A stretch of 64,000 nucleotides of DNA from Tenacibaculum dicentrarchi. GTDB taxonomy: Bacteria > Bacteroidota > Bacteroidia > Flavobacteriales > Flavobacteriaceae. The position numbers and the translations under genes are program-made. Positions 1-64,000 of this stretch are shown piece after piece (position 1 is the first letter of the stretch; the number at the start of each line of letters is the position of its first letter). The stretch is taken from NCBI RefSeq assembly GCF_964036635.1, contig NZ_OZ038524.1, positions 1,784,001 through 1,848,000 of the forward strand, given 5' to 3'. The notes beneath the pieces were generated by a model. That model was given only the letters and a program-made list of their open reading frames with translations. It was not told the origin of the DNA and did no database searches.

Positions 1-1
1 C

Positions 2-1972
2 GAAGGAGTCGAAGTTGTCCATTTTCACGGTAAAAATGATTATGAGGAAGGTTTATGGGTTGCAAATGAAATTAAGAAACTTGTAGCTAACGAAACGTGT
101 AAACATTCAGACTTTGCCATTTTATATAGAGCCAATCACATTTCACGCAGCATCGAACAATCTCTAATTAGAGAGAATATCCCTTATTCTGTTTTTGGTG
201 GCATTAGATTTTTTGAACGTAAAGAAATTAAAGATGTACTTGCTTATTTAAGATTGGTTGAACTTGGGGATGATTTTTCTTTTCTAAGAGTAGTTAATAC
301 TCCAAGCAGAGGTTTAGGTAAAAAGTTTATTGAAAATGTAGCCAAAATTGCCGAAAAGGAAAATATTTCTCTTTACTCAGCATTAAAAGAAAATATATCA
401 CAAAAGGATTTAAGTCGTAAAGGAGCCATAGAATTTATAGAATTAATCGAAAAGTTTAAAAAAACAAAAAATGATTTAATTATCTCAGATTTAACCAAAG
501 AAATAATGGACGAAAGTGGTCTTTCTGCGTATTATAGAACTGATGGAGACACAGATAGATTAGACAATGTAAAAGAACTTCAAAACTCTATTATTTTATT
601 AGAAACACAGGATGAAGAACAAATAAATCTTACTGAGTATTTGCAAGAAATAGCACTCTATACAAATATGGATATTGAAGACGATAAAAATGATAGAGTT
701 AAATTAATGACCATTCATACTTCTAAAGGTTTAGAATTTCCTTACGTTTTTCTTTGCGGTTTTACAGAAGGGGTTTTACCGAGTGCAATGTCAATTAAGG
801 AAAGAAGAGCAAAAGCCATTGAAGAAGAAAGACGTTTGACCTATGTTGCTATAACAAGAGCTGAAAAAGCATTTTATATGACCGAATCTGAAGGTTTCAA
901 TTTCAGTACAGGTCTAAATAAATACCCTTCACGCTTTCTCTTTGAAATAAGCGATAACTATTTTGTTCGTAAAGGTGAATTAAGTCAAGAAATTATAGAT
1001 GAAGCCAAAGAACAACTCAAATTAGATTCAACTCGCCAATCTATGCAAAAAAGATTTGAAGTTGGAGATATAGTAAATCATGCTATTTGGAAACAAGGAA
1101 AAATTATTGAAGTAAACGAAGACAAAGGTGAGTATCAAATTGAATTCTCTGAAACATTAAAGGTTAAACCAATAAATTTTGAATTTAGAGGGCTGTCAAT
1201 AATAGATGTGCCTGCCGAAAAAAATGATGAAACCAAAGAAGAAGCCGAACGAGTTGAAAGAGAAAAAGCTGAATTGAAATCCAAAGAAGAAGCCGAACGA
1301 GTTGAAAGAGAAAAGGCTGAATTGAAAGCCAAAGAAGAAGCTGAACGAGTTGAAAGAGAAAAGTCTGAATTGAAAGCCAAAGAAGAAGCCGAACGAATTG
1401 AAAGAGAAAAGGCTGAATTGAAAGCTAATGAAGAAGCTGAACGAGTTGAAAGAGAAAAGTCTGAATTGAAAGCCAAAGAAGAAGCCGAACGAATTGAAAG
1501 AGAAAAGGCTGAATTGAAAGCTAATGAAGAAGCTGAACGAGTTGAAAGAGAAAAGTCTGAATTGAAAGCCAAAGAAGAAGCCGAACGAATTGAAAGAGAA
1601 AAGGCTGAATTGAAAGCTAATGAAGAAGCTGAACGAGTTGAAAGAGAAAAGTCTGAATTGAAAGCCAAAGAAGAAGCCGAACGAGTTGAAAGAGAAAAAG
1701 CTGAATTGAAATCCAAAGAAGAAGCTGAACGAGTTGAAAGAGAAAAGTCTGAATTGAAAGCCAAAGAAGAAGCCGAACGAATTGAAAGAGAAAAGTCTGA
1801 ATTGAAAGCCAAAGAAGAAGCCGAACGAATTGAAAGAGAAAAAACTGAGTTGAAAGCTAATGAAGAAGTACTAAGCCCAACAAAGTATAAAAATAATGGC
1901 GGAGATCCAGAAAAACACGTAGATAGTACAAGTAATAATTTTTGGTCTAGATTTAAAAAGTTGTGGTCTTAA
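2..1972 (+). CDS. UvrD/PcrA-like superfamily 1 DNA helicase, C-terminal part, with a long charged repeat tail
   Basis: This is the 3' part of an SF1A helicase; the frame is open from position 2, so the N-terminal ATPase half lies upstream of the window. The 656 visible residues hold the helicase 2A region (ILYRANHISRSIEQSL near residue 45), motif V (TIHTSKGLEFPYVFLCG near 236) and motif VI (EEERRLTYVAITRAEK near 275). A PcrA-type Tudor-like module follows (FEVGDIVNHAIWKQGKI, about 352-400), which in PcrA/UvrD binds RNA polymerase. Residues 412-619 are 13 repeats of 16 residues rich in E, R and K, predicted to be a rigid single helix or coiled coil. The last 30 residues are encoded inside an attC-like hairpin (1879-2000), so the gene is probably itself carried by a cassette. 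The helicase class is certain; its biological role is not. A DNA-repair or a defence role is possible. Confidence 0.9.
   Translation, partial: EGVEVVHFHGKNDYEEGLWVANEIKKLVANETCKHSDFAILYRANHISRSIEQSLIRENIPYSVFGGIRFFERKEIKDVLAYLRLVELGDDFSFLRVVNTPSRGLGKKFIENVAKIAEKENISLYSALKENISQKDLSRKGAIEFIELIEKFKKTKNDLIISDLTKEIMDESGLSAYYRTDGDTDRLDNVKELQNSIILLETQDEEQINLTEYLQEIALYTNMDIEDDKNDRVKLMTIHTSKGLEFPYVFLCGFTEGVLPSAMSIKERRAKAIEEERRLTYVAITRAEKAFYMTESEGFNFSTGLNKYPSRFLFEISDNYFVRKGELSQEIIDEAKEQLKLDSTRQSMQKRFEVGDIVNHAIWKQGKIIEVNEDKGEYQIEFSETLKVKPINFEFRGLSIIDVPAEKNDETKEEAERVEREKAELKSKEEAERVEREKAELKAKEEAERVEREKSELKAKEEAERIEREKAELKANEEAERVEREKSELKAKEEAERIEREKAELKANEEAERVEREKSELKAKEEAERIEREKAELKANEEAERVEREKSELKAKEEAERVEREKAELKSKEEAERVEREKSELKAKEEAERIEREKSELKAKEEAERIEREKTELKANEEVLSPTKYKNNGGDPEKHVDSTSNNFWSRFKKLWS
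1235..1858 (+). repeat. 13 tandem 48-bp coding repeats (16-residue E/R/K units)
   Basis: Thirteen in-frame 48-bp units encode variants of K/N-EEAER-V/I-EREK-A/S/T-ELK-A/S. Units 4-9 alternate in a higher-order 96-bp pattern (K-start Ile unit followed by N-start Val unit, three times), which points to recent expansion by unequal exchange or slippage. The charge pattern (E paired with K or R at i+4) is that of ER/K single alpha helices; 208 residues would span roughly 30 nm if fully helical. The copy number probably varies between strains. Confidence 0.95.
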
Positions 1973-2000
1973 TCCCGCCACTATTCTTATACAGACCGTT
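1879..2000 (+). repeat. attC-like recombination site A (overlaps the helicase 3' end)
   Basis: The left arm is GCCCAAC, AAA, then GTATAAAAATAATGGCGG. The right arm is CCGCCACTATTCTTATAC, AGACC, then GTT. The arms are complementary except for two A·C oppositions, which become T·G wobbles on the bottom strand. GCCCAAC fits the integron 5' box RYYYAAC exactly, and GTTAACC nearly fits GTTRRRY. The left arm lies within the helicase reading frame and the stop codon (1970-1972) lies between the arms. It is followed directly by the first ORF-less cassette. Confidence 0.8.
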
Positions 2001-2447
2001 AACCTGCATTAAGCCAAATTACACGGAATATTAACGGAATTAAGCGTTTTCGAAAAGTAAAATCCTGACAAAGATTACGTGAATCTGTTTGTAATGAAAA
2101 CAGCGGACTTTCTAGCTCGTTTACGCAATAGAAACGGAATCGTAAAACAGCAGATTTTAAAAAATATTACGCAAGAATTTGTCTATAATTCCGAAATGAA
2201 AATGGCGGACTTTTTAGCTCGTTTACGCAATAGAAAATAAAAATGAAAAAATGTTCGGAATATTCCCGATGTTAGATTTTTTAGCGTAAGTTTATATGAA
2301 AATTTAGACAAGTTAAACACCGAATAAAAATGCTGAAAAATATGTGATTTTATAACGGTATTTTAATTAAAAAAGAAAAAACGCACGTTAACAAAGTGTA
2401 TGAGCGCATATTTTCCTGGCGGAAAAATACGCCACATACACATGGCG
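1999..2447 (+). repeat. ORF-less repeat cassette, copy 1 (own attC-like hairpin at 2390-2449)
   Basis: This 449-bp unit recurs at 3944, 5825, 6273 and (truncated) 9059. It starts at the TT of the upstream GTT and ends at the G of its own GTT, that is, exactly at integron-type cleavage points. Its last 60 bases form a compact attC-like hairpin (AAC, AAA, GTGTATG ... CATACAC, ATGGC, GTT). The body has an internal direct repeat (GCGGACTTTYTAGCTCGTTT, about 2102 and 2203). No protein frame is conserved among the copies. This fills the gap between the helicase and the first TIR gene; no other gene is seen there. Confidence 0.85.
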
Positions 2448-2538
2448 TTGGCAACAATTCTACTCATACCCCAGAAAAAAAGTTTGAATAAATACTAAAT
2501 AAAAGATTGACAATAACTATATTTTTTAAAAAAATACT

Positions 2539-3348
2539 ATGTATAGAGGATTTAATTTAAACTTTACCTTAAATGATAATGAATCTGAAGAATATGAAAA
2601 GCAGGGAAAAGAAATTTTTAATAATTTCAGGAAAGAAATCAAAAACAAAATAGATTCATATTCTCTTAATAATGGAAACCTTAGTGCCAACCTTATAATT
2701 AATGATTGGTTTCCAAACGTAAAAGCTGATATATTCTTATCTCATTCTCATAAAGACGAAAAAACTGCATTCATAATTGCTGGTTGGATTTATAAAAAAT
2801 TAGGTTTAACAACATTTATTGATTCAGCAGTTTGGGGTTATGCTGATAATTTAATTGATGCATTAAATTACGATTATTGTTATAATGAAGAGAAAAAAAC
2901 TTATGATTATAGAACATCTAACAATACTTGCTCTCATGTAAATTTAATGTTGCTTAATTCATTAAACAAAATGATAGATAATTGTGAATGTATCTTTTTC
3001 TTAAATACACCTAATTCAATTTCTTCTGAAAATTTCATTAAACAAAGTAGAACTTTTTCTCCTTGGATTTATTCGGAAATTTGTACAACTCAAATAATTA
3101 AAAAAAAGACACCAAAAAGACTTAAATCTGAATATAAAATGTTTTCGACAGAAGCTCAATTAAACGAAAGTAAACGTTCAGAACTTTTAATTGAATATGA
3201 TATTGATTTATCACATCTTATGGATATTGATTTTGAAAGCTTTAGAAGATGGATTCTAGGAAATAATATTTATTCTCTAAGTCCTTTAGATAGTTTGTAC
3301 AAAATGTTTCCCATTAAAAATAATCAAAAATATAAGCAACTTTATTAA
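2539..3348 (+). CDS. TIR-domain protein of a two-gene cassette
   Basis: This 269-residue protein has an N-terminal helical segment (1-60), then a TIR-type fold opening with DIFLSHSHKDE (64-74). A second core strand is CECIFFLNTP (149-158). The motif SPWIYSE (174-180) supplies a Glu at the place of the catalytic Glu of NAD-cleaving TIR domains. There is no signal peptide, so it is probably cytoplasmic. The stop codon touches the ATG of the next gene (3349) with no spacer, so the two are co-translated. The cassette runs from 2448 to 3943. By analogy with bacterial TIR immune proteins, I infer that it makes or cleaves an NAD-derived signal on phage infection; no sensor or Thoeris ThsA is present. 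Confidence 0.8.
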   Translation: MYRGFNLNFTLNDNESEEYEKQGKEIFNNFRKEIKNKIDSYSLNNGNLSANLIINDWFPNVKADIFLSHSHKDEKTAFIIAGWIYKKLGLTTFIDSAVWGYADNLIDALNYDYCYNEEKKTYDYRTSNNTCSHVNLMLLNSLNKMIDNCECIFFLNTPNSISSENFIKQSRTFSPWIYSEICTTQIIKKKTPKRLKSEYKMFSTEAQLNESKRSELLIEYDIDLSHLMDIDFESFRRWILGNNIYSLSPLDSLYKMFPIKNNQKYKQLY

Positions 3349-3744
3349 ATGGAAAATAAATTAAAACACCTAGAATTTATACAAAATACAATTACAAGAA
3401 TGAGTACCAATTCCTTTACTGTTAAAGGGTGGTCTGTAGCAATTATTACAGCCTTATTTGCTTTTTCTGCAAATGAATCAAACAAAAACTATGCTTATTT
3501 AGTATATTTTATAGCTCCTTTTTTTTGGTATTTAAATGCCTTTTTTTTAATGCAAGAGAGGAGATATAGAGAACTTTATAATGAAGTTAGGTTAAAAAAA
3601 AATAATGTAATAGATTTTTCTATGGATGCATCTAAATTCAATAAAGGGAAATGTGCTTTTTGGAGAAGTTGTTTTGGTGAAACTATTTTTCCATTATATT
3701 TAATATTACTTCTTATTGGAACATATATAATTTTAAAAATGTAA
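3349..3744 (+). CDS. Small membrane protein partnered with the TIR protein (HLEFIQ...NSF..KGW family)
   Basis: This 131-residue protein has three predicted membrane segments (about 27-40, 47-68 and 113-130). The N-terminal motif is HLEFIQ, x3, I, x, R, x3, NSF, x2, KGW (7-28). The same motif and membrane layout occur in the protein at 4421-5077, whose partner is also a TIR protein. It starts directly after the TIR stop codon. I recognise the family only as a recurrent small membrane protein and cannot give it a tested function. The pairing suggests a membrane effector (pore or channel) triggered by the TIR product, like SLATT-type or other membrane effectors of nucleotide-signalling immunity. 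That role is inference. Confidence 0.7.
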   Translation: MENKLKHLEFIQNTITRMSTNSFTVKGWSVAIITALFAFSANESNKNYAYLVYFIAPFFWYLNAFFLMQERRYRELYNEVRLKKNNVIDFSMDASKFNKGKCAFWRSCFGETIFPLYLILLLIGTYIILKM

Positions 3745-3756
3745 AAAACTGTTGCC

Positions 3757-3945
3757 AACAATGTGTATAGTTAATGCGGGTTAAGTGCTTAACCAAAAGT
3801 TTTGTGTATATTTACTAAGTCCGTCAAATCATTTTGATTTGACTTTAGTACAGAAAAAAATAAAGGCAAACAAAATGCTTTGCCTCGTGCTAAATTGAAA
3901 GTCCTCTGACTTTCTATTCCCGCACTAAACCATACACGAAACGTT
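3757..3945 (+). repeat. attC-like recombination site B (end of TIR cassette 1)
   Basis: The left arm is GTTGCCAAC, AAT, GTGTATAGTTAATGCGGG; the right arm is CCCGCACTAAACCATACAC, GAAAC, GTT. Pairing of the arms leaves two A·C oppositions and one bulged base. The ten bases ending at AAC are the reverse complement of the first ten bases of the cassette (GTTGGCAACA, 2447-2456), as expected of a cassette's two ends. At 189 bp it is the longest site in the array, and its centre holds smaller hairpins such as GTCAAATCA...TGATTTGAC. Confidence 0.85.
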
Positions 3946-4392
3946 AACCTGCATTAAGCCAAATTACACGGAATATTAACGTAATTAAGCGTTTTCGAAA
4001 AGTAAAATCCTGACAAAGATTACGTGAATCTGTTTCTAATGAAAACAGCGGACTTTCTAGCTCGTTTACGCAATAGAAACGGAATCGTAAAACAGCAGAT
4101 TTTAAAAAATATTACGCAAGAATTTGTCTATAATTCCGAAATGAAAATGGCGGACTTTTTAGCTCGTTTACGCAATAGAAAATAAAAATGAAAAAATGTT
4201 CGGAATATTCCCGATGTTAGATTTTTTAGCGTAAGTTTATATGAAAATTTAGACAAGTTAAACACCGAATAAAAATGCTGAAAAATATGTGATTTTATAA
4301 CGGTATTTTAATTAAAAAAGAAAAAACGCACGTTAACAAAGTGTATGAGCGCATATTTTCCTGGCGGAAAAATACGCCACATACACATGGCG
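3944..4392 (+). repeat. ORF-less repeat cassette, copy 2 (own attC-like hairpin at 4335-4394)
   Basis: This copy is 449 bp and almost identical to copy 1 (for example, GTTTCTAATG here against GTTTGTAATG). It sits precisely between TIR cassettes 1 and 2. The near-identity to copy 1 across a gene cassette implies recent duplication by insertion rather than ancient divergence. No gene is seen in it. Confidence 0.85.
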
Positions 4393-4420
4393 TTGTGCGT
4401 CATATAACCAAACCAACAAA

Positions 4421-5077
4421 ATGAGTGCTATAAACGAAAAACATTTAGAATTTATTCAAGGAGTTATAAATAGACATAATTCGAATTCTTTTAAAATTAA
4501 GGGTTGGGCAATTACAATTACTTCTGCAATATTTGCTCTTACAGGAACAATTAAAGAACCTTATTTATGTTTCATAGCAATTGGGCCTATAATAATGTTT
4601 TGGATTTTAGATTCAATGTTTCTTGCAAATGAAAGGTGTTTTGTATCATTATACTCTTGTGTAGCAAAAGGAAATAAAATAAAAATACCTAAAGAGCAAC
4701 TGAAAAAGAAAATAAGGAAAGTTTTAGATAATGACCCAACAATAACCGCTAAAGAATATTCAGTCACAGATTATTCAATGAATTTTGTTCAATTTAAAGA
4801 ACTGAAAAGGAATAATTGGATTTCAGTTATTGGTTCTTATACAATTAGATGGTTTTATTTAGTTTTAATTCTATTAACTCTTATAACTTTTTACGGTCTA
4901 AAAACTTTAAATAAAACTGAAGAAGCAAAACCTTTGAATATAAATGCAACAATAACTAATTCAAAAAATTTCAATATAAATCCAATTGATGTTAATGCAA
5001 CAATAATTTCTTCTGACACTTTAAAAATTAAAGAAATATCAAAACCAATTAAAATTAATAAACTCAAAAAAAAATAA
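4421..5077 (+). CDS. Small membrane protein partnered with a TIR protein, longer paralogue
   Basis: This 218-residue paralogue of the protein at 3349-3744 has HLEFIQ (8-13), NSF (22-24), KGW (27-29), membrane segments at about 27-42 and 48-67, and a third near 130-157. It adds a soluble linker between segments 2 and 3 and an Asn/Ile/Lys-rich C-terminal tail (160-218). Here the membrane gene precedes its TIR partner by four bases, the reverse of the order in cassette 1. The same family paired with two different TIR types argues for a functional partnership. Effector activity at the inner membrane is inferred. Confidence 0.7.
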   Translation: MSAINEKHLEFIQGVINRHNSNSFKIKGWAITITSAIFALTGTIKEPYLCFIAIGPIIMFWILDSMFLANERCFVSLYSCVAKGNKIKIPKEQLKKKIRKVLDNDPTITAKEYSVTDYSMNFVQFKELKRNNWISVIGSYTIRWFYLVLILLTLITFYGLKTLNKTEEAKPLNINATITNSKNFNINPIDVNATIISSDTLKIKEISKPIKINKLKKK

Positions 5078-5081
5078 ATCT

Positions 5082-5690
5082 ATGGCAAGAAAAACATTCA
5101 TCTCATATAAATATAGTGAGGCTCAAAATTTAAGAGACGAAATTCTTGAAAGCCTTGGAGAAGATGCTACTTATTACCAAGGAGAAACTTCCGAATCTGC
5201 GGATTTAACTGACACTTCTACCGAAAATATTAAAAAGGATTTAAAAGATAAAATGTACAATACTTCTGTTACTATAGTCATAATATCGCCAAACATTAAG
5301 AAAAGTAAGTGGATTGATTGGGAAATTGAATATTGTTTAAAAAACATTACTCGAAAAGGAAGAACTTCACAAACAAACGGAATTGTTGCTGTCATACAAA
5401 AAGTTAATGGCAGGTATGATTGGTTTAAGACAATTAGCCAACAAAATGACGGCTGTCGTTCATCTTCTTATTCAACAGCATTAGTATATGACATTATAAA
5501 TAAAAATAGATTTAACCAAGAACCGAAAGTTTACTCTTGTGAAACGTGTAAAATAGTTACTGAATCAACTGCTTCTTACATATCATACATTGACGAAGAG
5601 TCTTTTCTTATTGACCCAAATACATATATTGAAAACGCATTTGGAAAAAGTGAAAATTCAGAAGATTACGACTTAACAAAGGAAAAATAA
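5082..5690 (+). CDS. TIR-like protein of the DUF1863/ThsB type
   Basis: This 202-residue protein opens with KTFISYKYSEA (4-14). It continues with TSVTIVIISPN (61-71) and SKWIDWEIEYCL (75-86), in which W77 and E81 match the conserved Trp and the Glu of ThsB-like TIR domains (DUF1863). These proteins sense phage and make cyclic ADP-ribose-type signals in Thoeris. The canonical Thoeris effector ThsA is absent; the only partner is the membrane protein just upstream (4-base gap), so this may be a Thoeris-like system with a membrane effector. The C-terminal part (170-202) is acidic and unassigned. Confidence 0.8.
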   Translation: MARKTFISYKYSEAQNLRDEILESLGEDATYYQGETSESADLTDTSTENIKKDLKDKMYNTSVTIVIISPNIKKSKWIDWEIEYCLKNITRKGRTSQTNGIVAVIQKVNGRYDWFKTISQQNDGCRSSSYSTALVYDIINKNRFNQEPKVYSCETCKIVTESTASYISYIDEESFLIDPNTYIENAFGKSENSEDYDLTKEK

Positions 5691-5702
5691 ATACGAACGC
5701 AC

Positions 5703-5826
5703 AACACCGTATAAAATTAATTGCTGGTTTTAGCCAATTTACGTAAGTCCTCGCGGAATTTAAATTTGTGTTTTATTTGCTAACTTTGGTACTTAAAACA
5801 CGCAACTAATCTTATACAACAACGTT
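5703..5826 (+). repeat. attC-like recombination site C (end of TIR cassette 2)
   Basis: The left arm is ACGCACAAC, ACC, GTATAAAATTAATTGC; the right arm is GCAACTAATCTTATAC, AACAAC, GTT. There are two A·C oppositions on this strand, which are G·T wobbles on the other. The nine bases ending at AAC are the exact reverse complement of the cassette start GTTGTGCGT (4392-4400). The site is the same length as, and very similar throughout to, site E at 14567, although the genes they follow are unrelated. Confidence 0.85.
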
Positions 5827-6272
5827 AACCTGCATTAAGCCAAATTACACGGAATATTAACGTAATTAAGCGTTTTCGAAAAGTAAAATCCTGACAAAGA
5901 TTACGTGAATCTGTTTGTAATGAAAATAGCGGACTTTCTAGCTCGTTTACGCAATAGAAACGGAATCGTAAAACAGCAGATTTTGAAAAATATTACGTAA
6001 GATTTTGCTTATAATTCCGAAATAAAACCGTAGACTTTTTAGCTCGTTTACGCAATCGAAAATAAAAATGAAAAAATGTTCGGAATATTCCCGATTTTAG
6101 ATTTTTTCACGTAAGTTTATATCAAAATTTAGACAAGTTAAACGCCGAATAAAAACGCTGAAAAATATGTGATTTTATAACGGTATTTTAATTAAAACAG
6201 AAAAAACGCACGTTAACAAAGTGTATGAGCGCATATTTTCCTGGCGGAAAAATACGCCACATACACATGGCG
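5825..6272 (+). repeat. ORF-less repeat cassette, copy 3 (own attC-like hairpin at 6215-6274)
   Basis: This copy is 448 bp and more diverged from copies 1 and 2, with scattered substitutions and an altered segment near 6021-6035. It is followed without any spacer by copy 4, and the joint reads GGCG|TTAACC, a perfect head-to-tail junction at the integron cleavage point. Confidence 0.85.
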
Positions 6273-6722
6273 TTAACCTGCATTAAGCCAAATTACACGG
6301 AATATTAACGTAATTAAGCGTTTCCTAAAAGTAAAATTCTGACAAAGATTACGTGAATCTGTTTGTAATGAGAATAGCGGACTTTCTAGCTCCTTTGCGC
6401 AATAGAAACGGAATCGTAAAACAGCAGATTTTGAAAAATATTACGTAAGATTTTACTTATAATTCCGAAATGAAAATGGCGGACTTTTTAGCTCGTTTAC
6501 GCAATCGAAAATAAAAATGAAAAAATGTTCGGAATATTTCCGATGTTAAATTTTTTAGCGTAAGTTTATATGAAAATTTAGACAAGTTAAATGCCGAATA
6601 AAAACGCTGAAAAATATGTGATTTTATAACGGTATTTTAATTAAAAAAGAAAAAAACGCACGTTAACAAAGTGTATGAGCGCATATTTTCCTGGCGGAAA
6701 AATACGCCACATACACTAGGCG
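6273..6722 (+). repeat. ORF-less repeat cassette, copy 4, tandem to copy 3 (own attC-like hairpin at 6665-6724)
   Basis: This copy is 450 bp and begins at the cleavage point of copy 3. Copies 3 and 4 share features against copies 1 and 2 (ATAGCGGAC for ACAGCGGAC, and ATTACGTAAGATTTT). They also differ from each other at several sites, so the tandem pair is not a fresh duplication of one copy. The next bases, GTTGGCAAAA, open the following gene cassette. Confidence 0.85.
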
Positions 6723-6739
6723 TTGGCAAAAATTAGAGA

Positions 6740-7492
6740 ATGAAAGAATTAATTAAAGAGTTAGCAGAATATTTGAACAATAATCAATGGTTAAATTTGG
6801 TGTTTTTACTACTCGCTATTTCAAGTATTGTTGTTTCATATTTATTGTATTTAAAGTCCAAAAAATCAAAAAAGCCAACTTATATAATTAAGAGCTTTAA
6901 TCTTGTAAAGGAAAAGGTTTCAAAAATTGAGCAAGTCAAAATTTTATATGACGAAAAAGTTATTAACAACTTAACTGTAAGTAAACTATCTCTTTGGAAC
7001 AAAGGGAAAGAGACAATAGATAGTTCAGACATTGCACCAAAAGATAAAATTAGAATTGATATTGCTAAAAATCATAAAATTCTAAATGCAAATATCATTT
7101 ATCAAAAGAAGATTGCTAACAACTTCAGTCTTAACCTTAATAAATCTCAAAGTTCTTTAAAGATAGATTTTGACTATTTTCATTTTAATGAAGGTGTCGT
7201 TATCGAATTATATCACACAGGAACTTCAAGTAGTGAATTAGAATTAAACGGAACAATAAAAGGGGTTAAAGAAATACAGAAAGGAGAAATTAAAAAGGAT
7301 TATTTGATTGATTTAGTCTATGGTAAAACTTTAGGGCGACTAGGAGATAAATTAAAAGGTTTTTGGTGGAAAGTTTATTTTTTCATTACACTTCCACTAT
7401 TTATACCTATAATTATAATAACAATGCCAATATCTAGAGTTTATGAAATGACAAGATTAGTTCCGAAAGAATTCGAACTGAATGATGAATAA
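6740..7492 (+). CDS. Membrane-anchored protein of unknown function, cassette-borne
   Basis: I do not recognise this 250-residue protein. Residues 19-37 form a membrane segment (LVFLLLAISSIVVSYLLYL) followed by a Lys/Ser-rich stop-transfer stretch. A soluble, probably beta-rich domain covers roughly 45-190, and a second membrane segment lies at about 207-228 (VYFFITLPLFIPIIIITMP). It is the only gene in its cassette (6723-7624) and starts 16 bases after the upstream attC-like GTT, in the same orientation as the TIR cassettes. A role in defence is possible from its company only. Confidence 0.7.
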   Translation: MKELIKELAEYLNNNQWLNLVFLLLAISSIVVSYLLYLKSKKSKKPTYIIKSFNLVKEKVSKIEQVKILYDEKVINNLTVSKLSLWNKGKETIDSSDIAPKDKIRIDIAKNHKILNANIIYQKKIANNFSLNLNKSQSSLKIDFDYFHFNEGVVIELYHTGTSSSELELNGTIKGVKEIQKGEIKKDYLIDLVYGKTLGRLGDKLKGFWWKVYFFITLPLFIPIIIITMPISRVYEMTRLVPKEFELNDE

Positions 7493-7500
7493 CTTTTGCC

Positions 7501-7626
7501 AACACCGTATATAATTTATTGCTGGCTTCTCTCCTACTTACGAAAGTCCTCTCGGACTTTCTTGGTCGGTAATTATTTATTAAATTAGTTACTTGAAACA
7601 CGCAACAAACCATATACAATCACGTT
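7501..7626 (+). repeat. attC-like recombination site D (end of cassette 3)
   Basis: The left arm is TTTTGCCAAC, ACC, GTATATAATTTATTGC; the right arm is GCAACAAACCATATAC, AATCAC, GTT. Three A·C oppositions are G·T wobbles on the bottom strand. The ten bases ending at AAC are the reverse complement of the cassette start GTTGGCAAAA (6722-6731). The loop carries a smaller hairpin, GAAAGTCC...GGACTTTC. Confidence 0.85.
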
Positions 7627-7697
7627 ATGTTTAACGGCGGAATTGAACTTTACTGAAATAGGTTGACTAAAAATTCATCAATTACTGATAGTCACTT

Positions 7698-8156
7698 ATG
7701 AAATTACAAAAACAACCCTGGCGAAAAAAAACGTACGAAAAAGTAACATTAGAACTCAAATTATTCATCGTTGACCAAATTCAAAATGGTCAAATCTCTA
7801 CAAACTTTGCCTCCAAAAAATATGATGTTCCTAGAACTACTATTTCATATTGGATTAGAAAATATAGTATCTTAGCTCAACAAAATAATGGTATGAGTAA
7901 ATTAGATGAAATTAAAAAACTAAAGGAACGAATTGAAGAACTGGAGTTTGTAAAAGACTTTCAGCAAGATGTTATTGCCGATATGGAAATCATTACTGGA
8001 GTTGATATGTCAAAAAAGTCGTTGCCCGAAACATTAGCAAAAGAGATAGAAATAAAGAAGAAAAACATTTTAAAAGAGAATGGTTCTATCAGTGTTTTGG
8101 GATTAGTAAACAAGCCTTCTACAAAAGAATTAAAAAACAAGAAAACAAACAGTTAA
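7698..8156 (+). CDS. IS3-family transposase OrfA
   Basis: This 152-residue protein has a helix-turn-helix at about residues 13-52 (KVTLELKLFIVDQIQNGQ, then VPRTTISYWIRKY), followed by a coiled coil (67-95). OrfA binds the inverted repeats and is normally also made as an OrfAB fusion by -1 frameshifting. An A-rich stretch AAGAAAAAC (8058-8066) and a heptamer A AAA AAC (8132-8138) are candidate slip sites. The earlier one would retain the second helix-turn-helix encoded at the start of orfB. The protein is identical to the one at 14762-15220. Confidence 0.9.
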   Translation: MKLQKQPWRKKTYEKVTLELKLFIVDQIQNGQISTNFASKKYDVPRTTISYWIRKYSILAQQNNGMSKLDEIKKLKERIEELEFVKDFQQDVIADMEIITGVDMSKKSLPETLAKEIEIKKKNILKENGSISVLGLVNKPSTKELKNKKTNS

Positions 8157-8176
8157 ATGATAAGAAACTAATTAAA

Positions 8177-8950
8177 ATGGTGCAACAATATCGTAAAACT
8201 GTAGGTTCTAAAACTGGAGGAATTAAACTCTATACGGAATTAAAAAACGACATGGTTAATCAGAATATTAACATCGGTAGAGATAAGTTTTATCGATTTT
8301 TAAGGCTTCATAACTTACTTATTCCTAAAAGAAAAAACTATGTAACAACAACAAATTCTAAACATCTTTTTAGAAAATATAAAAACATTGTAAAACACCA
8401 CGTTCCTACTCGACCAGAGCAACTTTGGGTAGCTGATATTACATACATCAAAACTGAAAATGGACACAACTACTTAGCAATCGTTACGGATGCCTATTCC
8501 AAGAAAATTATGGGGTATAAACTCGACAATCACATGAAGACATCACTTTGTACAGATGCGCTCGCTATGGCTATTAAAAATAGAGAATATCCTCATGAAA
8601 AACTTATACATCATTCTGACAGAGGATTCCAATATTGTAATCCTAAATACACTGAGTTTGCTGAAAGTAATGGAATTATCATGAGTATGACCGAAAAATA
8701 TGATCCCTACAAAAATGCTATTGCTGAAAGAATAAACAGAACTTTAAAGTACGAATATGCTTTAAAAGAAACAATCAAAAATACAGCTATAGCTCAAGAA
8801 ATCACAAAACAAGCCGTAGATATATACAATAATTTAAGAACACATTTTAGCCTAAATTTAAGAAAACCCGCAGAAGTACATTTAAATCCGAATATAAAAT
8901 ATAAATCATATCGAAAAAATAATGTAAATTTACCCGAACTAACTATTTAA
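8177..8950 (+). CDS. IS3-family transposase OrfB (DDE integrase)
   Basis: From its ATG it encodes 257 residues, but the frame is open upstream to about 8060 and reads an OrfB-type helix-turn-helix there (FGISKQAFYKRIKKQ), so the working product is probably an OrfAB fusion. The rve/DDE core is complete: WVADITYIKT (first Asp), HHSDRGFQYC (second Asp) and YDPYKNAIAERINRTLKYEY (Glu). It catalyses copy-out transposition through a circular intermediate. It appears intact and may be active. Confidence 0.9.
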   Translation: MVQQYRKTVGSKTGGIKLYTELKNDMVNQNINIGRDKFYRFLRLHNLLIPKRKNYVTTTNSKHLFRKYKNIVKHHVPTRPEQLWVADITYIKTENGHNYLAIVTDAYSKKIMGYKLDNHMKTSLCTDALAMAIKNREYPHEKLIHHSDRGFQYCNPKYTEFAESNGIIMSMTEKYDPYKNAIAERINRTLKYEYALKETIKNTAIAQEITKQAVDIYNNLRTHFSLNLRKPAEVHLNPNIKYKSYRKNNVNLPELTI

Positions 8951-9058
8951 AAACAAAGCTAGTTCAAATTATTTTTTGCATTATAAACGGCTAAAAAAAA
9001 ATAGTTTGAACGATATAAATTAACCTAAAAAAGGTCAACCTATATCAGTATAATACAA

Positions 9059-9490
9059 AAATTACACGGAATATTAACGGAATTAAGCGTTTTCGAAAAG
9101 TAAAATCCTGACAAAGATTGCGTGAATCTGTTTGTAATGAAAATAGCCGACTTTCTAGCTCGTTTACGCAATAGAAACGGAATCGTAAAACAGTAGATTT
9201 TGACAAATATCACGTAAGATTTTGCTTATAATTCCGAAATGAAAATGGCGGACTTTTTAGCTCGTTTACGCAATCGAAAATAAAAATGAAAAAATGTTCG
9301 GAATATTCCCGATGTTAGATTTTTTAGCGTAAGTTTATATGAAAATTTAGACAAGTTAAACGCCGAATAAAAACGCTGAAAAATGTGTGATTTTATAACG
9401 GTATTTTAATTAAAAAAGAAAAAACGCACGTTAACAAAGTGTATGAGCGCATATTTTCCTGGCGGAAAAATACGCCACATACACATGGCG
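9059..9490 (+). repeat. ORF-less repeat cassette, copy 5, 5'-truncated (own attC-like hairpin at 9433-9492)
   Basis: About 432 bp match the other copies, starting at AAATTACACGG; the first 17 bases are missing beside the IS3 right end. The 3' hairpin is intact and is followed by GTTAGGTGCAAGC, the head of another cassette that is then cut by the IS30 element. Together with the IS3 right end this accounts for the gap between 8951 and 9564. Confidence 0.85.
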
Positions 9491-9519
9491 TTAGGTGCAA
9501 GCTAAAAAAAAACCGCTCC

Positions 9520-10614
9520 ATTCAATAACTTAACGCAACAAATCTAAAATTATAGATTTGTAAAATGGAAATAAAAAAGCATAGACGTTTAACTCTAAAA
9601 GAAAGAGTTATTATTCAGACTCTTTTAAATGAAAAAAAGTCTAAATCTTATATCGCTAAAACATTAAAAAGAGCACGTTCAACAATCTTTAGAGAAGTCT
9701 CTAAATGGGTACAAAATAAAGAAGATAAATATGATGCTGAATTAGCACATTGGAACGCTAAAGATGATTATGCGAACAAAAGAAACCTTGATAAAATAAG
9801 CACCTATTCCCTACTCAAATTTTTTGTTTATAAAGGACTTTTATCTAACTGGACTCCTGAACAAATTTCAGGAAGACTCAAAGAGTTATATCCAAAAAAC
9901 CCAATAATGTCTATTTCACATGAAGCTATCTATAGACACATTTACACCAGACCACAAGCTAGTTTAAATAAAAAATTAATAAAACTTCTAGTTCGTAAAA
10001 AAACAAGGCGGAGACCTCATAAAAAAAAACGTGGTGGTGGCTCTAAAATAATCAATCAAGTTAGTATTGACAACAGACCTAAGCATATTGAACTTAGAGA
10101 TGAAGTTGGACATTGGGAAGGGGACTTAATCATTGGAAAAGACCATAAAAGTGCTATCGGAACAATTGTTGAACGCAAAACAAGGTTCACTTTAATCATC
10201 AAACTAAAATCGAAAAAAGCGATGGAAGTTGCCAATCAGTTTAGTAAAATATTGAATAAATTAAATCCTATTTATAAAAAATCAATGACATATGACAACG
10301 GAATTGAAATGGCAAGGCATCAAAAAATAACGCAAAAAACAGGTATGAAAATTTACTTTGCACATCCATATTCTTCATGGGAAAGAGGCACCAATGAAAA
10401 CACAAATGGACTCATTAGACGATATCTGCCTAAGGGTACTAATTTTAATGAAATTAGCGAAAATCAACTACAAATTATTCAACAAAAATTAAACAATAGA
10501 CCTCGGAAAATTATAGCGTACAAAACTCCTAAAGAAATGATGGATATTGAAATAAAAAACATAGCTTAGTACCATCAAAAATTAACAACGCTTTGTTGCG
10601 TTAGAACATTGAAT
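9520..10614 (+). mobile_element. IS30-family insertion sequence
   Basis: Imperfect terminal inverted repeats are ATTCAAT, five bases, AACGCAACAAA on the left and TTTGTTGCGTT, five bases, ATTGAAT on the right. They enclose one transposase gene. The dinucleotide CC flanks both ends and could be a 2-bp target duplication, the size IS30 elements make. It sits 27 bases after the GTT that closes ORF-less copy 5, in a cassette whose matching end is missing. Confidence 0.85.
9565..10569 (+). CDS. IS30-family transposase
   Basis: This 334-residue protein has an N-terminal helix-turn-helix typical of IS30 (LTLKERVIIQTLLNEKKS, then ARSTIFREV). The DDE core includes HWEGDLIIG (first Asp), MTYDNGIEMA (second Asp) and ERGTNENTNGLIRRYLPKG (Glu). 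Length and motifs are those of an intact family member. It starts 45 bases inside the left inverted repeat. No frameshift or stop is seen, so the element may be functional. Confidence 0.93.
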   Translation: MEIKKHRRLTLKERVIIQTLLNEKKSKSYIAKTLKRARSTIFREVSKWVQNKEDKYDAELAHWNAKDDYANKRNLDKISTYSLLKFFVYKGLLSNWTPEQISGRLKELYPKNPIMSISHEAIYRHIYTRPQASLNKKLIKLLVRKKTRRRPHKKKRGGGSKIINQVSIDNRPKHIELRDEVGHWEGDLIIGKDHKSAIGTIVERKTRFTLIIKLKSKKAMEVANQFSKILNKLNPIYKKSMTYDNGIEMARHQKITQKTGMKIYFAHPYSSWERGTNENTNGLIRRYLPKGTNFNEISENQLQIIQQKLNNRPRKIIAYKTPKEMMDIEIKNIA

Positions 10615-10803
10615 CCAAGATTGCGTTAAAATTAAATGTTTATAAAAAGGAAAGGTTGTAAATTGAGGAAATAAAAGTCACTCGCTTAAAGAGATTTGAA
10701 CATTGAAAGTAAACAAAATAGTAGAATTGAATGAATACCAAAAACGGGAATATTTCCCAAACCAACTTTTTTAAGTTGGAAAATTTCATAAAAAAGAAAA
10801 ATT

Positions 10804-11016
10804 ATGAAAAGTTTATTTTTAGGATTAACATTTTTATTAGCATCATTTAGTGGAACTACAGATGTTAAAGAAAGTGCAACTACAGAGGAATTTGTTTGTG
10901 GTAATTGGGTAGAAGTGAATGTTGAATGCGACAATAACTTTTCCTTATGCACAGATGATCAAACGTTTAAACAAGTATTAGAAGATGCTTGGTATTTCTC
11001 AAATGGAAGATGTTAA
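10804..11016 (+). CDS. Small secreted cysteine-containing protein, unknown function
   Basis: This 70-residue protein has a signal peptide (about 1-17, LFLGLTFLLASFSG) and a short mature part with four cysteines in V-C-GNW, E-C-D, L-C-TD and the last residue. An extracytoplasmic, possibly disulfide-bonded peptide is likely. It lies upstream of a GLPGLI and outer-membrane-barrel pair, and a similar order (small secreted protein then GLPGLI) is found at 29411-28323. No family is recognised. The hairpin at 11026-11050 separates it from the GLPGLI gene. Confidence 0.65.
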   Translation: MKSLFLGLTFLLASFSGTTDVKESATTEEFVCGNWVEVNVECDNNFSLCTDDQTFKQVLEDAWYFSNGRC

Positions 11017-11025
11017 TTATTTTTT

Positions 11026-11050
11026 TGTGCGCAAATTAATTTTGCGCACA
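11026..11050 (+). terminator. Hairpin TGTGCGCAAA / TTTGCGCACA
   Basis: A perfect 10-bp stem with a 5-base loop, preceded by a T-run and followed by TTTAATC, lies between the small secreted protein and the GLPGLI gene. It may be a weak terminator or an mRNA processing hairpin that sets their ratio. Confidence 0.55.
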
Positions 11051-11074
11051 TTTAATCAAATACAATTATTAAAT

Positions 11075-11911
11075 ATGAAACAAATTTTAAAAGTATTATT
11101 TTTCTGTTTATTTACGAGCAACGTTATTGGACAAATTCAAATTAAGGGTAATATGAGTTTTCCTCCTATCGAATATAATGCAGAAAAATTAGAACAAACA
11201 AAACAAAACATTTATTATAATTATACATATATTTCAAACCCTAAAAAAACAGAAAAAACAAAGTCTTCTTTAACTTTACTCCAAATTGGTCAAAATTGGT
11301 CAAAATTTGTAGATTTTAATACTTTAAAAAAAGATTCTATAGAAGAAAAATTTAGCTATTATAAAAACTTAGGCGCAGTTGAATTAAATAAGTTACTCGC
11401 TATAAGGGCGAAAATAGGGTTTAAAAAAAATATTTTTAAAGATTTAAAAAATAACTCCTTAACAATTCAAAGTAAAATTTACAAAAAAAATTATGAGTAT
11501 AAAGAGAAAAAAAATAGTTTAAATTGGCAGCTTGTAAAAGGAAATAAAACAATTTTAAATTATAAAGTAAAAAAAGCAATTATAAATTATGGAGGTAGAA
11601 AATGGATAGCTTGGTATACAGAAGAAGTACCAATTAATTTAGGTCCTTATGTTTTTGGTAATTTACCTGGTTTAATTTTAGAGTTGTATGATGATAAAAA
11701 AAACTTCCATTTTATAGCTATTGGTGTGGATAATAAACAAAAAGAAATTTATAAGTCAATTAAAAAAAATACAATAGAAACATCAAAAGAAAACTTTTTT
11801 AAAGCTGAAAGAAATTTTTATGAAAAGCCTGAAAATTTTATTACAGGAACTATTAGAGGAAGTGCAAATTTCAAAAAAATACCATATAACCCTATAGAAA
11901 TTATTGATTAA
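11075..11911 (+). CDS. GLPGLI family secreted protein
   Basis: The ATG at 11075 gives a clean signal peptide (MKQILKVLFFCLFTSNVIG) and 278 residues; a start further upstream at 10985 would overlap the preceding gene and the hairpin. The family signature appears as FGNLPGLILELYD in the C-terminal half, after WIAWYTEEVPINLGPY, which is also typical. GLPGLI proteins are Bacteroidetes periplasmic or surface proteins of unproven function, usually encoded next to a barrel protein. Here the stop codon overlaps the ATG of the barrel gene by one base, so the two are translationally coupled. Confidence 0.88.
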   Translation: MKQILKVLFFCLFTSNVIGQIQIKGNMSFPPIEYNAEKLEQTKQNIYYNYTYISNPKKTEKTKSSLTLLQIGQNWSKFVDFNTLKKDSIEEKFSYYKNLGAVELNKLLAIRAKIGFKKNIFKDLKNNSLTIQSKIYKKNYEYKEKKNSLNWQLVKGNKTILNYKVKKAIINYGGRKWIAWYTEEVPINLGPYVFGNLPGLILELYDDKKNFHFIAIGVDNKQKEIYKSIKKNTIETSKENFFKAERNFYEKPENFITGTIRGSANFKKIPYNPIEIID

Positions 11912-14538
11912 TGAAGTTATTTATAAGTTTTGGTATATTTTTTCTTTTTTCAATTTTTAGTTTTTCTCAAAGCACAATTAATGGTAATTTAAAAACTATA
12001 GAAGGTGTACCAGTTTCTGGTGTTAGTGTAACAATTAGGCTATTAAATACTATTTTAAACTATGGTATTTCTAATAATAAAGGAGAATTTTCAATTAGAA
12101 TAAATTCTAAAACAGAAAAAATTCAACTTAAAATTAGGTCAATGGGTTTTAAAAATGTTTCCAAAATTATTGAAAATAAAACTCAAACTTTAAATTTTGT
12201 TTTAGAAGAAGAAATAACCGAATTAAAAGAAGTTATTGTAAAATCTTTACCTATTACTCGTAAAGGCGATACTATAAATTATTCTGTAAGTGCATTTTCT
12301 AAACAAGAGGATAGAACTATTGCAGATGTTTTAAAAAATATGCCTGGTATTCAAGTTTTAGATAATGGAAAAATTTTGTATCAGGGTAAACCTATTAATA
12401 AATATTATATTGAAGGGTTGGATTTATTAGAAGGTAAGTATAATTTAGCAAATAAAAACTTACCTTATAAAGAAGTTACTAAAGTTCAAGTTTTAGAAAA
12501 TCATCAACCAATAAAGATGTTGGATACTTTAGTTTTTTCTGACCAATCAGCTATAAATATTAAACTTAAAAATAGTTACACTTTTACGGGGCAAGCAGAA
12601 ATTGGTAATGGATTATCGCCTTTACTTTGGGATGTGAATGTAACGCCTATATTATTTTCAAAGAAAAAACAAATGTTAAGTTCTTATCAATCTAATAATA
12701 CTGGAAACGATGTGGCTTCGCAATTAAAAACTTTAACAATTGAAGATTTATTAGAACAATTTGAAAGTAATAATGAAAAACAAGATTGGTTATCTATTCA
12801 AAAACTTCAAACACCCAATTTTTCAGAAAAACGTTGGTTAGATAACAACATTCATTTAATCACAAATAATTATTTACAAAAATTAAAAAACGATTATAAA
12901 TTGCGGTTAAATGTTTCTTATATTAATGATTATCAGCAACAAAACGGAATTACAAATACTCAATTTTTCACTTCAAATGACACTATTAATTTATTTGAGC
13001 AGAAATATAACCAACTTTATATAAATACTTTAGAAACAAATCTAACACTTCAAAAGAATACTAATAAAAACTTTTTAAAAAACAGTTTACAATTTCAAGG
13101 ATTTTGGGATAATCAACAAGGCAATATTCAACTCAATAATAGTAATATTGGTCAAAGTTTAAGTAATAGATATTTTAAACTATCAAATAAATTTAAAACT
13201 CTATTCTCAATTGGTAAACAGATTGCTTCATTAAATTCTTATATAGGATTTAATAAAACACCACAATCATTAATTATTCACCCAGGTCAGTTTAACGACT
13301 TATTAAATAATGGTAATGCTTATGAAAAAGTTATTCAAAACGTTGAACTTAATACGTTTTACACTAATAAGTCTTTAGGTTTCACAAAAGGTTGGAAACA
13401 ATTCAGTTTTAGCCCTAAAGTTGGTTTTCAGTTTGAAAAGCAAGATTTAAAAAGTAAAATTTTAACATCAAACACAAATCAAATCTCAAATTTTGAAAAC
13501 AATTTAGATTGGAGACGTGCCAAATTGTATTTTAATTTAAAAACACAATATAAAAAAGATGAATGGAGAATGGAATTGACAACGCCAGTTAATTTTCATA
13601 ATTACCAATTAGAAGACAAACCTTTATTGCGAAATCAAAACCTCAATCGATTAACTTTTGAACCACGCTTCTCTTTAAATTATGATATCACTAATTTTTG
13701 GAGTATTGTTTCATCAGCCAGTTTTAGCAATCAATTTGGGGCTATAAATCAAGTATATTATAATTACATCTTGCTAAATTATAGAAACATACAACGTATA
13801 GATGCACCTTTACCTGAAAAACAAACTATTAATTATTCTGCATTTATAGGTTATAGAAACCCTATTAATGCTTTATTTTTAAACTTAACTTATTCAAATA
13901 CGACAACAAATAATAACTTACTTTACAATACACAAGTTTTAAATAATGGTGCAATTGAGTTTCAAGCTATTGAACAAGACAATAAAAGACAATCTCATAA
14001 TTTTTCTACGAAATTGAGCAAATATATTAGTTCAATAAACACAAATATAACGATGAGTGTCAATTATAGTCTACAATATTTTCAGCAAATTTTGAATTCT
14101 AATATAACAGATATCTCTAATCAAAATTGGGGTTTTAATGGAAAGGTAGATATCGATATTACTGATTCGTTAAATACAGAATTAACATCTACTTTTCAAT
14201 TTTCAAACAATCAAATCCAAGAACAGAAAAATCAAACAATAACTCAACAATTTCATAAATTCAATATTAACATTTACCCAAAAGAAAATCAATACTTAAG
14301 TTTAAAAACTGAACTTATCAAGAATAATTTATTCTCTGAAAATACTAAAAATTTATTTGCAGATTTAGTTTATCGCTATACTTGGAAAAAGAAAAACATT
14401 GATTTTGAGATTCAATGGAATAATATTTTTAACACAGAAAATTACAGAACTGTAAATATTAATAATTTTAGTTATTTGGAATCTAATTTTATTTTAAGAC
14501 CTACACAAGTATTGTTTAAAGTCAAGTTTTCATTATAA
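11911..14538 (+). CDS. Outer-membrane beta-barrel protein with carboxypeptidase-regulatory-like N-terminus (TonB-receptor-like)
   Basis: This 875-residue protein has a signal peptide (1-20, ending FSFSQS), a carboxypeptidase-regulatory-like beta-sandwich (about 22-105, starting INGNLKTIEGVPVSGVSV) and a plug-like region (about 118-205, with IADVLKNMPGIQVL and YYIEGLDLLEGKY). A long barrel ends in the aromatic strand VLFKVKFSL. It belongs to the TonB-dependent-receptor-like proteins that pair with GLPGLI proteins; its substrate is unknown. It is followed by attC-like site E, so the pair probably travelled as one large cassette of about 4-5 kb, though the head of that cassette is not identifiable. 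Confidence 0.85.
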   Translation: MKLFISFGIFFLFSIFSFSQSTINGNLKTIEGVPVSGVSVTIRLLNTILNYGISNNKGEFSIRINSKTEKIQLKIRSMGFKNVSKIIENKTQTLNFVLEEEITELKEVIVKSLPITRKGDTINYSVSAFSKQEDRTIADVLKNMPGIQVLDNGKILYQGKPINKYYIEGLDLLEGKYNLANKNLPYKEVTKVQVLENHQPIKMLDTLVFSDQSAINIKLKNSYTFTGQAEIGNGLSPLLWDVNVTPILFSKKKQMLSSYQSNNTGNDVASQLKTLTIEDLLEQFESNNEKQDWLSIQKLQTPNFSEKRWLDNNIHLITNNYLQKLKNDYKLRLNVSYINDYQQQNGITNTQFFTSNDTINLFEQKYNQLYINTLETNLTLQKNTNKNFLKNSLQFQGFWDNQQGNIQLNNSNIGQSLSNRYFKLSNKFKTLFSIGKQIASLNSYIGFNKTPQSLIIHPGQFNDLLNNGNAYEKVIQNVELNTFYTNKSLGFTKGWKQFSFSPKVGFQFEKQDLKSKILTSNTNQISNFENNLDWRRAKLYFNLKTQYKKDEWRMELTTPVNFHNYQLEDKPLLRNQNLNRLTFEPRFSLNYDITNFWSIVSSASFSNQFGAINQVYYNYILLNYRNIQRIDAPLPEKQTINYSAFIGYRNPINALFLNLTYSNTTTNNNLLYNTQVLNNGAIEFQAIEQDNKRQSHNFSTKLSKYISSINTNITMSVNYSLQYFQQILNSNITDISNQNWGFNGKVDIDITDSLNTELTSTFQFSNNQIQEQKNQTITQQFHKFNINIYPKENQYLSLKTELIKNNLFSENTKNLFADLVYRYTWKKKNIDFEIQWNNIFNTENYRTVNINNFSYLESNFILRPTQVLFKVKFSL

Positions 14539-14566
14539 CAATTTCGGAATAAAAAAAACGGCTACC

Positions 14567-14690
14567 AACACCGTATAAAATTAATTGCTGGTTTTAGCTT
14601 ATTTAGAAAAGTTCTCGCAGACTTTAAATCTGTGTTTTATTTACTAACTTTAGTGCTTGAAACACGCAACTAATCTTATACAACAACGTT
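14567..14690 (+). repeat. attC-like recombination site E
   Basis: The left arm is CTACCAAC, ACC, GTATAAAATTAATTGC; the right arm is GCAACTAATCTTATAC, AACAAC, GTT. It is the same length as site C and mostly identical to it. The bases before AAC predict a cassette head GTTGGTAGCC, which is not found upstream, so the head of this cassette was lost, probably in the IS30 region. Confidence 0.82.
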
Positions 14691-14761
14691 GTAATTAATG
14701 GAATAGAAGAATTTTACTGAAATAGCTTGACTAAAAATTCATCAATTATTGATAGTCACTT

Positions 14762-15220
14762 ATGAAATTACAAAAACAACCCTGGCGAAAAAAAACGTAC
14801 GAAAAAGTAACATTAGAACTCAAATTATTCATCGTTGACCAAATTCAAAATGGTCAAATCTCTACAAACTTTGCCTCCAAAAAATATGATGTTCCTAGAA
14901 CTACTATTTCATATTGGATTAGAAAATATAGTATCTTAGCTCAACAAAATAATGGTATGAGTAAATTAGATGAAATTAAAAAACTAAAGGAACGAATTGA
15001 AGAACTAGAGTTTGTAAAAGACTTTCAGCAAGATGTTATTGCCGATATGGAAATCATTACTGGAGTTGATATGTCAAAAAAGTCGTTGCCCGAAACATTA
15101 GCAAAAGAGATAGAAATAAAGAAGAAAAACATTTTAAAAGAAAATGGTTCTATCAGTGTTTTGGGATTAGTAAACAAGCCTTCTACAAAAGAATTAAAAA
15201 ACAAGAAAACAAACAGTTAA
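14762..15220 (+). CDS. IS3-family transposase OrfA (truncated element)
   Basis: The 152-residue product is identical in sequence to the OrfA at 7698-8156. Its own orfB is cut, so it can no longer make a full OrfAB transposase. It could still bind the terminal repeats or be mobilised by the intact copy only if the missing right end were supplied. Confidence 0.88.
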   Translation: MKLQKQPWRKKTYEKVTLELKLFIVDQIQNGQISTNFASKKYDVPRTTISYWIRKYSILAQQNNGMSKLDEIKKLKERIEELEFVKDFQQDVIADMEIITGVDMSKKSLPETLAKEIEIKKKNILKENGSISVLGLVNKPSTKELKNKKTNS

Positions 15221-15240
15221 ATGATAAGAAACTAATTAAA

Positions 15241-15382
15241 ATGGTGCAACAATATCGTAAAACTGTAGGTTCTAAAACTGGAGGAATTAAACTCTATACG
15301 GAATTAAAAAACGACATGGTTAATCAGAATATTAACATCGGTAGAGATCAGTTTTATCGATTTTTAAGGCTTCATAACTTAC
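15241..15382 (+). pseudogene. Fragment of IS3-family OrfB
   Basis: The first 47 codons from the OrfB ATG are retained with a few changes (for example, GATCAG for GATAAG). The frame then breaks at the array/chromosome junction and the DDE core is absent. Confidence 0.88.
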
Positions 15383-15385
15383 AAT

Positions 15386-15416
15386 ACTATCCTTATTTAT
15401 AAAAAACAAGGATAGT
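15386..15416 (-). terminator. Hairpin downstream of the acyl kinase gene
   Basis: ACTATCCTT (15386-15394) pairs with AAGGATAGT (15408-15416) across an A/T-rich loop. It lies 30 bases past the stop codon of the kinase gene on the minus strand. The following T-run is weak, so termination is plausible rather than certain. It starts almost exactly where the truncated IS ends. Confidence 0.5.
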
Positions 15417-15445
15417 TAGTTTTGTATAAATTTCAACCTATAAAG

Positions 15446-16522
15446 CTATTTATAAACTTTTAAGTTTATCGCATTTTCTAAAACTAGATTTCCATTAAAA
15501 GCAAGTGCTTCTAATTCGTCTTCACCCGGATATATTTCTGTAGTTGCAATGTAGTTTGTGTAGTCTTTTAATTGTTCCGTAACGTATTTGCTATAAGCAA
15601 TTCCACCGGTTAATAAAATAGCGTCTACATCTCCTTTTAACACTGTTGCCATCGCTCCAATGTATTTTGCTATTTGAAAACACATCGCATCTAAAACAAT
15701 TTTATAATTATCATCTGTAAGCGCTTTGTTTTCAACAATTCTCATGTCGTTAGTTCCCAAATATGCGTTTACACCTCCTTTTCCTACAATGAATTGCTGC
15801 ATTTGCTCTAGCGTATATTTACCGCTCATTGCAAGCTTAATTAAATCGCCCGTAGGTAATGTTCCTGTACGTTCAGGAGAAAAAGGGCCTTCACCATCAA
15901 AACCTTGATTTACATCAATAACTTTTCCTTTTTGATGTGCACCAACAGTTATTCCCCCTCCCATATGTACTATAATAAGGTTTAGGTTATCATATTTTTT
16001 AGCATTTTTTTCAGCAAATTTTCTAGCTACTGCTTTTTGATTTAAAGCATGAAAAATAGAAATTCTTTTCAATTCTGGGTGTCCTGTAAATCGTGCTAAT
16101 TCACATAATTCATCGACAACTACAGGATCTGCTATATAGGCTTTAATACTGTTTTCGGTAGCAATATCATTCGCTATAATTGCGGCTAAATTACTTGCGT
16201 GTTGCTTTGGTGCATTCACCAAATCGTTAAGCATCGCTTTATTCACCTGATAAACTCCTGAAACAACAGGCTTTAAAAGGCCTCCTCTAGCCATCACTAA
16301 TTTTAAAGAGCTTGGCGTTATGTTTTGTTTTTTTAAGAAATTTAAAATCAAGGTTTTTCGATATGGAGCTTGGTCTAAAATACTTGAAAATTCTTGTAAA
16401 TCTTCGGGGTTATGATGAAAATTTTCTTCAAAAACAGGCATATCTCCGTTAAAAAGTCCAATTTTTGTAGAAGTAGATCCTGGGTTTATTACTAAAATAT
16501 AGTTTTTCATTTTTTTATTCAT
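15446..16522 (-). CDS. buk: Butyrate kinase (acetate/butyrate kinase family)
   Basis: The 358-residue enzyme converts an acyl phosphate plus ADP to the free acid plus ATP. The family pattern is clear: N-terminal INPGSTSTKIGLF (phosphate binding), MGGGITVGAH in the middle, GEGPFSPERTGTLP, and the C-terminal LLTGGIAYSKY. The length fits butyrate kinase rather than acetate kinase (about 400). It overlaps the phosphate acyltransferase gene by eight bases, a tight operon in which the pair would run acyl-CoA to acid with ATP gain, or branched-chain acyl-CoA interconversion. Substrate preference cannot be read from sequence. Confidence 0.9.
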   Translation of the reverse strand: MNKKMKNYILVINPGSTSTKIGLFNGDMPVFEENFHHNPEDLQEFSSILDQAPYRKTLILNFLKKQNITPSSLKLVMARGGLLKPVVSGVYQVNKAMLNDLVNAPKQHASNLAAIIANDIATENSIKAYIADPVVVDELCELARFTGHPELKRISIFHALNQKAVARKFAEKNAKKYDNLNLIIVHMGGGITVGAHQKGKVIDVNQGFDGEGPFSPERTGTLPTGDLIKLAMSGKYTLEQMQQFIVGKGGVNAYLGTNDMRIVENKALTDDNYKIVLDAMCFQIAKYIGAMATVLKGDVDAILLTGGIAYSKYVTEQLKDYTNYIATTEIYPGEDELEALAFNGNLVLENAINLKVYK

Positions 16523-17423
16523 TAGAAGCAGCAGAAGCTAATAAAATACTATTATATTTCGTATCTTTAGAATCGGCTCTAGAGGTTAATACTATTGGAA
16601 AAGGCGCACCTAATACGATACCACATAATTTTGCATTTGCAAAAAACACAAAGGATTTATACAACATATTTCCTGCCTCGATGTTAGGAACTAAAATAAT
16701 GTCGGCATCTCCAGCTACAGGACCTTCTAATCCTTTTGATTTTTTACTTTCAAAACTAATAGCGTTGTCAAAAGAAAGAGGTCCATCAATTAAACAGTCT
16801 TTAATTTGTCCACGGCGTTGCATAATAGACAGTAAAGCTGCATCGGTAGTTGCAGACATTTTTTCGTTTACCATTTCAACAGCGGCAACAGCGGCAATTT
16901 TTGGGTTAATAACTCCTATACGCTTAGAAAAATTTACGGCATTTTTTACGATTGCAACTTTTTCTTTTAGCCCAGGAGCAATATTAAAAGCAACATCTGT
17001 AATTCCTAAAAGTTTGTGGTATTCTGGAATTTCAAAAATTGCGTAATGCGATAAGAATTTTCTTGTTTTTAATCCCCATTCTTTATTAAGTACACCTGAT
17101 AAAAGTTCTGCCGTAGATAATTTACCTTTCATTAAAATATCTGCTTTTTTAGCAGTAACCATAGATATTGATTTTTTAATAATAGCAGGTAAGTCACGTT
17201 CAAAATGACACTCAATATCTGTTAAATCAAAATTTAAATTTTTAGCACAAGCTAAAAGGTCTTCTTTTTTAGCTACTAATACTGGCGTAATAATTCCTTT
17301 TTCATAAGCATTTTTTATAGCCTCTAAAGCATGTTCATCTGCCGCAGAACACAATACTATTCTTTTCTTAACAGCTTGTTGATCTACAATTTTTTTTAAA
17401 TCAGATAATTGGGTAAATTCCAT
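16515..17423 (-). CDS. ptb: Phosphate butyryltransferase/acetyltransferase family enzyme
   Basis: This 302-residue protein of the PTA/PTB fold moves an acyl group between CoA and phosphate. Typical stretches are KADILMKGKLSTAELL, LLGITDVAFNIAPGLKEK and CLIDGPLSFDNAIS, ending with EAGNMLYKSFVFFA. It is first in the operon with the kinase. A candidate -7 box TATTTTTG (17450-17443 on this strand) lies about 20 bases before the ATG. The length matches phosphate butyryltransferase rather than the longer Pta. Confidence 0.88.
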   Translation of the reverse strand: MEFTQLSDLKKIVDQQAVKKRIVLCSAADEHALEAIKNAYEKGIITPVLVAKKEDLLACAKNLNFDLTDIECHFERDLPAIIKKSISMVTAKKADILMKGKLSTAELLSGVLNKEWGLKTRKFLSHYAIFEIPEYHKLLGITDVAFNIAPGLKEKVAIVKNAVNFSKRIGVINPKIAAVAAVEMVNEKMSATTDAALLSIMQRRGQIKDCLIDGPLSFDNAISFESKKSKGLEGPVAGDADIILVPNIEAGNMLYKSFVFFANAKLCGIVLGAPFPIVLTSRADSKDTKYNSILLASAASNE

Positions 17424-17655
17424 TTGTGTTTGTTTTGTTTTGCAAAAATAGTCTTTTAGATACGTTAATTCTAGTACTGAAATTGGTTTTATAGAATCAT
17501 CTAAAAAAATAAGAGTTTCCTTAATAAAAACAATCTATTAAAGAGATAACAAGAAAGTTGTTAATAAAAAAATGTATATTTATTAATTTTATTTATATTT
17601 TAATTAAAACATAAATAAAATACTCAGAATCTATTATTTAAGAACATACCTGTAA

Positions 17656-18198
17656 ATGAAAATATATTATATAAAAATCCTTGAATCTGTTATTACCATC
17701 ATATTGTATTTTTTTCTAAGAAAAAATGCTATAAAAATTATCAATAAAACACTTTCAGATAAATTTATTCATAGCTCAAGAGGAATGATAATTAAGAAAA
17801 TTATTAACATAATTTTATCTTTAATTTTTCTTATTTTTATTTCACTAATTTGGGGAGTAAAACAATCTGATTTAGCAGTGTTTATAGGTTCAGTACTTAC
17901 ATTTGTTGGAGTTGCATTTTTCGCACAATGGTCTTTGCTTTCTAATATAACGTCTAGTATAATCTTATTTTTTAATCATCCTGTAAAGTTAAATGATTCT
18001 ATCGTTATTTTAGAAGCTAAAGACTATGTGATTGAAGGGAGAGTTATTAATATTGGTTTATTTTTTATAACACTTCAAACAAAAGAATCGGGAGAAATAA
18101 CGTTACCTAACAATATTTTTATTTTAAAAAGTATTAAAAATATTACCAAAGAAACCAAAAAAGAAGCCAATATCACTAATGAAAATCATATAAAATAA
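17656..18198 (+). CDS. Small MscS-like mechanosensitive channel protein
   Basis: The 180-residue protein has predicted membrane segments near 10-22, 47-66 and 73-103. The last matches the MscS pore helix region (VLTFVGVAFFAQWSLLSNITSSI), followed by the beta domain start FFNHPVKLNDSIVI. It is short: the C-terminal vestibule domain of full MscS is missing, as in many flavobacterial homologues. It would relieve turgor under hypo-osmotic shock. The 230 bases upstream (17424-17655) are very AT-rich with no clear signal beyond the promoters. Confidence 0.8.
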   Translation: MKIYYIKILESVITIILYFFLRKNAIKIINKTLSDKFIHSSRGMIIKKIINIILSLIFLIFISLIWGVKQSDLAVFIGSVLTFVGVAFFAQWSLLSNITSSIILFFNHPVKLNDSIVILEAKDYVIEGRVINIGLFFITLQTKESGEITLPNNIFILKSIKNITKETKKEANITNENHIK

Positions 18199-18223
18199 TT
18201 ATTAATTTCAAAAAACATAACAA

Positions 18224-18718
18224 ATGAACGAGCATAAAGCTAATGTTGGACTCTTAACCAAGATGATTTTTTTAGTTATAATTATTTGGAGTGCCTCAAC
18301 AATTTTAATATTTTTTGGGCTTGACAATTGGTCTAACAGAGGTAGTTTTGGTGATTTATTTGGTGCAGTAAATGCGTTATTTTCTGGATTAGCTTTTGCA
18401 GGATTAATTTATACAATCGTATTACAAAAACAAGATTTAGAATTGCAGCGGAATGAAATTGGCTTAAATAGACTAGAATTAAAAAAAAGAGCTAAAGCAC
18501 AAAAAAATTCAGAAAAAGCATTGATTGAGCAAGTAGAACAAATGAAAACTGCATCGAAATTAAATGCACTCAAAACATTAATTGATTATTATAATATTCA
18601 GATTACAAACCCTAATAACACGACTGAAATAATACTGAAAGCAAAAGAAAAAAGAAAAGCTACAATTAAAGAAATAGATACCTTAATTGACAGAATAGAA
18701 GATGATGATTTGGAATAA
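18224..18718 (+). CDS. Membrane protein with coiled-coil tail, unknown function
   Basis: This 164-residue protein has two membrane segments (about 10-31 and 44-65, FGAVNALFSGLAFAGLIYTIVL) followed by a charged helical region (66-164) that looks like a coiled coil. Short proteins of this layout are widespread and sometimes annotated near abortive-infection genes, but no function is established. It lies 25 bases after the MscS-like gene, probably co-transcribed. Confidence 0.7.
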   Translation: MNEHKANVGLLTKMIFLVIIIWSASTILIFFGLDNWSNRGSFGDLFGAVNALFSGLAFAGLIYTIVLQKQDLELQRNEIGLNRLELKKRAKAQKNSEKALIEQVEQMKTASKLNALKTLIDYYNIQITNPNNTTEIILKAKEKRKATIKEIDTLIDRIEDDDLE

Positions 18719-18744
18719 AGACAATAATACAACCATAAAAACCA

Positions 18745-19395
18745 CTATTTTCGAAACAGTATTGCTTTTACAATTAAAAATTGCGCCAATACATAGAGTA
18801 TAATTATAGTGATATCAAAAAAATGCTTTGGGTTGTAAAAATTATTTAAAGCAATACAACTATCTGAAGCAATAAATAAAATTGCACCTAATAACAATAC
18901 CGTGTTTTTTATTGATTTTTCTTGCTGGTAATTTAACAAAGTACAAGTTCCAAAACCTGAAATTGCCGTTCCATAAACTAATACAGGCACTAACATTTCG
19001 CCTAAATTATCTTTTATCAACAAAAAAACACTTACAAATAAAGCTACAAAAATAATTGCTGATTTTACAATTTTTACAACGGCTGTTTTCCTTAAAAAAT
19101 TTGCGGTCATTTTTATATACATAATGTGTGCAACTAAAAAAGAGCCTAATCCGAATACAAAATAATTTGTTTTATCTAATAAAAATACATCACCCAAAAA
19201 AGAAAAAAACAATGCTGAAAACAGCCATAAATTAGCTTTTCCATCTTTTTTTATACTTACTAAATATAATACAACTAAACTTGGCATCAATAAAGGTTTA
19301 CAAAAAAATTCTAAACTTTTATTTTGTGTAATTACTGCATAAACATCTAAAATTGCAATTATTAAAAAAATAATTGATACTATTTTTATTCTCAT
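18745..19395 (-). CDS. YhhN/TMEM86 family membrane protein (possible lysoplasmalogenase)
   Basis: The 216-residue, highly hydrophobic protein has about seven or eight predicted membrane helices. FFSFLGDVFLL and GLGSFLVAHIMYIKM match the YhhN family, whose eukaryotic member TMEM86B hydrolyses the vinyl-ether bond of lysoplasmalogen. Bacterial members share the acidic residues (the Asp in LGDVFLL here and another in FIASDSCIA). The enzymatic role in bacteria is less certain. Its stop codon converges with the gene ending at 18718. Confidence 0.8.
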   Translation of the reverse strand: MRIKIVSIIFLIIAILDVYAVITQNKSLEFFCKPLLMPSLVVLYLVSIKKDGKANLWLFSALFFSFLGDVFLLDKTNYFVFGLGSFLVAHIMYIKMTANFLRKTAVVKIVKSAIIFVALFVSVFLLIKDNLGEMLVPVLVYGTAISGFGTCTLLNYQQEKSIKNTVLLLGAILFIASDSCIALNNFYNPKHFFDITIIILYVLAQFLIVKAILFRK

Positions 19396-19485
19396 TTGTT
19401 TAGTTCTAATTTTAAGGGAAATTACAACAATTTATAATTATATTAACTGTAATAGTTTTAAATCAATTAGATTTGTTAAAAAACA

Positions 19486-20082
19486 ATGAAAGAAAATATT
19501 AAAATAGCAGTAAAGATAAGTGGTAAAACAGCTCTTAAATGGATTTTTATTTTTTCATTAGGAAATATAGTAACCTTAATAACATTTCTTATCGCTTTAT
19601 ATGGAAATATTGGGTTATCAGGTGGTGGTCATGGAAGTATTATAGGTTTATTTACAGGACTACTAACAACAAATATCTTTACTTTTCTACTTATTTTTGG
19701 ATCTCCAGTTTTTATTGCTATCTATTTTATAATTGCAAATAAAATTTCAATTCAAAATGCAATATATCTATTATGGGAAGGAAAAGCGGGAAATTATATT
19801 TCTTCAAAAGTAGAAAATGTAACTAAAAAATTAACAGAAAAAGAAGGGTGGAAAAAAGAACTTACCGATAAAGCAATTTTAAAAGCAAAAATATTGCAGT
19901 TAACAAAAAATGACAATGATACGTCTAAATTACAACGTAAGATTATTAACTTTGGATTTAATAAAATAAAACTTGATGAAATTGATTTTCAAGATGAAAA
20001 TTTAAATTTATCTGATTTTTTGACAAACAAGTTTAATGATTTTATCGCAGAAACCACAAAACCTTCATTAAAATTGCTTTAG
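19486..20082 (+). CDS. Membrane protein of unknown function
   Basis: The 198-residue protein has two or three predicted membrane segments in its first half (about 17-40 and 60-90) with a Gly-rich loop (GLSGGGHGSIIGL). The second half (100-198) is soluble and charged, with heptad-like KVENVTKKLTEKEGWKKEL. I do not recognise a family. It is monocistronic and faces the ligA gene across a strong shared hairpin. Confidence 0.65.
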   Translation: MKENIKIAVKISGKTALKWIFIFSLGNIVTLITFLIALYGNIGLSGGGHGSIIGLFTGLLTTNIFTFLLIFGSPVFIAIYFIIANKISIQNAIYLLWEGKAGNYISSKVENVTKKLTEKEGWKKELTDKAILKAKILQLTKNDNDTSKLQRKIINFGFNKIKLDEIDFQDENLNLSDFLTNKFNDFIAETTKPSLKLL

Positions 20083-20196
20083 ATATTAATTATTACTCAA
20101 ATAAGCCTTCTAATTTGCTCTATGATAATTAAATAAAACTACCTCCAAAACTAGTAATCATTATATATATATCTCATCAAAAAAGCCTAGCAAACA

Positions 20197-20244
20197 TATA
20201 TTTTAAATAAGAAAGGGAATTCTCCCCTTCTTATTTAAAATATA
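20197..20244. terminator. Long bidirectional terminator hairpin
   Basis: TATATTTTAAATAAGAAAGG pairs with CCTTCTTATTTAAAATATA, with the centre GAATTCTCC. The stem is close to 20 bp with A- and T-rich outer parts and sits between two convergent genes. Confidence 0.8.
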
Positions 20245-20253
20245 ATTCTACCT

Positions 20254-22275
<2,022 letters not shown>

Positions 22276-22295
22276 TTACAAGAGTATTTTAAACT

Positions 22296-22324
22296 AAAAA
22301 ACCGAAACAAAAGTTTCGGTTTTT
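22296..22324 (-). terminator. Rho-independent terminator after gap
   Basis: AAAAACCGAAAC (22296-22307) pairs with GTTTCGGTTTTT (22313-22324). It ends the gap transcript on the minus strand just before ligA begins at 22251. Confidence 0.85.
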
Positions 22325-22347
22325 TTATTATTTATTAATATAAACCA

Positions 22348-23790
22348 TTAATAATAAGTAAATCTACGAACTTTAGCAATATGTTTTGCTAAACGCATTA
22401 CTTGGTGCGAATATCCGTATTCGTTATCGTACCATACATAGATAACAATTGTATCGCCATCAGCGATGGTTGCTTTACTATCAAAAATTGAAGGAGCTGT
22501 AGTTCCAACAATATCCGAAGAAACTAATTCGTTATTCATTGAATATTGAATTTGCTCTACTAAATTACCCTCTAAAGCATATTGCTTCATAATAGCATTT
22601 ACCGCATCAACAGTTGTTGTAGTATTTAATTGTAAGTTTAAAATAGCTAACGAACCATTAGGAACTGGTACACGAATTGCGTTCGAAGTTAATTTACCTT
22701 CTAAAGCTGGTAATGCTTTTGCAACTGCTTTTCCTGCACCTGTTTCAGTAATTACCATGTTTAAAGCTGCTGCTCTACCTCTACGGTATTTACCGTGCAT
22801 ATTATCTACTAAGTTCTGATCATTCGTATACGCATGAATCGTTTCTAAGTGTCCTTTTTTAATTCCGAAGTTATCTTCTAAAACTTTTAAAACAGGTGTA
22901 ATTGCATTGGTAGTACATGAAGCTGCTGAGAAAATATCAACAACATCAGGATTATTTTCTTCGTGATTTACACCGTGAACAATATTAGGAATTCCTTTTC
23001 CTGGTGCAGTTAATAATACCTTACTAGCTCCTTTTGGAGTTAAATGACGGCTTAATGCTTCTTTATCTTTAAACGCTCCTGTGTTATCAATAATTAAGGC
23101 ATCGTTAATTCCGTAAGCAGTATAATCGATATCTTCTGGTTTCCCAGCAGAAATCATATATACGGTAGTTCCATTGATAATTAAGGCATTGTTATCGGTA
23201 TCTACCTCAACAGTTCCTAAGAAATCTCCGTGAACAGAATCGATACTTAATAACGACGCTCTTTTTTGTAAAACTGCTTCGTTAATTTCGCCACGAGTAA
23301 CAACAGCTCTTAATCTTAACTGAGAACCTTTACCCATTTTGCTCATTAACTCACGTGCTAATAAACGTCCGATACGTCCAAAACCGTATAAAACAACATC
23401 CTTTGGTGCAATTTCTGATGCTTTTGTTGCATCTTTTAATTTATTTTTTACAAAAGATAATTTATCAGTAGTCGCATCATCTTGTAAATGATATTCGTAC
23501 GCTAATTTACCGATATCTAATTTTGATGCTGGTAATTCAATATTTTGTATTGCTTTTGCTATTTCTAGAGCATCGTTAATTGAAATTGGCTTTGCTACAA
23601 ACTCTTTAGCATAGTCGATTAAGTTTAAAACCTCACTCGCTCTTTTATCTACTAAAGGATTTCTAAATAAAACTAATTCGATTGATTTATCGTACCATAA
23701 ATCGTTCACGATATTAATAAATTCAACGGTAGCACGTCTTACTTGCGCTTGATCTACTACTTCTTTTTCGTAATTTGTTATTGTTGACAT
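22348..23790 (-). CDS. gap: Glyceraldehyde-3-phosphate dehydrogenase, long form
   Basis: The 480-residue protein has a GAPDH core from about residue 130: YGFGRIGRLLARELMS (NAD(P) binding) and SAASCTTNAITPVLK with the catalytic Cys, ending WYDNEYGYSHQVMRLAKHI. The extra N-terminal 125 residues are characteristic of a GAPDH group found in Bacteroidetes and some proteobacteria, beside the ordinary 330-residue form. It catalyses glyceraldehyde 3-phosphate oxidation or the reverse; the direction and NAD/NADP preference are not evident. Monocistronic with its own terminator. Confidence 0.93.
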   Translation of the reverse strand: MSTITNYEKEVVDQAQVRRATVEFINIVNDLWYDKSIELVLFRNPLVDKRASEVLNLIDYAKEFVAKPISINDALEIAKAIQNIELPASKLDIGKLAYEYHLQDDATTDKLSFVKNKLKDATKASEIAPKDVVLYGFGRIGRLLARELMSKMGKGSQLRLRAVVTRGEINEAVLQKRASLLSIDSVHGDFLGTVEVDTDNNALIINGTTVYMISAGKPEDIDYTAYGINDALIIDNTGAFKDKEALSRHLTPKGASKVLLTAPGKGIPNIVHGVNHEENNPDVVDIFSAASCTTNAITPVLKVLEDNFGIKKGHLETIHAYTNDQNLVDNMHGKYRRGRAAALNMVITETGAGKAVAKALPALEGKLTSNAIRVPVPNGSLAILNLQLNTTTTVDAVNAIMKQYALEGNLVEQIQYSMNNELVSSDIVGTTAPSIFDSKATIADGDTIVIYVWYDNEYGYSHQVMRLAKHIAKVRRFTYY

Positions 23791-23881
23791 AGTTGTGTGT
23801 TAACTAAATTTTAAAAAAATTTCCTACAAAAATAAGAATTTCAAATGGCTTACTTAGGGTTTTATAAAATAAAAACATCTT

Positions 23882-25270
23882 TTAAAAACGATAGCGTTCA
23901 ATTTTTCCACTAGGGCTTAATAACTCTAAATACATTTGCGCTTCGCCTGTATAGGTATCTAATATTGAAACCGCCTGCGAAGCTCCCTGCACCTCTTTTC
24001 CGTTTATTTTTGTTAAAATATACCCTTCGCCTACTTTATAATATTGAAATCCTTTATTATTTGTCCTTGTTATTTTCGCCCCACTTTTTAGCTTGTATTT
24101 CTTTTTTTCTTCGGATGTTAAATCCTTTAGCTGCACCCCAAAAGAAAGCGATGTAAAAGTATCTTTTTTACCTAATTTTACATTTTTAGTTAAAACCTTG
24201 TCATTTCTAAGTACGGTTACACTCACATATTCCCCTGGTCGTTTTGCCGTTAATTGTCCTTTTAAATCAGAAAACTTCGCTATTTTAACAGCATTTACTT
24301 TGGTGATAATATCGCCCTGTTGCAAACCTGCTTTTTTAGCCTCACTATTATTTGTAATTGCGCCTATTTTTACGCCTTCAATATCTTTAACAGTTGCATC
24401 AATACTGATGCCTAATATTGCCTGTTGTACAATTCCGAATTCTAATAAATCATCTACCACCTTTTTAGCAATATTAGAAGGTACAGCAAACGAATACCCT
24501 ATAAAAGAACCTGTTTTTGATGAAATTGCCGTATTAATTCCAATTAATTCACCACGAGTGTTTACCAAAGCTCCTCCACTATTTCCTGGGTTTACAGCCG
24601 CATCGGTTTGAATAAAAGCTTCAATATTTTTATTTCCGTCTAAATCACGCCCTTTGGCGCTTACAATTCCTGCCGTTACAGTCGATGTTAAATTATATGG
24701 ATTACCAACGGCTAAAACCCACTCGCCTATTTTGGCATTATCGGAATTTCCGAAAGCTAAATTAGGTAACGCTTCATCCGTTTCAACTTTTAGCAAGGCG
24801 ATGTCATTGCTTTTATCGGCACCAATTAAAACTGCTTTTAATTTTTTTCGATTATTTAGGGTAATTTCAATATCTGTAGCACCTGCTATTACATGATTAT
24901 TGGTAATAATATAGCCATCTGGCGAAATAATAACCCCGCTACCCGTTCCTACTTGCTGATATTTTTGTGTTTCATTTCTTCCAAAAAGTTGCGCATACGG
25001 ATTGCGTTGTGTTCTTACCGCCGTATTTTTAACATGCACCACAGCATGTACCGTTTTTGATGCTGCCTGAGTAAAATCGGTTGGAGCTGCTATTGAATTA
25101 ACCACTGTTGGCATATAATTTACAGGCGTTGTTTGTAAAGCTTCTGCTTGATTTTCAATTTTATTTTCGGCAGTATTTATTAACTGCTGTTCAAGTACTA
25201 TTTTATAGCCTGCAAGTGTTATTACACCGCCTATTACTGCTATCCCTAAGGTTTTAAGTGTTTTTATCAT
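23882..25270 (-). CDS. HtrA/DegP-type periplasmic serine protease
   Basis: The 462-residue protein has an N-terminal membrane or signal segment (about 5-22). The trypsin-like domain carries the triad His (TNNHVIAGA), Asp (SNDIALLKV) and Ser (NPGNSGGALV), about residues 105-245. A PDZ domain begins near 270 (ILGISIDATVKDIEGVKIG) and a shorter second PDZ-like region follows near 365-462. It degrades or refolds misfolded envelope proteins. DegP, DegQ and DegS cannot be told apart here, so no symbol is given. Confidence 0.93.
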   Translation of the reverse strand: MIKTLKTLGIAVIGGVITLAGYKIVLEQQLINTAENKIENQAEALQTTPVNYMPTVVNSIAAPTDFTQAASKTVHAVVHVKNTAVRTQRNPYAQLFGRNETQKYQQVGTGSGVIISPDGYIITNNHVIAGATDIEITLNNRKKLKAVLIGADKSNDIALLKVETDEALPNLAFGNSDNAKIGEWVLAVGNPYNLTSTVTAGIVSAKGRDLDGNKNIEAFIQTDAAVNPGNSGGALVNTRGELIGINTAISSKTGSFIGYSFAVPSNIAKKVVDDLLEFGIVQQAILGISIDATVKDIEGVKIGAITNNSEAKKAGLQQGDIITKVNAVKIAKFSDLKGQLTAKRPGEYVSVTVLRNDKVLTKNVKLGKKDTFTSLSFGVQLKDLTSEEKKKYKLKSGAKITRTNNKGFQYYKVGEGYILTKINGKEVQGASQAVSILDTYTGEAQMYLELLSPSGKIERYRF

Positions 25271-25393
25271 CTTTTTTATGCGTATAATGTTTATACCAAA
25301 GATAAGATTTAAACAACTGCAACAAATCTGTTTAACGTCATTTTAACGGAGTTTAACCTGTATTTAACACTTCTATTTAGTTGATAAAATATG

Positions 25394-25401
25394 TATATTT
25401 G
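25394..25401 (+). promoter_or_regulatory. Putative -7 promoter box TATATTTG for dapF
   Basis: This matches the Bacteroidetes TAnnTTTG box and would place the transcript start near 25405, almost at the ATG at 25408. It makes the upstream TTG at 25381 unlikely as a start codon. No good -33 TTG is seen. Confidence 0.5.
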
Positions 25402-25407
25402 CTTTCT

Positions 25408-26181
25408 ATGAATTTACAATTTTACAAATACCAAGGAACAGGAAACGATTTTGTTATTATCGATAATCGAAACGAGAATTTCCCTAAAAACGATGCAAAA
25501 TTAATTAGCAAACTATGTCATCGACATTTTGGTGTTGGTGCCGATGGTGTTATTCTTCTAGAAAATGATGCTATCACCGATTTTAAAATGTTTTATTTTA
25601 ATGCCGATGCAAGCCAAACCATGTGTGGAAATGGCGGACGCTGTGCAGTCGCTTTTGCCAAAGAATTAGGTATTATTGATACAGAAACAACTTTTACCGC
25701 TTTTGATGGCGAACATTATGCCCAAATAAATAACGGTATCGTTTCTTTACAGATGATAAATGTAAATGAAATTATTATCAAACAACATGCTGTTTTTGCC
25801 AATACTGGTACGCAACATCATGTTGAGTTAGTCGATAATTTAGACAATTACCCTGTTTTTGAAAATGGTAAAAAAATCAGATATAACGACTACGGAGCTC
25901 AAGGAACTAACGTAAATTTTGTACAGCAAATAAACAAGAATACTTTTAGAGTTCGAACCTACGAAAAAGGTGTAGAAGATGAAACCTTAGCTTGCGGAAC
26001 AGGTGTTACGGCTGTTGCCATTGCTATGCACGCTACCAAAAAAACTACAGATAATATAATTAGCTTACCTGTTCAAGGTGGTTTATTAGAAGTTAGTTTT
26101 AATGAAAAAGACGGAAATTATACCGATATTTTCTTAAAAGGAAAAGCCGAATTGGTTTTTAAAGGAGCAATTAAAATTTAA
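25408..26181 (+). CDS. dapF: Diaminopimelate epimerase
   Basis: The 257-residue enzyme interconverts LL- and meso-diaminopimelate for lysine and peptidoglycan synthesis. Both catalytic cysteines are seen in their motifs: ADASQTMCGNGGRCA (first half) and ETLACGTGVTAVA (second half). The ATG at 25408 gives the usual N-terminus (MNLQFYKYQGTGNDFV). It is followed six bases later by an acetyltransferase gene and then mltG, a loose cell-wall cluster. Confidence 0.96.
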   Translation: MNLQFYKYQGTGNDFVIIDNRNENFPKNDAKLISKLCHRHFGVGADGVILLENDAITDFKMFYFNADASQTMCGNGGRCAVAFAKELGIIDTETTFTAFDGEHYAQINNGIVSLQMINVNEIIIKQHAVFANTGTQHHVELVDNLDNYPVFENGKKIRYNDYGAQGTNVNFVQQINKNTFRVRTYEKGVEDETLACGTGVTAVAIAMHATKKTTDNIISLPVQGGLLEVSFNEKDGNYTDIFLKGKAELVFKGAIKI

Positions 26182-26187
26182 TTTAAA

Positions 26188-26724
26188 ATGACAACTTTAA
26201 AAGGCGATGTTCTAAATTTAAGAGCCATCGAACCCGAAGATTTAGCCTTTCTTTTTGCTATAGAAAACAACGAGTCTTTTTGGGAAGTTAGCCACACACA
26301 AGCGCCATTTTCACGATTTATTTTAAAACAATATCTCGAAAATGCACATTTAGATATTTATCAGGCAAAGCAATTGCGGTTGGTTATTGAAGTAAGTACT
26401 AAAAGTGAAGATAAAAAAGAAGCTATCGGAATGATTGATCTTTTTGATTTTAATCCGCAGCATAAAAGAGCGGGTGTCGGTATTTTAATTCATCCGAAGT
26501 ATCAAAAAAAAGGACTTGCCTTTGAAGCACTAAAACTATTAATAAACTATTGTTTTACACATTTGCAATTGCATCAATTATATGCAAATATTACTGCGGA
26601 TAACAAAAATAGTATTCGGCTGTTTACAAAACATAATTTTAAACAAATCGGCATCAAAAAAGAGTGGATTTTTACTAACGGAACTTATAAAGACGAAATT
26701 TTATTTCAATTAATTCATATATAA
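26188..26724 (+). CDS. GNAT family N-acetyltransferase (RimJ/RimL-like)
   Basis: The 178-residue acetyltransferase has the acetyl-CoA loop region HKRAGVGILIHPKYQKKGLA (about 92-111) and the later YANITADNKNSIRLFTKHNF typical of the RimL/SpeG group. The acceptor is unknown. It sits tightly between dapF and mltG, which hints at a cell-envelope context but does not show it. Confidence 0.88.
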   Translation: MTTLKGDVLNLRAIEPEDLAFLFAIENNESFWEVSHTQAPFSRFILKQYLENAHLDIYQAKQLRLVIEVSTKSEDKKEAIGMIDLFDFNPQHKRAGVGILIHPKYQKKGLAFEALKLLINYCFTHLQLHQLYANITADNKNSIRLFTKHNFKQIGIKKEWIFTNGTYKDEILFQLIHI

Positions 26725-26753
26725 TTTCAGAAATAATTTTATCAAAAACAACT

Positions 26754-27782
26754 ATGAAAAAAAAAATAATATACGGAATTATCGCCTCGATATTTTTAAT
26801 CGGTGGATTTATTGGTTTTAATCTTTATCAGAAAATTTACGCAAAAGCAATTACTAAAAATGGGGCTATTTATATAAAAAATACCGATACTTTTGAAGAT
26901 GTAAAAAAACAGCTTGCTACTTATATTGCCAAACCTCAACATTTTATTTGGGTTGCCAACATCAAAAAGTTTACAAAACCTAAAGGTGGAAAATATCAGC
27001 TGAAAAAAGGCATGAATTTAAACAATCTTGTAAATTTACTTAGAAGCGGAAATCAAACACCGATAAAACTGTCTTTTAACAACCAAGATTCCTTAGAAAA
27101 ATTAGCTGGAAGAATTGCCCAACAAATTGAAGCTGACTCGGTTTCTTTAGTAAACGCAATGACAGATGCTACTTTTTTATCAGAAAATAATTTTAATCAA
27201 AAAAATGCCTTAGCAATGTACATTCCTAACAGCTATGAATTTTATTGGAATACATCTGCTGAAAAATTTCGCAATAAAATATTGCGTGAATACAAGCGTT
27301 TTTGGAACTCATCAAGATTAGAAAAAGCGAAAAAATTAAACTTATCAAAAAAAGAAGTGAGTACCTTGGCATCAATAGTTCAAAAAGAAACTGCGCAAAA
27401 AAGTGAACGCCCAATTGTGGCTGGGTTGTATTTAAACAGGTTAAGAGATGGTTGGCCATTACAAGCCGATCCTACGATAATTTATTGCATCAAACAGCTA
27501 AAAGGAGACGATTTTGTCGTAAAACGTGTTTTAACTAAAGATTTAGAAATTGAATCGGCTTATAATACGTATAAAAATACGGGCTTACCGCCTACTTTAA
27601 TTGCGATGCCTGATGTTTCGGCGATTGATGCGGTTTTAAATTACAAAAAACATAATTACTATTATATGTGTGCGAGTGTTACAAAAATTGGTTTTCATGA
27701 TTTTGCAAATTCATTAGCGCAACACAACAGAAATGCGTTTAAATATCAACGTTGGATTAGTAAACGAGGAATAAATAGGTAG
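26754..27782 (+). CDS. mltG: Endolytic murein transglycosylase MltG
   Basis: The 342-residue protein has one N-terminal membrane anchor (about 5-24) and a YceG domain. The catalytic Glu lies in STLASIVQKETAQKSERP (about residues 203-220), followed by LNRLRDGWPLQADPTIIYC and YNTYKNTGLPPTLIAMP, all family hallmarks. It cleaves nascent glycan strands in the periplasm and sets their length. It ends just before a decayed gene on the other strand. Confidence 0.95.
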   Translation: MKKKIIYGIIASIFLIGGFIGFNLYQKIYAKAITKNGAIYIKNTDTFEDVKKQLATYIAKPQHFIWVANIKKFTKPKGGKYQLKKGMNLNNLVNLLRSGNQTPIKLSFNNQDSLEKLAGRIAQQIEADSVSLVNAMTDATFLSENNFNQKNALAMYIPNSYEFYWNTSAEKFRNKILREYKRFWNSSRLEKAKKLNLSKKEVSTLASIVQKETAQKSERPIVAGLYLNRLRDGWPLQADPTIIYCIKQLKGDDFVVKRVLTKDLEIESAYNTYKNTGLPPTLIAMPDVSAIDAVLNYKKHNYYYMCASVTKIGFHDFANSLAQHNRNAFKYQRWISKRGINR

Positions 27783-27786
27783 TTTT

Positions 27787-28335
27787 TTAAAATCGATATT
27801 CCAAGCCTATTAATATAGTTCTTGGTAATAAATTATAAGCTGTTGTTGAGCTTCCGATATCGCTTATATTCGAATTTATAAATTGTTTCTTATTCAATAA
27901 ATTTTTCGCTACTAAATTTAGTGTTAATTTATCTTTAAGCACGGTATAAGTGCTTTGAAAATCTAGAAAAGTATAGTTGTTGTTTACTTTTAAGTTTCCA
28001 AAGGAATAATTCGATAATTTTATTTTAGAATTAAATATATCGTTAAATATAAAGAACATATCGACAAAGCTTATAGTATCTAGAAACGAATTATTCTTTA
28101 TAGTTTTTATCTGAATATTTTTCCATGTTGTTCCTAAGTGATAATTAAACAAACCTCTAAAACTCGAGCGCAACTCGAAACCGTAATTATAATTTTTTGT
28201 TATTATCTCTCTTAAACGAGCATTGTTAATAGTGTTTTTATAGTCACTTTTAACATAGCCTGTTTTTAGTTTTAAAATTGAGTTAATAAACGTAAAATAA
28301 TAGTCGGCATTTGCTGTAATTCCTATAATGTTATT
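27787..28335 (-). pseudogene. C-terminal remnant of an outer-membrane barrel protein (GLPGLI partner)
   Basis: The frame is open from a stop at 28338-28336 down to 27787 without an ATG. It reads about 180 residues of barrel strands ending LPRTILIGLEYRF, with NLVAKNLLNKKQF, a motif of TonB-receptor-like C-termini. The upstream three quarters (plug and regulatory domain) are missing. The remnant directly abuts and slightly overlaps the 3' end of the GLPGLI gene, which shows an internal deletion. The intact counterpart of this gene order is at 11075-14538. Confidence 0.8.
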
Positions 28336-29057
28336 TTATTGTCTTGAAGAATAACATTTTTAGCTATCCTTTCTTGTGTTTTATCAACAAGTACATCAAC
28401 TATTAATTTTTTATAAGCCAACGAAGAAAATATTAATAAATAATCTCCTTGTTTAACTTTACCGAAAGAATAATACCCTTTTTCATAGGGTACTTTTAAA
28501 ATTGTATTTGTAGGGTATTTAATTTTACTTGCCCTCCATTTAAAAGTATTTGTTATATCAGATATTTCTAAGATTAAACCTGGCAATCCATTAAATTTCC
28601 ATGGACCAAAAGAAAAAGGTAATTGTATCGTGTACCAAGCAGTATAATTTCTTCCCCTAAAACTAACTGTAGCTTTACTACAATTATAATTTGCAATTTT
28701 TTTTGTTTCTGTATGTGCTATTTTCCAATCCATTTTTGGAACCTCTTCAGTTATTTCATAGATATCATCTTTTCTAATATCATAGCTAATAAGTGTATTG
28801 TTTTTTTTATTGGTTACTCTATAAATATCAATTCTATCGCCACCAATAGTAATTTCACCTGATGAATTTGATGCTGATTTCCCACCGGTATTTAATCTGT
28901 CTAAAAAAGTTTTAAATATAGCTGTTTCATTATCACAGTTTAATACTCCTATTGTTTCTTGATACCTATAATTATCGTAAAAATCATACTCGATAGTTAT
29001 CTTATTTTGTTGTGAAAACCCCAGTAGAGGTATAAATAATAGTAATATAAATTTCAT
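28323..29057 (-). CDS. GLPGLI family secreted protein
   Basis: The 244-residue protein has a signal peptide (MKFILLLFIPLLGFSQ). The family motif is FNGLPGLILEISD (about 173-185), preceded by YTAWYTIQLPFSFGPW. Its barrel partner downstream is decayed, so its function may be lost or rely on another barrel. The C-terminus (LQDNKITL) is close to the deletion junction and may not be original. Confidence 0.85.
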   Translation of the reverse strand: MKFILLLFIPLLGFSQQNKITIEYDFYDNYRYQETIGVLNCDNETAIFKTFLDRLNTGGKSASNSSGEITIGGDRIDIYRVTNKKNNTLISYDIRKDDIYEITEEVPKMDWKIAHTETKKIANYNCSKATVSFRGRNYTAWYTIQLPFSFGPWKFNGLPGLILEISDITNTFKWRASKIKYPTNTILKVPYEKGYYSFGKVKQGDYLLIFSSLAYKKLIVDVLVDKTQERIAKNVILQDNKITL

Positions 29058-29117
29058 TTTTTTATTATAAAAGAGATTTTACATCTTTTTAACATGTAAA
29101 ATCTCTAGCGTTAATTA

Positions 29118-29411
29118 TTATTTATCTAATTTATTTAATAAATCAGACAGTAGTTTTCGACAATCTTTCGCCGTTTCTGTCTTTAGCACCTTTTTAAATA
29201 CCGTTTGCCCTGTTTTATTATTCTTAATAAGAATACTACAGTCTCCACTAATGTCATTATAACTAACAAATAAAGTAGTTTTAGTCTCTTTTTCAATAAA
29301 ATTTAATGTTTTAGATAATTTAATGTTTTTATCATCTATTTTTTCTAAACCTACAGCATTCGCTGATACAAAAGCACCTAAAAATAGTGCTGTTAACAAT
29401 ACTTTTTTCAT
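29118..29411 (-). CDS. Small secreted protein, unknown function
   Basis: The 97-residue protein has a clean signal peptide (MKKVLLTALFLGAFVSANA). The mature part holds two cysteines (GDCSIL, KDCRKL) and ends in a helical Leu/Lys segment. It is co-directional with, and 60 bases upstream of, the GLPGLI gene; the cassette-borne GLPGLI locus also starts with a small secreted cysteine-containing protein. No family is recognised. Confidence 0.7.
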   Translation of the reverse strand: MKKVLLTALFLGAFVSANAVGLEKIDDKNIKLSKTLNFIEKETKTTLFVSYNDISGDCSILIKNNKTGQTVFKKVLKTETAKDCRKLLSDLLNKLDK

Positions 29412-29540
29412 AATTTAAAATTTAATAAAATATTTACTTAACTTATGAATTATTTATATTCAACCATAAGATTGCTGACTACATTGCAATGTGCCACAAA
29501 GCTATTTAATTAGAATCATTATAACTGAATAATCTAACTC

Positions 29541-29576
29541 CTTTTCCGATTAAGGGTTAACCCTTAATCGGAAAAG
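29541..29576. promoter_or_regulatory. Perfect 36-bp palindrome
   Basis: The arm CTTTTCCGATTAAGGGTT is followed directly by its exact reverse complement, with no loop. It lies 46 bases before the ATG of the XRE regulator and about 130 bases before the divergent small secreted protein. A dyad of this perfection fits an operator for a dimeric regulator, possibly the adjacent one (autoregulation). A terminator is less likely because no T-run follows. Confidence 0.55.
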
Positions 29577-29622
29577 CTATTCTAATAATAATACCTTTAC
29601 TTTGAATTAAAATAAAAAAAAC

Positions 29623-29838
29623 ATGAAAAGCTCAATAGAAACTAAAATGAGTTTAATTTTAAATAAATTAAAAAAAGAACGCTTAAAAACAGGCTTATCT
29701 CAATGGGACTTTGGAGAAAAAATTGGGCTGAGTCAAAATGCGTATTACAAGCTAGAAACAGGAAAAGCTAAGTTAGATTTATATCGCTTTTTAAATATTT
29801 GTAAAGTACTAGATATTGAACCTTCATCTTTTTTCTAA
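29623..29838 (+). CDS. Small XRE-type helix-turn-helix regulator
   Basis: The 71-residue protein is almost only a Cro/C1-type domain: LKTGLSQWDFGEKIGLSQNAYYKLETGKAKLDL covers the helix-turn-helix (about 22-55). There is no sensor domain. It is monocistronic with a strong terminator after it. Regulation of itself or of the divergent small-protein/GLPGLI genes through the palindrome at 29541 is a reasonable guess. No toxin gene is adjacent. Confidence 0.88.
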   Translation: MKSSIETKMSLILNKLKKERLKTGLSQWDFGEKIGLSQNAYYKLETGKAKLDLYRFLNICKVLDIEPSSFF

Positions 29839-29896
29839 AAAATTGCAAACGCAAATTATACGTTAGCAAAACATTAAATAAAAATTACATATACCC

Positions 29897-29936
29897 AAAA
29901 CACCCTGAAATGCTTTAAGTCATTTCAGGGTGTTTT
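29897..29936 (+). terminator. Strong rho-independent terminator
   Basis: AAAACACCCTGAAATG pairs perfectly with CATTTCAGGGTGTTTT over an 8-base loop, followed by ATTTT. The remaining 209 bases to the collagenase gene are very AT-rich, and I see no clear promoter or other element in them. Confidence 0.9.
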
Positions 29937-30145
29937 ATTTTAAAAAAATATTAAAATCCTAAAACTAAACGCTATTTTATTAACAATCAATCAAAATAAG
30001 CTGTTTTTATTGCGTTTTTATAGCAAAAAAACAATTTAATATTACATATAGCTAATATTGTACTAATGTTAATATTATATTAAAACTAAATTTACATCAA
30101 AATAAAATACCTTTTATCAATACTCTTTAAAATACCTTTCAATTT

Positions 30146-33100
30146 ATGATTTCTTCTAAAAAAAATCTTCAAAAAAAATTTTTAGCCCTACTAGTATTGT
30201 GCTATTCTTACGGGTTTAGCCAACAGGCAGCACCTGCACTTCCTACATCAAAAGTAAAAGAAACAGTCGCATGTACTAAAGGATATAATCATAAAGATCA
30301 TAGCAAACATACTAGCTCAAATAAAATGGCTAGAGCAAATTCTCCTGATACATTTGTTGGTTGGGCATCTTATAGCGGCGCAAACTTAGTTGCTAAACTA
30401 AAAGAAACCACCGATTACGATACCAATTTAAGACCCCTTTTTGACTACGGTCAATACGGTGGATCTTTATTTTCTAGTACCAATATAAAAGCAGTTGCCG
30501 ATGCTGTATATAATATGTCAGCCTCTTATGATGGTACAGAATCAAGTGGGATGTTTGGTTTAGTTACCTACTTACACTGTGCAAGTTATCATGAATTTTT
30601 TCAAACAGAAGTAACACTAAATACAGAGGCTAAAAGTGCCTATAAACTTGCCGTTAAATACCTTTCTACAAACGCTCGTTTATGGGATACCACAGAATAC
30701 GGTTTAGGTGTTTTAGATGAATTTTTAATAATGTGTGATTACGATGGTTTAAGAGATAAAGATTTTGTGTTAGATGTTATCAAAACAGCCATCCGTAATT
30801 TAACTGAAAAAGACAACTGGCGAGCTGTTGTTAACGACCAACAAATGCTAACAAAATATATTACTGCATACAACAGAATATTCTTTTTAATGTTTAGAGG
30901 GATGCAACCTGTAGATGTTGCTTATGAAGCATCGCTTAATAATGATCCTGAATTTTTACAATTATTGTCAAATTTAGCTACGGATAAAGAATTAAGAACT
31001 GAAAATGACGATTTAGCTTTAATGGTAAATAACGCCATTGGAGAAATGACCAGAACTGCTGATAGTTCAGATGTTTTAAAAGATCAAACAGAGCCTTTTA
31101 TTGCTGAAATTGCACAAAGTTATGAGCGATTAACGCCTAACTGGTACAAATCAATAAAATCTATCAATGAATCAGGAAATTGTGCGAAATACAACTTATG
31201 TGTAAATATGGACGACATAACAGCCGAAGTTGAAGCAATGCTTTTTCCTAATACCTTTACCTTTGACGATGGACGCTTAAAAGTAAGAACTCCGTTAGAC
31301 TATAAAACAGTTCAAGAATTATACTACGCTTCGAAACAAGTACAAACACAGTTTTTTAGAGCCTTAGCCACAGATGAACCTGTTACTGGTGACCCTAATT
31401 TAAACTTAAATATGGTGGTGTACGGTACGATGAAAGATTATCATGACTGGCAAACAATTTTAAACGGCTTAGCGACCAATAACGGTGGAATGTACATTGA
31501 AAGAGGTGCTACTTTTTACACCTACCAAAGAACTTTTGCAGAAAGTACTTTTAGCTTAGAGGAACTATTCAGACATGAATATGTACATTATTTACAAGGG
31601 CGCTATATTGCAAACGGTTTTTGGGGTTCAACTGAATTTTATAAAGATGGACGTTTAATTTGGTTTGAAGAAGGGATGGCTGAACATTTTGCAGGTAGTA
31701 CCGATAATGACGGTGTTAGAATTAGAGAAAGCCAAGGTTCTAATGTAAAAAACGAAGGTGCTAGTGAGTATATGACTGTAAAGGAAGTTTTAAACGCTAG
31801 TTATGCTGGTGGTTTTAAATTTTATAGATATGGAAATATGTTATGGTCATATTGGTTTAAAAATGATATCAATACTGCTAGAAAACTTATCAACCTTGTT
31901 AGAGCCGATGATATTACTGCTTTTGATACTGAAATTAATCGATTAGAATCAAGCTGGCAATTAGAAAGAAATTTTTTAGCTTACTTAAATAACGTAGTTA
32001 TTGATGAAAATAATTGGTGGGAAGTTCGTACCCCCTGGGAAGTTGATGACTTTTTTGTCGTAGGAAATATTGCTGATATTGAAACCGAATTTGAAGCAAT
32101 TACGGCAAAAGATGTTACTGTAACCTTAGACGCCTCTACTTCGATTAGACGATTTAAAGTAACAGGAAGTTTAAATTCTGGGCAGTTTGAAACAGAATTA
32201 AACGATTTAATGACCCAATTAAAATCAAGCCCAACAGTTAATAATTTTGATTATATCGGCGGATATTACAAAGAGGTATCAGGTTCTAATGCAACCTTTG
32301 TTATTACAGGTTCTTTAAGAGATGCCACTGTAAGCGATGCTCCTATTGCTGATTTTTCAAGCAATTTACCATCAACAATTGTTGGCGGAACTATTCAATT
32401 TACCAATGAATCTACAGGATATATCAATTCATATACCTGGTCTTTTCCTGGAGGAACACCTAGTACAAGTACTGAAAAAAACCCTACGGTAGTTTATGAT
32501 ACTCCAGGAACTCATGCGGTAACCTTAACTGTTAAAAGTGCAAAAAGTGGTAACAATATAAGAACCAAAAATAATTTTATAAAAGTTCATGCTAAAAGTA
32601 GCACTACTTATTGCAGTACAAGTTTTGATTCAAAAGGAACTGGAATACAAAGGGTTAAATTCAGTAATTTAGACCATGAAGATCTTATTTATAATGATGA
32701 AAGGTATTCTGATTATACATCATATGCCGCAGAAGTAAATTTAAACAAAACATATTCTATTGCCATTAAAACAGAAATTTCTACTTGGGAAAAAAATAGT
32801 ATAAAAGCTTGGATTGACTGGAATCAAGATGGTGATTTTGATGATGAAAAAGAAGAAATTTTTGCACATAGAGGTGCCTTTAAAATAGGAAGTGTAACAG
32901 TACCTTCAAATGCGAGTTTAGGGGCTACAAGAATGCGAGTACGTTACGGGTATGATAAAGAAGTTTTCGCTTGTGGAAATGATACTTATTTTGGTGAAGT
33001 TGAAGATTATTCAGTAATTGTAGGTGTTGAAGCAACTACAATTACTTGGACAGGAAGTACAAATACCGATTTTGCAGAAGCTAAAAATTGGGATACAAAT

Positions 33101-34504
33101 ACTGTTCCAACAAATTATGACGATGTAATTATTCCTGCAGGATTAACAAACTACCCTGTAATTTCAACAGCGACCGAAGTAAAAACGCTTACAATTGCTT
33201 CAGGAGCAACTTTAATTGCCAATGCCGCATTAACAGGAACGGTTACTTATACGAGAAATTTACCTACAGACAATTGGTATTTAGTTGCATCGCCTTTAAA
33301 ATATGAAACTATTGAAAGATTAAATCAGAATAATACTTTTGCTTCAGGAACAGGAACTAATATTGGGCTTGCTCCTTATAAAAATAACGGAACAGCTTGG
33401 AATTATTTATCAAACACAAGCAAAGGAAATATTACTTCTGGACAGGGATATTCTGTTAAGTTAAAAAATGCTGCTAATTTAGTTTTTACAGGAAGTATCA
33501 ATTCAACAGCCGTTAATTATAGTATCACAAAAGGTGCAAATAGTTTTAATTTAATCGGAAACCCTTATACTTCGTATGTAAAACTTGGTGATTTCTTTAA
33601 AGACAACGCTACAGGAACTGTTTTATCAGAAGCTACTATTTGGCTTTGGAATCAAAACACCAATAGCTATGATTTAAAATTAGGTGCTGCTGATGCAAAT
33701 TATCAAATAGCACCAGGACAAGGATTTTTTGTAAGTGCTAATGCCAATACTCAAGTAACTTTTAGCAAAGAAAATCAAAGTCATCAATCAGCAACTTTTC
33801 AACGACAGGCAAAAACTCAAATCAATTTAAGTGTTCGTGAAAATCAAAATAATACGGTAAAATCTACTAAATTATACTACCTTAATGGTGTTACCAAAGG
33901 TTTTGATAATGGTTATGACGGTTCTGTTTTTGGAGGAACAACTACTAATTACGCCCTTTACTCACAATTAGTAAGTAATACTAACGGTAAAAATTATGCG
34001 GTTCAATCGTTACCTATAAACGATTTAGAAAACACTATCGTCCCTATCGGATTAAAGGCTAAGGCAGGAAAAAAGATGGTTTTTTCAGCAGAATCAATGA
34101 ATTTACCTGAAAATATAAGTATTTATTTAGAAGATAAACAAAACAATACATTTACCAATTTAGGTAAAGAAAATTATACCGTAACCTTAACAACTGATGC
34201 GAGCCAAGTTGGGCAGTTTTACCTTCATACAAGCTCTAAAGAATTAGATGCTAGTATTCAAACACCTGCTAATTTTAGCGAGTTAACTGTTTACAAATCA
34301 TCTAAAACAACACTAACAGTTAATGGTTTACAAGCTAAAAAAGCGAGTGTAATTATCTATTCGATACAAGGAAAACAAATATTTTCAACAGATATTATTT
34401 CAAAAAATACAGCAACTGTTACTTTACCAAAAGCAGCTGCAGGGGTTTATTTAGTAAAAATAATTTCAGAATTAGGAACTATCAATAAAAAAATAGTTTT
34501 ATAA
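30146..34504 (+). CDS. Secreted M9-family collagenase with PKD domain and type IX secretion signal
   Basis: This 1452-residue protein has a signal peptide (about 1-26, ALLVLCYSYGFSQQ), an M9 N-terminal helical region (about 60-370) and a zinc protease domain. The domain has HEYVH at 477-481 and the glutamates of WFEEGMAEHF at 508-509. A PKD domain covers about 733-810 (YTWSFPGGTPSTS), followed by a GEVEDYSV-type beta module (ending about 955). The rest is beta-rich repeats and a C-terminal type IX sorting domain (about 1375-1452, ending AAAGVYLVKIISE). It would degrade collagen outside the cell, a known trait of fish-associated Tenacibaculum. All key residues are present. Monocistronic with terminators on both sides. 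Confidence 0.93.
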   Translation: MISSKKNLQKKFLALLVLCYSYGFSQQAAPALPTSKVKETVACTKGYNHKDHSKHTSSNKMARANSPDTFVGWASYSGANLVAKLKETTDYDTNLRPLFDYGQYGGSLFSSTNIKAVADAVYNMSASYDGTESSGMFGLVTYLHCASYHEFFQTEVTLNTEAKSAYKLAVKYLSTNARLWDTTEYGLGVLDEFLIMCDYDGLRDKDFVLDVIKTAIRNLTEKDNWRAVVNDQQMLTKYITAYNRIFFLMFRGMQPVDVAYEASLNNDPEFLQLLSNLATDKELRTENDDLALMVNNAIGEMTRTADSSDVLKDQTEPFIAEIAQSYERLTPNWYKSIKSINESGNCAKYNLCVNMDDITAEVEAMLFPNTFTFDDGRLKVRTPLDYKTVQELYYASKQVQTQFFRALATDEPVTGDPNLNLNMVVYGTMKDYHDWQTILNGLATNNGGMYIERGATFYTYQRTFAESTFSLEELFRHEYVHYLQGRYIANGFWGSTEFYKDGRLIWFEEGMAEHFAGSTDNDGVRIRESQGSNVKNEGASEYMTVKEVLNASYAGGFKFYRYGNMLWSYWFKNDINTARKLINLVRADDITAFDTEINRLESSWQLERNFLAYLNNVVIDENNWWEVRTPWEVDDFFVVGNIADIETEFEAITAKDVTVTLDASTSIRRFKVTGSLNSGQFETELNDLMTQLKSSPTVNNFDYIGGYYKEVSGSNATFVITGSLRDATVSDAPIADFSSNLPSTIVGGTIQFTNESTGYINSYTWSFPGGTPSTSTEKNPTVVYDTPGTHAVTLTVKSAKSGNNIRTKNNFIKVHAKSSTTYCSTSFDSKGTGIQRVKFSNLDHEDLIYNDERYSDYTSYAAEVNLNKTYSIAIKTEISTWEKNSIKAWIDWNQDGDFDDEKEEIFAHRGAFKIGSVTVPSNASLGATRMRVRYGYDKEVFACGNDTYFGEVEDYSVIVGVEATTITWTGSTNTDFAEAKNWDTNTVPTNYDDVIIPAGLTNYPVISTATEVKTLTIASGATLIANAALTGTVTYTRNLPTDNWYLVASPLKYETIERLNQNNTFASGTGTNIGLAPYKNNGTAWNYLSNTSKGNITSGQGYSVKLKNAANLVFTGSINSTAVNYSITKGANSFNLIGNPYTSYVKLGDFFKDNATGTVLSEATIWLWNQNTNSYDLKLGAADANYQIAPGQGFFVSANANTQVTFSKENQSHQSATFQRQAKTQINLSVRENQNNTVKSTKLYYLNGVTKGFDNGYDGSVFGGTTTNYALYSQLVSNTNGKNYAVQSLPINDLENTIVPIGLKAKAGKKMVFSAESMNLPENISIYLEDKQNNTFTNLGKENYTVTLTTDASQVGQFYLHTSSKELDASIQTPANFSELTVYKSSKTTLTVNGLQAKKASVIIYSIQGKQIFSTDIISKNTATVTLPKAAAGVYLVKIISELGTINKKIVL

Positions 34505-34541
34505 TAAACTTAATACAAACATTATTTTTTATTACAAATAC

Positions 34542-34575
34542 AAAACAGGTTGCTTTTAGCAGCCTGTTTTTATTT
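34542..34575 (+). terminator. Terminator after the collagenase gene
   Basis: AACAGGTTGCT pairs with AGCAGCCTGTT around TTT, followed by TTTATTTT. Confidence 0.85.
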
Positions 34576-34661
34576 TATAAAACACTCATTTGCTGTTTCC
34601 ATATAAAAAACACGATAAATAATATAACAAAAAATTTAGTTTTAGTTTCGTGAAATTAATG

Positions 34662-34669
34662 TACATTTG
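34662..34669 (+). promoter_or_regulatory. Putative -7 promoter box TACATTTG
   Basis: An exact TAnnTTTG match. The transcript would start near 34673, leaving about 22 bases before the ATT codon at 34695. No ATG in the right frame lies downstream of it before the signal-peptide coding stretch. Confidence 0.55.
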
Positions 34670-34694
34670 CAACCGCAAAATAGAAAGATAACTA

Positions 34695-35285
34695 ATTATC
34701 AAGTATTTAGGATTTACATTTATAGGATTTGCACTACTAGCTAGTTTTACAAGCCCGAAATTTGAAAACGAAAAAACAACAAACATACCAAAAAGAATCG
34801 TGCCTTCTATTAAAGAAATTAACGTTCCTTTTTTATTAAGAAACTTTGTTGGTTTTAAAGAAGCAGTAGCTTTTAAAGAATCGCAAGGAAAATACAGAGT
34901 TGTAAATAAATTGGGCTACTTAGGTAAATACCAATTTGGAAAATCAACCTTAAAAAGATTTCAAATTTACAATACTACGAATTTTCTTAAAACACCTGAA
35001 TTACAAGAAAAAGCATTTGTCGCTTACTGTAAAGTAAATAAATGGATTTTAAGAAAAGATATTAAACGAAGTGTTGGAAAAACCATAAACGGTACTAAAA
35101 TTACCGAATCTGGTATTTTAGCAGCAGCGCATTTAGGTGGGGCTGGTAACGTTAAAAAATATTTACGATCAAATGGTCATTTTCAATTTAAAGATGCCTT
35201 TGGAACCTCTATTAAATCTTATATCAAAAAATTTGCAGGCTATGATGTATCAACTATTAACGCCAATAAAAAGGCTAGTGTTTAA
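34695..35285 (+). CDS. Secreted lysozyme/transglycosylase-like protein with apparent non-ATG start
   Basis: The frame is open from 34692 and reads IIKYLGFTFIGFALLASFTS, a good signal peptide, before PKFENEKTT. No ATG, GTG or TTG starts it; the first usable codons are ATT (34695) and ATC (34698). A GTG exists at 34800, but starting there would remove the signal peptide. The mature part resembles a lysozyme-like or lytic-transglycosylase fold: FKESQGKYRVVNKLGYLGKY has the Glu-Ser arrangement of transglycosylases, followed by QFGKSTL and AAAHLGGAGNVKKYL. From ATT it is 196 residues. Enzymatic activity is inferred. Confidence 0.65.
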   Translation: MIKYLGFTFIGFALLASFTSPKFENEKTTNIPKRIVPSIKEINVPFLLRNFVGFKEAVAFKESQGKYRVVNKLGYLGKYQFGKSTLKRFQIYNTTNFLKTPELQEKAFVAYCKVNKWILRKDIKRSVGKTINGTKITESGILAAAHLGGAGNVKKYLRSNGHFQFKDAFGTSIKSYIKKFAGYDVSTINANKKASV

Positions 35286-35313
35286 CATCATCTTACAAAA
35301 ATCTATATCAACT

Positions 35314-35346
35314 AAAAAAGACAGCTTTAATAGCTGTCTTTTTTAT
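35314..35346. terminator. Bidirectional terminator
   Basis: AAAAAAGACAGCT pairs with AGCTGTCTTTTTT between convergent genes. Confidence 0.88.
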
Positions 35347-35363
35347 ATATAATTTATACCTTA

Positions 35364-36068
35364 CTATTTATGAATAATAAAAATAGTTGGGCGTTTATGC
35401 AAATCTGTTTTTATATGCTTCCATTCTTTAACGGTAAAGGTTTTTATATACTCTGAAGGAAGTGTAATATCGCAGGCAACACAAACACGTGTATCTGCCG
35501 ATAAAACATTTCTTAAATCATCTAACATTTTTTCATTTCGATACGGCGTTTCTATAAAAATTTGTGATTGATTTTTAACACTAGAAAGCTTTTCTAAATC
35601 TTTAATTGCACGTTTTCTATCTGATTTATCAATAGGTAAATACCCATTAAAAGCAAAGCTCTGACCATTCATTCCTGAACCCATCATTGCCATTAAAATA
35701 GATGAAGGACCAACTAAAGGTACTACCTGAATGCCTTTTTCGTGTGCTAATTTTACAATCATTGCACCCGGATCGGCAACCGCAGGAACACCCGCATCTG
35801 ATAATAATCCAATAGAAATACCTTTTTCACAAACATCTAAATAATTTTGTGTTTCAATATCATTCGAATATTTGTCTAACAATAATAACTCTAAAGAAGG
35901 TTGCGATTTATTAGGCGTAATCTTTTTAATAAACCCTCTTGCTGATTTTTCATTTTCTACAATAAAAAAATCAAGATGCTCTATTACTTTTTTAACAGAA
36001 ATCGGCATTACCTCTAAAGGCTCTGTATCTCCTAATGTTGTTGGTATTAAATATAATTTACCTTTCAT
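35364..36068 (-). CDS. RsmI-type SAM-dependent (tetrapyrrole methylase family) methyltransferase
   Basis: The 234-residue protein starts MKGKLYLIPTTLGDTEPLEV. It has the family's GLLSDAGVPAVADPGAMIV loop (about 108-126) and VVPLVGPSSILMAMMGSG (about 136-153). RsmI 2'-O-methylates C1402 of 16S rRNA. This protein is of the shorter Bacteroidetes type that some databases keep apart from canonical RsmI, so its target is likely but not certain. It lies 55 bases after dnaA on the same strand. Confidence 0.85.
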   Translation of the reverse strand: MKGKLYLIPTTLGDTEPLEVMPISVKKVIEHLDFFIVENEKSARGFIKKITPNKSQPSLELLLLDKYSNDIETQNYLDVCEKGISIGLLSDAGVPAVADPGAMIVKLAHEKGIQVVPLVGPSSILMAMMGSGMNGQSFAFNGYLPIDKSDRKRAIKDLEKLSSVKNQSQIFIETPYRNEKMLDDLRNVLSADTRVCVACDITLPSEYIKTFTVKEWKHIKTDLHKRPTIFIIHK

Positions 36069-36123
36069 TTTGTCTTTTTTAAATTGCCTATTTTGAAGAA
36101 ATATTTTAACCTGAATCGCTTTA

Positions 36124-37548
36124 TTAAAAAGTTAATTTAGCGGTTAATTCCTCTACGTATTTTTTAAATTTCTTATCTGTTTCTGTTAAATTATCAACAG
36201 TTTTACAGGCGTGTAATACCGTAGCATGGTCTCTTTTACCTATTTGACTTCCAATACTCGCTAATGATAACTTTGTTAAACGCTTTGCAAAAAACATGGC
36301 TAATTGACGCGCCTGAACAATGTGTCTTTTACGTGTTTTAGACTGTAACATAGCTACATCCATATCAAAATATTTAGCTACAACTCTTTGAATATAATCA
36401 ATTGAAATTTCTCGCTGGGTTGTTTTTACAAATTTATCGACAATTTCCCTTGCTAAGCTAACAGTAAAATCTCTTTTATTAAATGATGCTTGGGCAATCA
36501 TAGAAATAATAACCCCTTCTAATTCACGAACATTCGCCTTTACATTTTTGGCGATATATTCAATTACATCTTCAGGCATTTCAACACCATCTTGATACAA
36601 TTTATTATGAAGTATTGAAACACGAGTTTCAAAAGAAGGTGCTTGTAATTCGGCTGATAATCCCCATTTAAAACGAGACAATAAACGCAATTCAATATCT
36701 TGCATATCTACAGGGGCTTTATCCGAAGTTAAAATTACCTGTTTTCCATTTTGATGCAAATGATTAAAAATATGAAAAAATACTTCTTGTGTACCTGTTT
36801 TACCAGATAGAAACTGAATATCATCAATAATTAATACATCGACCATTTCATAAAAATGAATAAAGTCATTTCTAGTGTTCGACTTTACCGAATCAATAAA
36901 TTGCTGGGTAAATTTTTCCGAAGAAATATATAAAACGGTTTTATCAGGATATTTATCTTTTACCTCAACCCCAATTGCTTGTACTAAATGTGTTTTTCCT
37001 AACCCAACAGGACCGTAAACCAATAAGGGGTTAAACGACGTTCCTCCAGGTTTATTTGCTACTGCCATACCCGCCGAACGAGCTAATCTGTTAGCATCAC
37101 CTTCTATATAATTAATAAAATTATAGTTTGGGTTTAATTGCGACTCTATTTTAACTTTTTGTAAACCAGGAATCACAAAAGGATTTTTCAACTCTCTTTT
37201 AGACTCTGTCGGTACAGTAGTTTTCGGCGATTTTACCGCTTTCCGATTTGAACTCGGTATTTTAACTATTTGAGGACTGTTACTACTATAGGTGTTTTCT
37301 AAACGTACATCATAAATTAACCTAGCATCGGCCCCTAATTCTTTAACCAAAGCAACTCTTAATAACTTAATATAATGCTCTTCTAGCCATTCGTAAAAAA
37401 ATTTACTAGGCACTTGAACTGTAAGAGCTTCTTCAGCTAATTTAACAGGTTTAATTGGCTCAAACCAAGTTTTATATGCTTGGTGTTTAATGTTATCTTT
37501 TATAAAAGATAAGCATTCCTTCCAAACTGAATCAGCAGTTTTAGTCAT
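36124..37548 (-). CDS. dnaA: Chromosomal replication initiator DnaA
   Basis: The 474-residue protein is complete. It has domain I (1-90), a short variable linker, and the AAA+ domain with Walker A VYGPVGLGKTHLVQ (about 178-191) and Walker B VLIIDDIQFLSGKTG (about 237-251). The C-terminal DNA-binding domain carries the signature GKRDHATVLHACKTV (about 436-450). It opens oriC and also acts as a transcription factor. One DnaA box lies upstream (37637), consistent with autoregulation. No recF, dnaN or gyrB neighbour is present, as is usual in this phylum. Confidence 0.97.
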   Translation of the reverse strand: MTKTADSVWKECLSFIKDNIKHQAYKTWFEPIKPVKLAEEALTVQVPSKFFYEWLEEHYIKLLRVALVKELGADARLIYDVRLENTYSSNSPQIVKIPSSNRKAVKSPKTTVPTESKRELKNPFVIPGLQKVKIESQLNPNYNFINYIEGDANRLARSAGMAVANKPGGTSFNPLLVYGPVGLGKTHLVQAIGVEVKDKYPDKTVLYISSEKFTQQFIDSVKSNTRNDFIHFYEMVDVLIIDDIQFLSGKTGTQEVFFHIFNHLHQNGKQVILTSDKAPVDMQDIELRLLSRFKWGLSAELQAPSFETRVSILHNKLYQDGVEMPEDVIEYIAKNVKANVRELEGVIISMIAQASFNKRDFTVSLAREIVDKFVKTTQREISIDYIQRVVAKYFDMDVAMLQSKTRKRHIVQARQLAMFFAKRLTKLSLASIGSQIGKRDHATVLHACKTVDNLTETDKKFKKYVEELTAKLTF

Positions 37549-37636
37549 TTATTTGGGTTAAAAACAATTTTAGTTGTTAATTTTTATTCTTTTGTAAGGG
37601 CTAAGAGGATTTCGCCTTGGTACGAGAGTGCAAAAA

Positions 37637-37645
37637 TGTGAATAA
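37637..37645 (-). promoter_or_regulatory. DnaA box upstream of dnaA
   Basis: TGTGAATAA is the reverse complement of TTATTCACA and fits TTATnCACA. It is a single box 89 bases before the dnaA start, consistent with autoregulation and not by itself an origin. Confidence 0.5.
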
Positions 37646-37729
37646 AATTTAGGATAAAAAAATTCAGTACCTATTGCTTCTTAATTATTTTATACGTAAC
37701 GTTCGTGTAAATTTAAAACAAAACACACT

Positions 37730-38137
37730 TTGAAAAAAAATAAAACCACAGTTCGTGTTCGTTATGCCGAAACAGATCAGATGGGCGTTGTATATTATGG
37801 TAATTATGCACAGTATTTTGAAATAGGTCGTACCGAACTATTACGCTCTTCAGGAGTTACTTATAAATTTATGGAAGAGAATGGCGTTATGTTACCTGTT
37901 ATTTCATTATTGTGTAATTTTAAAAAATCGGCACTGTATGACGACGAATTAATTATTACAACAAGTATTAAAAAAACACCCGCTGTTAAAATTGAATTTG
38001 AATATGAAATTACCAATCAAAACAAGCAATTAATTTGCACAGGAAGTACTGTTTTGGCTTTTATCAATATGAAAACAAAAAAACCAATGCGCTGCCCTGA
38101 CTATATTTTAGAAGCATTAAGTTTACAAACCACATAA
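37730..38137 (+). CDS. Acyl-CoA thioesterase, hot-dog fold (YbgC/FadM type)
   Basis: The 135-residue protein appears to start at TTG (37730); no in-frame ATG lies upstream after the stop, and starting later would cut the first strand. RVRYAETDQMGVVYYGNYAQYFEIGRTE is the 4-hydroxybenzoyl-CoA thioesterase-type motif, with the catalytic Asp in ETDQMG and the following Tyr/Asn. It hydrolyses acyl-CoA in the cytoplasm; the substrate chain is unknown. It is followed 15 bases later by the adenosyltransferase gene. Confidence 0.88.
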   Translation: MKKNKTTVRVRYAETDQMGVVYYGNYAQYFEIGRTELLRSSGVTYKFMEENGVMLPVISLLCNFKKSALYDDELIITTSIKKTPAVKIEFEYEITNQNKQLICTGSTVLAFINMKTKKPMRCPDYILEALSLQTT

Positions 38138-38152
38138 AAACCACTACTATTT

Positions 38153-38725
38153 ATGAAAATATACACTAAAACTGGCGACAAAGGCAGCACAGCTTTATTT
38201 GGAGGAACACGTGTACCTAAACACCATTTGCGTATTGAAAGCTACGGAACGGTTGACGAATTAAATTCTTATATCGGCTTAATTGGCGATAAGACAACCG
38301 ATAAAACCATCAAAAAAAGCTTGCTTAAAATTCAAGGCGATTTATTTACCCTAGGCGCAATGCTTGCCACACCCCCTGAAAAAGAAACCTTAAAAAATGG
38401 TAAAGAGCGCTTAAATATTTATAAAATAACAGATACTTCTATTGCTTTTTTAGAAGATGAAATTGATACCATGAATACTCATTTACCACAAATGACTCAT
38501 TTCATATTGCCTGGCGGGCACGAAACTGTGTCATTTTGTCATATAGCTCGCTGTGTTTGTCGTAGAGCGGAACGTTTTGTGGTAGCTTTAAACGCTCAGG
38601 AAACAGTTGATAGCAATATTTTACGTTATTTAAACCGACTTTCTGACTATTTATTTGTAGTGGCACGAAAATTGAACCAAAATTTAAACATCACGGAGGT
38701 TAAATGGACTCCTGAAAAACTATAA
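38153..38725 (+). CDS. Cob(I)alamin adenosyltransferase, PduO type
   Basis: The 190-residue enzyme makes adenosylcobalamin from cob(I)alamin and ATP. The hallmarks are the N-terminal KIYTKTGDKGSTALFGGTRV (ATP binding), RIESYGTVDELNSYIG and the C-terminal CRRAERFVVALN, then LNRLSDYLFVVARKLN. No cobalamin biosynthesis genes are nearby, so it probably serves salvage for B12-dependent enzymes such as methylmalonyl-CoA mutase. Confidence 0.93.
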   Translation: MKIYTKTGDKGSTALFGGTRVPKHHLRIESYGTVDELNSYIGLIGDKTTDKTIKKSLLKIQGDLFTLGAMLATPPEKETLKNGKERLNIYKITDTSIAFLEDEIDTMNTHLPQMTHFILPGGHETVSFCHIARCVCRRAERFVVALNAQETVDSNILRYLNRLSDYLFVVARKLNQNLNITEVKWTPEKL

Positions 38726-38756
38726 AAAAACACTTGGCTTATTACAAATAAAAATT

Positions 38757-38764
38757 TATGTTTG
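38757..38764 (+). promoter_or_regulatory. Putative promoter, -7 box TATGTTTG
   Basis: The -7 box TATGTTTG lies 20 bases after a TTG (38734-38736), close to the usual Bacteroidetes -33/-7 spacing. It is 27 bases before the ATG at 38792. Confidence 0.55.
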
Positions 38765-38791
38765 TGATAATCTTACTTAAACAGATAAAAA

Positions 38792-39013
38792 ATGTATTGG
38801 ACACTTGAACTAGCTTCTTATTTAGCAGATGCACCTTGGCCTGCAACGAAAGACGAATTAATTGATTATGCTATTCGTACCGGAGCGCCTTTAGAAGTGG
38901 TTGAAAACTTACAAGATATTGAAGACGAAGGTGATTCTTACGACTCAATAATTGAAATTTGGCCTGACTATCCGACCGAAGAAGATTATCTTTGGAACGA
39001 AGAGGAATACTAA
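38792..39013 (+). CDS. DUF2795-type small acidic protein
   Basis: The 73-residue protein (MYWTLELASYLADAPWPAT then KDELIDYAIRTGAPLEVVENL) resembles the DUF2795 fold found across Bacteroidetes. It is strongly acidic at the C-terminus (TEEDYLWNEEEY). Its function is unknown; such genes often sit near secA, as here. It has its own promoter-like sequence and terminator. Confidence 0.85.
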   Translation: MYWTLELASYLADAPWPATKDELIDYAIRTGAPLEVVENLQDIEDEGDSYDSIIEIWPDYPTEEDYLWNEEEY

Positions 39014-39025
39014 GAATACCGACCC

Positions 39026-39057
39026 AAAAAAAGCCTCTATTAAGAGGTTTTTTTTTT
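39026..39057 (+). terminator. Rho-independent terminator
   Basis: AAAAAAGCCTCT pairs with AGAGGTTTTTT, with a run of ten T residues. Confidence 0.9.
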
Positions 39058-39141
39058 ACATACTAATACCTACTTTAAATATAAACATATAACTAGCTCT
39101 ATTAACCAAACGTTAAAAAGCTACCTAATAATATTTTAAAA

Positions 39142-42100
39142 ATGAGCGTTTTAAATTCGATTCTTAAAATTTTTGTTGGTGATAAACAACAAAAAGACTT
39201 AAAACTTTTACAACCAATTGTTCAGAAAGTACAATACTTTGAAAAATCATTCAATAGTTTATCCAACGATGGGTTGCGAACAAAGACTATCGAATTTAAA
39301 TCAAAAATTAAAGAAGCAACAAAATCTTTTACAGATACAATCGCTACTCTAGAAAAAGAAGCTTTAACTGCTGATATTGACCGTCAAGAAGAAATATATT
39401 CTCAAATTGACAAGCTAAAAGACCAAGCATACGAAAAATCGGAAGCTGTTTTACTAGAAATTATGCCGGAAGCTTTTGCTTTAGTTAAAGAAACGGCAAA
39501 ACGTTTTACCGAAAATGATGCTATTGAAGTTACCGCATCTGCTTTCGATAGAGAATTATCTGCTACAAGAGCACATGTTACTTTAGATAATGACAAAGCA
39601 AACTGGGCTAGTTCATGGGATGCCGCTGGTAAAGAAGTTGCCTGGGACATGGTACATTATGACGTACAATTAATTGGTGGTTCTGTTTTACATCAAGGTA
39701 AAATTGCCGAAATGATGACTGGTGAAGGGAAAACCTTAGTATCTACTCTACCTGTTTACTTAAACGCCTTAACTGGTAACGGAGTACACGTAGTAACTGT
39801 AAACGACTATTTAGCAAAACGTGATAGAGCTTGGATGGCTCCAATTTTTGAATTCCACGGATTATCTACTGACTGTGTTGATTTTCATCAGCCAAATTCA
39901 GAAGAACGTAGAAATGCTTATAACGCCGATATTACCTACGGAACAAATAATGAATTTGGTTTCGATTATTTACGTGATAACATGGCTTCATCAAAAGATG
40001 ATTTAGTTCAAAGAGCGCCAAATTATGCTATTATTGATGAAGTAGATTCTGTTTTAATTGATGATGCTCGTACACCTTTAATTATTTCAGGTCCTGTAGC
40101 ACAAGGAGACCGTCATGAATTTAACGAATTAAAACCTTTAGTTGCTGATTTAGTTTCTCTACAAAACAAATATTTAGTAGGAGTTTTAGCAGAAGCTAAA
40201 AAATTATTAAAAGCTGGTGATGAAAAAGAAGGTGGTTTCTTATTATTTAGAGTTTACAGAGGTCTTCCTAAAAACAAAGCATTAATTAAGTTTTTATCTA
40301 CTGAAGGAGTTAAACAAATTCTTCAAAAAACAGAAAACTTTTATATGCAAGACAATAATAAGTTAATGCCTGAGGTAGATAACGAATTATGGTTTACTGT
40401 TGAAGAAAAAAATAATCAAATTGATTTAACTGATAAAGGAATTAATCTTTTATCAGAAAAAACACAAAATAATACCTTTTTCGTTTTACCAGATATTAGT
40501 GTTATTGTTGGTCAAATAGACAATAGTCAAGATAGCCCTGAAGATAAAGCAAACAAAAAAGAAGAATTATACCGTGATTTTAGCGTAAAAAGTGAGCGTA
40601 TTCATACTATGAATCAACTTTTAAAAGCATATACTGTTTTTGAAAAAGATGTGGAATATGTGGTTATGGACAACAAAGTAATGATTGTTGATGAGCAAAC
40701 AGGTCGTATTATGGACGGGCGTCGTTACTCAGATGGATTACACCAAGCATTAGAAGCAAAAGAAAACGTAAACATTGAAGATGCTACGCAAACTTTTGCA
40801 ACGGTTACTTTACAAAATTACTTTAGAATGTATCGCAAATTATCTGGAATGACAGGTACGGCGATTACAGAATCGGGTGAATTTTGGGAAATTTATAAAT
40901 TAGATGTTGTTGAAATCCCTACCAACAGACCTATCCAAAGAGATGATAAAGACGATTTAGTTTACAAAACTACTCGTGAAAAATACAATGCTGTTATTGA
41001 AGATGTTGTAAAACTATCGAACGCAGGTCGTCCAGTACTTATTGGAACAACATCCGTAGAAATATCAGAATTATTAGGTAGAATGTTACAAATGCGTAAA
41101 ATTCCGCATAATATATTAAATGCAAAATTACACAAACGTGAAGCTGATGTTGTTGCTGAAGCTGGAAAACCTGGGATTGTAACCATTGCTACAAATATGG
41201 CAGGTCGTGGTACCGATATTAAATTATCGAAAGAAGTAAAAGATAATGGTGGTTTAGCTATTGTTGGTACAGAACGTCATGATTCTCGTCGTGTTGACCG
41301 TCAGTTACGTGGGCGTGCGGGTCGTCAGGGAGATGTTGGTTCGTCACAATTTTATGTTGCTTTAGATGACAATTTAATGCGTTTATTTGGTTCTGACAGA
41401 ATTGCCAAAATGATGGACAGAATGGGATTAAAAGATGGGGAAGTAATTCAACATTCTATGATTTCAAAATCTATTGAAAGAGCGCAAAAGAAAGTTGAAG
41501 AAAACAATTTTGGTATTCGTAAGCGTTTATTAGAGTATGATGATATTATGAACGCACAACGTGAGTTTATTTACAAACGTCGTCGTCATGCCTTAGATGG
41601 TCAGCGTTTACAAATTGACATTGCAAATATGATTTATGATACTTGTAATTCAATTGTAAAGCAAAATAAAGCGAGTAATAATTATAAAAACTTTGAGTTT
41701 GAATTAATTCGTTTCTCTGCAATGACTTCACCTTTTACTGAAGATGAATTTAAAAAATTCACAGAAGAAGAATTAACAGATAAATTATACGTTATTGTTT
41801 CTGCTCATTATAAAAATGATACCGAAAGACATGCACATACTGCTTTTCCTGTTATTAAAAATGTTTTTGAAACCGAAGGAGATCGCTATGAACGTATTGT
41901 AGTTCCTTTTACCGACGGCGCTAAAACAGTACAGGTAGTTACCAATTTAAAACAAGCTTATGAATCGGAAGGAAAATCATTAGTAAACGACTTTGAAAAG
42001 AACATCACGTTATCTATTATTGATGAAAACTGGAAAGATCATTTACGTAAAATGGACGAATTAAAACAAACCGTTCAAAATGCAACCTACGAACAGAAAG

Positions 42101-42495
42101 ATCCTTTATTAGTGTACAAATTTGAAGCTTTTGAATTATTTCAAGCTACTGTTGATGTCATTAATAAAGAAGTCTTATCTTTCTTATTTAAAGGACATTT
42201 GCCAAGCCAAGACGCCGATCAGGTATCGGAAGCTCCTGAACAACAAGAAATTCAGCAATTTGACACCCATAAAGACGAGGTTCAAAACTCTTCGCAACAA
42301 GCCATGAGTAATGCTCGTAATCAGCAAACTCAAGAACAACAAGTTGTTGAAACAATTGTTCGTGAAGAGCCAAAGGTTGGGCGTAACGAAAAAGTTACCA
42401 TCAAAAATGTGATGTCTGGCGAAGAAAAAGAATTAAAATACAAACAAGCAATCCCTTTATTAGAATCAGGGAAATGGGTGGTTTATCAAAAATAA
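39142..42495 (+). CDS. secA: Preprotein translocase ATPase SecA
   Basis: The 1117-residue motor drives Sec export. Walker A is in MMTGEGKTLVSTLP (about 191-204), the DEAD-box part is IIDEVDSVLIDDARTPLII (about 295-313), and TNMAGRGTDIKL and GRAGRQGDVGSSQFY complete the second motor domain. It is longer than E. coli SecA (901) because of insertions typical of Bacteroidetes (for example about 330-400). The C-terminus ends VTIKNVMSGEEKELKYKQ and lacks the zinc-binding Cys/His motif that binds SecB in proteobacteria, so SecB-independent targeting is likely. Confidence 0.97.
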   Translation: MSVLNSILKIFVGDKQQKDLKLLQPIVQKVQYFEKSFNSLSNDGLRTKTIEFKSKIKEATKSFTDTIATLEKEALTADIDRQEEIYSQIDKLKDQAYEKSEAVLLEIMPEAFALVKETAKRFTENDAIEVTASAFDRELSATRAHVTLDNDKANWASSWDAAGKEVAWDMVHYDVQLIGGSVLHQGKIAEMMTGEGKTLVSTLPVYLNALTGNGVHVVTVNDYLAKRDRAWMAPIFEFHGLSTDCVDFHQPNSEERRNAYNADITYGTNNEFGFDYLRDNMASSKDDLVQRAPNYAIIDEVDSVLIDDARTPLIISGPVAQGDRHEFNELKPLVADLVSLQNKYLVGVLAEAKKLLKAGDEKEGGFLLFRVYRGLPKNKALIKFLSTEGVKQILQKTENFYMQDNNKLMPEVDNELWFTVEEKNNQIDLTDKGINLLSEKTQNNTFFVLPDISVIVGQIDNSQDSPEDKANKKEELYRDFSVKSERIHTMNQLLKAYTVFEKDVEYVVMDNKVMIVDEQTGRIMDGRRYSDGLHQALEAKENVNIEDATQTFATVTLQNYFRMYRKLSGMTGTAITESGEFWEIYKLDVVEIPTNRPIQRDDKDDLVYKTTREKYNAVIEDVVKLSNAGRPVLIGTTSVEISELLGRMLQMRKIPHNILNAKLHKREADVVAEAGKPGIVTIATNMAGRGTDIKLSKEVKDNGGLAIVGTERHDSRRVDRQLRGRAGRQGDVGSSQFYVALDDNLMRLFGSDRIAKMMDRMGLKDGEVIQHSMISKSIERAQKKVEENNFGIRKRLLEYDDIMNAQREFIYKRRRHALDGQRLQIDIANMIYDTCNSIVKQNKASNNYKNFEFELIRFSAMTSPFTEDEFKKFTEEELTDKLYVIVSAHYKNDTERHAHTAFPVIKNVFETEGDRYERIVVPFTDGAKTVQVVTNLKQAYESEGKSLVNDFEKNITLSIIDENWKDHLRKMDELKQTVQNATYEQKDPLLVYKFEAFELFQATVDVINKEVLSFLFKGHLPSQDADQVSEAPEQQEIQQFDTHKDEVQNSSQQAMSNARNQQTQEQQVVETIVREEPKVGRNEKVTIKNVMSGEEKELKYKQAIPLLESGKWVVYQK

Positions 42496-42516
42496 ATAAC
42501 CTTTAATACACACTTT

Positions 42517-42562
42517 AAAAGACGTAAATACTTGGCTAAAACCATGTTTTTACGTCTTTTTT
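42517..42562 (+). terminator. Terminator after secA
   Basis: AAAAGACGTAAA pairs with TTTACGTCTTTT over a 20-base loop, followed by more T residues. Confidence 0.75.
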
Positions 42563-42701
42563 ACATTCTAAATATTTACATTAATAATACACAGCGTTTA
42601 CCTTTGTTTAAAGATTTGACTGCGAATACTTCACAATTTGCTTAAGATTAAAACACATTTGAAAAGTATGTTTGTATAAATACATTAGGATACTTTTTAA
42701 A

Positions 42702-43571
42702 ATGATAAAAAACAAGAAACGAAAATTAGATATTGTTGTTATTTCTGATGTTCACTTAGGTACTTATGGATGTAAAGCTAAAGAACTTCATAGTTATTTA
42801 AAATCTGTAGAACCAAAAATTTTAATTTTAAATGGCGATATTATTGATATTTGGCAGTTTAAGAAAAGTTATTTTCCTAAATCTCATATGAAAATAATAA
42901 AGCAACTAATGTCTTACATTACCTCAAATACTAAAGTATATTACATAACTGGTAATCACGATGAAATGCTTCGTAAATTCAAAGGTTTTAGTCTTGGTAA
43001 TTTTGAAATTGTAAATAAAGTAATATTAAATATTGATGGTAAAAAAGGTTGGTTTTTTCATGGTGATGTTTTTGATGTAACCATGCAACACTCTAAATGG
43101 TTAGCAAAACTTGGTAGTATTGGTTATGATACTTTAATTCTGATAAATATTGCTGTAAACTGGTTTAGTCAAAAACTAGGTTACGGAAAATTATCTTTTT
43201 CTAAAAAGATAAAAAACAGTGTTAAAGGGGCTGTGAAATTTATCAATAATTTTGAAACTACCGCTTCTGATATTGCTATTTCTAATGGATATGATTATGT
43301 AGTATGCGGTCATATACATCAACCTGAAATGAAAATAATTAGAAATGAAAGCGGAGAAACTACCTACTTAAACTCTGGTGATTGGGTTGAAAACCTAACA
43401 GCCTTAGAATACACAAATAAAAAATGGTCGTTATACGAATATGAAAAAGATGAAATAGCTCAAAAAATTAACAATGAAGTTATTGAAAATAATGAAGAAT
43501 TTATAACAGCAGAAAGTAGTAATAGTAAACTTTTTGAAGACCTTTTACACGAATTTAATATAAAAAACTAA
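42702..43571 (+). CDS. Metallophosphoesterase, UDP-2,3-diacylglucosamine diphosphatase-like
   Basis: From the ATG at 42702 it is 289 residues; the in-frame TTG at 42672 overlaps a TATGTTTG promoter-like box (42667-42674) and is unlikely. The calcineurin-like motifs are complete: VISDVHLGTYG, LNGDIIDIW, TGNHDEML, FHGDVFD and GHIHQPE. It is closest to the LpxH/LpxI-type enzymes of lipid A synthesis, but the group also includes other phosphoesterases. The next gene (6-base gap) is a glycosyltransferase, which suggests a joint role in glycolipid or envelope synthesis. Confidence 0.85.
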   Translation: MIKNKKRKLDIVVISDVHLGTYGCKAKELHSYLKSVEPKILILNGDIIDIWQFKKSYFPKSHMKIIKQLMSYITSNTKVYYITGNHDEMLRKFKGFSLGNFEIVNKVILNIDGKKGWFFHGDVFDVTMQHSKWLAKLGSIGYDTLILINIAVNWFSQKLGYGKLSFSKKIKNSVKGAVKFINNFETTASDIAISNGYDYVVCGHIHQPEMKIIRNESGETTYLNSGDWVENLTALEYTNKKWSLYEYEKDEIAQKINNEVIENNEEFITAESSNSKLFEDLLHEFNIKN

Positions 43572-43577
43572 ACTCTT

Positions 43578-44594
43578 ATGAAAATATTATATGCTTTTCA
43601 AGGCACAGGAAACGGACACGCAAGTAGAGCTATTGAAATTATACCTTACCTAAAACAAAGAGCTGATGTTGATATATTAATTAGTGGATATCAAAGTGAA
43701 TTAGCACTCCCTTTTGAAGTAAAATACAAATATTATGGGCTGAGTTTTATCTTTGGAAAAAAAGGAGGAATTGATATTTGGGAAACCATAAAAAAAGCTA
43801 AAATTAAAAATTTATTTAAAGAAATTAAAAATGTTCCTTTAGATGAATATGATTTAATTATTAATGATTTTGAACCGATTACTGCTTGGGCATCAAAAAT
43901 AAAAAAAAGCAATATTATATCATTAAGTCATCAAAGTGCTGTTTCAGATAAAAGCTCACCAAAATTTGGAACATTACGTTTTGAACGTTTAATTTTGAAA
44001 TACTATGCTCCTATAAAAACAAAATTTGGTTTTCACTTTAAAGCATATTCTTCTGATATTTTTACACCAATAATTCGTAAAAAAATAAGAAATACACCTA
44101 TTACCAATAAAGGACATTACACTGTTTACTTACCTGCTTATGGTGATAAAAAAATAATAAAAGTACTTTCTAAAATTGAAAATATTAAATGGGAAGTTTT
44201 CTCTAAACACACCAAAAAAAATATTATTAAAAAAAATATTATTATCAAACCAATAAATGGTGATAGTTTTATTAAAAGCATCAGTTCTTGTAAAGGAGTT
44301 ATGTGTGGTGCTGGGTTTGAAACCCCTGCCGAAACTTTATTTCTTCAAAAAAAGCTATTGGTAATCCCTATGAAAAACCAATATGAACAACAATGTAATG
44401 CACTTTCTTTAAAAAAAATGGGGATACCTGTTTTGAAAACTTTCAATAAAAAACAACTTTCTAAAATTATTACTTGGGTTGATACTAAACAAAATATTAA
44501 AGTTAATTATCCTGATGTAACTGAAGATATTTTAGATACTATTATTTCACCTTATTATAATCAAACTATTTTACCTGTAACAGCTACCATTTAA
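43578..44594 (+). CDS. Glycosyltransferase of the MurG-like GT-B fold
   Basis: The 338-residue protein starts MKILYAFQGTGNGHASRAIE, with the Gly-rich acceptor loop and His of this family. Its C-terminal half has MCGAGFETPAETLFLQKKLL, the nucleotide-sugar binding Glu region, and PMKNQYEQQCNAL. It is probably cytoplasmic and membrane-associated. It is coupled to the phosphoesterase, and the sugar and acceptor are unknown. The last 11 bases overlap the 3' end of ung on the other strand. Confidence 0.85.
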   Translation: MKILYAFQGTGNGHASRAIEIIPYLKQRADVDILISGYQSELALPFEVKYKYYGLSFIFGKKGGIDIWETIKKAKIKNLFKEIKNVPLDEYDLIINDFEPITAWASKIKKSNIISLSHQSAVSDKSSPKFGTLRFERLILKYYAPIKTKFGFHFKAYSSDIFTPIIRKKIRNTPITNKGHYTVYLPAYGDKKIIKVLSKIENIKWEVFSKHTKKNIIKKNIIIKPINGDSFIKSISSCKGVMCGAGFETPAETLFLQKKLLVIPMKNQYEQQCNALSLKKMGIPVLKTFNKKQLSKIITWVDTKQNIKVNYPDVTEDILDTIISPYYNQTILPVTATI

Positions 44595-45270
44595 TCGGTT
44601 TTAAGTTTTCACTTTTCAAAAATTCATTGGTTTTTGAAAAGTGCTTACTACCAAACCAACCTCGCCAAGCACCTAATGGTGATGGATGCGGTGCTTTAAA
44701 AATGGTATGTTTTTGAGTATCGATAACACTTCCTTTTTTTTCGGCAAATTTACCCCAAAGTAAAAATACTACGCCTGTTTTTTCTTCGGATATTTTTTGA
44801 ATAACGGCATCAGTAAATTGTTCCCAGCCTTGTTTTTGATGACTTCCTGCCTCGCCTTCTCTAACTGTTAAAGTTGCATTTAATAATAAAACTCCTTGTT
44901 TTGCCCAACGAGATAAATCGCCAGAAATAGGATATGAAACTTGTAAATCTGTTTCAATTTCTTTAAAAATATTTACTAATGATGGCGGATGCTTTATACC
45001 ATCGTTTACAGAAAAAGATAAACCGTTTGCCTGACCAACTCCATGATATGGGTCTTGACCAATAATAACCACTTTTAAATCATCAAAAGAACAATAATTA
45101 AATGCTGAGAAAATATTTTCTTTTTTAGGATAACAAGTATTTTCATTAAATTCTTTATCAATAAAATTAGATAAACCTTTAAAATATGTTTTTTCGAATT
45201 CTAGCTTTAAAACATTTTTCCAATCAATGGGTAGTATTGTATCATTCATAATCTCTTGAATTTCTTTCAA
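44584..45270 (-). CDS. ung: Uracil-DNA glycosylase
   Basis: The 228-residue family 1 enzyme removes uracil from DNA. The water-activating motif is VVIIGQDPYHGVGQANGLSF (about 67-86), the uracil-binding strand is LLLNATLTVR, and the DNA-intercalation loop is APHPSPLGAWRGWFG (about 195-209). The loop differs slightly from the usual HPSPLSAHRG. All catalytic residues are present. It is single and divergent from the porin gene, with only 30 bases between the starts. Confidence 0.96.
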   Translation of the reverse strand: MKEIQEIMNDTILPIDWKNVLKLEFEKTYFKGLSNFIDKEFNENTCYPKKENIFSAFNYCSFDDLKVVIIGQDPYHGVGQANGLSFSVNDGIKHPPSLVNIFKEIETDLQVSYPISGDLSRWAKQGVLLLNATLTVREGEAGSHQKQGWEQFTDAVIQKISEEKTGVVFLLWGKFAEKKGSVIDTQKHTIFKAPHPSPLGAWRGWFGSKHFSKTNEFLKSENLKPIKW

Positions 45271-45300
45271 ATATTATAAAAAAATGTTATTTTTACAAAT

Positions 45301-46530
45301 ATGTTAAAAATAAAAAAAAACAAGGCTACAATAGCCTTACTACTACTTTCAATAGGAATTAGTTTCGGGCAAATATCTCCAGATTATAAAGGAGGATTTA
45401 AAATTAAATTTGACCAAAAAGGCGATAAATATTTACGATTTATCAGCTTCTTACAAGTTCAAGCCAAATACAATAATGACGTACCTAGTGATGTTTCTAA
45501 AACCTCTTTTCAATTACGAAGGGCTCGATTAATTGCGTTTTCACAAATTAACAAAGATTTTCTAGTACTGTTTCACCTAGGGCTTAACTCACTTAACAAT
45601 AAGAGATTAAGCCCTGTTGGAAAAGGCGAATCATCTCAATTATTTCTTCATGATGCCTACCTTCAGTACAAACTATTTGGAGAACATTTATACTTAGGTG
45701 GTGGGCTTCATTATTACAACGGAATTTCAAGGCTAAACAATCAATCGTCAACCAATATGGTTACCTTATCGAACAACCGTTCATCATGGGCTACCGTTGG
45801 TCTTTCCGATCAGTTTGCTAGGCAATTAGGTGTTTTTATTAAAGGTTCTTTTGACAGGGTTAACTATCGTTTTAGTGTTAACGAAGCCAATATTTCTACC
45901 TTAGATAAAGCCGAATTAGTCGCAAATTCCATCAGATATCAAGGCAATAAAGTATTAGGTTCAAGAGATGCCGGTAAAACTTTTTCGGGGTATTTTGACT
46001 ATAATTTTCTTGACCAAGAAAAATCGTTGCTTCCATACATGACAGGAACTTATCTTGGGACAAAAAAAGTATTTAATATCGGTGCAGGATTTTTTGCACA
46101 CCCTAATGGAGTTGTTTCTAAAAATGCGGCGAATAGCAATATTGGGCATGATGTTAACATTTTTTCAGTAGATGCTTACTATGACGCACCACTTTATAAT
46201 GGCGCGATATCTGCTTATGCGCAATATCAAAATAACGATTACGGTAGCAACTATAATTTTGGTCCTTATGCTTCTGGAAACATGGTTTATGGGCATGTTG
46301 GTTATTTAATCCCTAGTAAAAACAATAAATTTAGGGTACAGCCATTTGTAGCACATTCGTACAGAACTGCCGATGCTTTGCAAAATACCGAATATAATTC
46401 GACGAAAATAGGTGCAAATGTTTTTTTAAGCGGGCATAATTCGAAGCTTTCTATCGAGTATCAAAAAGATAATAACTTTGCCAATACAACTACTAATTTA
46501 GTAACACTTCAGGCGCAAATTTTATTTTAA
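45301..46530 (+). CDS. Outer-membrane porin (phosphate-selective porin O/P-like)
   Basis: The 409-residue protein has a signal peptide (about 9-22) and a barrel of regular amphipathic strands, ending in LVTLQAQILF. RFISFLQVQAKYN and FQLRRARLIAFSQI near the start are typical of the OprO/P-like group in Bacteroidetes. It is followed within 26 bases by lctP and then a lactate dehydrogenase gene, so it may admit lactate or other small anions. The specificity is inferred from context. Confidence 0.82.
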   Translation: MLKIKKNKATIALLLLSIGISFGQISPDYKGGFKIKFDQKGDKYLRFISFLQVQAKYNNDVPSDVSKTSFQLRRARLIAFSQINKDFLVLFHLGLNSLNNKRLSPVGKGESSQLFLHDAYLQYKLFGEHLYLGGGLHYYNGISRLNNQSSTNMVTLSNNRSSWATVGLSDQFARQLGVFIKGSFDRVNYRFSVNEANISTLDKAELVANSIRYQGNKVLGSRDAGKTFSGYFDYNFLDQEKSLLPYMTGTYLGTKKVFNIGAGFFAHPNGVVSKNAANSNIGHDVNIFSVDAYYDAPLYNGAISAYAQYQNNDYGSNYNFGPYASGNMVYGHVGYLIPSKNNKFRVQPFVAHSYRTADALQNTEYNSTKIGANVFLSGHNSKLSIEYQKDNNFANTTTNLVTLQAQILF

Positions 46531-46556
46531 TTAAAAACATAAAACAACATTAATAT

Positions 46557-48296
46557 ATGGGTGATTTTATCAAAGACAGCATTTTTATACAAGCATTATT
46601 AGCCTTTTCACCAATTTTAGTCTCTGCTATTTTATTAGTTGGTCTGCGTTGGTCTGCAAAAAAAACCATGCCTATTATTTATCTTTTAGTGGCATTAATC
46701 GCTTTATTTGCATGGCAAGTTCCTGTAGAAAGAATTTTTGCATCAACCTTACAGGGTTTAATTTACACCGCCTCTATCCTTTGGATTGTTTTCGGTGCTA
46801 TTTTACTTTTAAACACTCTTAAAAACTCAGGCGCCATAAAAGCTATTCGAGAAGGTTTTATTAACGTAAGCCCCGACAGACGAATTCAAGTAATTATCAT
46901 TGCTTGGTTATTTGGCTGTTTTATAGAAGGTGCTTCAGGTTTTGGAACTCCTGCGGCAATATGCGCACCGCTTTTAGTAGGTTTAGGGTTTCCTGCAATG
47001 GCGGCCATAACTATTGGAATGATGATTCAAAGTACGCCTGTTTCTTTTGGAGCAGTAGGAACACCTGTTTTAATTGGTGTTAAAGGTGGTTTAGATCATC
47101 AAACAATAGGACAGCAATTAGCCGAAAACGGAAGTTCTTGGGATATTTTTTTACAAACTATTATTTCAGAAGTAGCCATTACACATGCCATTGTAGGAAC
47201 ATTTATTCCGTTATTTATGTGTGTTATGATGACCCGCTTTTTTGGAAAAAACAAATCGTGGAAAGAAGGGCTTGAAATTTTACCTTTCGCTATTTTATCA
47301 GGATTGGCATTTACCATTCCTTACGCTTTAACAGGTGTTTATTTAGGAGCTGAATTCCCATCTATTATTGGTGCTTTAGTTGGTTTACCAATTGTAGTTT
47401 TTGCAGCTAAAAACAATTTTTTAACACCAAAAAAACCGTGGGATTTTCCTGAAAGTTCTTTATGGCCTGCCGAATGGTTAGGAAACTTACAAAATAAAGT
47501 AGATACTTTAACCCAAGATATTAAAGCATCTAAAATGTCTTTAACAAAAGCATGGATTCCTTATTTATTAGTTGCTATACTTTTAGTTTTAAGTAGAATC
47601 CCTGAATTAGGAATTGGTAGTGTTTTAAAATATATCAACATCAATTTTAAAAATATTTTAAATCAAGAAGGTATTAATGGAAGTTTCTCTCCTTTATATT
47701 TACCTGGAGGAATTATGGTTTTGGTGGTTATTTTAACCTATTTTATACACGGTATGAAACCAAAACAATTATCGAGTGCTATTGGAGAATCGACCAAAAC
47801 TTTAATTAGCGCAGGGTTTGTTTTAGTATTTACAGTTCCGATGGTTCGAATTTTAATTAACTCAGGAGTTAACGATTTAAATATTGCTAGTATGCCAATT
47901 GCCATGGCAGAATTTGTTGCCGATAATGTAGGAAAAGTATATCCTATATTTGCCCCTACTATTGGAGCGATGGGTGCTTTTATTGCAGGGAGTAATACGG
48001 TAAGTAACATGATGCTTTCTCAATTTCAATTTTCAACAGCCATGTCGTTAGGGGTTTCAGGTGCTATTTTAGTAGCCTTACAAGCTGTAGGTGCTGCCGC
48101 AGGAAACATGATTGCAATACACAATATTGTAGCTGCTTCGGCAACTGTTGGGCTTTTAGGTAAAGAAGGTGATATTTTAAGAAAAACAATAATCCCTACA
48201 TTATATTACGTAATTTTTGCAGGAGCTATAGGTGTTATCATGATATACCTTTTAGGAATTACAGATCCTTTAGTTGTGCTACCTACTGTAAAATAA
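46557..48296 (+). CDS. lctP: L-lactate permease
   Basis: The 579-residue protein has about 13 predicted membrane segments and the LctP family pattern FGCFIEGASGFGTPAAICAP (about 121-140). SNTVSNMMLSQFQF and AAGNMIAIHNIVAASATVGL lie near the end. It imports L-lactate, D-lactate or glycolate with protons across the inner membrane. It lies between the porin and the lactate dehydrogenase genes with 24-26-base gaps, a clear uptake-and-oxidation operon. Confidence 0.95.
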   Translation: MGDFIKDSIFIQALLAFSPILVSAILLVGLRWSAKKTMPIIYLLVALIALFAWQVPVERIFASTLQGLIYTASILWIVFGAILLLNTLKNSGAIKAIREGFINVSPDRRIQVIIIAWLFGCFIEGASGFGTPAAICAPLLVGLGFPAMAAITIGMMIQSTPVSFGAVGTPVLIGVKGGLDHQTIGQQLAENGSSWDIFLQTIISEVAITHAIVGTFIPLFMCVMMTRFFGKNKSWKEGLEILPFAILSGLAFTIPYALTGVYLGAEFPSIIGALVGLPIVVFAAKNNFLTPKKPWDFPESSLWPAEWLGNLQNKVDTLTQDIKASKMSLTKAWIPYLLVAILLVLSRIPELGIGSVLKYININFKNILNQEGINGSFSPLYLPGGIMVLVVILTYFIHGMKPKQLSSAIGESTKTLISAGFVLVFTVPMVRILINSGVNDLNIASMPIAMAEFVADNVGKVYPIFAPTIGAMGAFIAGSNTVSNMMLSQFQFSTAMSLGVSGAILVALQAVGAAAGNMIAIHNIVAASATVGLLGKEGDILRKTIIPTLYYVIFAGAIGVIMIYLLGITDPLVVLPTVK

Positions 48297-48320
48297 TATT
48301 TAAAAAAAACAAACAAAACA

Positions 48321-49472
48321 ATGTCTTTTAATATAAATACCAATTATCCGTCAATAGAACATCTTCGAGTTAAGGCTCAAAAAAGAATGCCTAAGTTTTC
48401 TTATGAATACTTAACCGAAGGTTGTAATGATGATTTAAACGTCTATAAAAATACCAAAGAAATTAGAGACATCGAATTATTGCCTCAATATTTAAATAAA
48501 CACGTAGGTTCAAGTACTAAAAAAGTGTTATTTGGACACGAATATGATGCGCCTATCGGTATTTGCCCTGTTGGGTTACAGTCGTTAATGTGGCCTAAAA
48601 CCGCTGAAATTTTAGCAAAAACATCGGTAGATCACAACATTCCTTTTATGCTAAGTACGGTAACCACTTTAAGTATCGAAAAAGCCGCTAAAATAACCAA
48701 TGGTAATTTCTGGTATCAACTATACCATCCTGCGGATAATACTATTACTGATGATATTTTAAAAAGAGCCAAAGATAATGGTTGTAATGTGTTAGTTTTA
48801 CTTGCAGATGTGCCTACTTTTGGGTACCGTCCTAAAGATATTTATAACGGATTAGGAATGCCTCCTAAAATGATGTTAAGAAATATTATAGAAGTAATGA
48901 GAAAACCTCAATGGGCTTTTGAAACATTAATTAATGGGATTCCTTCTTTTGATACCATGGAAAAATACATGCCTAAAGGTATGGATTTACAGCAGTTAGG
49001 TTCTTTTATGGATGCTACTTTTTCAGGAAGATTGAATATAGAAAAAATTAAAAGAATTCAAGACAGATGGGATGGAAAAATAATCATCAAAGGAATTGCT
49101 AGTTGTCAAGATGCTCAAAAAGCAGTTGATTTAGGTATTGATGGTATTATCGTTTCAAACCACGGAGGAAGACAATTAGACGCCGGACCTTCTAGTATAA
49201 AAACACTACATCCTATTGTTAAAAAATTCAAAGGACAAATACAAATAATGATGGATGGAGGTATGCGTACCGGTCCAGACGTTGCTAGAGTTATGGCTTC
49301 AGGAGCTGATTTCACATTTCTTGGGCGTCCTTTTATGTACGGAACAGGAGCTTTAGGAAAAAAAGGGGGCGATCAAGTAGCTGCTATTCTTAAAAGAGAA
49401 TTTCAACAAGTAATGGAACAAATTTGTTGTGAAGAAGTGGAAGATTTACCTAATTTTTTAATAAAAAAATAA
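48321..49472 (+). CDS. lldD: FMN-dependent alpha-hydroxy acid dehydrogenase (L-lactate dehydrogenase)
   Basis: The 383-residue enzyme belongs to the glycolate oxidase/LldD family. FMN and substrate residues are visible: LYHPAD after WYQ (about 136), KIIIKGIASCQDA with the FMN Lys (about 253), and VSNHGGRQLDAGPSS with the catalytic His and Arg (about 280). It oxidises L-lactate to pyruvate and passes electrons to the respiratory chain. Other 2-hydroxy acids are possible, but the linked lctP supports lactate. The mutS2 gene follows after 15 bases. Confidence 0.93.
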   Translation: MSFNINTNYPSIEHLRVKAQKRMPKFSYEYLTEGCNDDLNVYKNTKEIRDIELLPQYLNKHVGSSTKKVLFGHEYDAPIGICPVGLQSLMWPKTAEILAKTSVDHNIPFMLSTVTTLSIEKAAKITNGNFWYQLYHPADNTITDDILKRAKDNGCNVLVLLADVPTFGYRPKDIYNGLGMPPKMMLRNIIEVMRKPQWAFETLINGIPSFDTMEKYMPKGMDLQQLGSFMDATFSGRLNIEKIKRIQDRWDGKIIIKGIASCQDAQKAVDLGIDGIIVSNHGGRQLDAGPSSIKTLHPIVKKFKGQIQIMMDGGMRTGPDVARVMASGADFTFLGRPFMYGTGALGKKGGDQVAAILKREFQQVMEQICCEEVEDLPNFLIKK

Positions 49473-49487
49473 AAAAACACTACTTTT

Positions 49488-51695
49488 TTGATTCACAATA
49501 TTTCAGATAAAACGCTTCAAGATTTAGAATTCACAACTGTTTTAGAACAAGTTGCAGCGCATTGTATTACCAATTTAGGGAAAGAAAAAACGCTTGATAT
49601 ACAGCCTATTTCCAATAAAAGAAAGTTATTTTTCGAATTAAATTTAGTAAACGAATACCTCGCTTCTTTTGAAAATGAAAACAGGCTTCCTAATCATTTT
49701 TTTGAAGATATAACTCAAGAAACAAGTCGTTTGGCTATTGAGAATAGTTTTTTAGAAACCGAAGCCTTTTTAAGAGTTGCTACGGTTACCGAAACAGTCA
49801 ATGAACAAAAAAAGTTCTTGAAAAAATTTCAAACCTACTACCCTACGCTATTTTCTTTAAGTGATAAAATACAATTTACCACTTTTATTTCAGACAGCAT
49901 TAAAGAAATAATTACTGCTCACGGTACTGTTTCCGATAACGCATCACCTGTTTTAAAACAAATCAGAAAAGAAATAAATAACATTCGTGGAAAAATATCA
50001 GAAAGCTTTTCACATGCTTTAACCAGAAATATTTCGAGCGGTTATTTAGATGATATTAAAGAAACTGTTATTGATAATCAGCGTGTTTTAGCCGTTATTG
50101 CTATGCATCGCCGTAAGGTAAAAGGGAGTTTGTTAGGGTCTTCAAAAACTGGAGCAATTGTATATATTGCGCCTCAAGCAACCTTAGCATACAGCCGTGA
50201 ATTGCAAAACCTAATTTACGAAGAAAAACAAGAAGTTGTTAAAATATTAAGAGCTTTAGCTAGTAAAATTCATCCTTATACATCTTTATTAGAAGAGTAT
50301 TTGGTGTTTTTAACGCATTTAGATTCGGTAGGTGCAAAAGCTAAATATGCCAAAAGCATCAATGGATTATTACCTAAAATAACCAAGGATAAAAAAGTCT
50401 TTTTCAAAGATGCTTTTCATCCTGTTTTATGGAAAAAAAATAATGAACAAAATAAAGAAACCTTTGCACAAACCATCCGACTAGACGAAAAACAACAAAT
50501 TATTGTTATTTCAGGACCAAATGCTGGTGGAAAAAGTATCACTTTAAAAACCATTGGTTTATTACAATTAATGCTTCAAAGTGGTTTGTTAATTCCTGTT
50601 CATGAGCGTAGTGAAACAACATTATTTAATACTATTTTAACTGATATTGGCGATAATCAATCTATAGAAAATCAATTAAGTACCTATAGTTATCGTCTTA
50701 AAAATATGCGTTCATTTTTAAGAAAATGTAACGATAACACCTTATTTTTAATTGATGAATTTGGAACAGGTTCTGACCCTGAATTAGGAGGTGCTTTAGC
50801 TGAGATTTTTTTAGAAGAATTTTACGAACGTAAAGCCTTCGGAATTATTACAACACATTATGCTAATTTAAAGGTTTTAGCCAACGAATTAGATAATGTT
50901 ACCAATGCAAATATGCAGTTTGACGAACGAACTTTAGAACCTTTGTATAAATTATTTATCGGGCAAGCAGGTAGTTCGTTTACTTTTGAAGTAGCTCAAA
51001 AAAATGGAATTCCATATAGTTTAATTAACCGAGCTAAAAAAAGAGTTGAAACTGAAAAAATTAGACTAGATAAAACAATTTCTAATCTTCAAAAGGAAAG
51101 AAATAGACTGCAAAAAACATCTGAAAGTTTAGTTAAGCAAAAATCAAAAGGACAAGAACATATTGAAAACCTCCAAGAAAAAGAAGAAAAAATACAAAAT
51201 AAACTTGCTGGTTTTCAAGAATTATATGACAATAATCAACGAATGCTTACCTTAGGTAGAAAAACTAACGAGCTACTAAATAAATATTTTCAAACAAATA
51301 ATAAAAAAGAATTATCTGCCGATTTTTTTAAATGGGTTGCTTTAGAAAAAACAAAACGCATCAAAAAAGCACCGCTAAAAAAATTATCTAAAATAGAAAG
51401 AAGACAAGATAAAATTACAAATCAAAAACAAAAAGAAGCTATAAAAAGAGTTGAAAAAGAAGTGCTTCAAAAAGTAGTTAAAATAAGAGAAGAAAAGAAA
51501 GAAGAAGCTAAAAAAATAGCTATTGAAAAAGCTGCTTATGTTTACAAAATAAATGACCGTGTACGTTTAATTGATGGAAACTCAGTAGGTACTATTGATA
51601 AAATTGAAAAGAAAACCGTTTTTATCAACTACGGAATATTTACTACCAAAGCAAAATTGGAGCAATTAGAATTGGTTGAACGCGCTAAAAAATAA
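49488..51695 (+). CDS. mutS2: MutS2-type DNA/ribosome-acting ATPase, without Smr domain
   Basis: It starts at TTG (49488), 15 bases after lldD, and gives the usual N-terminus (LQDLEFTTVLEQVAAHC). The 735 residues include Walker A ISGPNAGGKSITLKTIG (about 342-358), the signature LSTYSYRLKNM, Walker B LFLIDEFGTGSDPELGGA and the His switch TTHYANLK. A long coiled coil (about 515-690) is followed by a KOW/Tudor-like end (INDRVRLIDGNSVGTIDKI). The Smr nuclease domain found in classic MutS2 is absent, so nuclease activity is doubtful. MutS2 acts on branched DNA and, in some bacteria, on collided ribosomes. Confidence 0.93.
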   Translation: MIHNISDKTLQDLEFTTVLEQVAAHCITNLGKEKTLDIQPISNKRKLFFELNLVNEYLASFENENRLPNHFFEDITQETSRLAIENSFLETEAFLRVATVTETVNEQKKFLKKFQTYYPTLFSLSDKIQFTTFISDSIKEIITAHGTVSDNASPVLKQIRKEINNIRGKISESFSHALTRNISSGYLDDIKETVIDNQRVLAVIAMHRRKVKGSLLGSSKTGAIVYIAPQATLAYSRELQNLIYEEKQEVVKILRALASKIHPYTSLLEEYLVFLTHLDSVGAKAKYAKSINGLLPKITKDKKVFFKDAFHPVLWKKNNEQNKETFAQTIRLDEKQQIIVISGPNAGGKSITLKTIGLLQLMLQSGLLIPVHERSETTLFNTILTDIGDNQSIENQLSTYSYRLKNMRSFLRKCNDNTLFLIDEFGTGSDPELGGALAEIFLEEFYERKAFGIITTHYANLKVLANELDNVTNANMQFDERTLEPLYKLFIGQAGSSFTFEVAQKNGIPYSLINRAKKRVETEKIRLDKTISNLQKERNRLQKTSESLVKQKSKGQEHIENLQEKEEKIQNKLAGFQELYDNNQRMLTLGRKTNELLNKYFQTNNKKELSADFFKWVALEKTKRIKKAPLKKLSKIERRQDKITNQKQKEAIKRVEKEVLQKVVKIREEKKEEAKKIAIEKAAYVYKINDRVRLIDGNSVGTIDKIEKKTVFINYGIFTTKAKLEQLELVERAKK

Positions 51696-51715
51696 TTTTA
51701 ATGCTTTTTAGCCAC

Positions 51716-51752
51716 AAAAAAATGCGTAAAATAATTATTTTACGCATTTTTT
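51716..51752. terminator. Bidirectional terminator after mutS2
   Basis: AAAATGCGTAAAATAA pairs with TTATTTTACGCATTTT with almost no loop and A/T tails on both sides, between convergent genes. Confidence 0.85.
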
Positions 51753-51775
51753 ATTGATTTTATAAAATAGTAAAT

Positions 51776-52000
51776 TTATTCTAGCCCTTCCATTTCTTTG
51801 TCATAAAACTCTCCTGCTTTATCCATTAAATCGGCAAGTTCAGTGGTAATATCTTCTTCTTTTTCTCCTGTTAAATCTTCAAACCACTCTACTTCATCAT
51901 CTTTTAAATTGATTAAAAAACGTGGATATTCCGTATGTAATACGAAAATATCTTCTGGGTGATTGCTATTATCTGCTAATAAAAACTTAGGTAATTCCAT
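51776..52000 (-). CDS. Small acidic protein, unknown function
   Basis: The 74-residue protein (MELPKFLLADNSNHPEDIF, then VLHTEYPRFLINLKDDEVEW) is strongly acidic and has no signal or membrane segment. It resembles a conserved short Bacteroidetes protein without assigned function. It lies 21 bases after the MATE gene and is probably co-transcribed with it. Confidence 0.78.
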   Translation of the reverse strand: MELPKFLLADNSNHPEDIFVLHTEYPRFLINLKDDEVEWFEDLTGEKEEDITTELADLMDKAGEFYDKEMEGLE

Positions 52001-52021
52001 AAAAAATGTAGTATTAATATT

Positions 52022-53416
52022 TTATTTATCCCCAATAATTTCGGGATTTTCTTTAATTAATTTTAATGTTAATCTATTAAACCGAATAAATAGTAAAATA
52101 GATGCCGTGGTTAAACCTGCTAATAATCCTAACCAAATTCCAAAACTTCCGTAGGTTTCTTTTGTTCCTAAAAAATAACTAATCGGAAAACCAATAATCC
52201 AATACGATATAAAGGTTATTATTGTAGGTATTTTAACGTCTTGTAACCCTCGCAAAGCACCTAAAACAACTACTTGAATACTGTCTGATATTTGAAAAAT
52301 TGCAGCAGCTATTAGTAAATTTGCAGCGGTTTTCATTACTTCCATATTGTCGGCATAGTTTTCGGCGTCGCTTAAATCTATATATAGATTTGGTAATGAC
52401 TTATGAAATAAGTAAAATAATGTTGCAAAAATAATGGCTAAAATAATCCCTAATAAAAAAATTGAAAAGGCAATTCTTCGTAAATCTACAAATTTTTGCA
52501 AGCCCTTTTGATTTCCTACCCGAATCATCGAAGCAACACTTAATCCCATAGCAACCATAAAAGTCATCGATGATAAATTTAAAGCAATCTGATTTGCTGC
52601 CTGTGCATTTCGCCCTAATAAACCACTCAACCAAATGGCAGCGGTAAAAATACCTACTTCAAAAAACATTTGCATAGCACTTGGCGTACCTAAGTTAATT
52701 ATTTTTCGAAGCATTAATTTATCTAACACGAAAAATTTAATGTTTGTTACAAATTTCTTAGAACGTTCTTTTTGAGTTAGCATCCACCAAAGGTGAAAAA
52801 CCATTACAAACCTAGATAATAACGTTCCGTAAGCTGCACCTACAATTCCCATTTCTGGAAAACCAAATTTCCCAAAAATTAATAAATAATTTAAAATTAC
52901 ATTTAAAATATTCCCTAAAATGGTAGCATACATCGGATAACGAGTCATCGATAAACCATCGCTAAATTGCTTAAACGCCTGAAAAACAATCATCGGAATT
53001 AATGAAAAAGCAACCAAATCTAAATACGGAATGGCTAATTTTACAACCTCAACTGGTTGTTTCATTAAATACATTAATGGTTTTGAAAAAAACACCAATA
53101 AAAACATTAAAAGCCCGATTACAGTACATAAAAATAAACCGTGTTTAAAGGTCGATTTTGCTTCTTTAAAATTATTAGAAGAATCTGCCGAAGCAATTAA
53201 TGGAGTAATTGCTGTTGAAAAACCAATTCCTAATGACATAGCAATAAACATAAAACTGTTTCCTAAAGAAACTGCCGCTAATTCAGCCGTTCCTAATTGC
53301 CCTACCATTATATTATCAATAAAACTCACAAAAGTATGACCTAACATTCCGAGCATTACAGGAGCTGCAAGTTGCCAATTATATTTAAATTCTGATGTAT
53401 ATTGTTGTAAATTCAA
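52022..53416 (-). CDS. MATE family multidrug/cation efflux protein
   Basis: The 464-residue protein has twelve predicted membrane helices and the MATE pattern LGHTFVSFIDNIMVGQLGTAELAAVSLGNS (read as two adjacent motifs, about 25-54), repeated in the second half as MGLSVASMIRVGNQKG. It is related to the NorM branch and exports cationic drugs or metabolites using Na+ or H+. Substrates are not predictable. The divergent tpx promoter region lies upstream. Confidence 0.93.
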   Translation of the reverse strand: MNLQQYTSEFKYNWQLAAPVMLGMLGHTFVSFIDNIMVGQLGTAELAAVSLGNSFMFIAMSLGIGFSTAITPLIASADSSNNFKEAKSTFKHGLFLCTVIGLLMFLLVFFSKPLMYLMKQPVEVVKLAIPYLDLVAFSLIPMIVFQAFKQFSDGLSMTRYPMYATILGNILNVILNYLLIFGKFGFPEMGIVGAAYGTLLSRFVMVFHLWWMLTQKERSKKFVTNIKFFVLDKLMLRKIINLGTPSAMQMFFEVGIFTAAIWLSGLLGRNAQAANQIALNLSSMTFMVAMGLSVASMIRVGNQKGLQKFVDLRRIAFSIFLLGIILAIIFATLFYLFHKSLPNLYIDLSDAENYADNMEVMKTAANLLIAAAIFQISDSIQVVVLGALRGLQDVKIPTIITFISYWIIGFPISYFLGTKETYGSFGIWLGLLAGLTTASILLFIRFNRLTLKLIKENPEIIGDK

Positions 53417-53497
53417 ATCTTATATTATTTCAAGGTGCGAAGATAACTTTTTTAATACGCTAGGTCTTTATCTTCTTCATTTTTTAATTAATTTAAT

Positions 53498-53505
53498 TAT
53501 CTTTG
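53498..53505 (+). promoter_or_regulatory. Putative -7 promoter box TATCTTTG for tpx
   Basis: An exact TAnnTTTG match that places the transcript start about 20 bases before the tpx ATG at 53529. Confidence 0.55.
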
Positions 53506-53528
53506 GTTTTCTAAAAAACATATATAAA

Positions 53529-54026
53529 ATGGCTTCAATAACATTACAAGGAAACCCAATAAATACCACAGGAAATTTACCAAAAACTGGTACTAAAGCA
53601 AGTGATTTTGCTTTGGTGGCAAACGATTTATCTATTAAGAAATTAGTAGATTTTTCAGGTAGCAGATTAATTTTAAACATCTTTCCTAGTGTCGATACAG
53701 GAACTTGTGCTACTTCTGTAAGAGAATTCAATAAAAAATTAGCTGATTTAGAAAACACCAAAGTTTTATGTATTTCTAGAGATTTACCTTTTGCTCAAGG
53801 TCGTTTTTGCGGTGCTGAAGGCATTGAAAACGTACTTATGTTATCTGACTTTTCAACAGGAAGTTTTGGTAAAGATTACGGTTTAGAAATAGAGAATGGT
53901 CCTTTAGCAGGCTTACATTCTCGCGCTATTGTTATTATTGATGAAAATGGAACGGTTACTTACACAGAGCAAGTAAATGAAATTGCTGATGAACCAAATT
54001 ATCAAGCTGCTTTAAGTAGTTTATAA
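53529..54026 (+). CDS. tpx: Thiol peroxidase
   Basis: The 165-residue peroxiredoxin (Tpx/p20 group) reduces hydrogen and alkyl peroxides. The peroxidatic Cys is in PSVDTGTCATSVREFN (about residue 60) and the resolving Cys in PFAQGRFCGAEGIENV (about 94), the pair expected for atypical two-Cys Tpx. The TIVLQGNP-like start (SITLQGNPINTTGNLP) is also typical. The dgkA and ftsK genes follow closely on the same strand. Confidence 0.96.
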   Translation: MASITLQGNPINTTGNLPKTGTKASDFALVANDLSIKKLVDFSGSRLILNIFPSVDTGTCATSVREFNKKLADLENTKVLCISRDLPFAQGRFCGAEGIENVLMLSDFSTGSFGKDYGLEIENGPLAGLHSRAIVIIDENGTVTYTEQVNEIADEPNYQAALSSL

Positions 54027-54031
54027 AATTC

Positions 54032-54412
54032 ATGAAAAATTCTAATGATGGTTTTATAAAAGGAAGGTTGCGTAGTTTAACTTTTGCTTTTAAAGGGATT
54101 TATCTATTAAGTACCACGGAAGACAGTATTAAAACACAACTATTTTTAGGATTTATAGCAACTAGTTTAGGATTTTATTTTAACATATCGATAACCCAAT
54201 GGTTAATTCAATGTTTGGTTATCGGTATTGTTTTAGTTGCAGAAGCATTAAATACTGCTGTTGAAAAAATAGCTGATTTTATACATCCTGATTATCACGA
54301 AAAAATAGGTTTTATAAAAGATATTGCTGCAGGTTCACCTGCTTTTGCAGCAATAACAGCACTCATTGTTGCTGGTATAATTTACATTCCTAAAATAATA
54401 GCTATATTGTAG
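54032..54412 (+). CDS. dgkA: Diacylglycerol kinase / undecaprenol kinase family
   Basis: The 126-residue protein has three membrane helices and the family motif VLVAEALNTAVEKIADF (about 69-85), which holds the catalytic Glu and metal-binding residues. An amphipathic N-terminal helix with GRLRSLTFAFKGI precedes it. It phosphorylates diacylglycerol or undecaprenol at the inner membrane. The gene starts six bases after tpx, in one transcription unit leading to ftsK. Confidence 0.93.
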   Translation: MKNSNDGFIKGRLRSLTFAFKGIYLLSTTEDSIKTQLFLGFIATSLGFYFNISITQWLIQCLVIGIVLVAEALNTAVEKIADFIHPDYHEKIGFIKDIAAGSPAFAAITALIVAGIIYIPKIIAIL

Positions 54413-54439
54413 CGTTCAATTTATTTCTAACATTAATAC

Positions 54440-57313
54440 ATGGCAAAAAGAAAAATACCAAACTTGAAGAAACAACCTAGAAAAAATTCATTTATAAAAC
54501 TCGCTTCTTTTTTTTTAATAAAACATAATCTAACTATTTTAGGTGCATTTTTAGTCCTTTTTTCAATATTCTTAACCGTTGCTTTTATCTCCTTTTTCTT
54601 TTCATGGCAAGAAGATCAAAGTACGTTATCTGAATTTTCAAACAGAACTATTGTTACTCAAAACTTACTAGGTAAAATTGGTGCAAAACTAAGTAATTTC
54701 TTTGTTTATAAAGGCTTTGGATTAGGAAGTTTTGTAATACCTATAACCCTTTTTTTAACGGGAGCTAGAATTTTATTACAAACAAATTTAAAAAAAATAA
54801 TAACTTCTTGGAATTGGGGGTTATTATCTATGATATGGATTGCAGTTACCTTAGGGTTTTCTTCTGCTCAAAATGCTGTTTTACCTGGAGTTATCGGTTT
54901 TGAATTAAATGCTTATTTTCAAACTTTTTTAGGCAAAGCAGGAGTTGTTATTTTATTGATTTTTTTCTTAGTAGCATATCTAATTATCAGGTTTAAAATT
55001 ACTCCTGAAAAAATTAATGAAAGAATAAAAATAGCCAAAGAAAATCAACTTAAAGAAGAAAAAATAAAAGAACAACAACTTAAGGAAGCGGAAATAAATG
55101 CCGAAAAAGAACGTATTTTAAATACACAGAAAAACACTGATTCTTCTGATAAAAAAATCAGTACAAAATATAAAAATCACATAGTTGAAAACCTACAAGA
55201 AACTTCTAATCCTATTTTTGAACAACCTATTGAAAATACTCAACATAATATAACATACTCTAACGAAACTCTATATCAAGAAGAAGACCATATTTCTTTA
55301 GATACTCTTCCAGTTAATGAAAGTCTTTTAAACGAACAATTAGCCGATAGAGCAGCTATAAATGAAGCTTTAATAAACGAACATTTAATAGATAGGTCAT
55401 CTATAAATAAAACACTTACAAATAAACCTTTAATAGATGAAACTCCTATTGTTGACAAGGAAACAGAGTTCATAAAAGAACCTGAAAAAACAAAACCTAT
55501 TGCTAAAGAATTTTTAATAGAAGAATCGCCAATACAGGAAAATATTACTACAAAAAAACCTATTATTGAACCTAAAATAGCTCCTATCATTAAAGAACCT
55601 TTAATCGAAGAAGCTCCAATAAAAGAAAAAACAGTTACAATAGAACCAGTTATTGAAAAACCCGTAATTAAAGAATTTATACTTGAAAAAACTTCCGAAG
55701 AAAAAATTAAAGAACCTATAGATGAAGAAATTGAAGTTTCGGTTGAAAAACCTTCTGAAGAAAAAAGTGTTACTGAAAATTTATCAGACGCTTTATTAAA
55801 AGATTTTGGCGAATTTGATCCTACATTAGATTTAGGACATTTCAAATTCCCTACTCTCGATTTACTTAAACAATACAATGAGGTTATCTCTATCGATGCC
55901 GATGAACTTGAAGCAAATAAAAACAGAATTGTAACCACACTTCAAAACTATAAAATTGGTATTTCTGACATTAAAGCAACCGTTGGACCTACGATTACCT
56001 TATACGAAATTGTACCAAATGCAGGAGTTAGAATTTCAAAAATTAAAAATTTAGAAGATGATATCGCTTTGTCACTCTCTGCTTTAGGTATTCGTATCAT
56101 TGCACCAATTCCTGGAAAAGGGACTATTGGTATTGAAGTTCCAAATCAAAAATCGACCATTGTTTCAATGTATTCTACTATTGCTTCTCAGAAGTTTCAA
56201 GATAGCGAAATGGAACTTCCTATTGCCATAGGAAAAACGATTTCAAACGAAACTTTAGTTGTTGATTTAGCTAAAATGCCTCACTTATTAATGGCAGGGG
56301 CAACTGGACAAGGAAAATCGGTTGGGTTAAATGCTGTTTTAACATCCCTTTTATACAAAAAACACCCTGCAGAAGTAAAGTTTGTTTTGGTTGACCCGAA
56401 GAAAGTAGAACTAACCCTATTTAATAAAATTGAGCGTCATTATTTAGCCAAGCTACCTGATTCCGAAGAAGCTATTATTACCGATACCACCAAAGTTGTA
56501 CATACTCTAAATTCACTTTGTATGGAAATGGATGCCCGTTACGACTTACTTAAAAATGCTATGGTTCGTAATATTAAAGAATATAATGCAAAGTTTAAAG
56601 CTCGAAAACTAAACCCTGAAAATGGGCATAAATTTTTACCATATATCGTATTGGTAATTGATGAATTTGCCGATTTAATTATGACAGCAGGTAAAGAAGT
56701 GGAAACACCAATTGCACGTTTAGCACAATTAGCTCGTGCCATCGGTATTCATTTAATTGTAGCAACCCAACGACCATCTGTAAATGTTATTACAGGTATT
56801 ATTAAAGCAAATTTCCCAGCTCGAATTGCTTTTAGAGTAACTTCAAAAATTGATTCAAGAACAATTTTAGATGCCCCAGGAGCTGACCAATTAATTGGTC
56901 GTGGAGACATGCTTTATTCAGGAGGAAATGAATTGATTCGTGTTCAATGTGCTTTTGTTGATACACCAGAGGTTGAAAAAATAACCGATTTTATAGGCTC
57001 ACAACGTGCATATCCGAGTGCTTATTTATTACCAGAATACGTTGGTGAAGAAAGTGGCACAAATGTTGATGTTGATATTGCTGACAGAGATAAATTGTTT
57101 AAAAACGCTGCCGAAGTAATTATTACTGCACAACAAGGTTCAGCATCGTTATTGCAACGTAAATTAAAATTAGGATACAATAGAGCTGGTAGAATTATTG
57201 ATCAATTAGAAGCAGCTGGTATTGTAGGTCCTTTTGAAGGAAGTAAGGCAAGAATGGTTTTAGTTCCTGATTTTATAGCACTTGAACAATTATTAGAAAA
57301 TGAAAAAAAATAA
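54440..57313 (+). CDS. ftsK: DNA translocase FtsK
   Basis: The 957-residue protein has four membrane helices in the first 190 residues, then a long acidic Pro/Glu/Ile-rich linker (about 195-440, with irregular repeats such as FLIEESPI and PLIEEAPI). The RecA-like motor has Walker A MAGATGQGKSVGLN (about 614-627) and Walker B YIVLVIDEFADLIMTAG (about 735). A C-terminal gamma winged helix (LLQRKLKLGYNRAGRIIDQL, about 913) recognises oriented polar sequences. It acts at the septum in chromosome dimer resolution. The linker repeats are prone to length variation. Confidence 0.96.
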   Translation: MAKRKIPNLKKQPRKNSFIKLASFFLIKHNLTILGAFLVLFSIFLTVAFISFFFSWQEDQSTLSEFSNRTIVTQNLLGKIGAKLSNFFVYKGFGLGSFVIPITLFLTGARILLQTNLKKIITSWNWGLLSMIWIAVTLGFSSAQNAVLPGVIGFELNAYFQTFLGKAGVVILLIFFLVAYLIIRFKITPEKINERIKIAKENQLKEEKIKEQQLKEAEINAEKERILNTQKNTDSSDKKISTKYKNHIVENLQETSNPIFEQPIENTQHNITYSNETLYQEEDHISLDTLPVNESLLNEQLADRAAINEALINEHLIDRSSINKTLTNKPLIDETPIVDKETEFIKEPEKTKPIAKEFLIEESPIQENITTKKPIIEPKIAPIIKEPLIEEAPIKEKTVTIEPVIEKPVIKEFILEKTSEEKIKEPIDEEIEVSVEKPSEEKSVTENLSDALLKDFGEFDPTLDLGHFKFPTLDLLKQYNEVISIDADELEANKNRIVTTLQNYKIGISDIKATVGPTITLYEIVPNAGVRISKIKNLEDDIALSLSALGIRIIAPIPGKGTIGIEVPNQKSTIVSMYSTIASQKFQDSEMELPIAIGKTISNETLVVDLAKMPHLLMAGATGQGKSVGLNAVLTSLLYKKHPAEVKFVLVDPKKVELTLFNKIERHYLAKLPDSEEAIITDTTKVVHTLNSLCMEMDARYDLLKNAMVRNIKEYNAKFKARKLNPENGHKFLPYIVLVIDEFADLIMTAGKEVETPIARLAQLARAIGIHLIVATQRPSVNVITGIIKANFPARIAFRVTSKIDSRTILDAPGADQLIGRGDMLYSGGNELIRVQCAFVDTPEVEKITDFIGSQRAYPSAYLLPEYVGEESGTNVDVDIADRDKLFKNAAEVIITAQQGSASLLQRKLKLGYNRAGRIIDQLEAAGIVGPFEGSKARMVLVPDFIALEQLLENEKK

Positions 57314-57350
57314 GTGTAACGATTCTGGAAAACAGAAGAAAAAACAAAAC

Positions 57351-58004
57351 ATGAGAAAAATATTATTATTATCTATCGGATTATGTATTAGTTTACATAC
57401 CATAGGTCAAAATACTGCTAACCAAGCAAAAACCTTATTAAACGATGTTTCTACAAAAATGGGGGCTTACCATAATATGGTTATCGGTTTTAATTCCTCT
57501 TTAATAAATAAAGAAGCTGGTATTACGAATGACCCTCCTATACGAGGAGAAATTACACTTTCTGGTGAAAAATACAACTTAAATTATTTAGGGAATACCT
57601 TTATTTTTGATAATAAAAAACTTGTTGTTATTAATCAAGATGAAAAAGAAATAACTATTTCTAATAATGACTTAGATGAAGAAGATGGTTTTATTTATCC
57701 TTCTAAATTATTAACTTTTTACAAAGAAGGTTATACTTTTTCAATGGGTAAATTAAAAAATAATAACGGACGTAAAGTGCAATACGTAAATTTAACACCT
57801 ATTGATAGTAATTCTGATATAGTAAAGGTTCAATTAGGAATTGATGCCAAAACAAAACATATTTACAAGTTAGTTCAAATAGGTTCAAACGGAGCTGAAA
57901 CAACCTTTACAATTACCAAATTTAAAAGTGACCAGCCAATTTCAAAAAATTTATTTATTTTTAATAAAGATAAATACTTAAAGCAAGGATACTTCATAGA
58001 CTAA
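57351..58004 (+). CDS. LolA-like outer-membrane lipoprotein carrier
   Basis: The ATG at 57351 gives 217 residues with a good signal peptide (MRKILLLSIGLCISLHTIG). The ATG at 57300 overlaps ftsK and adds a basic, non-signal stretch, so it is rejected. The protein shows the LolA/LolB-like half-barrel pattern (GEITLSGEKYNLNYLGNTFI, then YTFSMGKLK). It may carry lipoproteins across the periplasm. It lies at the 3' end of the tpx-dgkA-ftsK run and before an LptF/G gene, all envelope functions. Confidence 0.85.
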   Translation: MRKILLLSIGLCISLHTIGQNTANQAKTLLNDVSTKMGAYHNMVIGFNSSLINKEAGITNDPPIRGEITLSGEKYNLNYLGNTFIFDNKKLVVINQDEKEITISNNDLDEEDGFIYPSKLLTFYKEGYTFSMGKLKNNNGRKVQYVNLTPIDSNSDIVKVQLGIDAKTKHIYKLVQIGSNGAETTFTITKFKSDQPISKNLFIFNKDKYLKQGYFID

Positions 58005-58016
58005 TCCTATAAAATA

Positions 58017-58063
58017 AAGTTTTGTTAATGCCTTTAAAAATCATTAACAAAACTTATTGTTTT
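58017..58063 (+). terminator. Terminator after the ftsK-lolA run
   Basis: AAGTTTTGTTAATG (58017-58030) pairs perfectly with CATTAACAAAACTT (58042-58055), followed by ATTGTTTT. It covers the ATG at 58028, which therefore is not the start of the next gene. Confidence 0.85.
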
Positions 58064-58077
58064 ATATACCTAACTAC

Positions 58078-58085
58078 TATCTTTG
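58078..58085 (+). promoter_or_regulatory. Putative promoter, -7 box TATCTTTG, for the LptF/G gene
   Basis: TATCTTTG lies 18 bases after a TTG (58057-58059), near the Bacteroidetes spacing. The transcript would start close to the GTG at 58091, giving a leaderless or nearly leaderless mRNA. Confidence 0.5.
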
Positions 58086-58090
58086 CTTTT

Positions 58091-59539
58091 GTGAAAACAT
58101 TAGACAAATACATTTTAAAAAGCTTCTTAAAGCCTTTCTTCGCTACATTTTTAATCATACTTTTTGTATTGGTAATGCAAGTTTTATGGCTTGCTTTTGA
58201 TAGCTTTGCAGGTAAAGGAATTAGTATTGGGATTATTTTAAAATTTCTTTGGTATACAACACTACTTGTTACCCCACAGGCATTACCTATTGGAGTATTA
58301 CTTTCTTCTATAATGACTCTTGGTAGTTTATCCGAAAATTACGAATTTGCTGCTGCAAAATCTGCAGGTATTTCTTTACCTCGAATGGTACGTCCTTTAG
58401 TATTTTTAACCTTGTTTTTAAGCAGTTTAAACTTTATTTTTTTAAATAATGTATATCCGTATGCCATGTTAAAGCAATTAAATATGCGCGTTAACATTAA
58501 AAAAAAACAACCTGCTATTGCATTAGTTGCTGGTAGTTTTAATACTGAATTACCAAATTTCCAAATTAAATTCAAAAAAAAATACGGAGAAAAAGAGAAT
58601 CTTCTAGAAGAAGTAATGATCTATGATTTATCTGCTAAAAAAGGAAACAACAAAATTATAACAGCTAAAAAAGGAACAATAATTTCGGAAGAAGGAAGTA
58701 GGTATATGACCTTAATTTTAGAAAATGGCTATTATTTTGAACATCATATAAGAAATGGTTCGCCGCTTAAAGAGCGCCAAAAAATGCCTGCTTCATATGC
58801 TAATTTTGACCAATATACCATTAACATTGATATCTCATCTTTAAGTGGTGATAACCTAGAGGAAGAGCGCTATAAAACGCAATACAACATGCTTAGCCTG
58901 TCGCAACTAAAAGACACTATTCCTACTCTTAAAAACAATTATGATGCTTTTATTAATAGTAGGGCTAAAAATTTATTTTCAGGAATTAAAGTAGAAGATT
59001 TACATACCTACCCTGATTCATTAGTTAATAAAAAACTATCAAAAAATACCTTAGACAACTTTAATCTTATTGAAAAAGAAAACATATTAAATACTGCTAG
59101 TTCTAAAATTGATCGCAGTATAAACAACAATAATTCAAACAAAGAAACCTTAAAGAGAAAAAGAAAATACTTAAACTTGTATGATATTGAATTTTACAAT
59201 AGAGTTGCCTTTTCACTTTCTTGTTTGTTGTTATTTTTTATCGGTGCTCCGCTAGGCTCTATTATTCGAAAAGGAGGAATGGGCTTACCCATGATTTTAG
59301 CCATTGCCATATACGTCCTTTATTTTTTTACGAATACCTTTGGAAAAAATTTAGCTGAAGAAAGTTCAATCACAGCTATAACAGGTTCTTGGTTAAGTCT
59401 CTTTTTAATGCTACCTTTGGCTATAATATTAACAATTAGAGCCACTAAAGATAAAGGCTTATTTGATTTTAAAAGTTTTATTTCACCACTTAGTAACTTA
59501 TTTAAAAAACTATTCTCGAAAGAAGAGAAAACCACATAA
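58091..59539 (+). CDS. LptF/LptG-family lipopolysaccharide transport permease
   Basis: The GTG at 58091 gives MKTLDKYILKSFLKPFFATF, the standard N-terminus of LptF/G proteins, and 482 residues. Earlier in-frame codons (58022, 58028) fall inside the terminator. Four membrane helices lie near the start and three near the end (about 375-460), with a jellyroll periplasmic domain between and a long Asn/Lys-rich insert (about 270-355). With LptB and a partner permease it extracts lipopolysaccharide from the inner membrane. F and G cannot be told apart. The ribB-type gene starts after two bases. Confidence 0.9.
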   Translation: MKTLDKYILKSFLKPFFATFLIILFVLVMQVLWLAFDSFAGKGISIGIILKFLWYTTLLVTPQALPIGVLLSSIMTLGSLSENYEFAAAKSAGISLPRMVRPLVFLTLFLSSLNFIFLNNVYPYAMLKQLNMRVNIKKKQPAIALVAGSFNTELPNFQIKFKKKYGEKENLLEEVMIYDLSAKKGNNKIITAKKGTIISEEGSRYMTLILENGYYFEHHIRNGSPLKERQKMPASYANFDQYTINIDISSLSGDNLEEERYKTQYNMLSLSQLKDTIPTLKNNYDAFINSRAKNLFSGIKVEDLHTYPDSLVNKKLSKNTLDNFNLIEKENILNTASSKIDRSINNNNSNKETLKRKRKYLNLYDIEFYNRVAFSLSCLLLFFIGAPLGSIIRKGGMGLPMILAIAIYVLYFFTNTFGKNLAEESSITAITGSWLSLFLMLPLAIILTIRATKDKGLFDFKSFISPLSNLFKKLFSKEEKTT

Positions 59540-59541
59540 AA

Positions 59542-60687
59542 ATGACAACACAAACCTCCGCTACTAAAGTTCAATTAAATACTATTGAAGAAGCTATAAA
59601 CGACATCAAAGACGGAAAAGTTATCATTGTAGTAGATGATGAAGACCGTGAAAATGAAGGTGATTTTTTAGCTGCTGCCGATAAAGTAACTCCTGAAATG
59701 ATTAATTTTATGGCAACTCATGGAAGAGGCTTAATTTGTACGCCACTTACCGAAGACCGTTGCAAAGAATTAGAGTTAAACATGATGGTTAACAACAATA
59801 CCGACCCTATGGAAACAGGCTTTACTGTTTCGGTAGATTTACGAGGTAAAGGAGTTACCACTGGTATTTCTGCTTCCGATAGAGCTATTACTATAAAAGC
59901 TTTAATTGATGCTGATACAAAACCTGCCGACCTTGCACGTCCTGGGCATATTTTTCCTTTAAGAGCAAAAAATGGTGGTGTATTAAGAAGAACTGGACAT
60001 ACCGAAGCAGCTATTGATTTTGCGCGTTTAGCAGGCTTACAACCCGCAGGAGTTATTGTTGAAATAATGAATGACGATGGTACAATGGCACGTTTACCTC
60101 AACTCTTAAAAGTAGCTAAAAAGTTTGATTTAAAAATTGTTTCTATTGAAGATTTAGTTGCCTACCGAATGGAGCACGATTCTTTAATTGAAAAGAAAGA
60201 AGATTTTAATATTCAAACCCGTTTTGGTGAATTTCGCTTAAGGGCTTATCAACAAACAACCAATAATCAACTTCATATTGCCTTAACAAAAGGTACTTGG
60301 ACTAAAAAAGACCCTGTTTTAACAAGAATAAATTCGACATTAATTAATAATGATATTCTTGGAACATTAACTAGTAATGCTGATAAAAAACTAGATAAAA
60401 TGTTTAAAGTAATGAATGATGAAGGTAAAGGAGCTATTCTTTTTATCAATCAACAAAACCAGGCATTAAATTTATTAAACCGTTTACGTGGTTTAAAAGA
60501 AAACCAAGCTAATGGAGAAATGAAAGCCCCAAAGGTTAGCATGGATAACAAGGATTTTGGTATTGGAGCACAAATATTACACGACTTACATATTAGTAAA
60601 TTACGTTTAGTTTCTAACAGCCAACAAACCAAACGTGTTGGTATGATTGGTTACGGTTTAGAAATTGTAGATTATGTAAATTATTAA
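59542..60687 (+). CDS. ribB: 3,4-Dihydroxy-2-butanone 4-phosphate synthase with degenerate GTP cyclohydrolase II domain
   Basis: The 381-residue RibBA-type protein has an intact RibB half (about 10-205), with VDDEDRENEGDFLAAADKVT, THGRGLICTPL and HTEAAIDFARLAG. This half converts ribulose 5-phosphate to the four-carbon riboflavin precursor. The RibA-like half (about 208-381) has no cysteine at all; the zinc-binding Cys cluster expected near residue 260 is replaced by RINSTLINNDILGTLTSNAD. GTP cyclohydrolase II activity is therefore unlikely, although the fold (GIGAQILHDLHISKLRLVSN, then GYGLEIVDYV) persists. A separate RibA should exist elsewhere in the genome. Confidence 0.93.
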   Translation: MTTQTSATKVQLNTIEEAINDIKDGKVIIVVDDEDRENEGDFLAAADKVTPEMINFMATHGRGLICTPLTEDRCKELELNMMVNNNTDPMETGFTVSVDLRGKGVTTGISASDRAITIKALIDADTKPADLARPGHIFPLRAKNGGVLRRTGHTEAAIDFARLAGLQPAGVIVEIMNDDGTMARLPQLLKVAKKFDLKIVSIEDLVAYRMEHDSLIEKKEDFNIQTRFGEFRLRAYQQTTNNQLHIALTKGTWTKKDPVLTRINSTLINNDILGTLTSNADKKLDKMFKVMNDEGKGAILFINQQNQALNLLNRLRGLKENQANGEMKAPKVSMDNKDFGIGAQILHDLHISKLRLVSNSQQTKRVGMIGYGLEIVDYVNY

Positions 60688-60714
60688 TTACATATTTTTA
60701 ATATTATTTTACAC

Positions 60715-60747
60715 AAAAAAAGGAAGCTTTAAATAGCTTCCTTTTTT
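60715..60747 (+). terminator. Rho-independent terminator
   Basis: AAAAAAAGGAAGCT pairs with AGCTTCCTTTTTT after the riboflavin gene. Confidence 0.9.
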
Positions 60748-60817
60748 GTTTACTGATATTTTTTATTTTTGAACTTAATTAAAATAATTTACAAAAAAGT
60801 TAAAATAAAACTCAAAT

Positions 60818-60904
60818 CCCTAGCCCCGATTGAAGCTTTGTTTGAGCTCTTTTTTTGATTTTTCTTCAAAAAAAAGCGAGTGCGGAAAGCGGGAAATTGC
60901 TTCA
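60818..60904. repeat. Conserved Bacteroidetes intergenic element (AGCCCCGATTGAAG...AGCGGGAAAT)
   Basis: The stretch starts CCCTAGCCCCGATTGAAGC and ends AAAGCGGGAAATTGCTTC, with a T-rich/A-rich hairpin between (TTTTTTTGA...TCAAAAAAAA). I recall similar boxed elements between genes in many Flavobacteriia. The ends GAAGC and GCTTC are mutually complementary, so the whole may fold. Its function is unknown to me; it is not a coding sequence. Confidence 0.5.
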
Positions 60905-60912
60905 AAAAAAAA

Positions 60913-61854
60913 TTACAAAAACTTTAAATTTTCTTTAACCTGATTAAATTCTGTAACAATTTCTTCTAAAACTTCTTTCGCTGATTTAATTTGATGAATT
61001 AATCCTGCTACTTGACCAATTTCAAGTTCTCCTTCGTTTAAATCGCCTTCAAAAATTCCTTTTTTTGCTCTTGCTCTTCCTAATAATTCTTTTATTTGTT
61101 CAATAGTTGGGTTTTGCTGATACAACTCTTGTACATCATTATAAAACTTATTTTTAACCAAACGAACAGGCGCTAATTCTTTTAGTGTTAAATGTGTGTC
61201 GCCATCTTTAACATCAAGTATAGTTTGCTTAAAATTTGCATGCGCTGACGATTCTAAAGTTGCCGCAAAACGACTTCCTATTTGAACTCCATCAGCTCCT
61301 AAAATCATGGTTGCTAACATCGATTTTCCTGAACTTATTCCACCTGCCGAAATTACAGGAATATTAACTTTTTCTTTAACCATCGGAATTAAAGTAAGCG
61401 TTGTAGTTTCTTCTCGTCCGTTATGTCCGCCTGCTTCAAAACCTTCACAAACAATAGCGTCTACTCCTGCTAATTCTGATTTTAAGGCAAACTTTACAGA
61501 GCTTACTACGTGTACTACTGTAATTCCTTTTTCTTTTAAAAAGGTTGTCCAAATTTTTGGATTTCCTGCGGATGTAAAAACAATTTTAACACCTTCTTCG
61601 ATGATAATATCCATTATTTTTTCAACATCAGGATACAACATTGGCACATTTACACCGAAAGGTTTATCGGTTGCTTTTTTACATTTTTGAATATGCTCAC
61701 GCAAAACATCAGGATACATAGAACCTGCGCCGATTAACCCCAAACCGCCTGCATTAGAAACTGCGGATGCTAATTTCCAACCAGAAACCCAAACCATTCC
61801 GCCTTGAATAATCGGATATTTTATATTAAAAAGTTCTGTTATTTTATTTTTCAA
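60913..61854 (-). CDS. Nitronate monooxygenase / 2-nitropropane dioxygenase family flavoprotein
   Basis: The 313-residue TIM-barrel protein has YPIIQGGMVWVSGWKLASAV at the start, CEGFEAGGHNGREETTTL (about 136-153), and ISAGGISSGKSMLATMILGADGVQIGSRF (read as two neighbouring motifs, FMN phosphate binding). The family includes nitronate monooxygenases and FabK-type enoyl reductases; the His of EAGGHNG is the common catalytic residue. Which reaction it catalyses cannot be settled from sequence. It lies 16 bases downstream of mnmA in the same direction. Confidence 0.85.
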   Translation of the reverse strand: MKNKITELFNIKYPIIQGGMVWVSGWKLASAVSNAGGLGLIGAGSMYPDVLREHIQKCKKATDKPFGVNVPMLYPDVEKIMDIIIEEGVKIVFTSAGNPKIWTTFLKEKGITVVHVVSSVKFALKSELAGVDAIVCEGFEAGGHNGREETTTLTLIPMVKEKVNIPVISAGGISSGKSMLATMILGADGVQIGSRFAATLESSAHANFKQTILDVKDGDTHLTLKELAPVRLVKNKFYNDVQELYQQNPTIEQIKELLGRARAKKGIFEGDLNEGELEIGQVAGLIHQIKSAKEVLEEIVTEFNQVKENLKFL

Positions 61855-61870
61855 AATTATTTTTTAAGTT

Positions 61871-63058
61871 TTAAGAAATTACTCCCGAACCTAATAATTC
61901 TTCGTTAATATACCAAGCAACAAACTGCCCTTCTTGAATTGCCGATTGCGGATTTTCAAACTCAACATATAAACCGCTATCAACTTTATGTAAAGTTGCT
62001 TTTTCTAATTTCTGACGATAACGTATTCTTGCTTCTACTTCCATAGTTTCCCCAGATTTTAAAGCTAAATCTTCACGAACCGAATGTAATTCTTCATTAG
62101 AAACAAACAATACATTTCTATATAAACCTTGATGATTTTTACCTTCACCTGTATAAATTATGTTTTCATTTACATCGGTTTCAATAACATATAAAGCTTC
62201 TTTAGTTCCACCAACATTTAAACCTTTACGTTGTCCTTTAGTGAAATAATGCGCACCTTGATGCTTTCCTACAGTTTTTCCGCTTTCTTTTTTGTAAGAA
62301 AATTTTGTTGCGAAATATGCTAATTCAGCTTCTTTATTTTCAAACTTTGGAACAGTACGGTTATACTGCTCAAAACTTATTGGTACTTGAACAATAATTC
62401 CCTCTTTTGGCTGTAATTTTTGCTGTAAAAAATCAGGTAAACGAACTTTACCAATAAAACACAATCCTTGAGAATCTTTTTTATCGGCAGTAATTAAATC
62501 GGCTTTTTTAGCAATTTCTCTTACCTCTGGCTTTGTTAATTCGCCAATTGGAAACATCGCTTTTGCTAATTGTTTTTGAGATAATTGACATAAAAAATAC
62601 GATTGGTCTTTATTGGCATCTTTTCCTGCTAATAATTTATATACCGCTTCACCGTCAATTACTTCTTCTGCTTTTCGGCAATAATGCCCTGTTGCTACGT
62701 AATCGGCTCCTAAACTTAAAGCGATGTCCATAAAAACATCAAATTTAATTTCTCTGTTACATAATATATCAGGGTTTGGCGTGCGTCCTTTTTCGTATTC
62801 ATTAAACATATAATCAACAATACGTTCTTTGTATTGGTCGCTTAAATCGACAGTTTGAAAAGGAATTCCTAATTTTTCGGCAACTAACATTGCGTCATTA
62901 CTGTCTTCTAACCACGGGCAATCGTCTGAAATTGTAACCGAATCATCATGCCAATTTTTCATAAACAAGCCGATAACTTCATATCCTTGTTCTTTTAACA
63001 AATAAGCGGTTACACTACTATCTACACCTCCCGAAAGTCCTACTACTACTCTTTTCAT
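61871..63058 (-). CDS. mnmA: tRNA-specific 2-thiouridylase MnmA
   Basis: The 395-residue enzyme thiolates U34 of Lys, Glu and Gln tRNAs. The PP-loop is [16 protein letters not shown] (about 5-20). The two catalytic cysteines are in [15 protein letters not shown] (about residue 101) and [15 protein letters not shown] (about 202). The C-terminal beta domains are complete. It is slightly longer than E. coli MnmA (368) because of an insert near 225-265. It is likely co-transcribed with the flavoprotein gene. Confidence 0.96.
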
Positions 63059-63159
63059 TTTTTACTTTTGTAAGCTACAAATTTACGAATAAGTTTCTGT
63101 TTTTATAATGGATATTTTTAATAGCAACATCAATTAAATTGATACCTAATTATGGGCTA

Positions 63160-63852
63160 TTATTTTTTAAAATCAGACACTTTCATTTTCTTTTTCTTAT
63201 TTACTTTTTCGCCATCCATATAAAATTCCCACTTCCCTACTCTTTTGCCATTTTTATACATTCCTTCTTCTTTAATACCACCTTTTAAATCGTAATAAGT
63301 AGCTTTTCCTTCTAATTTTCCGTTTACATAAAGAGTTTCTTCAATTAAAATAGCCGAATCGGTAAAGGTTTTAGACACACCGTTTTTCTTTCCTTTTAAA
63401 TAGTGTAATTCTTGTGTCAAATTTCCATTCGGATAATAATTCTTAAAAATTCCGTCTAGTCTTCCGTCTTTATAATTTTCTTGAGAAACAGGTTTTCCAT
63501 TTGAAAAATAATACACCCATTTTCCAACACGCTTTTTACCAATCATTTTACCTTGGCTTTTTAACTTGCCAAATTCGGTGTAAAATTTTACAGTAGCCGT
63601 ACCGTTTACATAGGTTTTTGTACTTATTGGTGATCCTGACGATGTAATTGAATAAAACTTAAAAACACCTACTTCTTTGCCATTTTCAAATTGCCCTGTA
63701 TACCTTACCTTCCCGTTGGAATATAGTTTTTTCCAAGCGCCAATTCTGTTTCCGTTCGCGTCTATTTTATTTAATTCCTGAGCTTCTATAGAAGTCATAA
63801 AAAAAATGGAGAATAAAACTGTTATTGAAAATATCCTTTTTATATTTAACAT
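63160..63852 (-). CDS. Secreted MORN-repeat (YwqK-type) protein
   Basis: The 230-residue protein has a signal peptide (about 1-24, ITVLFSIFFMTSIEAQ) and at least six repeats of the type G-x-W-K-x-Y-x-NGK (for example GAWKKLYSNGKVRYTGQFEN, GKWVYYFSNGKPVSQENYKD and GKWEFYMDGEKV). Databases label such proteins YwqK-type antitoxins, but export and lack of a toxin neighbour make that doubtful here. A surface or periplasmic role, possibly lipid binding as in MORN proteins, is a guess. Confidence 0.82.
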   Translation of the reverse strand: MLNIKRIFSITVLFSIFFMTSIEAQELNKIDANGNRIGAWKKLYSNGKVRYTGQFENGKEVGVFKFYSITSSGSPISTKTYVNGTATVKFYTEFGKLKSQGKMIGKKRVGKWVYYFSNGKPVSQENYKDGRLDGIFKNYYPNGNLTQELHYLKGKKNGVSKTFTDSAILIEETLYVNGKLEGKATYYDLKGGIKEEGMYKNGKRVGKWEFYMDGEKVNKKKKMKVSDFKK

Positions 63853-63916
63853 TGATACTTCTTTTTTTATTGATTAAATAATTTTTTGAATTCAAAAATA
63901 CACAAACCGTACCAAT

Positions 63917-64000
63917 ATGAATCTTGATTTTTTAATTTCTGTTCTAGATGATATGAAAACTCCTACTAAAATAAACAGAAATAAGGCTGCTAATAGTGTA
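63917..64000 (+). CDS. Start of a CDS cut by the window end, unknown product
   Basis: The frame is open from ATG 63917 to the end (28 codons, MNLDFLISVLDDMKTPTKIN). It is divergent from the MORN-repeat gene with a 64-base gap. Too short to identify. Confidence 0.45.
   Translation, partial: MNLDFLISVLDDMKTPTKINRNKAANSV

What the first reader, a model, noticed from the sequence alone, without database searches (positions are those of the whole stretch)
1..15382. Integron-like gene-cassette array in a Flavobacteriaceae chromosome, with no integrase in the window
Ten hairpins share one plan: AAC, 3 unpaired bases, stem, variable centre, stem, 5-6 unpaired bases, GTT. They separate unrelated genes that all point the same way. 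Established knowledge: integron attC sites have RYYYAAC and GTTRRRY outer boxes, an unpaired spacer and an imperfect stem, and clusters without a nearby integrase are known as CALIN. Seen here: sites A to E (122-189 bp) and five 60-bp sites in the ORF-less cassettes. Inference: this is an integron array or a parallel system using the same chemistry, in a phylum where arrays may be missed by models trained on proteobacterial attC sites.
Basis: partly seen in the sequence, partly recalled or inferred. Interest (0 to 1): 0.92.

Follow-up and report, generated by a model that had tools for sequence, protein, structure and literature searches.

The report
Giant integron with a different integrase
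The window holds the far end of a very large chain of about 200 swappable gene cassettes in a fish-associated marine bacterium, apparently run by a recombinase that lacks the part held to be essential in integron integrases, and relatives of the system occur throughout its genus and in other members of its phylum.

Summary
All ten hairpins are real: they are the tail of a 181-kb array of 200 sites (6.4% of a 2.81-Mb Tenacibaculum chromosome). It has an integrase: a 391-aa tyrosine recombinase 166 kb upstream of the window, directly before the first cassette. It lacks the I2 insert of integron integrases. The sites carry two fixed mismatches instead of attC's bulged bases, and the bottom strand folds better in 124 of 125 distinct long sites. 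Cassette starts are complementary to the box opening their own site in 188 of 199 (shuffles at most 45). A near-identical strain and a sister species share sequence up to a GTT behind the recombinase, then carry different first cassettes. In 54 loci with this recombinase family 302 sites lie downstream on its strand, 5 elsewhere. Sites occur in 56 of 57 other genus genomes and 124 of 395 from the phylum; 32 of the 124 also hold a true IntI. It works like an integron but fails the IntI test: a new variant of a known kind. Recombination itself was not shown.

The parts
1..1998 (+). cassette (starts 971 bp upstream of the window): UvrD/GajB-like helicase C-terminal part with a 48-bp coiled-coil repeat; its stop codon (1970-1972) lies inside the attC-like site
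1879..2000 (+). attC-like site A (122 nt)
1999..2447 (+). ORF-less cassette (449 bp repeat unit)
2390..2449 (+). 60-nt attC-like site
2448..3943 (+). cassette: ThsB/TIR-like protein (2539-3348) and PDC-M50A-type protein (3349-3744); start GTTGGCAACAA matches its own left box
3757..3945 (+). attC-like site B (189 nt)
3944..4392 (+). ORF-less cassette
4335..4394 (+). 60-nt attC-like site
4393..5824 (+). cassette: PDC-M50A-type protein (4421-5077) and ThsB TIR protein (5082-5690)
5703..5826 (+). attC-like site C (124 nt)
5825..6272 (+). ORF-less cassette
6215..6274 (+). 60-nt attC-like site
6273..6722 (+). ORF-less cassette
6665..6724 (+). 60-nt attC-like site
6723..7624 (+). cassette: protein with no family match (6740-7492)
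7501..7626 (+). attC-like site D (126 nt)
7625..9490 (+). ORF-less cassette interrupted by an IS3-type element (inverted repeats read by eye near 7651 and 9050; ORFs 7698-8156 and 8177-8950); start and left box match in only 2 of 5 positions
9433..9492 (+). 60-nt attC-like site
9491..14688 (+). composite segment with an IS30-type transposase (9565-10569) and two further genes (10985-11911, 11911-14538); start and left box match in only 2 of 5 positions, so probably rearranged
   Evidence: composite nature inferred
14567..14690 (+). last attC-like site E (124 nt): end of the array

Best explanation
The window contains the distal 14.7 kb of a complete sedentary chromosomal integron-like platform. 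A Xer-type tyrosine recombinase without the I2 insert recombines an attI just behind its own gene with the folded bottom strand of cassette-borne attC-like hairpins. New cassettes enter at G|TT next to the recombinase, and the older ones, among them matches to defence and toxin-antitoxin families and many gene-less cassettes, form a 181-kb reservoir. Shown by sequence: the array, cassette boundaries, the box complementarity, the common insertion point, cassette turnover between strains, the recombinase-array linkage across species, the missing insert, and the predicted folding bias towards the bottom strand. Inferred: that this recombinase does the recombination, that the substrate is the single bottom strand, that the G.T/A.C positions do the strand selection done by bulged bases in attC, and that the half-reaction is resolved by replication.
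For: 200 sites in one orientation over 181 kb directly behind the recombinase. The covariance model, searched over the whole genome, hits 133 times in the array and once elsewhere. Start/left-box complementarity in 188 of 199 cassettes (shuffles mean 29.5, maximum 45 in 2000); 51 of 60 distinct pairs of long-site cassettes (mean 5.0, maximum 14); uninterrupted pairing of 9-10 bp in 124 of 139 long-site cassettes. Four genomes share sequence up to the GTT and then carry four different starts. Between G000 and T. dicentrarchi TDCHD05, 66 of 134 internal similarity ends lie within 15 bp of a predicted crossover (random 4.5, maximum 13 in 1000). In 54 loci with the recombinase family, 302 sites are downstream on its strand, against 1 upstream on that strand, and 1 downstream and 3 upstream on the other (669 kb downstream, 230 kb upstream); 38 of 54 loci have at least one. 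A start matching the first detected site's left box lies behind the recombinase in 42 of 42 loci looked at (8 nt in 41, 6 nt in 1), within 260 bp of the gene in 31. Bottom strand folds better in 124 of 125 and 12 of 12 distinct sites, control 112 of 300.
Against: No excision, integration or circular cassette was observed. 16 of the 54 recombinase loci showed no downstream site; in 9 of them at least 5 kb was available. The 54 loci are not a random draw: many were fetched after one search had shown sites on the same contig, so 38 of 54 is not an unbiased rate. 14 of 57 other genus genomes had no recombinase at E<=1e-40 although all 14 hold site matches, so recombinase-less states or missed genes exist. 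Of 36 stretches from other genera and families 10 held a tyrosine recombinase of the kind. 32 of the 124 site-positive genomes of the phylum also hold a true IntI, about what independence would give (34); weak single matches among them may be ordinary attC (my count). One of 20 true-IntI loci holds four model-type sites about 4-6 kb away (L215). Folding calculations describe naked DNA, and the control segments were not hairpins.
Confidence: 0.85

Rival explanations
1. A canonical integron or CALIN: the array was built and is served by an ordinary IntI (now lost or acting from elsewhere), and the neighbouring Xer-like recombinase is incidental.
For: Cassette anatomy and the GTT crossover are those of integrons. 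True IntI genes exist in the phylum (105 of 395 genomes over the TIGR02249 cut-off), 32 genomes have both IntI and model-type sites, and one IntI locus of 20 has such sites nearby.
Against: No TIGR02249 match over the cut-off in the window's genome; of the 108 sampled genomes with a match at E<=1e-50 one is in the same class and none in the same family. The insertless recombinase stands before arrays on the expected side in 38 of 54 loci and in further genera and families. No model-type sites at E<=0.01 near 19 of 20 IntI loci or at E<=1 within 1.5 kb of 15 IntI genes.
Confidence: 0.06
2. A double-stranded Xer/dif-like or invertase-like cassette system: the sites act as duplex DNA, and the hairpin potential is only the inverted repeat of two recombinase half-sites.
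For: The recombinase resembles XerA most (NF040815 over its cut-off; 4a8e and 5hxy best by sequence). In 9 of 31 attI candidates, all with recombinases near the window's own, a palindrome with arms of 8-13 bp lies 4-6 bp from the GTT.
Against: In 42 sites the two arms covary across about 80 nt. In 145 distinct sites two positions are A.C in 137 and 144, and the other unpaired cells are A.C 71, C.A 5, G.T or T.G 4, others 13: mismatches of the type that pairs on the bottom strand. The left box pairs with the cassette's own start. A duplex substrate gives no reason for either.
Confidence: 0.12
3. The hairpins are RNA elements (terminators, attenuators) or ends of a hairpin transposon, and gene turnover has another cause.
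For: They lie between genes and form stems.
Against: No Rfam family reaches its threshold in window 1-20000. The plus strand, on which the genes lie, is the one with broken pairs. Strain differences start at the GTT boundary, and sites go with one recombinase family.
Confidence: 0.02

Closest known systems
Sedentary chromosomal integrons (for example the Vibrio superintegron, recalled)
   Same: Large one-direction array of mostly single-gene cassettes, a recombination hairpin behind each gene, GTT crossover, integrase and attI at one end, defence and toxin-antitoxin cargo, gene-less cassettes.
   Different: Recombinase lacks the I2 insert and carries an extra N-terminal domain of about 120 aa; boxes are not RYYYAAC/GTTRRRY; R pairing 9-10 bp (7 in class 1, recalled); spacers 3 and 5-6 nt; A.C mismatches instead of bulged bases; in this genome the recombinase gene points the same way as the array.
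XerA/XerC-type recombinases (NF040815, PDB 4a8e, 5hxy)
   Same: Core-binding and catalytic domains, no I2 helix.
   Different: Linked to cassette arrays; extra N-terminal domain; Xer proteins act on a dif site (recalled).
CTXphi-type integration of folded single-stranded phage DNA by XerCD (discussed in PMC4792948 and PMC7790495, passages)
   Same: A Xer-type enzyme without I2 acting on a folded single strand without bulged bases.
   Different: The phage uses the host's enzyme; no cassettes, no array.
CALIN (clusters of attC lacking integrase)
   Same: Looks like one inside the window.
   Different: A recombinase and an attI candidate are present 166 kb upstream.

Membership tests
IntI-type integron | Integrase of the IntI family with the I2 insert near patch III | tested here: not met
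   TIGR02249 195.9 bits, cut-off 265, with a gap over the insert; against the IntI of 2a3v 24 residues stand where IntI has 71; motif distance 91-92 in 55 or more of 61 relatives against 133 in 11 of 15 IntI (the rest not parsed or misparsed); no helix between 286-299 and 316-330 in the predicted model
IntI-type integron | attI beside the integrase gene | tested here: met
   Sequence shared behind the gene up to GTT, then four different starts; start-matched positions within 260 bp of the gene in 31 of 42 loci (no shuffle control was run for this match)
IntI-type integron | attC with crossover at G|TT and left/right boxes pairing within a cassette | tested here: met
   188 of 199; strain comparison; the exact base within GTT cannot be told from sequence
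IntI-type integron | RYYYAAC / GTTRRRY box consensus | tested here: not met
   5 of 199 starts and 6 of 200 left boxes fit
IntI-type integron | Extrahelical bases in the folded bottom strand | tested here: not met
   Two fixed A.C mismatches (G.T on the bottom strand) instead of bulges; an extra base beside the second in 6 of 145
IntI-type integron | Bottom strand is the recombining strand | not testable with these tools
   Only in silico: bottom strand folds better in 124 of 125 and 12 of 12 distinct sites
IntI-type integron | Single-direction cassettes | tested here: met
   93 against 3 for longest ORFs of at least 100 aa
IntI-type integron | Pc promoter and SOS control of the integrase | not tested
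   -
CALIN | No integrase with the array | tested here: not met
   Recombinase at C1:1616366-1617538 directly before the first cassette
Xer/dif chromosome dimer resolution | One dif site per chromosome, no cassette array | tested here: not met
   200 sites

The most novel reading that the evidence does not exclude
A second solution to cassette capture: a recombinase lineage that never had the I2 domain recombines folded single strands whose strand choice is set by fixed G.T wobbles. It is either an independent invention or the I2-less state that preceded IntI, and it is the usual integron of Flavobacteriaceae and some other Bacteroidota, overlooked because search tools ask for IntI.
Probability: 0.45. 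Interest if true: 0.95.

Novelty: new variant of a known kind. Interest (0 to 1): 0.91.

Why it matters
The I2 helix is described as necessary for cassette capture and found in no other protein, and how it and the bulged attC bases could have arisen is called a chicken-and-egg problem (PMC4792948 and PMC7790495, passages). A widespread cassette system that does without both would make that question testable. It also adds arrays in a group where few were known: sites in 56 of 57 sampled other genomes of the genus and in 124 of 395 sampled Bacteroidota genomes, while IntegronFinder 2.0 named one complete integron in Bacteroidetes apart from the Chlorobi and Ignavibacteriae (PMC9024848, passage). 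And it accounts for the gene turnover seen here between near-identical fish-associated strains, candidate defence genes included.

Tried and rejected
Pattern searches with a strict stem missed about 40% of the sites (122 kept, 200); the low complementarity first seen (33 of 65 perfect for non-60-nt cassettes) was largely due to missed sites. One strict-only hit (1778680) was dropped as not of the family. A pattern for canonical attC found only 2 hits near 20 IntI genes and is too strict to say anything. The tree sets IntI apart (15 rows, 100/100) from the insertless recombinases, but has long outgroup branches and does not tell loss of I2 from never having had it; its label for the insertless rows includes some without a seen array. 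The recombinase family is wider than the arrays: 218 plasmid records match at E<=1e-40, many from proteobacteria. The first 130 residues match no Pfam family at E<=1, although the precomputed domains of relatives list PF22823, which my scans did not show; the 50 printed fold matches are tyrosine recombinases and do not name the N-terminal domain. No paper on such arrays was found, which cover open-licence PMC papers only.
Full report
What is there. The window is C1:1784001-1848000 of a single-contig 2,808,268-bp genome. The nearest named relative met is Tenacibaculum dicentrarchi TDCHD05: its recombinase is 99.7-100% identical and 8.3 kb of its flank 99.0% identical. All ten hairpins of the finding exist. 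They are the tail of an array that starts 166 kb upstream. A covariance model built from 42 sites (A1, R1) finds 134 sites in the whole genome (150 candidates scored), 133 of them on one strand at 1618014-1798690 and one elsewhere (2514731). On the array region alone it finds 140. With 60 sites of the 60-nt type this makes 200 sites, all on one strand, over 181,102 bp or 6.4% of the chromosome. The 199 cassettes between sites have a median of 576 bp.

Cassette logic. In integrons the first bases of a cassette are complementary to the left box of the site that ends the same cassette (recalled). Here 188 of 199 cassettes show at least 4 of 5 matches behind the GTT (2000 shuffles: mean 29.5, maximum 45); for distinct pairs of long-site cassettes 51 of 60 (mean 5.0, maximum 14). 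Pairing runs 9-10 bp without interruption in 124 of 139. Of the 11 exceptions, two are in the window, where IS elements have gone in. Of the 96 cassettes whose longest ORF has at least 100 aa, 93 have it on the array strand; 56 of 200 cassettes are copies of an ORF-less unit of about 450 bp, and 45 others have no ORF of 60 aa.

The site. In 42 aligned sites 13 of 16 stem pairs have changes on both sides, 113 such cells, with 0 of 500 shuffles as high and clear loss when the arms are slid. Two positions do not pair: the first in 38 of 42, the second in 42 of 42, where it is A against C throughout. In 145 distinct sites (the best 150 of 371 matches from 54 loci, so fitted to the model, and a few were in it) they are A.C in 137 and 144; the other unpaired cells are A.C 71, C.A 5, G.T or T.G 4, others 13, mostly at one pair. 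A.C on the top strand is G.T on the bottom strand, so the bottom strand can form a nearly continuous stem and the top strand cannot. With DNA parameters the bottom strand is lower in energy in 124 of 125 distinct long sites and 12 of 12 distinct 60-nt sites, against 112 of 300 control segments. The spacers are 3 nt on the left and 5-6 nt on the right. The classical RYYYAAC/GTTRRRY boxes are not kept: 6 of 200 and 5 of 199.

The recombinase. The genome has six matches to the phage-integrase family. The one at C1:1616366-1617538 (391 aa) stands directly before the array on the same strand. It scores over the cut-off of NF040815, named site-specific tyrosine recombinase/integron integrase (recomb_XerA_Arch), and below that of TIGR02249 integrase_gron, 195.9 against 265 bits. 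Against the IntI structure 2a3v, 24 residues stand in place of 71. The distance between two catalytic motifs is 91-92 in nearly all parsed relatives and 133 in the 11 parsed IntI. In the predicted model (mean pLDDT 82, pTM 0.52) no helix lies where I2 would be. The first 130 residues match no Pfam family.

attI. In G000, TDCHD05 and two T. finnmarkense genomes the sequence behind the recombinase stop is shared for about 45-50 bp and breaks off at a GTT, where four different cassette starts follow; for three of the four the start also matches the left box of the first site. In one search the similarity of TDCHD05 ends one base before that point. In 42 of 42 loci looked at, a start matching the first detected site's left box lies behind the recombinase (8 nt in 41, 6 nt in 1; no shuffle control), in 31 within 260 bp of the gene; in several of the others the base context shows that an earlier site was missed. 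Of the 31, nine with recombinases near the window's own have a palindrome with arms of 8-13 bp 4-6 bp from the GTT; many others have a TATATAAC-like motif there (loose reading).

Turnover. Against 17 loci of TDCHD05 (L025 and 16 of the 17 array contigs fetched; L130, the same contig as L025, was left out), 66 of 134 internal ends of similarity lie within 15 bp of a predicted crossover, against 4.5 at random and at most 13 in 1000 trials. Many of the other ends lie at the left edge of a shared site body. Single cassettes such as C1:1732783-1735092 are shared at 100% between different neighbours.

Spread. Sites occur in 56 of 57 other genomes of the genus (70 of 97 genomes in that search, own included), and the recombinase at E<=1e-40 in 43 of 57 (51 of 97); the 14 without it all have sites. 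In 54 loci holding the recombinase family (14 and 40 chosen, several from one genome, many after sites had been seen on the same contig) there are 302 sites downstream on its strand, 1 upstream on that strand, and 1 downstream and 3 upstream on the other, in 669 kb downstream and 230 kb upstream; 38 of 54 loci have a downstream site, 32 of the 41 with at least 5 kb behind the gene (the last two counts are mine from its rows). In 36 further stretches from other genera and families 10 held a recombinase of the kind: co-directional before arrays in four loci of three genomes of the same family (L187, L188, L196, L197), head-to-head with arrays in five (L165, L179, L182, L183, L190); the one in L169 was not classified. 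In 395 genomes of the phylum sites occur in 124 and true IntI over the cut-off in 105; of the 108 with IntI at E<=1e-50 only one is in the class of the window's genome and none in its family. 32 genomes are in both lists, about the 34 expected from independence (my count). Near 20 true IntI genes (stretches of 12-20 kb) sites of this model at E<=0.01 occur in one locus (L215, four sites on the upstream side).

Cargo. Of 82 cassette proteins scanned (of 84 listed), single members match Pfam families such as AbiTii, PemK, GmrSD, Schlafen-type helicase and protein kinase, with two each for Gp49, TIR_2 and HTH_3 (25 of 57 families shown). PADLOC models for Thoeris ThsB, PD-Lambda, PD-T4-6, TmtA, spbK and mads appear (25 of 118 shown). 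In the window two cassettes pair a ThsB-like protein with a PDC-M50A protein, in opposite order. A match to a defence model is not proof of defence.

How it most likely works. The recombinase binds the folded bottom strand of a cassette site and its duplex attI, exchanges one strand between G and TT, and the junction is resolved by replication. Strand choice, directed in attC mainly by bulged bases that IntI contacts (PMC2727003, PMC3053210; passages), is here most likely set by the two fixed G.T/A.C positions and the unequal spacers. The cassette logic, insertion point and linkage are supported by the evidence above; the strand, the resolution and the part played by the mismatches are inference.

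Compared with what is known. It works like a sedentary chromosomal integron and fails two defining tests of IntI integrons (insert, bulged bases) and the box consensus. PMC8138268 calls the insert essential for integron function, but also says that it is not fully conserved in its integron-like subgroup (passage), so recombinases without it may have been seen before; arrays for them are not described in the passages I saw. PMC7790495 states that I2 has been found in no other protein and that its deletion abolishes IntI1 (passages). Public annotation already labels some relatives 'site-specific tyrosine recombinase/integron integrase', a name that comes with the XerA-type model. I found no paper that describes these arrays in the searches listed under Tried and rejected; the library holds open-licence papers only.

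Noticed in passing
L222 (NZ_CP104735.1) 130-2151, minus strand: On a 5.1-kb Acinetobacter plasmid a 221-aa C-terminal piece of a related recombinase (54% identity over query 158-391) stands co-directionally just before a gene annotated tet(X3), with a palindrome, 7 nt and GTT between them as in the attI candidates, and an AAC-type left half-site after the gene. The match between start and half-site is only partial, and the site model finds nothing better than E 0.3. It may once have been a first cassette of such a platform. Described only; similar pieces on other Acinetobacter plasmids were not looked at.
   Followed up: partly
L218, L219, L220 (Bacteroidota plasmids): Behind full-length relatives of the recombinase on plasmids, the site model finds two sites in Persicobacter (L218) and one in Rufibacter (L219) at E<=0.001, none in Pontibacter (L220); a 60-nt pattern hit lies in L219 and a 46-nt one in L220, and small genes in one direction follow in L219 and partly in L220. 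Plasmid-borne versions probably exist.
   Followed up: partly
window 1999-2447 and similar units, 56 in the array: An ORF-less cassette of about 450 bp with a 60-nt site is present 56 times; gene-less cassettes with promoter activity are reported for Vibrionaceae (PMC11014356, title and abstract start in the listing). Function here unknown.
   Followed up: no
window 1230-1880: About thirteen 48-bp repeats encode a charged tail of the UvrD/GajB-like protein, whose stop codon lies inside the attC-like site.
   Followed up: no
C1:2514731-2514854: One lone site of the long type far from the array.
   Followed up: no
C1:1659595-1662302: Three sites of 186 nt with identical boxes follow each other every 1261 bp, as if one cassette were present three times in a row.
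   Followed up: no
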